From the NCBI GenBank assembly GCA_026874595.1, contig CM049314.1, positions 53,677,812 to 53,741,811 on the forward strand: a stretch of 64,000 nucleotides of DNA, given 5' to 3'. The notes under the pieces were generated by a model. That model made no database searches, had not been told where the DNA came from, and was given only the letters and a program-made list of their open reading frames with translations. Numbering within the stretch: the first letter of the stretch is position 1; each line of letters begins with the position of its first letter. Of the stretch, positions 1 to 64,000 are shown in pieces. The stretch is from Sipunculus nudus. Its lineage: Eukaryota > Annelida > Sipuncula > Golfingiida > Sipunculidae. The position numbers and the translations under genes are program-made.

Positions 1-59
1 CATGATCAAAATCCATGCAAAGAATCATGGTGATCAATGCAATAGTTATTCAGATACTT

Positions 60-330
60 GAGCTTTTGGATCAAATTTTCCATTATTCTAGGGGGTACTT
101 CGGAGCCACATAGCACAGAGGTTATGGGAAACAGTGACCTAACTTCAGGTTTCCAAGGAGATTTCTCATGGACCTCCCTAGATATAAAGCCAGAAGATTC
201 GAGAACCAGCGGTCAAGATTTGTGCCTCGTTAATGGACGAACGGACGGACAGGCGGACGGACGGACAGACTCCGGAGGACAAAGAGTGATCGCTATAGCT
301 CAAATGACCTTCAGTCAGCTGAGCTGAAAT
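60..330. repeat. Interspersed repeat, copy A, with GGAC tract
   Basis: Contains the series GGGGGTACTTCGGAGCC, CAGTGACCTAA, TGGACCTCC, then GTGCCTCGTTAATGGACG and a GGACGGAC tract, ending in TCAGTCAGCTGAGCTGAA. The same ordered series recurs at 51930-52145 (GGGGGTACTTACAAGCC, CGCAGTGACCTAA, TTGACCTCT, GACAACGGACGG, TTTCAGTTAGCTGAACCGA). Two diverged copies in one window mean a dispersed family, probably a SINE or LINE tail; the class is not determined. Confidence 0.6.
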
Positions 331-1472
331 GATTTTTGAGCACTAAGTGACTGAGATGGGGCTCACATTATATACATTTGGCCTAGAATCCTAATAGTAC
401 ATGACTCTCAGGAAGGTCCATAAGAAACCTTGGAGGCCATTTAATGATACTGTGACCTATTTTCTGCAAGCTGTGTGAAAGAACGTGATTTTACCACTGT
501 TAATCAGATGGGCGCAAAGGGTAGCAGCTGGATGTTAAATAATTTCACTGAAACCTATATATCTAAGGTCTATTAGCAAAATGCAGGATTTTGAACACTA
601 GCGTTCTGCATGGGAGTCCTTTTACACATTGTTCTAGGCTCCTTGAAATCAGCTGAACCTCATTGCTCATGGGCCACTTTTTGTGTACCAAATGGAAAGG
701 ATATTTGAATATTACTTGTATTTCTATGTAAATATAACCTTTTTTATGAAGAAAACTTTACTTTTATCGGTGCAGCCCGCCAGACATCTTACTAATGTAA
801 CCCAGGTAACCCCTTTGAAGAAAAGTTTGCTCAGCCCTGTATTAGAGGTTAACATATATCAGGAACGCATAGAAGAAATATAACAATGCAGCATTCATAC
901 GAAAACGTGGCGTATTCTTTTTCTTAGCATATATTGCCTGACGTATATCAATCAAGGTAATATTTTGCTGATAATAAATCTGATGTTTCACAGAAAATGG
1001 GTGCATGTCTTTTATGTGGCATCTAATTTGATTTTTCTATTATATAAACATTCAAGATGGCCGCCAAGACGGCCTCCAAACTGGCCCGAAGGGAAGATAT
1101 GGTATGATGGGGACATCAGGACTTGTTTACTAGACGCGGAGGAGTACTAAAATGTATGTAAGAAAATTAGGCATCTTACTAAACTATATGTTGATGTTCA
1201 GGTCGCCAACCATTCCCTAAATCATAGGATGTAGATTTCCTCATCATCTACGATGACGAACAACACATGCAGTGGTATTGAGTACATCTTTTCTACACAA
1301 CATATTAGCGGTTCAGTATTTATGAGAAAAAATTGCTTGATCATATTAAATAAAAGAATCAGAAACGTAATAAAGACGTGTTTTATTGCAGGGCACATAC
1401 CTTCGTATAGTCCTAGCCAAAACCCTGTAGCTGACAGGACCTGACGGATACTGAGCAAACCGTCAGTTATGT
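331..1472. other. No gene recognised
   Basis: AT-rich sequence downstream of the AADAC-like gene. Short open stretches exist on both strands but show no family motif or convincing splice structure. A GC-rich patch near 1053-1100 (AAGATGGCCGCC) looks like part of a dispersed repeat. Confidence 0.5.
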
Positions 1473-1533
1473 CAGGGGCGTATCCAGGGAGGGGAGGAGG
1501 CCGAAATATTTGGCAAAGGCAATTAATTTAATG

Positions 1534-1647
<114 letters not shown>

Positions 1648-1686
1648 AATAATTTCACACAACATAATCATGTTTTAATTCCTTTT

Positions 1687-1808
1687 AGAAATACCAGTTG
1701 TACAATATGAATAAATAAAAAAATATAATTGCAGGAATCAAACTTAATGAATTGTAGGAATAAGTCCCAAATCTGCGGATACCAGTGATAGGAATTTCAC
1801 GATTTGAT
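1687..1808. repeat. Dispersed 120-bp repeat, copy 1
   Basis: Starts AGAAATACCAGTTGTAC and runs through AAACTTAATGAATTG and GCGGATACCAG to the poly-C run. It aligns along its whole length with 52942-53066, about 51 kb away. It forms the right part of the candidate MITE. Confidence 0.65.
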
Positions 1809-1835
1809 CCCCCCCCCCCCCCGGCTACGCCCCTG

Positions 1836-2746
1836 CACGTCTTGTTAGTAGGTCTGCTAAGGCTTGTGATATATCATCCTAAGGATTCAAACAGTACCAG
1901 ACCGCACAGTAATGCTAAATGAATGAGCACAGGTGATCATCCACCCTTTTCCATCGTTCGTTTTGCATTGTTCAGTCCTGCCAGCAAGAATGCGTCGCAT
2001 CAACCAGCGATTCTTAAGCCATAATATTTGCTGCCAAACTAATCATCATTTGAACATGAGCTGTCCCTTACAGAGGGCAAATACATACGTAACTCTCCAA
2101 GGTGGTCGTTCCTTGATGCTTACACAAAACTGCCAGTGTACAAAGCAGGTGGAAGTGACACTCCTGTATACACGATGATACCACACTGGTGTGGAAAAAT
2201 GACAACGCATGGCTTTAAGTAAATCTAGCAAGAAAAAAAGCATGTCATATGGCATTATCTGTACAAAGAGCTATACAAGTATTGTGCTCATACACTTCAT
2301 TCCGCATACAAGCATGTTTCTGCGCAGTCCTCGTATGGTCACGGGTGTCAAATCCTGAATGCCACCTTTGTCAGTTGATTCCTTGTAGAGTCACCACACT
2401 GTCCAATGTTTAAGAGCTTTATTTAAACCCTTATTCCTGGGTCATGTTTCTGAGAAGTCATGGCAGGTCTTATTGTCACGTGTCAACCAAGTCCTCATAG
2501 TCATGGTCATGCTTGATGCAGCAGTCCTTATGGCGACATGTGTAATGGGCTTTTGTCATGGTTACATGGTATTTGTTTCCTGAAGTGTGTCAGGTGACAG
2601 GGGACTCCTCAGGGTAATAGGCCTCGTGATATTCCTCAAGGTGTGCTTGATCCATGTTAATGTGTCATCTCGTGATGATTTATTTGAACATGATTCATAG
2701 GGCAATCCTTAGCTTCTTTTTGTACGGGCGTTGCAACGGCATAATT
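1836..2746. other. Downstream flank, no gene recognised
   Basis: No coding features seen. The part above about 2680 probably belongs to the 3'UTR or transcription end region of the AADAC-like gene on the minus strand. Confidence 0.4.
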
Positions 2747-2752
2747 TTTATT
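2747..2752 (-). terminator. Possible polyadenylation signal of the AADAC-like gene
   Basis: TTTATT on the plus strand is AATAAA on the gene strand, about 290 bases after the stop codon. A second copy lies at 2679-2684. AT-rich DNA gives such hexamers by chance, so the choice is uncertain. Confidence 0.3.
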
Positions 2753-3043
2753 AATGACGGGACAAATTTCAAATTTTGAAAAATATTCCAGAATATTCCT
2801 CGTGTTAAATCTAAATGACAGTCCGTGGTATATGTGAAGTTAATATTTTCTTTCTTCGTGGTTCTCTTCACTGACCCCGACGTTTTACGGTAAACAATAC
2901 ACGCCTGTCCGCCTCATTGTTTAGACATTCATTTTTCCTTAACATCAGGATGAGGTATATCCAGTTTAAATTTGCGTGTTTGGTTTTATACATATTTAGA
3001 CAAATACAGTTTAGAGAACATAACATGTTGCCTGAAATAAGTT

Positions 3044-3690
3044 TCAGAGATTCTCTATTAAAAATTGAACCAGGTCTGTCATGGCTTTCGCGCCGGAATC
3101 CAGCCTTAGAGGGCGTTCTATGAAGCTGCACGATCCATGAATGCTGTCCCTTGAGTGTTCTAGGGTGACCTTGACGTTGGCTTTTTCTAATCTTTTAGCG
3201 TAAATGACGCCCTCATCGCGGAACACGTCATACTCGGCAGTCAGCACGTACGTGGTTGGCAGCTTCTGAAGGTCCACAGCCATCAGCGGGAACGCGTATG
3301 GATTAGTTACAAATGACTCCAATCTCTGTATTAAGGCAGGGTCGCCTTCTGTCAAAGATTCCGATTGAAAGTCTCTCCTGTAGCGTTTCGGCAACAGTTT
3401 GACGTCAATCATCTGGCGGTAAGCTTTTTTAATTTCCAGTGACGTGTGGTTACCAGCAGCAATAGCTGCGATGTCGTCCTGACTGGTACCCGAGTACAGG
3501 GTGGTCAGGTAGGCCACCGACTCTGTGTCATAAAACGCCATCCCGCTGTACCGGCGGTACGACGGAAGATCGAAGGTGAGACTCTGTAGCCATGGATACA
3601 TGAGGGCTTGCACCTTTGGTCTCGGCTTGAAGTTGTCATCTCGGAGTCTGAGGGCTACGGCGGCGGCAGCGTTCCCTCCCGAGTTCTCTC
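3044..3690 (-). CDS. AADAC-like exon 6 (C-terminal half, altered nucleophile elbow)
   Basis: Terminal coding exon of 647 bases ending in TGA at 3046-3044. It starts at acceptor TGTCTTTTACAG and reads [17 protein letters not shown], so the nucleophile motif across the junction is G-E-N-S-G-G-N. In the family the third residue is the catalytic Ser; here the codon is AAC (Asn196), one transition from AGC. Downstream the core is well preserved: [35 protein letters not shown] with the acid Asp348, and DSIHGSCSF with the base His378. There are no internal stops or frameshifts, so if function is lost it is through the point change rather than decay. Confidence 0.9.
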
Positions 3691-6600
3691 CTGTAAAAGA
3701 CAATGTATGGATTAATACCAATATCAGTGGTTATTCAGTAATAAAACATGGGAAATGGAAATAGTTTTTCAGATAAGGAAATGCTTATAATTATTGATCC
3801 AAAGGTATAACCTGGACAAGTAGCATACAAGTAAACTGAAAGTACACATGAGGTCATTTTATCATGGCATGTTTGGGATTATAGAACAACCTGATTACTT
3901 ATTGTTTTAATTTGGGAAAGTCAACATTATAGACATTACCCGGGGTTGATTTAAACTTTCAAACCTAAACTCATATATACTACACGCACACACAAAGGAA
4001 AGTGTCCTCCCTGCAGTATAATCGTAAACTGGTAGAGTAATTAGGTACGTTCATGAACATTCTGAAGGTTTGCGGCAGGAATGAAGACGTTAGCTGCAAA
4101 CCATTACTGTTAAACTACTGTTTTCTGCAAATAGAACAATACTTGGTTGATTTCATTCAGTGCCGAAGGATGATATGTTTTAACATGTATAAAGACCTTG
4201 TATGATGCTGTGTGCGGTACTTCTCTAGACATGACCTAGTTGTGTTAAGCCCGCCCCCCCCCCCCCCAACTACCGTAATCAGAGCTACATCAGACACAGG
4301 GATTGTCAACTTGCATGACGAGTGAGTCAGTGATGGTCAACTTTCCCATTTCCTTTATTCTGAACGCATGCATTTATCCTATTTTTAAAAGTATTTACCA
4401 TTGTATTGTTATTTTCCCCACATTATATCACTTTTTGTTTTTTAATAGTTTTTATATATACTATCTGATAACGTATGTAAACATACACGGCAAAACACCT
4501 CGGTCAAATATCTCGCCATGACAGTGGTACAGAGGAGAGCTAAACTGTTGTTATCAATATGGGTATGTATCGTTCATATTGCCTGTTACATTTACATGTG
4601 TCATTGAACATTACTGCACTACGTAGACTCTTGGGTACCTACCTACCAACGCGATCCTGTTTGGGGTAGCCCCAAACACTTCGGCATGACGAAGGAAGAA
4701 TTTGGTGACAGTTAGGCAGTCTTCTAGAGGGATGGGGAATGGGTGCTCAGGCGCCATGCGAAAACTGTCAAAAGGAGAGATCTTTACAGATACCACAGCA
4801 TAGGTCAACTAAACAAGAGCTTATGCGCTGATGGAGAGGTCTATACATAAATCATTGGATCAGGTGGTCTTTTCTGAAACAAAAGGGACGTGTTTTGCTG
4901 CATGCATAATCTCTTAAACTCAATACCAGATAACACAGCACCCGTTCCCTCATCACCACCTCACTAGGAAGGCAGCATCACCCCGCCATCAGGTCAGTCC
5001 CACCCTTGCCGGCTGTGTACCAACCGGGATGCCAGCGCTGTACTTCATCATCTTCCATCATGAACTGTCCTTCAGGTCCGCTCCCACCCCTGTCGATTTC
5101 TGTCGATATCAGGGATCTACAACCTTCCCTTCAGTTCGTTCACCTTTCCGCTGATGCCTGGGTTCTACCACCCTACTTAAAGAGTGGTCCTCTCCCCTGG
5201 CCATCCCGGAGCAGTTCAAATTTCATGGTTCTACCCTCCGCCTTCAGCTCAGTCCACTGCGCTGCCGTTTCTTTTTTTTCATGCCGCCTTCCTCCATGCA
5301 TTACTTAATTGCTTACTCCGTAATGAAGCCTACATTGTACCATTATCACCGCAATAACCATCTTCCCTGACTGCCCCTTCCCCTACAGGGCTACATCATC
5401 CAACTGTTTTAAACATGGAACCACAAAATAATATCCATTCGTTACATTCCCATCATCCGACATTCAGGACTACACCCTTATCAAGCCATAATAATAGATC
5501 TATCCAGTGCCCACAAAGGCTGCACCATATCCCCAGATAAACAGGAAAGCATGCAGTCTTTCAGTGTCACAATGTCAGACCGGATTTCTAAGAGCCAACG
5601 GTCAGGACCTCACCGCCACACCATGGACTATGCTTAACCCAATCCCGACCATAGCACAACCCACCGTGAAGGCAATGTCTTCCCATCGTCACATGTCAGA
5701 ATCCCCTACCTTCCACAGCCAGGACCTCACCATCGTCACATGTCAGCGTCTCCTACATCTAACAGCCAGGATCTCACCCTCGTCACATGTCAGCGTCCCC
5801 TACATCCAACAGCCAGGCCCTCACCATCGTCACATGTCAGCGTTCCCTACATCTAACATCCAGGACCTCACCATCGTCACATGTCAACATCCCCTACATC
5901 CAACATCCAGGACCTCATCATAGTCACATGTCAGCGTCCCTTACATCTAACAGCCAGGACCTCACCATCGTCACATGTCAGCGTCCCCTACATCCAACAT
6001 CCAGGACCTCACCATCGTCACATGTCAGCGTCCCCTACATCTAACATCCAGGACCTAACCATCGTCACATGTCAGCGTTCCCTACATCCAACATCCAGGA
6101 CCTCACCATCGTCACAAGACAACATCCTCTACATCCAACATCCAGGACCTCACCATCGTCACATGTCAGCGTCCCCTACATGTAACAGCCAGGACCTCAC
6201 CATCGTCACATGTAAACATCCCGTACATCCAACATCCAGGACCTCACCATCGTCACAAGGCAACATCCCCTACATCCAACATCCAGGAACTCACCATCGT
6301 CACATGTCAGCGTACCTTACATCTAACAGCCAGGACCTCACCATCGTCACATGTCAACATCTCTTACATCTAACAGCCAGGACCTCACCATCGTCACATG
6401 TCAGCATCCCCTACATCTAACAGCCAGGACCTCACCATCGTCACATGTCAGCGTCCCCTACATCCAACATCCAGGACCTCACCATCGTCAAAAGTCAGCG
6501 TTCCATACATCTAACAGCCAGGACCTCTCCATCGTCACAAGTCAGCATCCCCTACATCCAACATCCAGTACCTCACCATCGTCACATGTCAGCGTCCCCT

Positions 6601-9351
6601 AAAACTAACAGCCAGGACCTCTCCATCGTCACAAGTCAGCATCCCCTACATCCAACAGCCAGGACCTCACCATCGTCACATGTCAGCGTCCCCTACATCC
6701 AACAGCCATGACCTCACCATCGTCACATGTTAGCGTCCCCTACATCCAACAGCCAGGACCTCACCATCGTCACATGTCAGCGTCCCCTACATCTAACAGT
6801 CCGGACCTCAACATCGTCAGATGTCAGCGTCCCCTACATCTAACAGCCAGGACCTCTCCATCGACTCAAGTAAGTATCCCCTACATCCAACATCCAGGAC
6901 CTCACCATCGTCACAAGGCAACATCCCCTACATCCAACATCCAGGACCTCACCATCGTCACATGTCAGCGTCCCCTACATCTAACAGCCAGGACCTCTCC
7001 ATCGTCACATGTCAGCGTCCCCTACATCCAACAGCCAGGACCTCACCATCGTCACATGTCAGCGTTCCCTACATCCAACAGCCAGGACCTCACCATCGTC
7101 ACATGTCAGCGTTCCCTACATCCAACATCCAGGACCTCTCCATCATCACATGTCAGCGTCTACTACATCTAACAGCCAGGACCTCACCATCGTCACATTT
7201 CAGCGTCCCCTTCATCCAACAGCCAGCTAGGAACTCTCCATTGTCACATGTCAGCGTCCCCTACATCTAACAGCCAGGACCTCACCATAGTCACATGTCA
7301 GCGTCCCCTACAGCTAACAGCCAGGACCTCACCATCGTCACATGTCAACATCCCCTACATCTAACAGCCAGGATCTCACCATCGTCACATGTCAGCGTCC
7401 CCTACATCTAACAGCCAGGACCTCACCATCGTCACATGTCAGCGTCCCCTACATCCAACAGCCAGGACCTCACCATCGTCACATTTCAGCGTCCCCTACA
7501 TCCAACATCCAGGACCTCACCATCGTCACATGTCAGCGTCCCCTACATCTAACAGCCAGGACCTCACCATTGTCACATGTCAGCGTTCCCTACATCCAAC
7601 AGCCTGGACCTCACCATCGTCACATGTCAGCATCCCCTACATCCAACAGCCAGGACCTCACCATCGTCAAGACTCCATCACCGCCAGGACCGCAGCCGAT
7701 CATCTCACCGTGACGGCACACCGCCCCTCCGACTTCTACATCCCACAGTCAAGAATTCGCTGCATCGTCATGCAATCATCAAGTCCTCACCGCCTCTCCA
7801 CTAGGACTGTAAAATGCCCCTGCCCAAACGTAGAAATGGTGTCCCCCATTTCCCCTCCCATCCGTATGATTTGAAGTCCGAAGTTTGCCATATACAGGAT
7901 GCCATATACAGGTAGTAAAACTGGACACATGACGGTCTGGTTAGTATGACAGAGTTAAAGTGTGACAAGAACTTAAAACAAATATTTTTGGTAGGATGTT
8001 CAGTGATCATGCAAAAAGTGAAGAAACCTAACCATTTCAATCTAATAGCTTGCATCTTATCTTACAAATAGTTCATTTCTAAAGGAGACTTAACACATAT
8101 TCCTATTCATGAATCCTGGGTTTACTTTTTATTGTCAGGCTATTAAACCCTTAATTGAGAGTGAAGCGTACATTCCCGTCCATACAATATCTGTCTGCAG
8201 TTTCATGACATTTGGATTATTAATGTTACAGCGGGTGTCGGAATGACACATTTTGTCAATGATGAGCGTTTTGTTTAAACCCTACTATCATGCAAATAGG
8301 TTATTTGAACTTCTAGCTTCACTCGAATCTCTCTAGGATCATGTCCTATCTTAGAGACCAAGGTGCCTATACCCATTTTAATAGTCACGGATAATGGGGA
8401 ACAGTTTCAATTTCATAATGTAATAAATTTCCAAATAAGCAAATCAGTCATCGCCTTACGGGAACATCTGTCTTGGAGATCAAAGCTACATTCATGATTT
8501 TTATTGTGAAGAATTATGATGAACAGTTATATATTAACCTTGTATAAGTAGTGAAATAAAAGAATATAATATTGTTTCCTTGGTCATAAAAGTAGTTACA
8601 GATACAAACACTGTACGTGACCTCCACCACTGGCCCATGAAGGAACATATTTCCCTAATATGGAACTCTCGTGATATTTTCCAATTTGTTTTTAACGATG
8701 TAACCTCTCTGTTGCGATGGACACATTTAATTGTTGTTTGTATAGCAACGCAATCTTGTGTCATTTGGAAAATCTGGTTAATCCTATTTGACGCCAGATG
8801 TCCTTGATGTACGTATTTGGATTATGACTGGCATCCATAATTAGCATATAAACAAATGTACACTCTGTGTACCATTCGAGTAGAGGGTTTTGGCTCAAAG
8901 TTCAAGCGATTATCTCTATTTAAAAGCCGTCAGATATCGGAATACGTCCGTATAAAAAGTTTTCATAATCCTTGACTAGGAAAACAGAATAGACACCTTG
9001 ATATCTGAGACTGGACAAGAACCTAGAGTATAATATAAGAAAGAGGATTATCAAAACGATCGAGCAACGGCGACGGCTAATTGACATGTTAATAAGATTC
9101 ATGAAATGGTAATTTGAACCTGTTCATCATAATCAGGGGCATAAACATAGGGGGATGGTGTATATCTCCCACTTTTTGGCAAGGGAGGATGGTAAATGTA
9201 ATCATCCCCCACTATTCAGAGAATAATGTTGAAATATTGAAAAATGAAATATATTAAAAATATAAATGTAATATATTTGATATATGATTAAGTATATATA
9301 TTTGAAATGTTTCATACAGACGCTTATACATTTGAAATATGTCATACAGAG

Positions 9352-9405
<54 letters not shown>

Positions 9406-12124
9406 ATTATTGAAAACACTGACCTTAATGAAAAGAGAAACAGGGGATTAATAACAGATAGCGAGATGCGAGTAAAAAAGTTTCAATAATGGCACGGCTA
9501 ATTTGCATATTAATGCCAGAACGCCACCCTTTTGAATCAGGGTCATCGTACAAGGGGTGGGGTTGGTATATATCCCCAACACATTGTAGCAGGGTGGGAT
9601 GAGCAATATAATCGTTCCTCCTTCTATTCAGGGTGTAAGATTTATATAACGGAAATAAAATATCTCATTCATTAGAATGATAGAGTCTGCTTCAATTTTA
9701 CTCACTCGACAGACATGACCACAGCTCCGACCCTTCTTGCCAAATTCCTTGCGATGATATCTCCAGAATCTGAAAACAGAAACGAGGTTAGACCGGAACA
9801 CGGACGAGGTAATGCAGAATCGGGTAGTTCTTAGTGCCATTTGCGGATGTTCCCTTGTCAAAAATGTTTTTGCTTGTTGTACACCAGCAACATTGTAAAT
9901 GCCATATTGATTGACCCGTAAAATGCAAACCTAATTATTAGTTTGATGAATATAACAACTGTTCAAAATGCACCAGACAATGTAATTAAACACGGACACA
10001 GTCCATATAAGACAAGTATAAGCCAACTTTGTAAAATCTGTGATAACAAGGATCGTTATACTTTGAAATTGTCACCTTTCAAACCGAAAGGCATTAATAA
10101 AGGTTTGCCATACCGCAGAAAAAATATGCCTTTCCGCCAAAAGTACAATGACCAACATATCGAAATTTCAGTTCACCTCGCTGATTGTGAACCTGATTCT
10201 TTCATTTTATATGGGAAACTACATGCACAATTGCATGCACAAAGAACTGAAAGTTTTTTTATATAGTAACACTGTTACTTCAGAAACGATTGTATAGTTA
10301 AAAAAACATATATAGGAGATGAGGACCTACATGCCGGAAAGTATAATAAATTATAGACCTCCTTCCTCTATCATGAGATAAAGAGGTTTCTATCCAAAAC
10401 TGGTAATTTGAGACGACCTACAAACTCAAGGAAAAATGCTTGGTGCTTTCATTAACAATGTCCCCATTCTTCTGCAATCTGGTTCTAACCCCCCCCCCCC
10501 CCTGTAGAAAGACAAAACGCAATTACGACGTGGTTTTTCTTTTATTGAAAATGCTAAAATGTTAAGGAAAAATATTTTTTTTTATACTGGATATCATAAT
10601 TGTATTCCTAACCTATGGTGCACCCAATACAAAGTGTATTAGTTGTAATTACTGATACTATGGTGCATCAAGTACAAAGTGTATTAGTTGTAATTACTAG
10701 TAGTATGGTACACCTAACACAAAGTGCATTAGATGTACTTACTGATACTATAGTACACCCAGTACAAAGTGCTTTAGATGTAATTACTGATACTACGGTG
10801 CACTCAGTACAACATGTATTAGTTGTAATTACTGATACTATGGTGCACCCCTACAAGGTGTATTAGTTGTTATATCTGTGTTACAGGTGCCCCTTTTTAT
10901 TGTGTGCAGCGGTCCTACAAATGATTGTTTTATTATGCACACGGATGTTCCATGTGTTGTTGGCGTTTGCTTTGTGTGCCACGCGTAGCTCGTGTTGTAG
11001 TGGCCTCGCCTGGCCGGATGTTGCAGGCTCGGTTTAATCCGCATTGGTTGAACCCTAGATACACAGCGTTCTTTGTTCTAGTATGTTCTTTGAACGTGTG
11101 TACTGTGTTAGATTCTTTAGATTGTTCGAGAAATGGAAAATTCTCGGCTTGAGGTGAAAAGAGGCTGTGTTTAAGAGCCGAGAGAAAGAAGTGAGATAAT
11201 ATTCCAACGGACACAGAAGCGTGTATGTCAATTTGTGGGACCTATTCCGATAAGTGCGGCAATTACAGATTTTCTTCAGATTTTCTTCTAGATTTTGTTA
11301 CGAATCTTATTTGGTCTTCAGTTTACTTTCTGGATTGTTGCAGGAGCTTTACATTGGACTGTTATTCTCCGGGAGAATTTGTGTGAACTTTTCATCTGGC
11401 TTATACATTTTAAAGGAATATCGCTGTGACAGTGGTATCATGATACTGTGCGCTTTGTTTATTTTACTGTGTGATTGTATTGATTTGTTGTTATACTGCT
11501 GTTATGTGTAATTGTATTGATTTAGTGTATTGTAATGTTAGGGTTGATTTAAGAATAAATCAGATTTATTTGTTAACAAACAACCACTGACTTTCTTTAT
11601 ACATTCCCCTAGACATTTCACGCTGCCTAGTGTTACAGAATCTGATTTTTTTCTCCATTACAAAATTTATGTTCATCACGCATACGTGATCTGTTGATAT
11701 TAGGTTCCGGAACAACTGATACTACGGTGCACCCAGTACAAAGTGTATTAGTTGTAATTACTGATACTATAGTACACCCAGTACAAAGTGCTTCAGATGT
11801 GATTGCTGATACTACGGTACACCCAGTACAAAGTGTATTAGATGTTTTTACTGATAGTATGATACAAGCTGGACTTAGTGTGTTTATGTACTTACTGATG
11901 TCATTGCACGTCAAGTACAGACTTTGAACTTACTGATACTGTGGTAGGCCCAGCCACCCCCATGGAAGTACACGATGCCACGTCGGTTTGGTTCGTGGTA
12001 TGATGGACTGTATACTCGTACCTTGACTCCATCCGCCTCAGTTTCTGTTACCTAAAATTCACATAATTAACAACCCTTACTTGAAGGTCAAGTTCAGCAC
12101 AACATCACATGAAGTTGATATTGT

Positions 12125-12183
<59 letters not shown>

Positions 12184-15100
12184 TGACAAAGTTTAAGTTC
12201 CCTGCATTATAATTCAAGGGCAAGCCTGACATCCCTATTTTGCCAGCCGAGTGGAGCCACGAAACACGGCTTAATACTAAAGGCTGCCGCATCTGAGTAG
12301 CTATTATGGCTCCGGGCTCTATTCGTAGCATTTACATTTTTGCGGAATCCTCATGATAACCCGTAAGTGACACAATGTTGAATAATAAAGTTTTCGTTAT
12401 GAATGCTCCAACATGGCTTTATCGCATGGGCCACACACATTTTGGGCAGCTAGGCTACCTGGTGTGATGGTTCAGTGACTGTTGTTTAGATATTCATGAT
12501 GACTATATAGTCATATTAAAGTCATATTTAAGAAATATCAAACATCTTGTCGAACAATTTAGCAAAAAATCTTACTAACACCACACACGAGGAAATTATA
12601 CAAATTGGCTTTTTTTTCAAAGTCAGCCAAGTGAAATTCCCTCCTCAAAAGAATACTATAAATGTTAATTTGAAAATGTTGTTTCTGTTTTCTTTATTTA
12701 TGTATATCTTGGTACAGGCTTGTAATCTGCCAGAAACATGAACAATTCGAGACGATAAATCAGAGCGGATAATGCTACACATTTTAACCAGGGGTACACA
12801 ATCGTTGACTCGTTAGGTTCTCACCTGTCAGCAGCTGACAGACAAGAAACCACATTGCCAATAACTTTGTCGTAAAATGTTAAATACGGAAGTTTCTGTT
12901 TCTTCTGTTTCTGTTGAGAGAATACAACTGTCTGGGAGGTTGAGGGCCCATCATAGGTCACGTAACTATACACCTGGCCGTGGGTACGTTGTATGTTAAA
13001 ACGCAGTTGTTTTTTTTTCACTTGTATACTGCGAAGAAGAAATACCGCGTCTCTGACTCACGATCAAAAATATTTTTTTTTATGATACTGGGTTACCATG
13101 AATACGACTGGAATTAAGCAGGGGCGGACTTAAAAAAGGGTAGGGGCGCCCCCTGTCGACCTAATAAATGATAAAAAAGTAGGAAAAAATCACTCTTTAT
13201 ACCGAAAAACGGAATTTGCTTTTCGCACCGTTTTCTTCGTGACTTCTACAGGCGAGAGTTATGAAAAAAGTCTGGCAATCCTGACAAACTAGTTACATGG
13301 GCTAGTGTTGAATGCTGACAGCCTTTTAACATTAATTCAACTAAATTTATAATATTGATAATTTAAACAATTCTTCAAGGAATTTATTATCATGAAATAA
13401 AAGCTAACGTAATATTTTGTAACTTGAAGACTCACTTTGGGAAAAAAATGAAATATATAATAGGGAATCGCAAAAGTTGCCTAACTCACCAAAGGTATTT
13501 CGAGTTAATTGAATTAAATAATTTAATTGATTACAAGTTCAGTATGCCTGGAAAAACCCCATACTGATTTTAGGAGTGTGGACAATGATGGGCACCCTTG
13601 TCCTCACAGCACCCTAGTCACCACAGTACCCTAGTTCTCACAGTAACCTAGTCCTAACAGCACCCTAATCCTTACAGCACCCTAGTCCTCATAGTACCCT
13701 AGTCCCAACAGCACCCCAGTCCTGACAGCACCTTAGTCCTAACAGTACCCTAATCCTCATAGTACCCTAGTCCTAACAGCACCCCAGTCCTGACATTACA
13801 TTAGTCCTAACAGCACCCTAGTCTTCATTGTATCCTAGTCCTAACAGCACCCCAGTCCTGACAGCACCTTAGTCCTAACAGCACCCTAGTCCTCATAGTA
13901 CCCTAGTCCTAACAGCACCCTAGTCCTCATAGTACCCTAGTCCTAACAGCACCCCAGTCCTGAAAGCACCTTAGTCCTAACAGCACCCCAGTCCTCAAAG
14001 CGCCCTAGTCCTCACAGTGCCCCAATCCTCACAGTACCAAGTCCTTACGGCACCCTAGTCCTCACAGTACCCTAGTCCTCTAAGTACCCTAGTCCGCTTA
14101 GTACCCGAGTCCTCACAGTACCCTAATCCTCACAGTACCCTAATCCTCACAGTACCCTAGTTCTCACAGTAACCTAGTCCTAACAGCACCCTAGTCCTTA
14201 CAGCACCCTAGTCCTCATAGTACCCTAGTCCTAACAGCACCCCAGTCCTGACAGCACCTTAGTCCTAACAGCACCCTAGCCCTCATAGTACCCTAGTCCT
14301 AACAGCACGCCAGTTCTGACAGCACCTTAGTCCTAACAGCGCCCTAGTCTTCATAGTACCCTAGTCCTAACAGCACCCTAGTCCTCATAGAACCCTAGTC
14401 CTAACAGCACCCCAGTCCTGAAAGCACCTTAGTCCTAACAGCACCCCAGTCCTCAAAGCACCCTAGTCCTCACAGTGCCCCAATCCTCACAGTACCAAGT
14501 CCTTACGGCACCCTAGTCCTCACAGTACCGTAGTCCTCTAAGTACCCTAGTCCTCTTAGTACCCGAGTCCTCACAGTACCCTATTCCTCATAGTACCCTA
14601 GTCCTCACAGTACCTAAGCCCTAACAGCCCCCTAGTCCTCACAGCAACCTAGTTCTTACAGTACTTCAGTCCTTTCAGTGGCCCAGTCCTCAAAGCACCC
14701 AGTCCTTACAGTACCCAAGTCCTCACAGCATCGTAGTCCTCACAACACCCTTGTCCTCCAAGTACCCTAGTCCTCACAGTACCCTAGTCCTCACAGTACC
14801 CGAGTCCTCACAGTACCCTTATCCTCACAGTACCCTAGTCCTCTAAGTACCCTAGTCCTCTTAATACCCTAGTCCTCACAGTACCCTAGTCCTCACAGTA
14901 CCCTAGTCCTCACAGTACCTAAGCCCAAACAGCCGCCTAGTCCTCACAGCAACCTAGTCCTCACAGTACCCTAGTCCTCTTAGAACCCGAGTCCTCACAG
15001 TACCCTAATCCTCACAGTACCCTAGTCCTCTTAGTACCCGAGTCCTCACAGTACCCTAATCCTCACAGTACCCTAGTCCTCTAAGTACCCTAGTCCTCTT

Positions 15101-18100
15101 AGTACCCTAGTCCTCACAGTACCCTATTCCTCACAGTACCCTAGTCCTCACAGTACCTAAGCCCTAACAGCCCCCTAGTCCTCACAGCAACCTAGTCCTC
15201 ACAGTACCCTAGTCCTCTAAGTACCCTAGTCCTCTTAGTACCCGAGTCCTCACAGTACCCTAATCCTCACAGTACCCTAGTCCTCTTAGTACCCGAGTCC
15301 TCACAGTACCCTAATCCTAACAGTACCCTAGTCCTCTAAGTACCCTAGTCCTCTTAGTACCCTAGTCCACTAAGTACCCTAGTCCTCTTAGTACCCTAGT
15401 CCTCACAGTACCCGAGTCCTCAGAGTACCCTAATCCTCACAGTACCCTAGTCCTCTAAGTACCTTAGTCCTCTTAGTACCATAGTCCTCACAGTACCCTA
15501 GTCCTCACAGTACCCTAGTCCTCACAGTACCTAAGCCCTAACAGCCTCCTAGTCCTCACAGCAACCTAGTCCTCACAGTACCCTAATCCTCTTAGTACCC
15601 TAGTCCTCACAGTACCCTAATCTTCTTAGTACCCGAGTCCTCACAGTACCCTAGTCCTCACAGTACCTTAGCCCTAACAGCCCCCTAGTCCTCACAGTAA
15701 CCTAGTCCTCACAGTACCCTAGTCCTCTTAGTACTCTAGTCCTCACAGTACCCTAGTCCTCACAGTACCCTAGTCCTCACAGTACCTAAGCCCTAACAGC
15801 CCCCTAGTCCTCACAGTACCTTAGTCCTCACAGCAACCTAGTCCTCACAGTACCCTAGTCCTCAAAGTACCCTAGTCCTCTTAGTAACCTAGTCCTCACA
15901 GTACCCTAGTCCTCACAGTACCTAAGCCCTAACAGCCCCCTAGTCCTCACAGCAACCTAGTCCTCACAGTACCCTAGTCCTCTTAGTACCCTAGTCCTCA
16001 CAGTACCCTAGTCCTCTTAGTACCCGAGTCCTCACAGTACCCTAGTCCTCACAGTACCCTTGTCCTCACTACCCTGGTCCTCACAGTACCTAAGCCCTAA
16101 CAGCCCCCTAGTCCTCACAGCCGCCTAGTCCTCACAGTACCCTAGTCCTCTTAGTACCCTAGTCCTCACAGTACCCTAGTCCTCTTAGTACCCGAGTCCT
16201 CACAGTACCCTAATCCTCACAGTACCCTAGTCCTCTAAGTACCCTAGTCCTCTTAGTACCCTAGTCCTCACAGTACCCTAGTTCTCACAGTGCCCTAGTC
16301 CTCACAGTACCTAAGCCCTAACAGCCCCCTAGTCCTCACAGCAACCTAGTCCTCACAGTACCCTAGTCCTCTTAGTACCCTAGTCCTCGCAGTACCTAAG
16401 CCCTAACAGCCCCCTAGTCCTCACAGTACCTTAGTCCTCACAGCACCCTAGTCCTCTAAGTACCCTAGTCCTCTTAGTACCCTAGTCCTCACAGTACCCT
16501 AGTCCTCACAGTACCTAAGCCCTAACAGCCCCCAAGTCCTCACAGCAACCTAGTCCTCACAGTACCCTAGTCCTTTTAGTACCCTAGTCCTCTTAGTACC
16601 CGAGTCCTCACAGTACCCTAATCCTCACAGTACCCTAGTCCTCTAAGTACCCTAGTCCTCTTAGTACCCTAGTCCTCACAGTACCCTAGTTCTCACAGTG
16701 CCCTAGTCCTCACAGTACCTTAGCCCTAACAGCCCCCTAGTCCTCACAGTAACCTAGTCCTCACAGTACCCTAGTCCTCTTAGTACTCTAGTCCTCACAG
16801 TACCCTAGTCCTCACAGTACCCTAGTCCTCACAGTACCTAAGCCCTAACAGCCCCCTAGTCCTCACAGTACCTTAGTCCTCACAGCAACCTAGTCCTCAC
16901 AGTACCCTAGTCCTCAAAGTACCCTAGTCCTCTTAGTAACCTAGTCCTCACAGTACCCTAGTCCTCACAGCAACCTAGTCCTCACAGTACCCTAGTCCTC
17001 TTAGTACCCTAGTCCTCACAGTACCCTAGTCCTCTTAGTACCCGAGTCCTCACAGTACCCTAATCCTCACAGTACCCTAGTCCTCTAAGTACCCTAGTCC
17101 TCTTAGTACCCTAGTCCTCACAGTACCCTAGTTCTCACAGTGCCCTAGTCCTCACAGTACCTAAGCCCTAACAGCCCCCTAGTCCTCACAGCAACCTAGT
17201 CCTCACAGTACCCTAGTCCTCTTAGTACCCTAGTCCTCGCAGTACCTAAGCCCTAACAGCCCCCTAGTCCTCACAGTACCTTAGTCCTCACAGCACCCTA
17301 GTCCTCTAAGTACCCTAGTCCTCTTAGTACCCTAGTCCTCACAGTACCCTAGTCCTCACAGTACCTAAGCCCTAACAACCCCCAAGTCCTCACAGCAACC
17401 TAGTCCTCACAGCAACCTAGTCCTCTAAGTACCCTAGTCCTCTTAGTACCCGAGTCCTCACAGTACCCTAATCCTCACAGTACCTAAGCCCTAACAGCCC
17501 CCTAGTCCTCACAGTACCTTAGTCCTCACAGCAACCTAGTCCTCACAGTACCTTAGTCCTCACAGCACTCTAGTCCTCACAGTACCCTAGTCCTTTTAGT
17601 ACCCTAGTCCTCAGAGTACCCTAATCCTCACAGTACCTAAGCTCTAACAGCCCCCTAGTCCTCACAGCCCCCTAGTCCTCACAGTACCTTAGTCCTCACA
17701 GTACCCTAGTCCTCACAGTACCTAAGCCCTAACAGCCCCCAAGTCCTCACAGCAACCTAGTCCTCACAGCAACCTAGTCCTCTAAGTACCCTAGTCCTCT
17801 TAGTACCCGAGTCCTCACAGTACCCTAATCCTCATAGTACCTAAGCCCTAACAGCCCCCTAGTCCTCACAGTACCCTAGTCCTCACAGTATCTAAGCCCT
17901 AACAGCCCCCTAGTCCTCACAGCAACCTAGTCCTCACAGTACCCTAATCCTCCTAGTACCCTAGTCCTCACAGTACCCTAATCTTCTTAGTACCCGAGTC
18001 CTCACAGTACCCTAGTCCTCACAGTACCTTAGCCCTAACAGCCCCCTAGTCCTCACAGTAACCTAGTCCTCACAGTACCCTAGTCCTCTTAGTACTCTAG

Positions 18101-21100
18101 TCCTCACAGTACCCTAGTCCTCACAGTACCCAAGTCCTCACAGTACCTAAGCCCTAACAGCCCCCTAGTCCTCACAGTACCTTAGTCCTCACAGCAACCT
18201 AGTCCTCACAGTACCCTAGTCCTCAAAGTACCCTAGTCCTCTTAGTAACCTAGTCCTCACAGTACCCTAGTCCTCACAGTACCTAAGCCCTAACAGCCCC
18301 CTATTCCTCACAGCAACCTAGTCCTCACAGTACCCTAGTCCTCTTAGTACCCTAGTCCTCACAGTACCCTAGTCCTCTTAGTACCCGAGTCCTCACAGTA
18401 CCCTAGTCCTCACAGTACCCTAGTCCTCACTACCCTAGTCCTCACAGTACCTAAGCCCTAACAGCCCCCTAGTCCTCACAGCAACCTAGTCCTCTCAGTA
18501 CCCTAGGCCTCTTAGTACCCTAGTCCTCACAGTACCCTAATCCTCACAGTACCCTAGTCCTCTAAGTACCCTAGTCCTCTTAGTACCCTAGTCCTCACAG
18601 TACCCTAGTCCTCACAGTACACTAGTCCTCACTACCCTGGTCCTCACAGTACCTAAGCCCTAACAGCCCCCTAGTCCTCACAGCAACCTAGTCCTCACAG
18701 TACCCTAGTCCTCTTAGTACCCTAGTCCTCACAGTACCCTAATCCTCACAGTACCCTAGTCCTCTAAGTACCCTAGTCCTCTTAGTACCCTAGTCCTCAC
18801 AGTACCCTAGTTCTCACAGTGCCCTAGTCCTCACAGTACCTAAGCCCTAACAGCCCCCTAGTCCTCACAGCAACCTAGTCCTCACAGTACCCTAGTCCTC
18901 TTAGTACCCTAGTCCTCGCAGTACCTAAGCCCTAACAGCCCCCTAGTCCTCACAGTACCTTAGTCCTCACAGCACCCTAGTCCTCTAAGTACCCTAGTCC
19001 TCTTAGTACCCTAGTCCTCACAGTACCCTAGTTCTCACAGTACCTAAGCCCTAACAGGCCCCAAGTCCTCACAGCAACCTAGTCCTCACAGCAACCTAGT
19101 CTTCTAAGTACCCTAGTCCTCTTAGTACCCGAGTCCTCACAGTACCCTAATCCTCACAGTACCTAAGCCCTAACAGCCCCCTAGTCCTCACAGTACCTTA
19201 GTCCTCACAGCAACCTAGTCCTCACAGTACCTTAGTCCTCACAGCACTCTAGTCCTCACAGTACCCTAGTCCTCTTAGTACCCTAGTCCTCACAGTACCC
19301 TAATCCTCACAGTACCTAAGCTCTAACAGCCCCCTAGTCCTCACAGCCCCCTAGTCCTCACAGTACCTTAGTCCTCACAGTACCCTAGTCCTCACAGTAC
19401 CTAAGCCCTAACAGCCCCCAAGTCCTCACAGCAACCTAGTCCTCACAGCAACCAGTCCTCTAAGTACCCTAGTCCTCTTAGTACCCGAGTCCTCACAGTA
19501 CCCTAATCCTCATAGTACCTAAGCCCTAACAGCCCCCTAGTCCTCACAGCAACCTAGTCCTCACAGTACCCTAGTCCTCACAGTACCTAAGCCCTAACAG
19601 CCCCCTAGTCCTCACAGCAACCTAGTCCTCACAGTACCCTAATCCTCTTAGTACCCTAGTCCTCACAGTACCCTAATCTTCTTAGTACCCTAGTCCTCAC
19701 AGTACCCTAGTCCTCACTACCCTAGTCCTCACAGTACCTAAGCCCTAACAGCCCCCTATTCCTCACAGCAACCTAGTCCTCACAGTACCCTAGTCCTCTT
19801 AGTACCCTAGTCCTCACAGTACCCTAGTCCTCTGAGTACCCGAGTCCTCACAGTACCCTAGTCCTCACAGTACCCTAGTCCTCACTACCCTAGTCCTCAC
19901 AGTACCTAAGCCCTAACAGCCCCCTAGTCCTCACAGCAACCTAGTCCTCACAGTACCCTAGGCCTCTTAGTACCCTAGTCCTCACAGTACCTAACAGCCC
20001 CCTAGTCCTCACAGCAACCTAGTCCTCACAGTACCCTAGTCCTCTTAGTACCCTAGTCCTCACAGTACCCTAGTCCTCTTAGTACCCGAGTTCTCACAGT
20101 ACCCTTATCCTCACAGTACCCTAGTCCTCTAAGTACCCTAGTCCTCTTAGTACCCTAGTCCTCACAGTACCCTAGTTCTCACAGTGCCCTAGTCCTCACA
20201 GTACCTAAGCCCTAACAGCCCCCTAGTCCTCACAGCAACCTAGTCCTCACAGTACCCTAGTCCTCTTAGTACCCTAGTCCTCGCAGTACCTAAGCCCTAA
20301 CAGCCCCCTAGTCCTCACAGTACCTTAGTCCTCACAGCACCCTAGTCCTCTAAGTACCCTAGTCCTCTTAGTACCCTAGTCCTCACAGTACCCTAGTTCT
20401 CACAGTACCTAAGCCCTAACAGGCCCCAAGTCCTCACAGCAACCTAGTCCTCACAGCAACCTAGTCTTCTAAGTACCCTAGTCCTCTTAGTACCCGAGTC
20501 CTCACAGTACCCTAATCCTCACAGTACCTAAGCCCTAACAGCCCCCTAGTCCTCACAGTACCTTAGTCCTCACAGCAACCTAGTCCTCACAGTACCTTAG
20601 TCCTCACAGCACTCTAGTCCTCACAGTACCCTAATCTTCTTAGTACCCTAGTCCTCACAGTACCCTAGTCCTCACTACCCTAGTCCTCACAGTACCTAAG
20701 CCCTAACAGCCCCCTAGTCCTCACAGCAACCTAGTCCTCACAGTACCCTAGGCCTCTTAGTACCCTAGTCCTCACAGTACCCTAATCCTCACAGTACCCT
20801 AGTCCTCTAAGTACCCTAGTCCTCTTAGTACCCTAGTCCTCACAGTACCCTTGTTCTCACAGTGCCCTAGTCCTCACAGTACCTAAGCCCTAACAGCCCC
20901 CTAGTCCTCACAGCAACCTAGTCCTCACAGTACCCTAGTCCTCTTAGTACCCTAGTCCTCGCAGTACCTAAGCCCTATCAGCCCCCTAGTCCTCACAGTA
21001 CCTTAGTCCTCACAGCACCCTAGTCCTCTAAGTACCCTAGTCCTCACAGCAACCTAGTCCTCTTAGTACCCTAGTCCTCACAGTACCCTAGTCCTCTTAG

Positions 21101-24100
21101 TACCCGAGTCCTCTTAGTACCCTAGTCCTCACAGTACCTAAGCCCTAACAGCCCCCTAGTCCTCACAGTACCTTAGTCCTCACAGCAACCTAGTCCTCAC
21201 AGTACCTTAGTCCTCACAGCACCCTAGTCCTCTAAGTACCCTAGTCCTCTTAGTACCCTAGTCCTCACAGTACCCTAGTCCTCACAGTACCTAAGCCCTA
21301 ACAGCCCCCAAGTCCTCACAGCAACCTAGTCCTCACAGCAACCTAGTCCTCTAAGTCCCCTAGTCCTCTTAGTACCCGAGTCCTCACAGTACCCTAATCC
21401 TCACAGTACTTAAGCCCTAACAGCCCCCTAGTTCTCACAGTACCTTAGTCCTCAAAGCAACCTAGTCCTCACAGTACCTTAGTCCTCACAGCACTCTAGT
21501 CCTCACAGTACCCTAGTCCTCTTAGTACCCTAGTCCTCACAGTACCCTAATCCTCACAGTACCTAAGCCCTAACAGCCCCCTAGTCCTCACAGCCCCCTA
21601 GTCCTCACAGTACCTTAGTCCTCACAGTACCCTAGTCCTCACATTACCTAAGCCCTAACAGCCCCCTATTCCTCACAGCAACCTAGTCCTCACAGTACCC
21701 TAGTCCTCTTATTACCCTAGTCCTCACAGTACCCTAGTCCTCTTAGTACCCGAGTCCTCACAGTACCCTAGTCCTCACAGTACCCTAGTCCTCACTACCC
21801 TAGTCCTCACAGTACCTAAGCCCTAACAGCCCCCTAGTCCTCACAGCAACCTAGTCCTCACAGTACCCTAGGCCTCTTAGTACCCTAGTCCTCACAGTAC
21901 CTAACAGCCCCCTAGTCCTCACAGCAACCTAGTCCTCACAGTACCCTAGTCCTCTTAGTACCCTAGTCCTCACAGTACCCTAGTCCTCTTAGTACCCGAG
22001 TTCTCACAGTACCCTAATCCTCACAGTACCCTAGTCCTCTAAGTACCCTAGTCCTCTTAGTACCCTAGTCCTCACAGTACCCTAGTTCTCACAGTGCCCT
22101 AGTCCTCACAGTACCTAAGCCCTAACAGCCCCCTAGTCCTCACAGCAACCTAGTCCTCACAGTACCCTAGTCCTCTTAGTACCCTAGTCCTCGCAGTACC
22201 TAAGCCCTAACAGCCCCCTAGTCCTCACAGTACCTTAGTCCTCACAGCACCCTAGTCCTCTAAGTACCCTAGTCCTCTTAGTACCCTAGTCCTCACAGTA
22301 CCCTAGTTCTCACAGTACCTAAGCCCTAACAGGCCCCAAGTCCTCACAGCAACCTAGTCCTCACAGCAACCTAGTCTTCTAAGTACCCTAGTCCTCTTAG
22401 TACCCGAGTCCTCACAGTACCCTAATCCTCACAGTACCTAAGCCCTAACAGCCCCCTAGTCCTCACAGTACCTTAGTCCTCACAGCAACCTAGTCCTCAC
22501 AGTACCTTAGTCCTCACAGCACTCTAGTCCTCACAGTACCCTAATCTTCTTAGTACCCTAGTCCTCACAGTACCCTAGTCCTCACTACCCTAGTCCTCAC
22601 AGTACCTAAGCCCTAACAGCCCCCTAGTCCTCACAGCAACCTAGTCCTCACAGTACCCTAGTCCTCTTAGTACCCTAGTCCTCGCAGTACCTAAGCCCTA
22701 TCAGCCCCCTAGTCCTCACAGTACCCTAGTCCTCACAGTACCCTAGTCCTCTTAGTACCCGAGTCCTCACAGTACCCTAGTCCTCACAGTACCCTAGTCC
22801 TCACTACCCTAGTCCTCACAGTACCTAAGCCCTAACAGCCCCCTAGTCCTCACAGCAACCTAGTCCTCACAGTACCCTAGGCCTCTTAGTACCCTAGTCC
22901 TCACAGTACCTAACAGCCCCCTAGTCCTCACAGCAACCTAGTCCTCACAGTACCCTAGTCCTCTTAGTACCCTAGTCCTCACAGTACCCTAGTCCTCTTA
23001 GTACCCGAGTTCTCACAGTACCCTAATCCTCACAGTACCCTAGTCCTCTAAGTACCCTAGTCCTCTTAGTACCCTAGTCCTCACAGTACCCTAGTTCTCA
23101 CAGTGCCCTAGTCCTCACAGTACCTAAGCCCTAACAGCCCCCTAGTCCTCACAGCAACCTAGTCCTCACAGTACCCTAGTCCTCTTAGTACCCTAGTCCT
23201 CGCAGTACCTAAGCCCTAACAGCCCCCTAGTCCTCACAGTACCTTAGTCCTCACAGCACCCTAGTCCTCTAAGTACCCTAGTCCTTTTAGTACCCTAGTC
23301 CTCACAGTACCCTAGTTCTCACAGTACCTAAGCCCTAACAGGCCCCAAGTCCTCACAGCAACCTAGTCCTCACAGCAACCTAGTCTTCTAAGTACCCTAG
23401 TCCTCTTAGTACCCGAGTCCTCACAGTACCCTAATCCTCACAGTACCTAAGCCCTAACAGCCCCCTAGTCCTCACAGTACCTTAGTCCTCACAGCAACCT
23501 AGTCCTCACAGTACCTTAGTCCTCACAGTACCTTAGTCCTCACAGCAACCTAGTCCTCACAGTACCCTAGTCCTCAAAGTACCCTAGTCCTCTTAGTAAC
23601 CTAGTCCTCACAGTACCCTAGTCCTCACAGTACCTAAGCCCTAACAGCCCCCTATTCCTCACAGCAACCTAGTCCTCACAGTACCCTAGTCCTCTTAGTA
23701 CCCTAGTCCTCACAGTACCCTAGTCCTCTTAGTACCCGAGTCCTCACAGTACCCTAGTCCTCACAGTACCCTAGTCCTCACTACCCTAGTCCTCACAGTA
23801 CCTAAGCCCTAACAGCCCCCTAGTCCTCACAGCAACCTAGTCCTCACAGCAACCTAGTCCTCACAGCACCCTAGTCCTTTTAGTACCCTAGTCCTCACAG
23901 TACCCTAGTTCTCACAGTACCTAAGCCCTAACAGGCCCCAAGTCCTCACAGCAACCTAGTCCTCACAGCAACCTAGTCTTCTAAGTACCCTAGTCCTCTT
24001 AGTACCCGAGTCCTCACAGTACCCTAATCCTCACAGTACCTAAGCTCTAACAGCCCCCTAGTCCTCACAGCCCCCTAGTCCTCACAGTACCTTAGTCCTC

Positions 24101-27100
24101 ACAGCAACCTAGTCCTCACAGTACCCTAATCTTCTTAGTACCCTAGTCCTCACAGTACCCTAGTCCTCACTACCCTAGTCCTCACAGTACCTAAGCCCTA
24201 ACAGCCCCCTAGTCCTCACAGCAACCTAGTCCTCACAGTACCCTAGGCCTCTTAGTACCCTAGTCCTCACAGTACCCTAATCCTCACAGTACCCTAGTCC
24301 TCTAAGTACCCTAGTCCTCTTAGTACCCTAGTCCTCACAGTACCCTTGTTCTCACAGTGCCCTAGTCCTCACAGTACCTAAGCCCTAACAGCCCCCTAGT
24401 CCTCACAGCAACCTAGTCCTCACAGTACCCTAGTCCTCTTAGTACCCTAGTCCTCGCAGTACCTAAGCCCTATCAGCCCCCTAGTCCTCACAGTACCTTA
24501 GTCCTCACAGCACCCTAGTCCTCTAAGTACCCTAGTCCTCACAGCAACCTAGTCCTCTTAGTACCCTAGTCCTCACAGTACCCTAGTCCTCTTAGTACCC
24601 GAGTCCTCTTAGTACCCTAGTCCTCACAGTACCTAAGCCCTAACAGCCCCCTAGTCCTCACAGTACCTTAGTCCTCACAGCAACCTAGTCCTCACAGTAC
24701 CTTAGTCCTCACAGCACCCTTGTCCTCTAAGTACCCTAGTCCTCTTAGTACCCTAGTCCTCACAGTACCCTAGTCCTCACAGTACCTAAGCCCTAACAGC
24801 CCCCAAGTCCTCACAGCAACCTAGTCCTCACAGCAACCTAGTCCTCTAAGTCCCCTAGTCCTCTTAGTACCCGAGTCCTCACAGTACCCTAATCCTCACA
24901 GTACTTAAGCCCTAACAGCCCCCTAGTTCTCACAGTACCTTAGTCCTCACAGCAACCTAGTCCTCACAGTACCTTAGTCCTCACAGCACTCTAGTCCTCA
25001 CAGTACCCTAGTCCTCTTAGTACCCTAGTCCTCACAGTACCCTAATCCTCACAGTACCTAAGCCCTAACAGCCCCCTAGTCCTCACAGCCCCCTAGTCCT
25101 CACAGTACCTTAGTCCTCACAGTACCCTAGTCCTCACATTACCTAAGCCCTAACAGCCCCCTATTCCTCACAGCAACCTAGTCCTCACAGTACCCTAGTC
25201 CTCTTAGTACCCTAGTCCTCACAGTACCCTAGTCCTCTTAGTACCCGAGTCCTCACAGTACCCTAGTCCTCACAGTACCCTAGTCCTCACTACCCTAGTC
25301 CTCACAGTACCTAAGCCCTAACAGCCCCCTAGTCCTCACAGCAACCTAGTCCTCACAGTACCCTAGGCCTCTTAGTACCCTAGTCCTCACAGTACCTAAC
25401 AGCCCCCTAGTCCTCACAGCAACCTAGTCCTCACAGTACCCTAGTCCTCTTAGTACCCTAGTCCTCACAGTACCCTAGTCCTCTTAGTACCCGAGTTCTC
25501 ACAGTACCCTAATCCTCACAGTACCCTAGTCCTCTAAGTACCCTAGTCCTCTTAGTACCCTAGTCCTCACAGTACCCTAGTCCTCACAGTACCCTAATCC
25601 TCACAGTACCTAAGCTCTAACAGCCCCCTAGTCCTCACAGCCCCCTAGTCCTCACAGTACCTTAGTCCTCACAGTACCCTAGTCCTCACAGTACCTAAGC
25701 CCTAACAGCCCCCAAGTCCTCAAAGCAACCTAGTCCTCACAGCAACCAGTCCTCTAAGTACCCTAGTCCTCTTAGTACCCGAGTCCTCACAGTACCCTAA
25801 TCCTCATAGTACCTAAGCCCTAACAGCCCCCTAGTCCTCACAGCAACCTAGTCCTCACAGTACCCTAGTCCTCACAGTACCTAAGCCCTAACAGCCCCCT
25901 AGTCCTCACAGCAACCTAGTCCTCACAGTACCCTAATCCTCTTAGTACCCTAGTCCTCACAGTACCCTAATCTTCTTAGTACCCTAGTCCTCACAGTACC
26001 CTAGTCCTCACTACCCTAGTCCTCACAGTACCTAAGCCCTAACAGCCCCCTATTCCTCACAGCAACCTAGTCCTCACAGTACCCTAGTCCTCTTAGTACC
26101 CTAGTCCTCACAGTACCCTAGTCCTCTTAGTACCCGAGTCCTCACAGTACCCTAGTCCTCACAGTACCCTAGTCCTCACTACCCTAGTCCTCACAGTACC
26201 TAAGCCCTAACAGCCCCCTAGTCCTCACAGCAACCTAGTCCTCACAGTACCCTAGGCCTCTTAGTACCCTAGTCCTCACAGTACCTAACAGCCCCCTAGT
26301 CCTCACAGCAACCTAGTCCTCACAGTACCCTAGTCCTCTTAGTACCCTAGTCCTCACAGTACCCTAGTCCTCTTAGTACCCGAGTTCTCACAGTACCCTA
26401 ATCCTCACAGTACCCTAGTCCTCTAAGTACCCTAGTCCTCTTAGTACCTTAGTCCTCACAGTACCCTAGTTCTCACAGTGCCCTAGTCCTCACAGTACCT
26501 AAGCCCTAACAGCCCCCTAGTCCTCACAGCAACCTAGTCCTCACAGTACCCTAGTCCTCTTAGTACCCTAGTCCTCGCAGTACCTAAGCCCTAACAGCCC
26601 CCTAGTCCTCACAGTACCTTAGTCCTCACAGCACCCTAGTCCTCTAAGTACCCTAGTCCTCTTAGTACCCTAGTCCTCACAGTACCCTAGTTCTCACAGT
26701 ACCTAAGCCCTAACAGGCCCCAAGTCCTCACAGCAACCTAGTCCTCACAGCAACCTAGTCTTCTAAGTACCCTAGTCCTCTTAGTACCCGAGTCCTCACA
26801 GTACCCTAATCCTCACAGTACCTAAGCCCTAACAGCCCCCTAGTCCTCACAGTACCTTAGTCCTCACAGCAACCTAGTCCTCACAGTACCTTAGTCCTCA
26901 CAGCACTCTAGTCCTCACAGTACCCTAGTCCTCTTAGTACCCTAGTCCTCACAGTACCCTAATCCTCACAGTACCTAAGCTCTAACAGCCCCCTAGTCCT
27001 CACAGCCCCCTAGTCCTCACAGTACCTTAGTCCTCACAGTACCCTAGTCCTCACAGTACCTAAGCCCTAACAGCCCCCAAGTCCTCACAGCAACCTAGTC

Positions 27101-30100
27101 CTCACAGCAACCTAGTCCTCACAGTACCCTAATCTTCTTAGTACCCTAGTCCTCACAGTACCCTAGTCCTCACTACCCTAGTCCTCACAGTACCTAAGCC
27201 CTAACAGCCCCCAAGTCCTCACAGCAACCTAGTCCTCACAGCAACCTAGTCCTCTAAGTCTCCTAGTCCTCTTAGTACCCGAGTCCTCACAGTACCCTAA
27301 TCCTCACAGTACTTAAGCCCTAACAGCCCCCTAGTTCTCACAGTACCTTAGTCCTCACAGCAACCTAGTCCTCACAGTACCTTAGTCCTCACAGCACTCT
27401 AGTCCTCACAGTACCCTAGTCCTCTTAGTACCCTAGTCCTCACAGTACCTTAGTCCTCACAGCACTCTAGTCCTCACAGTACCCTAGTCCTCTTAGTACC
27501 CTAGTCCTCACAGTACCCTAATCCTCACAGTACCTAAGCTCTAACAGCCCCCTAGTCCTCACAGCCCCCTAGTCCTCACAGTACCTTAGTCCTCACAGTA
27601 CCCTAGTCCTCACAGTACCTAAGCCCTAACAGCCCCCAAGTCCTCACAGCAACCTAGTCCTCACAGCAACCTAGTCCTCTAAGTACCCTAGTCCTCTTAG
27701 TACCCGAGTCCTCACAGTACCCTAATCCTCACAGTACCTAAGCCCTAACAGCCCCCTAGTCCTCACAGTACCCTAGTCCTCACAGTACCTAAGCCCTAAC
27801 AGCCCCCTAGTCCTCACAGCAACCTAGTCCTCACAGTACCCTAATCCTCTTAGTACCCTAGTCCTCACAGTACCCTAATCTTCTTAGTACCCTAGTCCTC
27901 ACAGTACCCTAGTCCTCACTACCCTAGTCCTCACAGTACCTAAGCCCTAACAGCCCCCTAGTCCTCACAGCAACCTATTCCTCACAGAACCCTAGGCCTC
28001 TTAGTACCCTAGTCCTCACAGTACCCTAATCCTCACAGTACCCTAGTCCTCTAAGTACCCTAGTCCTCTTAGTACCCTAGTCCTCACAGTACCCTAGTTC
28101 TCACAGTGCCCTAGTCCTCACAGTACCTAAGCCCTAACAGCCCCCTAGTCCTCACAGCAACCTAGTCCTCACAGTACCCTAGTCCTCTTAGTACCCTAGT
28201 CCTCGCAGTACCTAAGCCCTATCAGCCCCCTAGTCCTCACAGTACCTTAGTCCTCAAAGCACCCTAGTCCTCTAAGTACCCTAGTCCTCTTAGTACCCTA
28301 GTCCTCACAGTACCCTAGTCCTCACAGTACCTAAGCCCTAACAGCCCCCAAGTCCTCACAGCAACCTAGTCCTCACAGCAACCTAGTCCTCTAAGTACCC
28401 GAGTCCTCTTAGTACCCGAGTCCTCACAGTACCCTAATCCTCACAGTACCTAAGCCCTAACAGCCCCCTAGTCCTCACAGTACCTTAGTCCTCACAGCAA
28501 CCTAGTCCTCTTAGTACCCTAGTCCTCACAGTACCCTAGTCCTCTTAGTACCCGAGTCCTCTTAGTACCCTAGTCCTCACAGTACCCTAGTCCTCTTAGT
28601 ACCCGAGTCCTCTAAGTACCCTAGTCCTCTTAGTACCCTAGTCCTCACAGTACCCTAGTCCTCACAGTACCCTAGTCCTCACAGTACCTAAGCCCTAACA
28701 GCCCCCAAGTCCTCACAGCAACCTAGTCCTCACAGCAACCTAGTCCTCTAAGTACCCGAGTCCTCTTAGTACCCGAGTCCTCACAGTACCCTAATCCTCA
28801 CAGTACCTAAGCCCTAACAGCCCCCTAGTCCTCACAGTACCTTAGTCCTCACAGCAACCTAGTCCTCTTAGTACCCTAGTCCTCACAGTACCCTAGTCCT
28901 CTTAGTACCCGAGTCCTCTTAGTACCCTAGTCCTCACAGTACCCTAGTCCTCTTAGTACCCGAGTCCTCTAAGTACCCTAGTCCTCTTAGTACCCTAGTC
29001 CTCACAGTACCCTAGTTCTCACAGTGCCCTAGTCCTCACAGTACCTAAGCCCTAACAGCCCCCTAGTCCTCACAGCAACCTAGTCCTCACAGTACCCTAG
29101 TCCTCTTAGTACCCTAGTCCTCGCAGTACCTAAGCCCTATCAGCCCCCTAGTCCTCACAGTACCTTAGTCCTCAAAGCGACCTAGTCCTCTAAGTACCCT
29201 AGTCCTCTTAGTACCCTAGTCCTCACAGTACCCTAGTCCTCACAGTACCTAAGCCCTAACAGCCCCCAAGTCCTCACAGCAACCTAGTCCTCACAGCAAC
29301 CTAGTCCTCTAAGTACCCGAGTCCTCTTAGTACCCGAGTCCTCACAGTACCCTAATCCTCACAGTACCTAAGCCCTAACAGCCCCCTAGTCCTCACAGTA
29401 CCTTAGTCCTCACAGCAACCTAGTCCTCTTAGTACCCTAGTCCTCACAGTACCCTAGTCCTCTTAGTACCCGAGTCCTCTTAGTACCCTAGTCCTCACAG
29501 TACCTAAGCCCTAACAGCCCCCTAGTCCTCACAGTACCTTAGTCCTCACAGCAACCTAGTCCTCACAGTACCTTAGTCCTCACAGCACCCTAGTCCTCTA
29601 AGTACCCTAGTCCTCTTAGTACCCTAGTCCTCACAGTACCCTAGTCCTCACAGTACCTAAGCCCTAACAGCCCCCAAGTCCTCACAGCAACCTAGTCCTC
29701 ACAGCAACCTAGTCCTCACGGCACCCTAGTCCTCTAAGTACCCTAGTCCTCTTAGTACCCGAGTCCTCACAGTACCCTAATCCTCACAGTACCTAAGCCC
29801 TAACAGCCCCCTAGGCCTCACAGTACCCGAGTCCTCACAGCAACCTAGTCCTCACAGTACCTTAGTCCTCACAGCACCTAAGTCCTCACAGTACCTTAGT
29901 CCTCACAGCAACCTAGTCCTCACAGTACCTTAGTCCTCTTAGTACCCTAGTCCTCACAGTACCCTAATCCTCACAGTACCTAAGCCCTAACAGCCCCCTA
30001 GTCCTCACAGCCCCCTAGTCCTCACAGCAACCTAGTCCTCACAGTACCCTAGTCCTCTTAGTAACCTAGTCCTCACAGTACCCTAGTCCTCACAGTACCT

Positions 30101-33100
30101 AAGCCCTAACAGCCCCCTATTCCTCACAGCAACCTAGTCCTCACAGTACCCTAGTCCTCTTAGTACCCTAGTCCTCACAGTACCCTAGTCCTCTTAATAC
30201 CCGAGTCCTCACAGTACCCTAGTCCTCACAGTACCCTAGTCCTCACTACCCTAGTCCTCACAGTACCTAAGCCCTAACAGCCCCCTAGTCCTCACAGCAA
30301 CCTAGTCCTCACAGTACCCTAGGCCTCTTAGTACCCTAGTCCTCACAGTACCCTAATCCTCACAGTACCCTAGTCCTCTAAGTACCCTAGTCCTCTTAGT
30401 ACCCTAGTCCTCACAGTACCCTAGTCCTCACAGTACCCTAGTCCTCACTACCCTGGTCCTCACAGTACCTAAGCCCTAACAGCCCCCTAGTCCTCACAGC
30501 AACCTAGTCCTTACAGTACCCTAGTCCTCTTAGTACCCTAGTCCTCACAGTACCCTAGTCCTCTTAGTACCCGAGTCCTCACAGTACCCTAATCCTCACA
30601 GTACCCTAGTCCTCTAAGTACCCTAGTCCTCTTAGTACCCTAGTCCTCACAGTACCCTAGTTCTCACAGTGCCCTAGTCCTCACAGTACCTAAGCCCTAA
30701 CAGCCCCCTAGTCCTCACAGCAACCTAGTCCTCACAGTACCCTAGTCCTCTTAGTACCCTAGTCCTCGCAGTACCTAAGCCCTAACAGCCCCCTAGTCCT
30801 CACAGTACCTTAGTCCTCACAGCACCCTAGTCCTCTAAGTACCCTAGTCCTCTTAGTACCCTAGTCCTCACAGTACCCGAGTCCTCACAGTACCCTAATC
30901 CTCACAGTACCTAAGCCCTAACAGCCCCCTAGTCCTCACAGCAACCTAGTCCTCACAGTACCCTAGTCCTCTTAGTACCCTAGTCCTCGCAGTACCTAAG
31001 CCCTAACAGCCCCCAAGTCCTCACAGCAACCTAGTCCTCACAGCAACCTAGTCCTCTAAGTACCCGAGTCCTCTTAGTACCCGAGTCCTCACAGTACCCT
31101 AATCCTCACAGTACCTAAGCCCTAACAGCCCCCTAGTCCTCACAGTACCTTAGTCCTCACAGCAACCTAGTCCTCTTAGTACCCTAGTCCTCACAGTACC
31201 CTAGTCCTCTTAGTACCCGAGTCCTCTTAGTACCCTAGTCCTCACAGTACCCTAGTCCTCTTAGTACCCGAGTCCTCTAAGTACCCTAGTCCTCTTAGTA
31301 CCCTAGTCCTCACAGTACCCTAGTCCTCACAGTACCCTAGTCCTCACAGTACCTAAGCCCTAACAGCCCCCAAGTCCTCACAGCAACCTAGTCCTCACAG
31401 CAACCTAGTCCTCTAAGTACCCGAGTCCTCTTAGTACCCGAGTCCTCACAGTACCCTAATCCTCACAGTACCTAAGCCCTAACAGCCCCCTAGTCCTCAC
31501 AGTACCTTAGTCCTCACAGCAACCTAGTCCTCTTAGTACCCTAGTCCTCACAGTACCCTAGTCCTCTTAGTACCCGAGTCCTCTTAGTACCCTAGTCCTC
31601 ACAGTACCCTAGTCCTCTTAGTACCCGAGTCCTCTAAGTACCCTAGTCCTCTTAGTACCCTAGTCCTCACAGTACCCTAGTTCTCACAGTGCCCTAGTCC
31701 TCACAGTACCTAAGCCCTAACAGCCCCCTAGTCCTCACAGCAACCTAGTCCTCACAGTACCCTAGTCCTCTTAGTACCCTAGTCCTCGCAGTACCTAAGC
31801 CCTATCAGCCCCCTAGTCCTCACAGTACCTTAGTCCTCAAAGCGACCTAGTCCTCTAAGTACCCTAGTCCTCTTAGTACCCTAGTCCTCACAGTACCCTA
31901 GTCCTCACAGTACCTAAGCCCTAACAGCCCCCAAGTCCTCACAGCAACCTAGTCCTCACAGCAACCTAGTCCTCTAAGTACCCGAGTCCTCTTAGTACCC
32001 GAGTCCTCACAGTACCCTAATCCTCACAGTACCTAAGCCCTAACAGCCCCCTAGTCCTCACAGTACCTTAGTCCTCACAGCAACCTAGTCCTCTTAGTAC
32101 CCTAGTCCTCACAGTACCCTAGTCCTCTTAGTACCCGAGTCCTCTTAGTACCCTAGTCCTCACAGTACCTAAGCCCTAACAGCCCCCTAGTCCTCACAGT
32201 ACCTTAGTCCTCACAGCAACCTAGTCCTCACAGTACCTTAGTCCTCACAGCACCCTAGTCCTCTAAGTACCCTAGTCCTCTTAGTACCCTAGTCCTCACA
32301 GTACCCTAGTCCTCACAGTACCTAAGCCCTAACAGCCCCCAAGTCCTCACAGCAACCTAGTCCTCACAGCAACCTAGTCCTCACGGCACCCTAGTCCTCT
32401 AAGTACCCTAGTCCTCTTAGTACCCGAGTCCTCACAGTACCCTAATCCTCACAGTACCTAAGCCCTAACAGCCCCCTAGGCCTCACAGTACCCGAGTCCT
32501 CACAGCAACCTAGTCCTCACAGTACCTTAGTCCTCACAGCACCTAAGTCCTCACAGTACCTTAGTCCTCACAGCAACCTAGTCCTCACAGTACCTTAGTC
32601 CTCTTAGTACCCTAGTCCTCACAGTACCCTAATCCTCACAGTACCTAAGCCCTAACAGCCCCCTAGTCCTCACAGCCCCCTAGTCCTCACAGCAACCTAG
32701 TCCTCACAGTACCCTAGTCCTCTTAGTAACCTAGTCCTCACAGTACCCTAGTCCTCACAGTACCTAAGCCCTAACAGCCCCCTATTCCTCACAGCAACCT
32801 AGTCCTCACAGTACCCTAGTCCTCTTAGTACCCTAGTCCTCACAGTACCCTAGTCCTCTTAATACCCGAGTCCTCACAGTACCCTAGTCCTCACAGTACC
32901 CTAGTCCTCACTACCCTAGTCCTCACAGTACCTAAGCCCTAACAGCCCCCTAGTCCTCACAGCAACCTAGTCCTCACAGTACCCTAGGCCTCTTAGTACC
33001 CTAGTCCTCACAGTACCCTAATCCTCACAGTACCCTAGTCCTCTAAGTACCCTAGTCCTCTTAGTACCCTAGTCCTCACAGTACCCTAGTCCTCACAGTA

Positions 33101-36100
33101 CCCTAGTCCTCACTACCCTGGTCCTCACAGTACCTAAGCCCTAACAGCCCCCTAGTCCTCACAGCAACCTAGTCCTTACAGTACCCTAGTCCTCTTAGTA
33201 CCCTAGTCCTCACAGTACCCTAGTCCTCTTAGTACCCGAGTCCTCACAGTACCCTAATCCTCACAGTACCCTAGTCCTCTAAGTACCCTAGTCCTCTTAG
33301 TACCCTAGTCCTCACAGTACCCTAGTTCTCACAGTGCCCTAGTCCTCACAGTACCTAAGCCCTAACAGCCCCCTAGTCCTCACAGCAACCTAGTCCTCAC
33401 AGTACCCTAGTCCTCTTAGTACCCTAGTCCTCGCAGTACCTAAGCCCTAACAGCCCCCTAGTCCTCACAGTACCTTAGTCCTCACAGCACCCTAGTCCTC
33501 TAAGTACCCTAGTCCTCTTAGTACCCTAGTCCTCACAGTACCCGAGTCCTCACAGTACCCTAATCCTCACAGTACCTAAGCCCTAACAGCCCCCTAGTCC
33601 TCACAGTACCTTAGTCCTCACAGCAACCTAGTCCTCACAGTACCTTAGTCCTCACAGCACTCTAGTCCTCACAGTACCCTAGTCCTCTTAGTACCCTAGT
33701 CCTCACAGTACCCTAGTCCTCTTAGTACCCTAGTCCTCACAGTACCCTAATCCTCACAGTACCTAAGCTCTAACAGCCCCCTAGTCCTCACAGCCCCCTA
33801 GTCCTCACAGTACCTTAGTCCTCACAGTACCCTAGTCCTCACAGTACCTAAGCCCTAACAGCCCCCAAGTCCTCACAGCAACCTAGTCCTCACAGCAACC
33901 TAGTCCTCTAAGTACCCTAGTCCTCTTAGTACCCGAGTCCTCACAGTACCCTAATCCTCATAGTACCTAAGCCCTAACAGCCCCCTAGTCCTCACAGTAC
34001 CCTAGTCCTCACAGTACCTAAGCCCTAACAGCCCCCTAGTCCTCACAGTACCTTAGTCCTCACAGCAACCTAGTCCTCACAGTACCTTAGTCCTCACAGC
34101 ACCCTAGTCCTCTAAGTACCCTAGTCCTCTTAGTACCCTAGTCCTCACAGTACCCTAGTCCTCACAGTACCTAAGCCCTAACAGCCCCCAAGTCCTCACA
34201 GCAACCTAGTCCTCACAGCAACCTAGTCCTCTAAGTACCCTAGTCCTCTTAGTACCCGAGTCCTCACAGTACCCTAATCCTCACAGTACCTAAGCCCTAA
34301 CAGCCCCCTAGTTCTCACAGTACCTTAGTCCTCACAGCAACCTAGTCCTCACAGTACCTTAGTCCTCACAGTACCCTAGTCCTCACATTACCTAAGCCCT
34401 AACAGCCCCCAAGTCCTCACAGCAACCTAGTCCTCACAGCAACCTAGTCCTCTAAGTACCCTAGTCCTCTTAGTACCCGAGTCCTCACAGTACCCTAATC
34501 CTCATAGTACCTAAGCCCTAACAGCCCCCTAGTCCTCACAGTACCCTAGTCCTCACAGTACCTAAGCCCTAACAGCCCCCTAGTCCTCACAGTACCTTAG
34601 TCCTCACAGCAACCTAGTCCTCACAGTACCTTAGTCCTCACAGCACCCTAGTCCTCTAAGTACCCTAGTCCTCTTAGTACCCTAGTCCTCACAGTACCCT
34701 AGTCCTCACAGTACCTAAGCCCTAACAGCCCCCAAGTCCTCACAGCAACCTAGTCCTCACAGCAACCTAGTCCTCTAAGTACCCTAGTCCTCTTAGTACC
34801 CGAGTCCTCACAGTACCCTAATCCTCACAGTACCTAAGCCCTAACAGCCCCCTAGTTCTCACAGTACCTTAGTCCTCACAGCAACCTAGTCCTCACAGTA
34901 CCTTAGTCCTCACAGCACTCTAGTCCTCACAGTACCCTAATCCTCACAGTACCTAAGCCCTAACAGCCCCCTAGTTCTCACAGTACCTTAGTCCTCACAG
35001 CAACCTAGTCCTCACAGTACCTTAGTCCTCACAGCACTCTAGTCCTCACAGTACCCTAGTCCTCTTAGTACCCTAGTCCTCACAGTACCCTAATCCTCAC
35101 AGTACCTAAGCCCTAACAGCCCCCTAGTCCTCACAGCCCCCTAGTCCTCACAGTACCTTAGTCCTCACAGTACCCTAGTCCTCACATTACCTAAGCCCTA
35201 ACAGCCCCCAAGTCCTCACAGCAACTAGTCCTCACAGCAACCTAGTCCTCTAAGTACCCTAGTCCTCTTAGTACCCTAGTCCTCACAGTACCCTAATCCT
35301 CACAGTACCTAAGCCCTAACAGCCCCCTAGTCCTCACAGTACCTTAGTCCTCACAGCAACCTAGTCCCCACAGTACCTTAGTCCTCACAGCACTCTAGTC
35401 CTCACAGTACCCTAGTCCTCTTAGTACCCTAGTCCTCACAGTACCCTAATCCTCACAGTACCTAAGCCCTAACAGCCCCCTAGTCCTCACAGTACTTTAG
35501 TCCTCACAGCCCCTAGTCCTCACAGTACCTTAGTCCTCACAGCACCCTAGTCCTCTAAGTACCCTAGTCCTCTTAGTACCCTAGTCCTCACAGTACCTAA
35601 GCCCTAACAGCCCACAAATCCTCACAGCAACCTAGTCCTCACAGCAACCTAGTCCTCTAAGTACCCCAGTCCTCTTAGTACCCTAGTCCTCACAGTACCC
35701 TAGTCCTCACAGTACCTAAGCCCTAACAGCCCCCAAGTCCTCCGAGCAACCTAGTCCTCACAGCAACCTAGTCCTCTAAGTACCCTAGTCCTCTTAGTAC
35801 CCTAGTCCTCACAGTACCCTAGTCCTCACAGTACCTAAGCCCTAACAGCCCCCAAGTCCTCACAGCAACCTAGTCCTCACAGCAACCTAGTCCTCTAAGT
35901 ACCCTAGTCCTCTTAGTACCCTAGTCCTCAAAGTACCTTAGTCCTCACAGAAACCTAGTCCTCACAGTACCTTAGTCCTCACAGCACCCTAGTCCTCTAA
36001 GTACCCTAGTCCTCTTAGAACCCTAGTCCTCTTAGTACCCGAGTCCTCACAGTACCCTAGTCCTCACAGCAACCAAGTCCTCACAGCAACTTAGTCCTCA

Positions 36101-39100
36101 CAGCAACCTAGTCCTCCAAGTACCCTAGTCCTCTAAGTACCCTAATCCTCTTAGTACCTGAGTCTTCACAGTACCCTAGTCCTCACAGTACCTAAGCCCT
36201 AACAGCCCCCTAGTCCTCACAGTACCTTAGTCCTCACAGCACCCTAGTCCTCTAAGTACCCTAGTCCTCTTAGTACCCTAGTCCTCTTAGTACCTGAGTC
36301 CTCACAGTACCCTAGTCCTCACAGTACCTAAGCTCTAACAGCCCCCAAGTCCTCACAGCAACCTATTCCTCACAGCAACCTAGTCCTCTAAGTACCCTAG
36401 TCCTCTTAGTACCCTAGTCCTCACAGTACCTAAGCCCTAACAGCCCCCAAGTCCTCACAGCAACCTAGTCCTCACAGCAACCTAGTCCTCTAAGTACCCT
36501 ATTCCTCTTAGTACCCTAGTCCTCACAGTACCCTAGTCCTCACTGTACCTAAGCCCTAACAGCCCCCTAGTCCTCACAGCAACCTAGTCCTCACAGCACC
36601 CTAGTCCTCTAAGTACCCTAGTCCTCTTAGTACCCTAGTCCTCACAGTACCCTAGTCCTCACAGTACCCTAATCCTCGCAGTACCTAAGCCCTAACAGCC
36701 CCCTAGTCCTCACAGTACCTTAGTCCTCACAGCAACCTAGTCCTCTTAGTACCTTAGTCCTCACAGCACCCTAGTCCTCTAAGTACCCTAGTCCTCACAG
36801 TTCCTAAGCCCTAACAGCCCCCAAGTCCTCACAGCAACCTAGTCCTCACAGCACCCTAGTCCTCTAAGTACCCTAGTCCTCTTAGTACCCGAGTCCTCAC
36901 AGTACCCTAATCCTCACAGTACCTAAGCCCTAACAGCCCCCTAGGCCTCACAGTACCCGAGTCCTCACAGCAACCTAGTCCTCACAGTACCTTAGTCCTC
37001 ACAGCACCTAAGTCCTCACAGTACCTTAGTCCTCACAGCAACCTAGTCCTCACAGTACCTTAGTCCTCACAGCACTCTAGTCCTCACAGTACCCTAGTCC
37101 TCTTAGTACCCTAGTCCTCACAGTACCCTAATCCTCACAGTACCTAAGCCCTAACAGCCCCCTAGTCCTCACAGCCCCCTAGTCCTCACAGTACCTTAGT
37201 CCTCACAGTACCCTAGTCCTCACAGTACCTAAGCCCTAACAGCCCCCAAGTCCTCACAGCAACCTAGTCCTCACGGCACCCTAGTCCTCTAAGTACCCTA
37301 GTCCTCTTAGTACCCGAGTCCTCACAGTACCCTAATCCTCACAGTACCTAAGCCCTAACAGCCCCCTAGGCCTCACAGTACCCTAGTCCTCACAGCAACC
37401 TAGTCCTCACAGTACCTTAGTCCTCACAGCACCTAAGTCCTCACAGTACCTTAGTCCTCACAGCAACCTAGTCCTCACAGTACCTTAGTCCTCACAGCAC
37501 TCTAGTCCTCACAGTACCCTAGTCCTCTTAGTACCCTAGTCCTCACAGTACCCTAATCCTCACAGTACCTAAGCCCTAACAGCCCCCTAGTCCTCACAGT
37601 ACCTTAGTCCTCACAGTACCCTTGTCCTCACAGTACCTAAGCCCTAACAGCCCCCAAGTCCTCACAGCAACCTAGTCCTCACGGCACCCTAGTCCTCTAA
37701 GTACCCTAGTCCTCTTAGTACCCGAGTCCTCACAGTACCCTAGTCCTCACAGTACCTAAGCCCTAACAGCCCCCTAGTCCTCACAGCAACCTAGTCCTCA
37801 CAGTACCCTAGTCCTCACAGTACCTAAGCACTAACAGCCCCCTAGTCCTCACAGTAACCTAGTCCTCACAGTACCCTAGTCCTCTTAGTACTCTAGTCCT
37901 CACAGTACCCTAGTCCTCACAGTACCCTAGTCCTCACAGTACCTAAGCCGTAACAGCCCCCTAGTCCTCACAGTACCTTAGTCCTCACAGCAACCTAGTC
38001 CTCACAGTACCCTAGTCCTCAAAGTACCCTAGTCCTCTTAGTAACCTAGTCCTCACAGTACCCTAGTCCTCACAGTACCTAAGCCCTAACAGCACCCTAG
38101 TCCTCATAGTACCCTAGTCCTCACAGCACCCCAGTCCTGAAAGCACCTTAGTCCTAACAGCACCCCAGTCCTCAAAGCACCCTAGTCTTCACAGTACCCT
38201 AGTCCTCTAAGTACCTTAGTCCTCATAGCACCCTAGTCCCCACAGCACCCTATTCCTCACAGCACCCTATTCCTCACAGCACCCTATTCCTCACAGCACC
38301 CTAGTCCTCACAGTACCCTAGTCCTCAAAGCACCCTAGTCCTCACAGCACCCTAGTCCTCACAGTACCTTAGTCCTCACAGTACCCTTGTCCTCACAGTA
38401 CCTAAGCCCTAACAGCCCCCAAGTCCTCACAGCAACCTAGTCCTCACGGCACCCTAGTCCTCTAAGTACCCTAGTCCTCTTAGTACCCGAGTCCTCACAG
38501 TACCCTAGTCCTCACAGTACCTAAGCCCTAACAGCCCCCTAGTCCTCACAGCAACCTAGTCCTCACAGTACCCTAGTCCTCACAGTACCTATGCCCTAAC
38601 AGCCCCCTAGTCCTCACAGCAACCTAGTCCTCACAGTACCCTAATCCTCTTAGTACCCTAGTCCTCACAGTACCCTAATCTTCTTAGTACCCGAGTCCTC
38701 ACAGTACCCTAGTCCTCACAGTACCTAAGCACTAACAGCCCCCTAGTCCTCACAGTAACCTAGTCCTCACAGTACCCTAGTCCTCTTAGTACTCTAGTCC
38801 TCACAGTACCCTAGTCCTCACAGTACCCTAGTCCTCACAGTACCTAAGCCGTAACAGCCCCCTAGTCCTCACAGTACCTTAGTCCTCACAGCAACCTAGT
38901 CCTCACAGTACCCTAGTCCTCAAAGTACCCTAGTCCTCTTAGTAACCTAGTCCTCACAGTACCCTAGTCCTCACAGTACCTAAGCCCTAACAGCACCCTA
39001 GTCCTCATAGTACCCTAGTCCTCACAGCACCCCAGTCCTGAAAGCACCTTAGTCCTAACAGCACCCCAGTCCTCAAAGCACCCTAGTCTTCACAGTACCC

Positions 39101-42100
39101 TAGTCCTCTAAGTACCTTAGTCCTCATAGCACCCTAGTCCCCACAGCACCCTAGTCCTCACAGCACCCTATTCCTCACAGCACCCTATTCCTCACAGCAC
39201 CCTAGTCCTCACAGTACCCTAGTCCTCAAAGCACCCTAGTCCTCACAGCACCCTAGTCCTCACAGCAACCTAGTCCTCACAGCACCTTAGTCCTCATAGC
39301 ACCCTAGTCCTCATAGCACCCTAGTCCTCACAGCACCCTAGTCCTCACAGCACCCTAGTCCTCACAGTACCCGAGTCCTCACAGCACCCTATTCCTACAG
39401 CACCCTAGTCCTCACAGCACCCTATTCATCACAGCACCCTAGTCCTCACAGCACCCTAGTCCTCATAGCACCCTAGTTCTCACAGTACCCGAGTCCTAAC
39501 AGATCCCTAGTCCTCACAGCACCCTAGGCCTTACAGTACTTCAGTCCTTTCAGTAGCCCAGTCCCCAAAGCACCCAGTCCTAAAAGCACCCTAATCCCTT
39601 ACAGTACCCCAGTCCTCAAAGTACCCAAGTCCTTATAGTACCTGAGTTCTAAAAGTACCCAAGTCCTTACAGCATTCTAGTCCTTACACTACTTTAGTCC
39701 TTTCAGTAGCCCAGTCCTCAAAGCACCCAGACCTACCAGCACCCCAGTCCTGAAAGCACCTTAGTCCTAACAGCACCCCAGTCCTCAAAGCACCCTAGTC
39801 CTCACAGTGCCCCAATCCTCACAGTACCAAGTCCTTACAATACCCTAGTCCTCACAGTTCCCTAGTCCTCTAAGTACCCTAGTCCTCTTAGTACCTGAGT
39901 CCTCAAAGTACCCTATTCCTCACAGTACCCTAGTCCTCACAGTACCTAAGCCCTAACAGCCCCCTAGTCCTCACAGCAACCTAGTTCTTACAGTACTTCA
40001 GTCCTTTCAGTGGCCCAGTCCTCAAAGCACCCAGTCCTTACAGTACCCAAGTCCTCACAGCACCCTAGTCCTCACAACACCCTTGTCCTAACAGCATCGT
40101 GGTCCTCACAGTACCCTAGTCCTTACAGTACCCCAGTCCTTACAGTACCTCAGTCCTCACAGTACTCAAGTCGTAACAGCACTCTTGTTCTTTCAGTAGC
40201 CTAGTCCTAACAGCTCCCCAGTCCTCAAAGCACCCAATCCTTACAGTACCCCAATCCTCACAGTACCAAGTCCTCACAGTACCCTATTCCTCACAGTACC
40301 CTAGTCATCACAGTACCTAAGCCCTAACAGCACCCTAGTCCTCACAGCAACCTAGTTCTTACAGTACTTCAGTCCTTTCAGTGGCCCAGTCCTCAAAGAA
40401 CCCAGTACTCACAGTACCCAAGTCCTAACAGCACCCTAGTCCTAACAACACCCTTGTCCTAACAGCATCGTGGTCCCCAAAGTACCCTAGTCCTTACAGT
40501 ACCCCAGTCCTTACAGTACCTTAGTCCTCACAGCACCCTAGTCCTCATAGTACCCTAGTCCTAACAGCACCCCAGTCCTGAAAGCACCTTAGTCCTAACA
40601 GCACCCCAGTCCTCAAAGGACCCTAGTCCTCACAGTGCCCCAATCCTCACAGTAACAAGTCCTTACGGCACCCTAGTCCTCACAGTACCCTAGTCCTCTA
40701 AGTACCCTAGTCCTCTTAGTACCCGAGTCCTCACAGTACCCTAATCCTCACAGTACCCTAGTCCTCACAGTACCTAAGCCCTAACAGCACCCTAGTCCTC
40801 ACAGCAACCTAGTTCTTACAGTACTTCAGTCCTTTCAGTGGCCCAGTCCTCAAAGCACCCAGTCCTTACAGTACCCAAGTCCTCACAGCACCCTAGTCCT
40901 CACAACACCCTTGTCCTAACAGCATCGTGGTCCTCACAGTACCCTAGTCCTTACAGTACCCCAGTCCTTACAGTACCTTAGTCCTCACAGCACCCTAGTC
41001 CTCATAGTACCCTAGTCCTAACAGCACCCCAGTCCTGAAAGCACCTTAGTCCTAACAGCACCCCAGTCCTCAAAGCACCCTAGTCCTCACAGCACCCTAG
41101 TCCTCACAACACCCTTGTCCTAACAGCATCGTGGTCCTCACAGTACCCTAGTCCTTACAGTACCCCAGTCCTTACAGTACCTCAGTCCTCACAGTACCCA
41201 AGTCCTCACAGTACTCAAGTCGTAACAGCACTCTTGTCCTTTCAGTAGCCTAGTCCTAACAGCATCCCAGTCCTCAAAGCACCCAATCCTCACAGTACCC
41301 CAGTCCTCACAGTACCCCAGTCCTCTGTATACACCAGTCCTCCGAGAAGTTTCTGCCAGATGTTTGGATCTATTTAAGGATTCTTTTTATGCTTTATTAT
41401 GTGCGGCTAGACATCTTGATACTTTTTATACCTTTGCCGTTTACCGGCGTGCCGTCAGTACAGACATATCAGCCTGTAACTGGCTATGTACACCTGTAGG
41501 GTATGCCAAAATTGCAGCTGTTTCTTAACAGTGAAAAGTTGCTCACACGTAGCAGCCGATCATAACACAAACTCTGCTCTTTTAATTTTCAGACCAGGTT
41601 AATCGCTTTCATGTAGCTTGTGTTATAACAATCGTCATTATTTTAATTTTGTAAATAAAGGTTTACTTTTCCTTTCAACTTTTGATCGGACAATCAATCA
41701 TGATATTTATATTTCCACAGCTAACTCTGTTTATACACAATTCCCGGATAAAGGTTTTCCTTATATCCACTAACCACAGTCAACCACACGTCTTGTATCT
41801 ACTAACCACAGTCAACCACAAGTCATATCTACTAACCACAGTCAACCACATGTCATATCTACTAACCACAGTCAACCACACGTCTTATATCTACTAACCA
41901 CAATCAACCACACGTCTTTTATCCACTAACCACAGTCAACCACACGTCTTATATCTGCTAACCACAGCGACCACAGGTCTTATATCTACTAACCACAGTT
42001 GACCACACGTCTTATATCGACTAACCACAGTCAACCACACGTCTTTTATCTACTTACCACAGTCAACCACACGTCTTTTATCTACTTACCACAGTCAACC

Positions 42101-45100
42101 ACACGTCTTATATCTACTAACCACAGTCAACCACAAGTCTTTTATCTGCTAACCACAGTCAACCACACGTCTTATATCTACTTACCACAGTCATCACAAG
42201 TCTTATATCGACTAACCACAGTCAACCACACGTCATATATCGACTTACCACAGTCAACCACACGTCTTTTATCTACCAACCACAGTCAACCACACGTCTT
42301 ATATCGACTAACCACAGTCAACCACACGTCTTTTATCTACTAACCACAGTCAACCACACGTTTTATATCGACTAACCACAGTCAACGTCACGTCTTTTAT
42401 CTACTAACCACAGTCAACTACACGTCTTATATCTACTAACCACAGTCAACCACAAGTCTTTTATCTACTAATCACAGTCAACCACACGTCTTATAAATAA
42501 GCTGGAGAGAGGAGTAGATGACCAGTAACTAGATCGTGTACATCTTACCACGACGATGACGTCATTGTCCTTTGTTTAAAGATATATTGCCGATATTGAG
42601 ACCTGTGAAATATATGGAGATTCCCACTCCAGAGATCTTTGACACAGCAATAACAAAGCACACATAAAAATTGTTTCAAGTTAATACTTCGACGGAACAT
42701 TAGAAACAAGATTTAACCGTGACATAGTCGCCAGGTCTGTCCAGAAGACAGCTGTAAACGATCCCATAGCATTCTCGTTTCTTGGCAAACGGTGCGAGGT
42801 TTGACGAGACCGGAATAGGTAGAGCTTACTAGTATTAAATGCCATGGCCGTATAGAAAAACAATAAAGGTCTTTCCTGGGTCATGTATTAATGTTTAAAG
42901 ACTTTGTCTCGATAGACAGACAAGCAGAGACGACGATAAGCCTACAGTCGGATCTGGCAACTGTGAGGTTCAGGCATGAAATATCTGAGCCCGGGAGGGG
43001 ATACACAGATTGTTTATATGGCTTCTCAGGTTGTAAACGACCTATGGTGGGGAGGATGGGGCCTCACACCTGTAGCTGTGTGTTCTCGTTACGAACACGT
43101 GGAAACCAAAGTGTCGATCATACATCAGTCCGGTGTTAAAAACGGAAACACGCCAAAGGAACACGTCTTGAATCACGAGTTTCCTGGAAAAAAATCAGGG
43201 TTAAATAAGGCCGCTTCCTCGGATATGTCCGCCAGCCATAAACATTACAGGCTGGCTGTTACAGAGGTACGTTAATATTACCCCGGGTTGCCTTTCTAAC
43301 CAAATAAAAATCAGGAGGTCCGCAGGAGAACATTATGATACTTTCGAACTTCCCAATTATAATTCGAGATCAGAAGCGGATCCAGGGGGTCAGGGAACCC
43401 CTTTTTATCAAACTTCTCTTGCTAAGTGTTCCTCTTTGTAAACAAAAAAAAAAAAAAATGAGTTTAGTGTGACCTATGTTAACTATCTCCATGTTATGGA
43501 GCGACAACCGTGTTAGCCATCGTCCGTCATTAAATGGACACAACTAGTAAGCACAGGACATAGGAAATTCAAATTTCACATGCTTTATGTGGAAAGCAGA
43601 AAAAAGGTCACTGTTATCTATAGTCTCAGAGTTATACAGATGGATATTGCAGAAACCATGCGTCAGTCTGTAAACATTGCGCAAATTGTAACCACAAGAC
43701 CCTAGATTCCTGTCAATAAATATTCACACTAAGGCAGGATTACTCAGAACATGCTTAATAAATGGTCATGCAATTTGGAATACTAATTGATTTTGCATAA
43801 CTTTAACTGTTAACGGGGTTTATAGTGGGGCCATCTCCAATCTCTCAATCGTATTTGGGGATTCTAGCTGAATAAGTGTAAATTGAGGTGCACGATACAA
43901 AAAATTGTCTTAACAGTCTATATTTACGGAACTTGTAAATTTCCAAGATAAAAAATTTTACGATTTATGTTTGCTGTCTGCTACTGAACTTCTAAGAAAA
44001 TTTGCAGTGGCTATATGAGCACCATATTTTAAGGGCACATTGATACAGTGAGTGGTATTTCAGTATAATCTGCAGGCAGTGTTCTTATTATAACTCAGTC
44101 AAAACTTTCTTTTCCGCTCTTTCCCTTATTTCATTGTTTAATTTCTTGGTTTTCTTATAAAAATTTGTGTCCATTAACTGATATTGATCATGTGTGATTA
44201 TGCATACCACTTATTTTGACCTATTTCTGTGATGCTAAAATGGTATATTTCACTTTGTCTGAATGGTAAGCACATTTAAGCTAAATAGGTAGCACTCCTT
44301 AACTCCTGCACTACAGCATACTCCAGTAATTTTTCAGTTCCACTGTATTTTTCCATTGTTATCCGTAATTATTCACAATTTTGCACAAAGTGAATGTATG
44401 ACCTGTGAAACTGATACTCAGCAGGGCACAAATGGTAATCAGTTGAACCGAGATATATTGACTTAATAATATACAGAGACATTCTTATAATATATTCCTG
44501 CAAATCTCAAATTATGACTTACATTAGCTTTTATGAGATATGGCCTTTATTATGGATTCAGATTCAGCTGAGAGTCATGGCCACTAGTTGGATCGCGTCT
44601 GCACAACTCAGTATGTAGAAAATGGAAGGTTTGGAACCATAAATTTAAAGTTGAGATATATAATACCATTAAATTGTGTTTAAAATCTTTAAAATATATA
44701 ATTTTTATTTAATCTAAAAGGTTTTGTACATCACATTGCAGAGAATATTTTAGCTTTCAGTATATATGTGCTGGTCGAAGAGCACCAGTTAAAGTAATAT
44801 GTTGCAAAAATGAAACCGTTATGAGCCAGTTTTGAGAACGGTTACAAGTATCTGGGATCTTGAAAGTTGGATGGCCAGTGGTTAGAGGTTTTGGAGTACT
44901 TGCTACATGTATGTTAACATTGAGTATCAGCTGACATCTGAGAGACCATCAGCTACAAGAGTAACGCAGATTACATCAACAAAACTCTAACGAAAGACTA
45001 AGTGGCAATCCCAGTCTCACTACATCTACATACATATACATCAGCCCCTGAATAAAGCCCCTGCCGCATGGCACAAGGCAACAAGGCAATGTTCACGACC

Positions 45101-48100
45101 CCAGACCTGACATCGGAACTTAATATTTGTTGATGTTTAGCCCACCTTTAATTAACACCATTGAAAGCCCGGTTAAGACGTCCTTTGATATTCATTATCC
45201 CACAGGCCAAGGCTAACGTTACATTAATGCGGAACAGTCCTAGTTGCAACGACTTAGCTAAGGTATTTATAAGAATTGTACATTAAATGTCAACATGAAT
45301 AATAACCATCAATAATTGCATATATATTGATACAGCCAGATATGCAAATTAATTTGTACAGGAAAAAAATTATTTTAAAATATATATTTTCTACGCATTT
45401 GGCATGTATCTTGAACATTTACAAAGTTATGGCCATTTTAAAATTTAAAAATTATTGCTTAAATTACCATGATTGTATTGGAAATAGGCTCATATCCTAC
45501 AAAAAGCTACCACTCCCAATCTGCTATCATGCACTTTTGTTATCTATAGATAAATGATTTAAAATAATGACAAAGGTTCCCCTCCTATTGTTTGATGCTT
45601 TTATCACAAAAACGCCAGGTGACCTTTCAAGGTCATTCCTGAGATGCCTCCCCGAATTAAAATAACACTAACATGGTAACCTATTTTTCCTGAAAAGATC
45701 ATGCTTTAATCACAAAATACACAATTGCTTAGGTTGTCTGCCCCACTGTCGGACTCGTTTTCAAATATTCGACATCTCAGATACCCATACTTCTTATACC
45801 TTATTACCCATTTTAAGGGTCATGCCGGCAATGAGATTCAATTATTTTGTCTTTGAATACGGTCCATTCTACTGCCAAGATGACAAATATGGGTTGATCT
45901 TATGTGCTGATGTATTTTATTGAAAATTTTTAATGGAAAATGGAAAATAATGTGAAAATGATATCTACGTTTATTATGATGTGCAGGTAATGTTATGCAA
46001 TCGTCTGTGTTACAAACATTATCACATATAATTCGGGGTCATGCAATTCTAAATATATATAATGAATAATATGCTTTGTTTGCCGGACGCACTGACCTGG
46101 AAAAAATGCAGTATGCCATTCTCTCTCGGGTAACTTTTGCGCATATTTACTACTGCTGATTATAAGGTAATTCTTTAATGTTTTTAAAGCAGTATCTGCC
46201 TGTTCGAAATGAAAATAAAATTTTATAATTTCGGAAAAGAGGATATAAAAAAAAGATTGAAAGAGAAACAAAGAAATTTATTACGGTGACCAACATAAAG
46301 AACCTATACCAAGTGCTTTATGTGTTTGCATTAAGTCAAGATTCTAAATTATTCCCTTTAATTAAACGTGACATAAATACCAGTGCCGTCAAATAAAATA
46401 TTTTGCTGGAAATACAGAATTAATTCAACACTAACAATAACTAACTGCATGTTTCCAGTCCGAAACGATGTGTATGTGGAGGAATAAAGTTTCATCAAAA
46501 TATCCACATGCACTGGTTCATAAAAACACGTGTTTGTGTACAAACAGAAGGAAAATTACACTATGACAATGTTTTACTTTTTGGTGTATGCGTGTCGTAC
46601 ATACCGTTAATCCTTTGTAATCCTGTTTTGTTTCAAATAAATCAAAGACCCATCTCCTCACGGCCATCTCTTCTCCAAACCCAATTCTGCTCAGAAATTT
46701 TGCCTGGAAGCAATATGAAAACAGAAATCGAAAAGATTGAGTTGAGATTTTGGTGTTCATCAGACATTAGGCCTATGTGTACTCATGTTCATTAAATTTT
46801 ATCAGTCTTGGCGTTCATGTCAAACTATCTGGGCATTTCCTATGTTCATCTGATTAAATCAGGATATTATAGAGCAAAGTGCAAAGAAATATAACAATAT
46901 GAGTATAAACTGAGTACTGTCTCTCGTCAAATATGCCAGGGGCCTGTGCGACTAGTAACATCAAATGTTAGAGGCATCTTGATCATGATGTTTTATGTGA
47001 AATATATTTAGACTAACTAATAACCGAGTTAACATCTTGACGGTCAAACGATGTGTTCAGTTGCATATACCGTACGTCTTAGTTACAATGAAAGAAAAGT
47101 AAAGGCACATTGCTTCCTGGCTACGATGTTATATTTCTAGACCTTGGTCGATTGTAACAAGCTGGCTTGGTTTTCACAAACATGAATAATCAAACAGGCG
47201 CCACTTCTATATATCAGTTATAAGTAAACTCAGAAGCATGGAAAAGCAATACTCCAGAGAAAAAATAAAGATTTGATGATAATAACAAAAGATGTGAGAG
47301 CCAACGGTGCGTTCTGTTTCAATTTCTCATGGTTTGCTTGTTTGGCTGGAGTGTTCAATCTGACTCCGCCATGGTTACCTCCTTCTTTCATGATTTAGTT
47401 AACTTTACAATTGGAGCCAGAAAGCACTGATCTGGAACAGCTCAAACCTCAGGAATTTGTAAATATACACCAGTTATTTCTAGCCAAGTATGAAAAACAT
47501 AGGTAAACAAACTGTACAAATCAATCAAGAAAGTGTTACATCTTGTTAGCACCATTTATTTCTTTGTCAGCAGTTCATCTGGTGCTTGTTTATAACTAAG
47601 TCTTCAGAACATATAAATACATACTTATTAAAGACGTACCTCTTTCGGGCTTAAAATAAGCTTTTAGAATTAATAATTGCAAGCGCCTGTTGAGATATAC
47701 ATCATAGTTTTGAACATTTAATCAACAGAATCTTCAACCCATTTTCCAGTCTGCAATAAAAAGAATCCTATCTGTTCATTGCATTTACACACACAGTATA
47801 CTTAATTTATACACGTAAGGGTTTTAACCTATAACCTGTTACTCGCTATAACTCTCACTTTTCATCTGCTCTCGGTGTGTTTGCCCATGTTTCAGTTATT
47901 CTTCTTCCAAAAAAAAAAAGTAACGTATAACTTTTTATAATTTTCCTTGCAAGCTACCTAAGATACCAAACAGGTTAACTGTAAAGTGTATTACTTGTGC
48001 TTTAATATGATAAGAGCATGCATAGTAAAAGCGCCACAGGAGACCACACGGTATGTGTAAGGTCTGGCAGATGCGTAGCTGGCAATACAAAACACTCGCT

Positions 48101-49316
48101 TCATTAGATCTAACTGGCTCAGACGGATATAAAAATAAGTAGTAATATGACAAAAATAGCAAGCGTTGCTGTTCATTGTTAGGCCGGGTGTATTTGTAGT
48201 GAGTGTATTTATAAACTGTATGCAGGGGAGAAATGTAAACAAAGATATACCAGACCGGATGAAATGAAGAGTTTAACGGTATCCCTTGTCGCTCGTCTAG
48301 TTCTGTATCATTAAGACCTGTGATGTATTGTGGAATGTATTCTTAAAAAGGGAAACCCATAATAATATATTAGCGTTTTAATTTATAATTTGTGAAAAAG
48401 AGCGGGATGGAAAATTGTGCGTGTCCATCACCTTACTGTATTTGCAAGAGCCGTCCCATTATTCATTGGGTTGAAAGCACCGAGTGTCACAGCAAAGATA
48501 TTATTTACTTTGAAGTGATAGACGATGGTACTACCATGACAACAGAGCGAGTTTTGCCCCCCCCCCCCCCCCATCAAATTAATGTTAAAATGACTAACTT
48601 CCATGACACCATAACATGGTACTTATTTTTATTCCATGCATATTTTGCAGTTTCTTCGCAGTAAAAACGAACGCCCTTCAGATTCTTAAATACCGAGATA
48701 CCTCACGCCATACAAGACCCAATCAAAGAAACTATACAGGTTCTGACAAATGTTTTTATTTTATACAGAGACATGAAGAGCTGGAACAGATGATAGAGTA
48801 ATGAGAAAATGGCGGCAAAGGGCTGCTAGTAGATGATAAAATCACGAAAAAAAAATGGTTGGAATGGGCTAGCAGTAGATATAGAATAACAAGGAAGGGA
48901 TGGAAACGGGCTACCAGTAGGAAAAATAACAAGGGTGGGGGATGGATGGCATTACTGCCGTTAGATGAACGAAAAAAAAGGGAATAAGAAGGGTGCTTGA
49001 AGACTTGAAGGATGATGGTTGCCAGTAGGTCAAAGGTAAAAAGAATAAACAAGGGTTGATGAGTGTGAAAGCTGGCATTAGATAAAGATAATATACCCAT
49101 GATTAAAAAGAAAGAAAGAATAAATGACAATAAACTCACAATTTTGAGAGCTGTCTTAGTCTGGAAAAAAATCCAGCTTGTGACTGATGGGTTTGGGTGT
49201 TCGGGAGGGAGGGGTATACCCTTGGGGGCGTCCATGACCGGTTGGTAGGCGACCAGGGCGACCAGAAGAGCGACCACAGCCACCAGTCCCGCGATGCTCT
49301 TTGTTAGCGTCTCCAT
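3044..49316 (-). CDS. Arylacetamide deacetylase-like membrane esterase, six exons (whole gene)
   Basis: Joined exons (49316-49140, 46703-46605, 12051-11934, 9769-9706, 4764-4643, 3690-3044) give 1227 nt, 408 residues plus stop. Every intron is GT/AG and every phase matches (0,0,1,2,1). Residues about 7-24 form a hydrophobic signal anchor, as in type II ER-membrane AADAC/NCEH1 esterases of the hormone-sensitive-lipase clan, which hydrolyse esters and amides on the lumenal side. Visible motifs: HGGGW at 122-126 (oxyanion hole), [10 protein letters not shown] after exon 4, GENSGGN at 194-200 where the family has [15 protein letters not shown] with Asp348, and DSIHG with His378. N274-H-T is a possible glycosylation site. 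Oddities: Asn196 occupies the nucleophile position, and intron 2 is about 34.6 kb, mostly satellite. Family assignment is firm. The exact paralogue, and whether it is catalytic, are not. The long intron 2 join could also be an assembly effect. Confidence 0.88.
3691..4642 (-). other. Intron 5 of the AADAC-like gene
   Basis: Bounded by GTAGGTACC at the donor and TCTTTTACAG at the acceptor. AT-rich, with a 14-C run at 4254-4267 and otherwise nothing recognisable. Confidence 0.75.
4643..4764 (-). CDS. AADAC-like exon 5
   Basis: A 122-base exon encoding [20 protein letters not shown] followed by [20 protein letters not shown]. The (Y/F)RxAPEHPFP...EDC block and the P-x-R-I-A-L-V-G strand before the nucleophile elbow are hallmark AADAC sequences. 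The acceptor is CTCTCCTTTTGACAG. The donor follows TTGGTAG|GTAGGTACC; a second GT four bases downstream would break the frame. The phase 1 end completes Gly194 with exon 6. Confidence 0.88.
5685..7670. repeat. 47-bp minisatellite, about 42 copies, in intron 4
   Basis: The monomer reads CATCGTCACATGTCAGCGTC, then CCCTACATCTAACAGCCAGG, then ACCTCAC (47 bases). Variants alternate between AACAGCC and AACATCC, TCTAAC and TCCAAC, GTCAGC and GTCAAC. Since 47 is not a multiple of three and the monomer lacks plus-strand stops, all three plus frames stay open and read the same 47-residue repeat. These open frames are a by-product of the array: the array lies within an intron of a minus-strand gene and there is no supporting start context or splice structure. 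Confidence 0.95.
7671..9065 (-). other. Intron 4, rest; no gene recognised
   Basis: The first about 130 bases continue the C-rich composition of the minisatellite in decayed form. The rest is AT-rich with no recognised element. Confidence 0.5.
9068..9650. repeat. Diverged direct duplication flanking a TA/TG microsatellite
   Basis: Copy 1 at about 9068-9235 (CGGCTAATTGACATGTTAAT ... AATCAGGGGCAT ... GGTGTATATCTCCC) aligns in order with copy 2 at about 9488-9650 (CGGCTAATTTGCATATTAAT ... AATCAGGGTCAT ... GGTATATATCCCC). The offset is about 420 bases. Between them lies a TA tract followed by TG (9353-9406). Likely two copies of one mobile element. Confidence 0.55.
9706..9769 (-). CDS. AADAC-like exon 4
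   Basis: A 64-base exon, phase 1 in and phase 2 out, encoding [20 protein letters not shown] plus parts of the flanking codons. This matches the helix and strand (leucine-rich helix, then AVVVSV) just before the YRLAPEH motif of the family. The acceptor is excellent (CTCGTTTCTGTTTTCAG) and the donor is GTCGA|GTGAGT. The split codon completes as GAT (Asp) with exon 5, giving SVD-FRMAPEH, as expected. The same bases read in another frame give a misleading Cys/Arg-rich peptide; phase agreement on both sides supports this frame. Confidence 0.88.
9943..10266 (+). CDS. Hypothetical 107-residue open frame in intron 3
   Basis: Open from ATGATG to TAG, lysine- and histidine-rich, with one CxxC pair (LCKICDNK). 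It lies inside intron 3 of the AADAC-like gene on the opposite strand. I recognise no family. No splice sites or promoter were identified. It could be a fragment of a transposon protein or chance. Confidence 0.15.
   Translation: MMNITTVQNAPDNVIKHGHSPYKTSISQLCKICDNKDRYTLKLSPFKPKGINKGLPYRRKNMPFRQKYNDQHIEISVHLADCEPDSFILYGKLHAQLHAQRTESFFI
10614..10873. repeat. 45-bp minisatellite in intron 3, distal half
   Basis: Nearly six tandem units of 45 bases: TATGGTGCACCCAATACAAA, GTGTATTAGTTGTAATTACT, GATAC. 45 is a multiple of three and the plus strand has no stops, so it translates as repeated [14 protein letters not shown]-like peptide; I regard this as incidental. The same monomer resumes at 11713, so the two halves are one array split by an insertion. 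Confidence 0.9.
10879..11639. mobile_element. Candidate solo LTR inserted in the 45-bp minisatellite
   Basis: The segment begins TGTTACAGGTGCCCC and ends near GTGTTACA, giving TG...CA-like termini. ATCTG precedes it at 10874-10878 and recurs at 11640-11644, a possible 5-bp target duplication if the end is read two bases beyond the CA. An AATAAA signal occurs near 11550 in the 3' third. No internal gag or pol reading is seen, hence solo. The two-base ambiguity at the 3' end is the main weakness. Confidence 0.4.
11713..11945. repeat. 45-bp minisatellite, proximal half, running into the exon 3 donor
   Basis: Same monomer as 10614-10873, orderly to about 11865, then shortened and diverged units. 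The last unit, ACTTACTGATACTGTGGTAG on the plus strand, is the exon 3/intron 3 junction itself. Read on the gene strand, monomers carry AGTATCA|GTAATT, matching the true donor AGTATCA|GTAAGT. Confidence 0.8.
11934..12051 (-). CDS. AADAC-like exon 3 (HGGGW oxyanion exon)
   Basis: Encodes [14 protein letters not shown], a short linker, then [15 protein letters not shown]. The VTET...VRVY strand and the HGGGW oxyanion-hole motif are diagnostic of the AADAC/hormone-sensitive-lipase clan. The acceptor is GTGAATTTTAG|GTAACA. The donor is TATCA|GTAAGT, leaving phase 1 and completing an Asn codon with exon 4. The donor side sits directly at the edge of a 45-bp minisatellite whose monomers repeat the same AGTATCAGTAA sequence. 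This is the strongest family-specific exon together with exon 6. Confidence 0.9.
12126..12183. repeat. GA microsatellite
   Basis: GA dinucleotides with one TAGAGA interruption, just upstream of exon 3 in intron 2. Confidence 0.95.
12184..12824 (-). other. Intron 2, no feature recognised
   Basis: AT-rich intronic DNA with no recognised coding or repeat structure. Confidence 0.5.
12825..13028 (-). other. Exon-like segment of unknown identity in intron 2
   Basis: On the gene strand a strong acceptor (GGTATTTCTTCTTCGCAG) precedes 204 bases, open in one frame, ending at GCTGACAG|GTGAGA. The open frame reads [18 protein letters not shown], a Lys/Gln-rich part, then [13 protein letters not shown]. 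No family recognised. The open frame has phase 1 in and phase 2 out, which does not fit between exons 2 and 3 (both phase 0); spliced there, it would reach a TAA within 11 codons. It could be a poison exon, part of another gene, or a coincidence. Confidence 0.3.
13029..13589. other. Left flank of the satellite
   Basis: AT-rich. Near 13121 the sequence CAGGGGCGGACTTAAAA resembles a hAT terminus, but no matching right end was found before the satellite starts. Confidence 0.4.
20615..25580. repeat. Intra-satellite duplication, two about 1.47-kb copies 3,495 bp apart
   Basis: Copy 1 about 20615-22085, copy 2 about 24110-25580. Three rare markers keep exactly the same spacing of 3,495: TTGTTCTCACAGTG (20851, 24346), AGCCCTATCAG (20971, 24466) and CTAAGTCCCC (21351, 24846). 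Confidence 0.85.
28325..33600. repeat. Intra-satellite tandem duplication, period 2,665 bp
   Basis: Copy 1 about 28325-30935, copy 2 about 30990-33600. Four rare markers all show an offset of exactly 2,665: CTCAAAGCGA (29171, 31836), CACGGCACCC (29717, 32382), CTCTTAATAC (30191, 32856) and TTACAGTACC (30511, 33176). I saw no internal length change between the markers, so the copies are recent or actively homogenised. Confidence 0.9.
41341..41762. other. Unique spacer between satellite and 32-bp minisatellite
   Basis: About 420 bases of non-repetitive AT-rich intronic sequence; nothing recognised. Confidence 0.6.
41763..42494. repeat. 32-bp minisatellite, about 23 copies
   Basis: Monomer TAACCACAGTCAACCACACG followed by TCTTATATCTAC. 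Variants change ACACG to ACAAG, TCTTATAT to TCTTTTAT, and TCTAC to TCGAC. Strongly G-poor on the plus strand. Open frames through it (repeats of NHSQPH) are by-products. Confidence 0.95.
42976..43266 (+). CDS. Hypothetical exon-like open frame, 97 residues
   Basis: Opens at ATG directly after TTCAG (possible acceptor with a weak pyrimidine tract) and runs to ACAGAG|GTACGT, a good donor, phase 0. It begins [18 protein letters not shown] and contains DLWWGGWGL and a basic Ser/Lys/His-rich end. Local GC content is higher than the surrounding intron. It lies in intron 2 of the AADAC-like gene on the opposite strand. No family recognised. An overlapping open frame in another register (42891-43139) lowers confidence. 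Confidence 0.28.
43267..46604 (-). other. Intron 2, remainder; no gene recognised
   Basis: AT-rich. Contains a hAT-like terminus remnant near 43376 (GCGGATCCAGGGGGTCAG) and a short poly-A at 43443. Nothing else could be supported. Confidence 0.5.
46605..46703 (-). CDS. AADAC-like exon 2
   Basis: Ninety-nine bases encoding 33 residues, beginning [13 protein letters not shown] and ending DYKGLT. A strong acceptor precedes it (TTTTCATATTGCTTCCAG) and the donor is ACG|GTATGT. Both ends are phase 0, so it fits exactly between exon 1 and exon 3. The segment corresponds to the variable linker between the membrane anchor and the first beta strand of AADAC proteins (a GLG-like turn followed by an amphipathic helix). 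Recognition rests on position, phase and length more than on conserved residues. Confidence 0.8.
46704..49139 (-). other. Intron 1 of the AADAC-like gene
   Basis: Bounded by GTGAGT and TTGCTTCCAG. AT-rich, with a 16-C run at 48557-48572. No coding feature supported; weak open stretches are present on both strands. Confidence 0.7.
49140..49316 (-). CDS. AADAC-like exon 1 (signal anchor)
   Basis: Encodes residues 1-59, starting [10 protein letters not shown], with a run of Val, Ala and Leu forming one membrane segment, then a proline-rich stretch ([11 protein letters not shown]) and KTALKI at the splice site. The pattern anchor, then PLP, then an amphipathic stretch matches the AADAC N-terminus. 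The donor is ATT|GTGAGT, phase 0. The ATG is the first in frame after the stretch TTGATATTACAG, whose AG at 49356-49355 could be an acceptor for a short 5'UTR piece (49354-49317) joined to an upstream noncoding exon. That upstream exon was not found. Confidence 0.85.
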
Positions 49317-49354
49317 CCTGTCACGCCGCAACCACCCAGCGAAATGTGGCAAAA

Positions 49355-50620
49355 CTGTAATATCAAAATACATAATAATGCACATTTACTAATGGAACAT
49401 GCTCTACAAGCGAAATATAAGACTAACAATGCATATTTTGTGCGTATTTTTTTCATAAGGCGGATTCTCATTGACACGACTGCATGTCGTTAGGTTGAAT
49501 AAAAATAAAATAACTGAATGGAGCTTACTTGCGTCAAAGAAATAAGGTTAACACAATTACTACCACAAGAATGCATGACACAAGCAGAAAAACGAGAATT
49601 ATTTATACAATATATTAAGTTTTAGGCAGGATTACCCCCCCCCCCCCCCCCCACGAAAAAAGTAACCTTTTAATTAACCCTCCTTTAATAAAGAAAGTGA
49701 TGCTACATAAGCTGGTGTTACATTCTTAATTCCTGACGAATGTCATTCAGCTATTTTTTCACGTATGACGTGAACCGGGGTGTGTACATCAGGAGCTTAA
49801 AAAACGGCTGATAAAGTACCTGGTCACCCTACACATTTTACAGTTGGAGACGGGTATACGGCAGTGTCGATCATGACTTCTTATAAATATCCAGAATCAA
49901 AATCATAAGAAAGCTCTGTTTAATATTTGAGCGATGTCGGGGCGACATAAATCACTTTGCGTTATCAGTTGGACGAATTTATTCAAAGCTAATTTAAATA
50001 TAAAAATTCGTGAACGATAATATTTTTGTGTGTGTGTGGAATGTGCACGTATACACCAGCTGTTACGGAGTATTTTGATTAATTTTTTTATATTACATTG
50101 AGCAACAACTTAACTCATACAGAAAATAATTAATTGAGTGTAACTTAACACCGCAGCCGATTTAAACGGCGAGTGTCATAAGAAAAAAATAATATTACGT
50201 AGTGGACAAAATAAAATATGTCAGTTGTGAGATAAGTTGTGCGCACAAGCTCAAATCGGCTCTGGCTGCTTAAACTCTACGACCAGCTGTGGAAATTCTG
50301 TGTTACTTGCACGACCAAAGTCATATATTGTTTTCTTTAAAAGCCTTTCGAAATGGCGCTCAAATATTATGCAATTATATAAAGATGTATATGTAATAAT
50401 TAATGTAATCCTCTAATGCTTGTGATCAAGAGTAGATTTCACACTAGGCTTAAACATATTTCACAGCCATTTAATAGCTACTACGCATGCGACTTGATGT
50501 GTCTATATATTGTGAGCAAGAGATAACAAACGATGCGCATGAGGTAATTTGTAGAATCCACCTGGCAAAGAATAAATTTCAGCCTTGCTTAATTCACCAG
50601 AACCTGATGAATAGGCCCTG
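49355..50620. other. Upstream flank of the AADAC-like gene
   Basis: Presumed promoter or 5'UTR intron, without a recognisable core promoter. Holds an 18-C run at 49635-49652. No other feature supported. Confidence 0.4.
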
Positions 50621-51244
50621 TTACTACTGATAATGTAATAATCATCTTATTATGTAATATTAACCGATAATGTAATAAGAAATTAACCGATTATGTAACA
50701 TAAACTTATAACGTAATAAAAAACAAGTGATAATGTAATACCAACCGATGACGTTATAAAAAATAACCGATAATGTAACAATAACCAATAATGTGATACA
50801 AAATCAACCGATAATGTAACAACCTTTACTAATAGATAACGTATTACGATTACCGATAATGTGACAAAGTTCCCTTCCGTTAATGTACTACAAAATTAAC
50901 TGGTAATGTAATAACACTTATATAAGCGAAAGTTCATTATCGTTTGTGATCGATTATGCAAAATGTAACAATTTTCAACAATTGTAAGAGAACTAATGAT
51001 ATACTCTATGTCCAGGTAGGTCGTTTGCGTAGCAAAAATTAAGTCATCCTGACCTACGTTTTACGTGTAACGTAATTGGGGTATACTTGTGGCACGTGTT
51101 CTATGCCGCAAAGCAAATTTATATTTCAACCAAAAGAAGAAGAAAAAAAAAACACAATGTGCATCATCTGCACAATCAACATGACTCATGGGTCTCAACG
51201 CATAGCTGAATTTGCCTAAAAAGATTTTTTTTTGGTGAGATATT

Positions 51245-51715
51245 TTAAAATGTGGAAACTGAGACCTTGACACTTGACCTCATGAACCAAAACAATCGAT
51301 AGGATTCTCGCTTCCTGGTAGGCCCTATATAATTCATTTAAAATTATATGTCAAACCAAACTGGAGGTATCATCTGAAACTAAATTGTGGACAGATGGCC
51401 CCTGTGCCCTTGAAAATTTACCTTTTGGCCCCATATTCAATAAGGCTGTTTCTCTGTTGGCAGGTCAACTATTTGCACAAGAAGGTTTTGCATGAGTAGT
51501 TTGGCTTAATGCATCCAAAATCTTTTTAAATAAGTGGGTCCAGTGAACTTAACCTTTGACCTGATTAACCAAAGAGGTTCTTCCCTTATGGTTGGCCATA
51601 CATCAGTTTGAAATCCGTATGTCAATCCGAAATCGAGTTATCATTTTGAAACAAATGTGTGGGTGGACGAAAGGACAGACAGACGTACAGACGAACTGAC
51701 GGACAGATAGGGTTA
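51245..51715. repeat. Direct repeat within the inverted-arm element
   Basis: Two units of roughly 140 bases: one from about 51245 (CTTGACCTCATGAACCAAA ... ATATGTCAAACCAAACT ... TATCATCTGAAAC) and one from about 51535 (TTTGACCTGATTAACCAAA ... GTATGTCAATCCGAAATC ... TATCATTTTGAAAC). The second is followed by a GGACAGACAGAC tract. This is a dispersed repeat of the style common in molluscs; class undetermined. Confidence 0.5.
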
Positions 51716-51929
51716 TTACAATAGGACACCCGCTTATGATCATAAACACACCAGGTTCCGGGAGAGTAGATGAAACCATAACTAAGAAAATTATTGCTGT
51801 CAATTTTATACTCTAAAAATAAAAATAATCGTAAAAATTAGGGAAAAAACATGTTGCTACATCAGTCCTCGGGAACTGACACATCTAGTCATTGTAACTT
51901 TTCAAGGCAAGAATCAGTTTTTGTGTAAC

Positions 51930-52145
51930 ATGTTTAAGTATTCTGGGGGTACTTACAAGCCCCATAGCTCTTAGGATATAGGTCGCAGTGACCTAATTCC
52001 AAGAAATTTTTTATTGACCTCTATGGGTGTACACTTAGAACCTTCTGATTCAGCGGTTATTATCTTTGCCTTGCTAACGGATGGACAACGGACGGGGCGC
52101 CATACCTGTGCCTCAGTTGACTTTCAGTTAGCTGAACCGAGGTGC
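51930..52145. repeat. Interspersed repeat, copy B
   Basis: Aligned in order with 60-330, as described for copy A. It lies inside the inverted-arm element. Confidence 0.6.
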
Positions 52146-52941
52146 CATCGATATTTGCTTCATTTTCACGCAGTTTGGTTGTATTGTCTGTACTCAGAAA
52201 TAACGACTGGTCATTTGTCAACAAGGCACAAATCGGAAACGTATGCCATAAAATAAATACTTAATATTTAGGTAGGTAATTAGTAAATATTCTTGCATGC
52301 ATACAAGAAATAAAGTCACTGTTACCTATATTCTGCGAGTTTTAGCACTTATAAATTCTTATATCAATGTTCTCGGCTGCAAAACAGAAATTTTGCATTC
52401 AACCCAAAAAGAAACATTGTTGATCATCTGCACATATAACATCGTTAAAGTAAATGAATAAAACTCACTCTTCAGATATCTCTGTTAGACTGGACTTTTC
52501 TTAAATGTTCTGATGTCCTATAAGGAGAGCTATATTATCATGATACATGATATGAAAAGTGCGCCGCAAAAGGGAGCGATTTGTGCCCGGACGGACAAGG
52601 GGTGATGACTAAAGCTCAGATGATCTATGCTAAACTGAGCTAAAAATAAAGCATGTAATGGACTGCTAGGTCCATGAAACATACAAAAGGTCTCGCACAT
52701 TGGGTTATCAATGGATTCGAATTGGCTTCTTTGGACTGGTCAGGTTCGATAAAGTGTCATGACATGACCGGTTAATTTTGATTAACATCAGCGGTAGGGC
52801 ACTTTCTTACATTATCGGGTAATTTAGTATTACCTTATCGGTCAGCAAATGTTGTTACATTATCGGTTGATTTTGTTTAACATTATTGGTTAGTGTTACA
52901 TTGCATGTGTTAGTGTTATTCTTACCTGTTTAAGTCCAATC

Positions 52942-53066
52942 AGAAATACCAGTTGTACAAGTTGAATAAACAAACAAAAAATATCATAATTTGCAGGATC
53001 AAACCTAATGAAATGCAGATATAAGTCCTAAGTCAGCGGATACCATAGACAGGAATTTTATGATTG
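52942..53066. repeat. Dispersed 120-bp repeat, copy 2
   Basis: Matches 1687-1808: AGAAATACCAGTTGTACAAG, GGATCAAACCTAATGAA, AGCGGATACCATAGACAGG. It lacks the terminal poly-C of copy 1. Confidence 0.65.
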
Positions 53067-53264
53067 TGTTTTAGAAACGTTAATCATTTTAAGACTAAGT
53101 GAAATTCAAGGAGGACGGGATGTACTGGATGCGACCGGGAGGGGGGGGGGGTATGTATTTAAATGTTTTTATTTTTATATAAATCATGAAAAATGAATGG
53201 AAATTATGTACTAAGGTCCAAGGTTCTTCTTAAACTAAACCAATCAAGTTGTCAATGTTTAGTA

Positions 53265-55255
53265 GTGGTAAACGGTGGAATCGGTTGTAAAATCATATTA
53301 GATGATTGAAAAATAAAAATAAAACGACCAATGATCGATTATTAATCGATTATTGTATTTTCCACCTATATAACCGAAGTTTGCTGTAAAGAATTAAACG
53401 TACAATATTGACGGAGTAAATTCAGTCCAACATGAACACCACGCTGAAAGGTCAAGGTAATGGCCGGGTTGTTGACACATTCGTTGCGCCAGGTTGAGTT
53501 TTAATGCTGATCACGGTTTTGTTCCCCCGTTCGTCTTACATCTTTGATGGCATAAGAATAATTTATCGGGCTAATATGACTTCTTGGATGTGCATACATA
53601 ATAATTTATGATCAATTACGTAAAAGGCAACCGGTGTAATTGATTAATTGGAGCTAATATTTAGTCTTTATTTGTGTCCGAGGAAATATGATTTCATAAA
53701 TCTGGTTGATATTCTTTTTTTGACTACATTATTTGATTTATATTTCAGAATATAAATGCAATGGACACGGTAACAGATTTTAAGACATTTATTACATCGC
53801 CGAACCTGTTCACCCCTGCAACCTGCAATTTAATCATTTAATTTAGATAGGACTAGTTGCATGAATTTTTTTGTGAACAACCATACAGAAAAACAGACAC
53901 ACAGACGAACAAGGATGAATGCGTACCATCCTGGCGGAGACTCTAATGGTACCGTCAAAGTGTTACATAAAACATAACTCACGAAAACAATAACATCCAT
54001 TTATAACATATAACAATTAGAACATATGGTTATCTTACATTAATCTAACCCCCAAAAAAGGAAAGATTTAATTCATTTGGCGGAACGTGACACCTCTTCG
54101 GTCATGTCATTCTAAACCTTACACTTATGTGTTCTAAAGTCTTTATTTCTGTCTACATCATTACAAACATGTGATGTACAACTAATAATTTTTCATTAAA
54201 AAAATATAGTTTCATATGACTATTTTCATATGATAAACTTTCAGGCTAACACTGATCTTTATTCTTTCACCAAATGGGAAGTCATATTCATTAATAAAAA
54301 TTAGAATATTAAATCAACTCATCTGTATAAGAGTGTTTTTATATACATATATAGGCCTGCTTTGGTAGCAATAATTTATCCATGCATTTGCAAACAATAA
54401 TAATAAAATAATCAGAAAGCACCTGCTGATAGCATATCAATTTGACATCATATTCTGTTAAAAGATATTTAAAAAGATATATGAAGTCTAATTACCTTTC
54501 TGTGTCTTTATCCGTGGTATGAGACTTTTATAAACTTGTCGGAGAAGCGCTCACCCTCCCTCCCTACAGATACTGAATGTATTTAACCCGAACAATAAGC
54601 AGCCACAGCTGTGCAATAAATGCCCGGAGGCAGCAAAAACGGCAGCAGATTGCCTGGAATGTTCGTACATGGCTCGAGCGTAAATCTCGTGTTCTTTTAA
54701 CAGTCATGACATTTCTTATTAGAATAACGAAACAGTACTGGCAGTGATACAAGCAGCTAGGCGGGAATACCTGCTGTACTCGGCGTTCCTTCTGTATCAT
54801 ATCTCTTCATAAACTTACATGTTGCTAAACTCTCTCTATGAGTGGTAGGAATTGGTTGTAAAATAATCGATGCTTGAGATAAAAAGACCGATGAGTCATT
54901 ATAAATTAATTTTTTTTTAATTTACCATCTATATTACCGTGAAATATGCTGTATAGAATTATAACTAAAATATCCACCAAGTAAAGTCAGTCTTACATGT
55001 GCTGAATGGTCAATGTAATGACCGGATTGTTGATACTAATCGTTGCATAAGGATAATCTTTGAAGGCCGTTGGCCTTTTTCTGCCAGGTCTTTCATATAT
55101 CTTTGACAGAATTAGAATATTTTACATGATAATATAACTTCTTTGGATGTGCACACATATTGATTATGCGGATGTGTAATAATTTTAAACGATTATAAGA
55201 GAAAACGACCATTCATCAATATAATCGATTAACTGGCACACCACCCGTCTGTATC
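53265..55255. repeat. Diverged direct duplication of about 420 bp
   Basis: Copy 1 about 53265-53680 and copy 2 about 54838-55255 share ordered blocks: GGTTGTAAAAT, a CGATTAT-rich part, ACCTATATAACCGAAGT versus ATCTATATTACCGTGAA, TGAAAGGTCAAGGTAATG versus TGAATGGTCAATGTAATG, and CTTCTTGGATGTGCATACAT versus CTTCTTTGGATGTGCACACA. Neither copy codes for protein. Probably two copies of an unclassified mobile element. Confidence 0.6.
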
Positions 55256-56116
55256 ATACTTCAAATTTAAAAAAGTCACTCCTATATAAATCATCATTAT
55301 AATTGATTGACTCGCATATAATCAATAAACCTCGAAAACAAATCCATACGTGGATCAACGATGAAACTCCACCCGCCATCCTACTGCAATGGTTTCACCT
55401 CGTTTGTTAACTGGCTTTGGTGAACGTTGTGTGAACTCCCTCGTCCGTTTGTACCTCTACATGTTTGTGTGTAAAATATATCTAAAACTTTATTAAGGGA
55501 TTTCTGTAAATCTGTTGAGAGTTGATAAGCCCAGCAAGGTATGTTGAAAAATGCTCCATCTCCAAAATTTTTGGATATCATCTTAATAGTTATGATCCTT
55601 TCAAGTCGGAAACATTGACAGGTCTTTGAAATGTAAGGGCTTGGAAAACTAAAAGGGATACAATATACAGGGAAAAAACATTGCAAGGTCTATTGATCCA
55701 AGTCCTGCCATGCGACATAAATACGTCTATGACAGTCTTTGAATAAGAGGCTACAATTGCTACAATTAATCTTAACAGGGCTGGGGTCAATTACATCAAA
55801 ATTTAATTAATTACAATTACAATTACTTTCAAAATGTCAAATTTCAATTACACATGTTTACAAATTCATTGATTATAATTACAATTACAATGAAAAGTAA
55901 TTGTAATTACATTGCGATTACTTTCAATTACTTTGTCAGTTAAAATACTTGCAAGGGCACACTTCGAATCAGAAAATGAACACTTAATATACAAAAAGTG
56001 AGCTTTATTTACATTACAATGGATAAACATGTCAGTCAGAGTGTGTTTATCAGTGTGTACTGTAGATGCAAGTTAACTAAATATATTATACTAAATGCAC
56101 AGGTACACAGACGTAC

Positions 56117-56470
56117 TTAAACGGCTTGGTTCAGTGAAATGCTGGGGTCATATCTATGCATGTTTATGATATTACAAGAAACAGCAAGTTGGTTGCACTT
56201 TATCATTAACAAACTCTTAAAAGTAGTGTCCCTTATTAAACATCTGTCCGGTCTGAACAATTTGCCTGCGACATTGAAAAGTCGCTCCACTGGGGCAGAT
56301 GTGGCAGGTTTAGCCAGGTATCTGCAGGCCATCTGTCAAAGATTTGGATAATTTGGTTCTTGTGGTTGCCAGTATACGAGAGGATCACAGTCCCTTGGAA
56401 TGCAAGGTTGCTGAAGGTAATCCTTCATATCTGCATTTTCCTTTGTTAGATGAACCATCTCTTTGAAATT
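56117..56470 (-). pseudogene. hAT transposase C-terminal dimerisation region, broken
   Basis: Minus-strand translation gives DPLVYWQPQEPNYPNL, a TGA stop at 56338-56336, then QMACRYLAKPATSAPVERLF and NVAGKLFRPDRC. The PATSxPxERLFxxAG and DPLxxW patterns are characteristic of the hAT C-terminal dimerisation domain found at the end of transposases. A plausible acceptor (AAAATTTCAG) precedes 56470. The upstream catalytic portion is absent and the single stop breaks the frame, so this copy cannot encode active transposase. Confidence 0.82.
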
Positions 56471-56579
56471 CTGAAATTTTGAAAATGTTAAAAAACTAGT
56501 AACAAAGGCTTATCCTTAGATATTATGTTCACCCTTTGGGCACAAAAGCTGATGATGACTGCATTGTTGTTAAATCACT

Positions 56580-57030
56580 ATATGTAGGCACTCCCCGGTC
56601 ACTGGTAGGTCCTTGCAATCAGAACACAACCAGCCCTTTTTTATGTGATCTGGGTAAACTACAGACAGCTAAGACAATTTGCAGTCAGGCAGAACACAGA
56701 GTGGATTGCTTCATAGATGGTGAAGGTTAACAGAAACCCTTCCAGGAAATCTTGTTAAGCATAAGCTAAAAACACACAACTCGCTGCTCAGGTGAAATTT
56801 TATGTAGATACTCAATGGTCAATGATTGGTCCTTGCAATCAAAACACAATACAACCAGCCCCTTATGTTTCTGGATGATTATCAGATAGCCTGGATGAAT
56901 GAAGTCAGGCAGAATATTATCAGAGGGTTACTTCAGATTAACTCAGGGGGAATCACAGAAAAACCCTCCCTAGAAACCTTGTCAGGGCCTTAAGCAAGCT
57001 GGAAATACACAATTCAGGTGAAACTTGGGC
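56580..57030. repeat. Imperfect internal duplication within the hAT element
   Basis: Blocks around 56610 (GGTCCTTGCAATCAGAACAC, AACCAGCCC, GTCAGGCAGAA, AACAGAAACCCTTCC, ACACACAACTCG) recur in order around 56829 (GGTCCTTGCAATCAAAACAC, AACCAGCCC, GTCAGGCAGAA, CACAGAAAAACCCTCC, ATACACAATTCAGG). Period about 220 bases. Confidence 0.55.
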
Positions 57031-57185
57031 AAAGAGGGATCAGCAGTTATGACTAATTTGTTTGTTTGACTTCAGGCAGAACTTTTCATTTAAGTAAAAG
57101 TGAAAAGTAATTGAAAAAGTCATTCAAATTACAGTGCTTTTTCCAAATAATTAATTACAATTACTTGTAATTTGAAATTTGTTAT

Positions 57186-59804
57186 CGACCTTATCAAATG
57201 AACAAGAACATGAGCGAATTTAAACACGACTTGTACAGACTTGGAGTAAATCAAGAAACGAACCGCAATGACAATTACAAACGTGAGCTGTACTGGCTAA
57301 ATAAAATCCTCTGGAACATTAGACTTTACAATATGTAGAAGTTCATAAATATAACTTAATATTTTTAAAATGATGTAAGATGTTTAAATATACAACCTGT
57401 TTTTCCTGTTTCTTTATGTGTAGGATTCCTCCGTGCCTCCAAGAACGATTAACATTCAGGAGAAATCTTTATTTGATTACCCAATAACATATACCACGAA
57501 ACCATTACCCGCTGTATTCTAAGTGATTTATGTGTGCAGGTCACAGCGAGCGGGCACCTGCTCAGAGAGTTACTCAACTATATATGATGGGTCTGCGGGT
57601 GATCCGGCGATGCGAAATGTTTATGTGTATGTGTGTGTGATGGTGTGTGTATGTGTACACGTCCCCGTTCTCGGAATTGTTTATATATTTCACAGGATAT
57701 TGCAATATAAATGTTTTATACTTCTGTGAGGTGGCCTAAAAGCCCATTTTCCCACATGACGGTGTCATTATACTTATAGCTGACTTTGTGAAAAACAGCC
57801 ACAGGAAAAGAATATATGAAAGACGGGACACCTGATAATTCAAGAATTCTCATACACATCGATGGTATTAAACGTATTAAACTATTCTGTTCTATTATAA
57901 AATGTTTCAGAATAATTATTTAATTAAAAAAGAAAAAAACATACACAAAGGTATAACGAATGCTTTAAACAGATATAACAAATGATAATTCATGTGCGCG
58001 ATACGTTTTTTTTTAATGACGGTCAAATAAACGGGGGTAAAAATATTTTTTGATTTTTCTGGAACCTAAATTAATTATTTTTTCCCCTTTGACATAAGTA
58101 GTTTTTTGACAGGAAATATGTTATGAGACCCTTAAAAGATACTGGCATACAGGTTTTGCTCGAGGGAACTTGGCGTGATCACTGCAGGGCGATGAAAGCC
58201 GTCATCGGATAGGTGCTATTTTAGTTTCCACACTGGCGTGTCTGATGCCAATTCTGAAGGTCAAGAGCCGTATGCTTTTTGGCTGTTGCACTTCGATTAC
58301 CTCGTTTGTGGTAAAATTCGCCCGATATAAGCCCATGCATGTTTTTAGGGTTTCCGCCTTTATTCAACAAGCAATGTGAATTTTTTTCATTGATTTTGTA
58401 TATTTTCTAAATATACAAAGCAAAACTATATACATCCCACAGATGTATAAAGTCAATGACGGAATATTTTTTTGCAAACTATTTGTAAAATCCTTTATTG
58501 ATTGGAGGATTATGCTCCTTAAGTATGGCATACAGAAATTGAGCAATATAAAAAATAACGAAAGTTATATCATGTAGATATAATGAGAATTCTTTCAATC
58601 AAATTTTATTAAGCCAAAAACTACGTATTATTTGTTTACCCATCTTGTACAGTACCACTTACTAAGGGTAGGTGAGCCTATCGTTCTCAGAATATTTTTA
58701 TTCTTAAAACAAAATAATGTTCAATTACAGGAGCGAAACGCTATTATATATCACAAGAATCAACGTCTACTGCTGTGCTGAAAAATGCGGTTGTTCTTTA
58801 TCAGTCAGCATTTCAAGTTGCAGTGTCTCTCCGAGGCTGTGCTGCTTGCCATCTCGCACAACGTTTCTATTTTACAAGCAGGGATATTTGACATTCCTAC
58901 TACCACGTGGTTTCATTAACCAGATCTGTTCAAACTTTAATTGCTAGTATAAATGAATGTTAAAAGGGAATAACAAAATGCTTACCACACGTTTTTCTTC
59001 ATAGTGTAATAACAACTGTTTCTATACCTTTAAACAGAAAGGCTTACTTTTTATACCTTATCATTGACAATTTTAGGTAAATAACTTCTATAAAATTACA
59101 ACCTGCATTAGCCCTATATGTCAAACCCATGGCAGGTAGTTTACCACTCCCAGGTTGGGTTCACGGTTTCCCACGTGACCATCATATACTTCTCTCTTTA
59201 TTTTCAGCTTCCGTTCTTGCACAATAGACATGCCCTGGTCCCTCTTTCCACTGCAGTTTACTAATTTGTAGCTATGATGCTTTCTTCAGAATGACTGAAA
59301 ATGCAAAAAAGAAGTGATTTGTAAAATTCCATGAAAAATACAGTTTAATTGACAGAATTGTGTGCAGGATTTTGTGTACACTGAATAAGAGCATAAATAG
59401 CTGAATGGGTCACCCTGGTAATTTTCATTTTAGATTTTTTTTAATGGGAATTGTAATTTATATAATATTTATATTAGATATAGTTATATATATGTTCCTC
59501 AGATTATTGGGCTGACTTGAGAGAGACCTCTAGCCATTCATCACCCCAAATGGGTGCCTTCTATGTTACTAAGTTAACACTAGCAGAAAACAATGAGAAA
59601 AGTTATCAGACAATACTCATAATATCCATATTTAAATTAGATTCACAGTGACAGATTCACTTATCGTATAATCATTTGCAACCGATCCCTCCACATGGCT
59701 AAACAGGGCTTGTGTACTAGCTGTCTGGGTGTAGCGTAGCTAAAGGAATATATGGAAGTATTGACAACTTTGGTGTTCACACACACACCCTCATACACAC
59801 ATAC

Positions 59805-59805
<1 letters not shown>
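57186..59805. other. No gene recognised
   Basis: AT-rich. A short GC-richer patch at 57539-57607 follows a CAG and contains an open stretch (CSESYSTIYDGSAGD), but no domain could be assigned. Nothing else supported. Confidence 0.4.

Positions 59806-59860
<55 letters not shown>
59778..59860. repeat. CA and AT microsatellite
   Basis: CA dinucleotides followed by a long AT tract from about 59807. Confidence 0.95.
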
Positions 59861-59863
<3 letters not shown>

Positions 59864-60142
59864 TACAAATATGTGACACAATTAGTTTTAAAAAAAATTA
59901 TCAGTCAGTATAAAAAGTCATTTATCAATCATTTGCATGATGTAAATCTATATGTTGGGTACATAATTGCAGTTTTCTATTTAAGTTGGAGGGCTGGCAA
60001 CTTATTTCAATAAACTAGTATGACAATAATATCACAACACCATACATTTACAACATATCAAATATTCGGTCGTCATTAAATTTACATTGAGTATCTTTGT
60101 TTATATGCTTGTTATACCCTAATTTGAAGGATATGCTTTTAT

Positions 60143-60144
60143 TC

Positions 60145-60224
<80 letters not shown>
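60143..60224. repeat. CT then TA compound microsatellite
   Basis: About 44 bases of CT with one CG interruption, then about 38 bases of TA. Confidence 0.95.
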
Positions 60225-60227
<3 letters not shown>

Positions 60228-60756
60228 CATCTTATGGTGTTTCAATCACAATGTACACGGAGTACACATTAGATCCAGATTTGATAGTTTTCCAAGTACT
60301 TAAAGGATGTATTTTGGGATAATTGTTACATTATTACAACCTGTTGTTCACATAGTTTCAAAATCAGCCATCTATATATAGATTTACCTTAATACATACT
60401 ATAAAATAATCTACTTACCGAACTTGACTGTCACTCAGGAGAGGTACACCATAAATCACTTTGACCAGGAACGCTGTTTATGACTGTTATTAAGACTTCA
60501 AAACGACACATACTATTACATGTACAAGTTATTGGAATTAAGCTTCGACTGGTGCCAATTCTCCATGAGCCAAAATGTTATGAACACCGGAGAGGAGGCC
60601 GTAGGCAAGCCTGACACTGCAGGGAGGCGCAATATGCAGTCACTTGACAACTTTTGACAACTATAGCCCTGTTGAGCCTTTGACACGCCGCTGGGTGGTC
60701 ATAAATGGTATATGTGACAACTCTTTGTTTTCAGTGCAGCCCTACGCGGGACCCTT
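60225..60756. other. No feature recognised
   Basis: Unique AT-rich spacer between microsatellites. Confidence 0.5.
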
Positions 60757-60809
60757 ACACACACACACACATCCACACCCACCATCAACCACTAACCAAC
60801 ACACACATA

Positions 60810-60845
<36 letters not shown>
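60757..60845. repeat. CA then TA compound microsatellite
   Basis: CA-rich stretch with CCACCCACC interruptions followed by a TA tract. Confidence 0.9.
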
Positions 60846-60851
<6 letters not shown>

Positions 60852-61734
60852 TTTGAATTAGCATTTGAGGCGATGCCCCTAATAACATAAATACATATAA
60901 AACACTAATTTGGGGAAGTCACTGCCACTTTCCCTCATATTCCCCAGGGGCGTATTCAAGGGGCGCGCGACCCTTTCTTAATTTTGCTTACACTTATCCC
61001 AGTCAACTACTGTCAAGTGTTATGTTATATATTTAATGTTCGATTATTTATATGTATACGCACACATTTATTTTATTGTATTTATTTACATCATATTTAT
61101 ACAGGGTAATAACCAATCCGCTAAAATCAGGTTTATCTAACTTTGTACCCTTTACCATTTGCAAAAAAAAATATATATATATATTAAGGTAGCATCGCTG
61201 GCACAATCCCCTGAATATAAAATCAATCAAAAGTCTGTTTCAAATGCATATTAGACCCTATAAAGTACATATCATTTTAAACCTGGTACAGAGCTCTTTC
61301 TTATGGTGTATGTATTCACGACATTTTCATATGAAATTTTAACGTTTTCGAAATATTATAATTATCAAATGATTACAACAAATTCTATACCCACTGGATA
61401 GCACTGCAAAGAGCTATTCCACAAAAATGGTTTCAGGATAATAATTTTAACAGATATTTGCTTCTTTATTAAATAATGTAGTTTTATCCTACAATGACGT
61501 ATTTCTTGATTTGGACAAACTCACATTCAAAAGTGTCTACGACAAAATAATATCATGTAAAACTTCTGAACCAATCTTCAAAATAAGGTTACCAAACCTT
61601 TATCAAGACTACAACTTGAAACGAGCAATTAACTAGAATACGGGTAGTCGACAAGCGACTACATGTATCCGCCAAAATAAGAGTAGGATGGGTGAAGTGA
61701 GGCATGGATTGAGTGGCAAGGGAAAACAGAGTTA
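60846..61734. other. Spacer with one hAT-like terminus
   Basis: CAGGGGCGTATTCAAGG at 60945 looks like a hAT-type left end. Its possible partner is at 63951-63969, but no matching target duplication was found. The rest is AT-rich without recognised features. Confidence 0.4.
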
Positions 61735-62650
61735 TATGTGTTACATATTAGAGTGGCTCTCTGCCACGTAAACATGATTGTAGGTGGCGCCACCTGTTAT
61801 TTGAATGAGAAACTATCCATTTATACACATGCTAAATTTCATGTGGAAAAGTCAACCCACTGCAGAGATATGAGTGATTTTATCCCACAGCAGACAAACA
61901 GATGGACGCTGTGCAAAAATGGCTGCAGGTGGCGCCACCATTTTTGTGTATGTTATAAAGCTATCCAAGGGCTACATTTGTGTATTTTTTTTCCTGATTG
62001 GTCAAACGAGTCTGGAGATATAAGCATTAATGTCTGCAGCGTGAACGTGAATGAAGCTGGCGCCACCTGTCATAAAATCAAGAAAGCTATCCAGGATGTA
62101 TACGCATGCCGAATTACAGATAATTTGGTCAAACCACTGCAGAGATATGAGTGATTTTAACCCACAGCAGACAAACAGATGGACGCTGTGCAAAAATGGC
62201 TCAGGTGGCGCCACCATTTTTGTGTATGTTATAAAGCTATCCAAGAGCTAGATTTGTGTAATTTTTCTTTTCCTGATTGGTCGAACGAGTCCGGAGATAT
62301 AAGCATGGATGTCTACAGCGTGAACGTGAATGTAGGTGGCGCCACCTGTCATAAAATCAAGAAAGCTGTGCGGGATGTATACGCATGCTGAATTTCAGGT
62401 AATATGGTCAAACCACTGCAGAGATATGAGTGATTTTAACCCAACGCAGACAAACAGATGGACGCTGTGCAAACATTATTGCAGGTGGCGCCACCTTTTT
62501 TGTGTATATTATAAAGCTATCCAAGGGCTACATTTGTGTAAAAAAATTTTCCTGATCGGTCAAACGGTTCCCGAGATATGTGGGTTTATGTGTGGAAAGA
62601 GACGCACAAAAGGACGCTGGGCAGAGACGTTAGGCACCAGTTCACAAGTG
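61735..62650. repeat. About 275-bp tandem repeat, 3.3 copies, with 12-bp palindromes
   Basis: Units recur at spacings of 273 and 279 bases (GGCGCC at 61786, 62059, 62338). Each carries ACTGCAGAGATATGAGTG, CAGACAAACAGATGGACGCT, TTTTGTGTATGTTATAAAGC and GTCAAACGAGTC. Two palindromic sites per unit, GGTGGCGCCACC, give six in total (61783, 61928, 62056 with one mismatch pair, 62204, 62335, 62484). Open frames across it repeat the same peptides and look incidental. Origin unknown. Confidence 0.85.
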
Positions 62651-62722
62651 ACCCGATAATTTGTATAAGTTTCGGAAAAATTCATCCGTCCAGTAGTCTC
62701 AGAGGAGTTCTCCGGAAACGAA

Positions 62723-62748
62723 CGCGGCGGCGGCGGCTGCGGCGGCGG
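62723..62748. repeat. CGG-rich trinucleotide tract
   Basis: CGGCGGCGGCGGCTGCGGCG, interrupted once, in otherwise AT-rich DNA just after the 275-bp repeat. It lies in a 104-codon open frame (62578-62892) that reads as an Arg-rich stretch and is not recognisable as a gene. Confidence 0.85.
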
Positions 62749-63066
62749 AACCCGGTCAAAAACATAGTATCCGCAAAACTTCGTTTTGGTGGATACAATT
62801 ACGTTTACAAGACCACTCTGGACATGTATCTAAGGCAATTCCAGTTTATAATTTTGCATAACATCCTTGCTGTTATTGAAAATCTAGTTTAAGGTTTAGG
62901 AACGTCTTAATTTTTACTCAATGCAGTTCGAGTCCTATGATTGCGAGCTTCATTAACAAAATGAAAAATATCCCCTTGTTAACCAGGAACCATTAAGCAA
63001 ACACATTTATACTTTAGCGCACCAATAGACTATGTACAGCGTTGATGTACATTCATTCATCCCAGT

Positions 63067-63690
63067 TCATGCACTTGCATGCATCATGGAATTTACATTT
63101 CTGTCGTAGTTTTTGGCTATAATTCGGACAGCTCTGTTTTGTTTCTTTTGTACAATATCGTTAGTGGACCTAACGGAAAACCCCATGCAGATGCATAGGG
63201 CAAAGTCAATATGTGGTTGAATGACTGTCGCATAAACCTTGATCAATGATTGCAGAGAAAGAATTAGCATCTATTATCACCCTAAGTAAACTAGTCTCAT
63301 CAGAACAAGGTAAAGTGGAATCCAATATTGGGATCTTGAGTTTCTGATAGGCATACCTCATCTACAGTACGCTTTAATTTAATCTCAGCTTCATCAGTAT
63401 TTTCCCATGGCAATATACAGTGACATCATCTGTGTACATCACAATACCATCAGTATTTAGCATAGCTGGAACATCATTAATGTATATTAAAAACAGAATT
63501 GGTCCAAGAATCGTACATTGAGGGACACCTACTTTCACAACTGATAAATTATAATTGTAATTTACTGTCTATAAACGATTATGAAGGTATGAATGAAACT
63601 AAGCCACCTTGTTACTAGCAAAACCAAATGTATGCATTTTTTCTAGAAATCTTTTATGATATATAGTAAAAAACGCGACTGTAACTTTTT
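63067..63690 (-). pseudogene. Decayed LINE reverse transcriptase fragment
   Basis: On the minus strand, pieces in more than one frame give AFFTIYHKRFLEKMHTFGF (the family's AFDTVDH...LLxKL block), SYLHNRL, GVPQCTILGPILFLIYINDV (GVPQGSxLGPxLFLxYIND), YTDDVTVY (the YADD catalytic box, Ala changed to Thr) and, 3', VYATVIQPHIDFALCI followed by KKQNRAVRII. At least two stops and a frameshift after the YTDD box break it. The pattern fits a non-LTR retrotransposon of the Jockey/CR1 style. Dead copy; endonuclease and 5' parts are outside the window or lost. Confidence 0.85.
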
Positions 63691-63920
63691 CCTTTCCTTA
63701 TGTTTATTTATATAATATTTTAACATTTGCCAAGAGCAGTTACTGTTGGTCATCCGGGCACATATATAAAATGTATGGCGTTTTAAGTATATAAATATAA
63801 TCATGCTGCTCTATTCCCATGTTAAAATGAAACGGCCGGTTGTATTCGGATAACTGTATTTATTAAATCAGTCATACATCAAAATACCTGCATTGGTTCT
63901 ATTTCGGCCCCGAATTTCAA

Positions 63921-63943
63921 CCCCCCCCCCCCCCCCCCCCCCC
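63921..63943. repeat. 23-base poly-C run
   Basis: Uninterrupted C run followed by CATCTTCAAATCCTGGATAC and GCCACTG, the latter resembling the right terminus of a hAT-like MITE (compare 1823-1835). Confidence 0.9.
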
Positions 63944-64000
63944 ATCTTCAAATCCTGGATACGCCACTGTTCTCATGTCGTTAGTCAACGGTATAACTAT

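Follow-up and report, generated by a model that had tools for sequence, protein, structure and literature searches.

A large 17-bp minisatellite of Sipunculus nudus with older, mutually related ends around a young core

Under Smith-type models, random unequal exchange within a tandem array yields homogeneous blocks with older edges. Among the closest described systems are the minisatellites, defined in PMC3899988 as tandem repeats whose units exceed about 10 bp, and the account of WAMI and of the MSY1 and MS205 maps in PMC2897807 attributes short-segment duplication to slippage and long-segment duplication to reciprocal exchange and conversion. For centromeric arrays, the discussion in PMC9549924 considers a view in which strong amplification and homogenisation are tied to the kinetochore and not to large-array status. 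The array described here lies in a window of 64,000 nucleotides (the whole stretch of DNA analysed) from Sipunculus nudus, and it is like the hypervariable minisatellites, or VNTRs, MSY1 and MS205, as portrayed in PMC2897807, in its unit of more than 10 bp, its ordered variant maps and its duplication of runs of units. It has 1,637 units, compared with 60-100 in the random test maps of that paper, and its young part lies inside, whereas MSY1 is there described as varying at both ends. With human alpha-satellite centromere layers, as outlined in Shepelev et al. 2009 (PMC2729386), it shares a homogeneous young core and more divergent, partly symmetrical flanks, but it has a 17-bp unit, spans 27.7 kb rather than megabases, occupies a single locus, apparently in a gene, and is without a regular higher-order repeat. 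The literature searches turned up no description of the array or of a close analogue, and in a PMC full-text collection no paper contained the monomer or dimer in any of five written versions.

Our main reading, to which we give a probability of about 0.75, is that this is a single-locus minisatellite (a VNTR-type array), apparently in an intron, that grew mainly by interior multi-monomer duplication from an older, smaller array. The features on which the argument draws are collected in the table.

Table. Positions of the array, its internal segments and the putative host-gene parts within the window
Feature	Positions	Strand	Basis
17-bp tandem array	13594-41325	+	TRF, monomer parse, single-locus counts; ACCCTAGTCCTCACAGT on + strand, minus strand G-rich
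Left old layer, 118 monomers outside long duplications	13594-15597	+	End bin 13594-15562: 5.0% to nearest copy
Left-end segment	14355-14859	+	94.7% identical over 505 bp to 40515-41019
Block pair A1 (19280-20627) and A2 (20628-22078)	19280-22078	+	Segment table
A2' (24123-25573) then A1' (25574-26921), order swapped relative to A1-A2	24123-26921	+	Segment table
Young core, copy one of 2,617-bp exact duplication (offset 2665)	28325-30941	+	Exact match
Young core, copy two, zero differences	30990-33606	+	Exact match
Right old layer, 123 monomers outside long duplications	39250-41331	+	End bin from 39352: 8.6% to nearest copy
Right-end partner of 14355-14859	40515-41019	+	26,160 bp apart
Right flank	41340-41750	+	Single genome match, itself
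Open frame containing last exon, Abhydrolase_3 (PF07859, E 8.5e-25)	3044-3730	-	Profile match
Open frame with a 15-residue stretch (letters not shown), probably containing a further exon of the AADAC-like gene	4614-4808	-	By eye, inference
Exon with oxyanion-hole motif HGGG, AG and GT at its borders	11934-12051	-	Sequence
Putative first coding part of the AADAC-like gene (hydrophobic start), then GTGAGT donor	49140-49316	-	By eye, no tool match of its own

TRF describes the array as period 17 with 1636.7 copies, and wrap-around parsing resolves it into 1,637 head-to-tail monomers of 183 distinct variants, comprising 1,592 of 17 bp, 20 of 15, 18 of 16, 5 of 10 and one each of 18 and 12, in agreement with the earlier note's description of about 27.75 kb made up almost entirely of 17-mers. 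The 14-base core of the monomer occurs 541 times in forward orientation and never in reverse across the whole window. A coding minisatellite is ruled out by stops in all six frames (658 to 1,033 per frame), no open reading frame passing through the array and the longest open stretch reaching 78 codons. Strict G-quadruplex motifs number zero on both strands, and the window contains no tRNA or Rfam match at gathering scores. Hairpin-driven expansion is likewise rejected on one 170-nt stretch (15100-15269), which folded as DNA is no better than its shuffles on either strand (z +1.21 and +0.66).

The order of the variants is far from random. The longest identical repeated string comprises 153 monomers, compared with a maximum of 5 in 100 shuffles and 27 in 100 first-order Markov simulations, which excludes a chance origin of the ordered strings, and repeated strings of 20 take in 50.3% of the monomers, compared with a Markov mean of 0.1% and maximum of 3.3%. 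Each of the seven offsets proposed from the sequence beforehand corresponds to an exact match, namely 850 (404 bp), 889 (420), 901 (460), 1009 (564), 1910 (645), 2665 (2,617) and 3495 (612), and of these only 850 and 901 are divisible by 17, in line with what had been stated beforehand; further offsets of similar rank are 7659 (663 bp), 3275 (541), 544 and 1365 (527 each), and 6294 and 4384 (478 each). The controls and the exact offsets thus bear out the ordered variant strings and kilobase-scale duplications of the earlier note, whose term higher-order structure calls for another wording. A fixed period of the alpha-satellite type is absent, with many offsets and a monomer-level autocorrelation that peaks at 0.154 (lag 157), then 0.114, over a baseline of 0.054; instead, duplications of many lengths overlap in a mosaic, and to this comes a layering by age. 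Adjacent monomers are identical at a frequency of 0.024, rarer than the 0.0535 expected by chance and the opposite of what single-unit slippage predicts.

The layering, a feature beyond the earlier note, consists of older, mutually related ends around a young core. Divergence to the nearest copy climbs toward both ends, from 0.000-0.020 in bins 2-10 of 14 to 0.050 in the left and 0.086 in the right end bin, though asymmetrically, with bin 11 (35.4-37.4 kb) approaching the left edge in age (0.040 vs 0.050; 0.078 vs 0.085 by a DNA-level method). Each array end finds its closest counterpart at the opposite end, beyond 25 kb of younger core: with block sizes of 5, 10 and 20, the best match of the right end among 140 overlapping windows is the leftmost one, and the left end finds its best matches in windows that begin at 38842-39182 and span most of the right layer. 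When 10 bins are used, the link is visible from the right end only, and at the DNA level the left end is linked as strongly to its own neighbour as to the right end, at 7 blocks each. These layering statistics were selected after inspection of the data.

Growth over time, which we infer from one haplotype, may have proceeded as follows. The starting point would have been an old 17-bp array of far smaller size, which gained tens of kilobases when multi-monomer segments were multiplied by unequal exchange or by synthesis-dependent copying; these segments, as a rule a few hundred bp long and occasionally kilobases, would have carried along 10-, 15- and 16-base monomers, producing the register shifts seen in the offsets. 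Growth would have been concentrated in the interior, where long near-identical stretches raise the likelihood of new exchanges, and the halves of the original array would have been driven apart to the edges, where they would go on accumulating substitutions.

Simulations of tandem duplication and deletion in which events average 20 monomers and bring 0.3-1 mutations each yield 80-207 types, lag-1/base of 0.53-0.56, f10 of 0.65-0.79, f20 of 0.42-0.52 and f50 of 0.09-0.15, for observed values of 183, 0.45, 0.71, 0.50 and 0.19; three mutations per event fit worse (476 types, f10 0.43). A mean of 1-3 monomers gives f20 of 0-0.005 and lag-1/base of at least 14. The variant statistics are nearly reached by multi-monomer duplication and deletion (mean about 20-30 monomers) but not by single-monomer slippage. 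Whether the gradient from edge to core needs an interior bias or positive feedback at all is a separate matter, since it might be a passive edge effect of random, Smith-type neutral turnover. Position-uniform models do produce older edges, with median edge/core ratios of about 1.3-3.2, yet a ratio of at least 9 arose in only 5 of 550 uniform runs (40 of these were counted at a threshold of at least 5, with none reaching it) and the two array ends came out as best matches of each other in 11 of 550. Both the gradient and the kinship of the array ends are therefore under-predicted by the uniform versions, for which few size distributions and rates were simulated and none fitted, and we consider the passive effect unlikely, while regarding it as the strongest competitor. 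Under interior-biased growth, 50 of 120 runs recover the end-to-end link at sd 0.2, 109 of 120 at sd 0.12 and 13 of 120 at sd 0.3, with median edge/core ratios of at most 4.2 vs 9.3 observed and, at sd 0.12, too few long repeats. With homology-dependent exchange the ratio is higher (medians reach 8.4, that value from 3 runs only) and the edges stay too young, with the link present in 13 of 114 finished runs. None of the simulated models reproduces all statistics jointly.

Part of the structure could instead derive from extrachromosomal circles excised from the array and re-integrated by homology. Where A1-A2 recurs as A2'-A1', the order is circularly permuted and the outer breakpoints coincide, both outer edges of the copy mapping to one A1/A2 adjacency within about 20 bp (differing monomers: 3 of 86 between A2' and A2, 4 of 80 between A1' and A1). 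This is a single instance, however, and ordinary exchange in a mosaic could yield the same arrangement, one sub-block recurring at six or more places with differing right-hand neighbours, so that we rate circles somewhat below the passive effect. An assembly artefact, in the form of duplicated haplotype copies or misjoined reads, would account for a 2,617-bp duplication without any difference, but is improbable given a mosaic of many duplications, graded divergence, a single-copy right flank and the other large arrays that this assembly contains.

The length, ordered strings and kilobase-scale duplications might suggest a satellite family, genome-wide or centromeric, built of true higher-order repeats; the earlier note spoke of a satellite family with higher-order structure. 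Such a family is very improbable: the right flank matches only itself, no multimer period dominates, and in 1.43 Gb all 1,042 matches to a 28-mer (at most 3 mismatches, none in reverse orientation), like all 30 exact matches to a 34-bp dimer, fall inside the array, though the assembly may lack satellite-rich regions. The search of other chromosomes that had been advised led back to this array, and because every genome-wide match falls there we regard it as a single locus of the assembly. Origin within a dispersed element is ruled out on the right flank. With a 17-bp unit that is locus-specific in the assembly, the array looks like a large but otherwise ordinary minisatellite, grown from the inside out.

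The array apparently sits inside an intron, as had been proposed, and the host appears to be an AADAC-like (esterase-like) gene; AADAC-like exon candidates on both sides support this position, short of proof. The segment at 49140-49316 is what we take to be the first coding part of the gene, by comparison with AADAC by eye. The array itself contains donor-like GTGAG sites. An influence of the array on expression of the host gene is a possible, candidate effect, and explaining the array requires no function for the gene.

As a locus, this is another large minisatellite in a genome seemingly rich in them. Two other large arrays nearby also have older edges, one with a 34-bp unit over 41 kb and, more weakly, one with a 65-bp unit over 10.5 kb; by one common method the edge/core ratio in these two arrays of at least 10 kb is 7.9 and 2.7, compared with 6.6 for the 17-bp array, and a small 47-bp array has no such gradient (0.63). 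In two of the three layered arrays at least one method makes the edges each other's closest relatives. The layering resembles that of centromeres, at loci without sign so far of being centromeres, and human centromeres have comparable layering at a hundredfold scale. It bears on whether a kinetochore is required, a view discussed in PMC9549924, or whether recombination in any long array suffices. Centre-out layered growth might be intrinsic to large tandem arrays, the kinetochore being unnecessary, as the minisatellites of 17, 34 and 65 bp spanning 10-41 kb would suggest, a proposal we offer tentatively and at well under even odds. The growth record is readable in 1,637 units, in which slippage and multi-unit duplication are told apart quantitatively, and, if the proposal is true, layered minisatellites would offer small test systems of fully known sequence in which to ask whether kinetochore-linked recombination is needed.

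The 17-bp array is a very large single-locus minisatellite, mosaic and layered, and not a satellite family with higher-order repeats, as the earlier note had proposed. In the assembly searched (1,426,538,692 bases in 153 contigs, with the window at 53677812-53741811 of the 79.8-Mb contig C9), all 30 matches to an exact dimer lay in the array, and a 28-base pattern allowing up to three mismatches gave 1,042 forward and 0 reverse matches genome-wide and the same 1,042 in the window alone, all within the array. Because the genome-wide count equals the array count, the monomer does not constitute a satellite family here, at least in the assembly searched, and the suggested check on other chromosomes returned the array locus alone, within the reach of dimer and 28-mer searches, which isolated scattered monomers or more divergent arrays would escape. 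The 411 bp to the right of the array matched only themselves in the genome, and the monomer sequence, in five forms, was absent from the text of the literature searched. The array falls within the minisatellite definition given in PMC3899988.

The position read earlier from the sequence agrees with the TRF call on the window (period 17, 1636.7 copies, 80% matches, consensus monomer ACCCTAGTCCTCACAGT). With boundaries set by wrap-around alignment, the 1,637 monomers comprise 1,592 of 17 bp, 20 of 15, 18 of 16, five of 10, one of 18, and one of 12, in 183 distinct variants, and an open-frame check found the array to be non-coding. Each of the seven duplication offsets previously noted is borne out by an exact match, the shortest 404 bp (offset 850) and the longest 2,617 bp (offset 2665), with 850 and 901 multiples of 17 and the other five not, and further offsets of comparable strength exist (e.g. 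7659, 3275, and 544). When each monomer is coded as one letter, strings of up to 153 letters are repeated, far above the chance maxima of at most 5 in 100 shuffles and at most 27 in 100 first-order Markov simulations, so the duplications are real structure. No single higher-order period stands out, however: in autocorrelation by monomer lag, identity peaks at 15.4% for a lag of 157 monomers (5.4% expected), and the second lag reaches 11.4% with many close behind. Thirty-one long segment pairs hold 63% of the monomers, and the organization is a mosaic of overlapping duplications without a fixed higher-order period. Two neighboring blocks at 19280-22078 recur at 24123-26921 with their order exchanged and their outer breakpoints coinciding; such a circular permutation would be compatible with a circle having re-integrated. 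The minus strand of the array, which is the gene sense, carries 976 GTRAG (splice-donor-like) and 246 TTAGGG (telomere-like) occurrences, which are by-products of the monomer.

Only 2.4% of adjacent monomer pairs are identical, compared with 5.35% expected by composition, a deficit opposite to the pattern that slippage of single units leaves behind. Simulations in which segments were tandemly duplicated or deleted at random while new mutations arose agree with this. Mean segments of 1-3 monomers left hardly any repeated 20-monomer strings, with lag-1/base ratios of 14 to 108. Segments averaging 20 monomers (about 340 bp) came near the observed values with 0.3-1 mutations per event and did not approach them with 3, and a mean of 30 fitted similarly to 20. 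An exponential size distribution probably has too light a tail to account for the 153-monomer duplication. Duplication of runs of units via exchange is a standard account for minisatellites (PMC2897807).

Divergence of each 10-monomer block to its nearest other copy, taken in 14 bins, runs from left to right as 0.050, 0.013, 0.005, 0.002, 0.008, 0.011, 0.011, 0.004, 0.003, 0.000, 0.020, 0.040, 0.023, and 0.086, an asymmetric gradient in which 35.4-37.4 kb is almost as old as the left edge. Outside its own bin, the right end has the left end as its top target (38 blocks; bin 12 second with 7), and the left end has the right (20 blocks; bin 1 second with 17). This end-to-end link is also reciprocal with 20 bins and with 14 bins at block sizes 5 and 20; with 10 bins it is seen solely from the right end. 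Among 140 overlapping 120-monomer windows, the right end best matches that from 13594, and the left end those from 38842, 39182, and 39012 at block sizes 5, 10, and 20, which span most of the right layer. Segments of 413-505 bp at 95-97% identity tie both end regions across 23-26 kb. Read most simply, the two ends are remnants of one older array, parted by internal growth.

Growth indifferent to position accounts poorly for this layering, as position-uniform models (growth, turnover, and two-phase; 550 runs) gave the link in 11 runs and an edge/core ratio (nearest-copy divergence of the ends relative to the middle) of at least 9 five times; 40 of these runs were scored for a ratio of at least 5 instead, and none reached it. 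With exchange dependent on local identity, 114 of 144 runs finished and 30 were abandoned; 19 of the finished runs reached a ratio of at least 6, and 13 showed the link. Interior-biased growth produced the link in 13, 50, and 109 of 120 runs at sd 0.3, 0.2, and 0.12, and a ratio of 9 in just 7 of 360. None of the simulated models, whose parameters were unfitted and whose layering statistics were picked after data inspection, met all observed values at once (monomer-level ratio 9.3). Our conclusion is that the array grew chiefly in its interior, with an older founding array, and that identity-dependent recombination probably aided this growth.

Three arrays of at least 10 kb, with units of 34, 65, and 17 bp, make up 32% of the 250 kb surrounding the window. 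A single DNA-level method puts the edge/core divergence ratios at 6.6 for the 17-bp array, 7.9 for the 34-bp array, and 2.7 for the 65-bp array (3.2 with shorter blocks); the window's 47-bp array, 2 kb long, gives 0.63. By the same method the left end is the right end's first foreign target in the 17-bp and 65-bp arrays, where the reverse link ties with another bin. For the 34-bp array, the right end's second-ranked foreign target is the left end, and the left end's two best targets do not include the right end. The 34-bp unit consists of two 17-bp halves sharing 11/17 positions; at best rotation these match the window's 17-mer at 8-10/17, and the two units appear unrelated. The 34-bp array contains exact duplications on the kilobase scale, a large number of them offset by around 3.3-3.5 kb, with a young core and older edges, and the 65-bp array has only one exact duplication of at least 250 bp, yet its edges are older as well. 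Four 10-kb stretches were picked at random from other contigs: one held a 40-bp array, one held arrays of 0.4-1.2 kb, and two had no array above 0.6 kb. From this very small sample, large minisatellites seem common in the genome beyond this region too. By eye, consensus fragments of a ~280-bp tandem unit are similar, in opposite orientation, at window 61851-62579 and at 5864-6675 of a nearby stretch (L026), and the unit is probably a dispersed element.

Features of the window and arrays elsewhere (C9, contig carrying the window; L-numbers, other genomic stretches examined)
Feature	Position	Strand	Detail
AADAC-like gene, last frame	3044-3730	minus	Abhydrolase_3, E 8.5e-25 (open-frame domain match)
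Open frame with RMAPEHPFP	4614-4808	minus	frame sequence
47-bp minisatellite	5683-7669		+ strand skew -0.50
HGGG exon	11934-12051	minus	bounded by AG and GT (sequence)
17-bp array	13594-41325		+ strand skew -0.54
32-bp minisatellite	41760-42495		+ strand skew -0.62
Putative hydrophobic start	49140-49316	minus	ends in GTGAGT donor (sequence)
34-bp array	C9:53576192-53617183 (L039, L038, L037, L021, L022)		40,992 bp
Unit similar to that of 34-bp array	C9 53570001-53570935		0.9 kb
65-bp array	L026 9235 to L027 9724		10,490 bp
40-bp array	L042 5038-10000 (contig C1)		at least 5.0 kb, runs off stretch end

The minus-strand esterase gene in the window is read, from its sequence, as of arylacetamide-deacetylase (AADAC) type. 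Joined, the hydrophobic start, HGGG exon, and last frame match PDB carboxylesterases (best E 1.6e-18); the match covers the last frame, takes in the HGGG part only weakly, and leaves the start outside. By its likeness to AADAC, the start is a candidate for the first coding exon; if that is right, the array would be intronic, with its G-rich strand the transcript strand. No exon was found between this start and the HGGG exon, where one is expected. In alignment to 1qz3, the nucleophile elbow (window 3671-3691, minus) reads GENSGGN compared with GDSAGGN in relatives, with Asn in place of the catalytic Ser, and the HGGG, Asp, and His regions look kept; the protein is possibly catalytically dead, or the splice site may be misjudged. 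Three minisatellites in the window (47, 17, and 32 bp) have a strong C excess on the plus strand, so that the sense strand of the gene is G-rich there, and R-loops in transcription could favor their instability.

The layering resembles that of alpha satellite as described in PMC2729386 and PMC9549924. The latter discusses a model that ties strong amplification and homogenization to the kinetochore and does not regard them as an inherent property of large arrays. The gene context and the single-locus 17-bp unit suggest that the arrays described here are non-centromeric, and if so, layered arrays of this kind count against a strict form of the kinetochore-dependence view discussed in PMC9549924.
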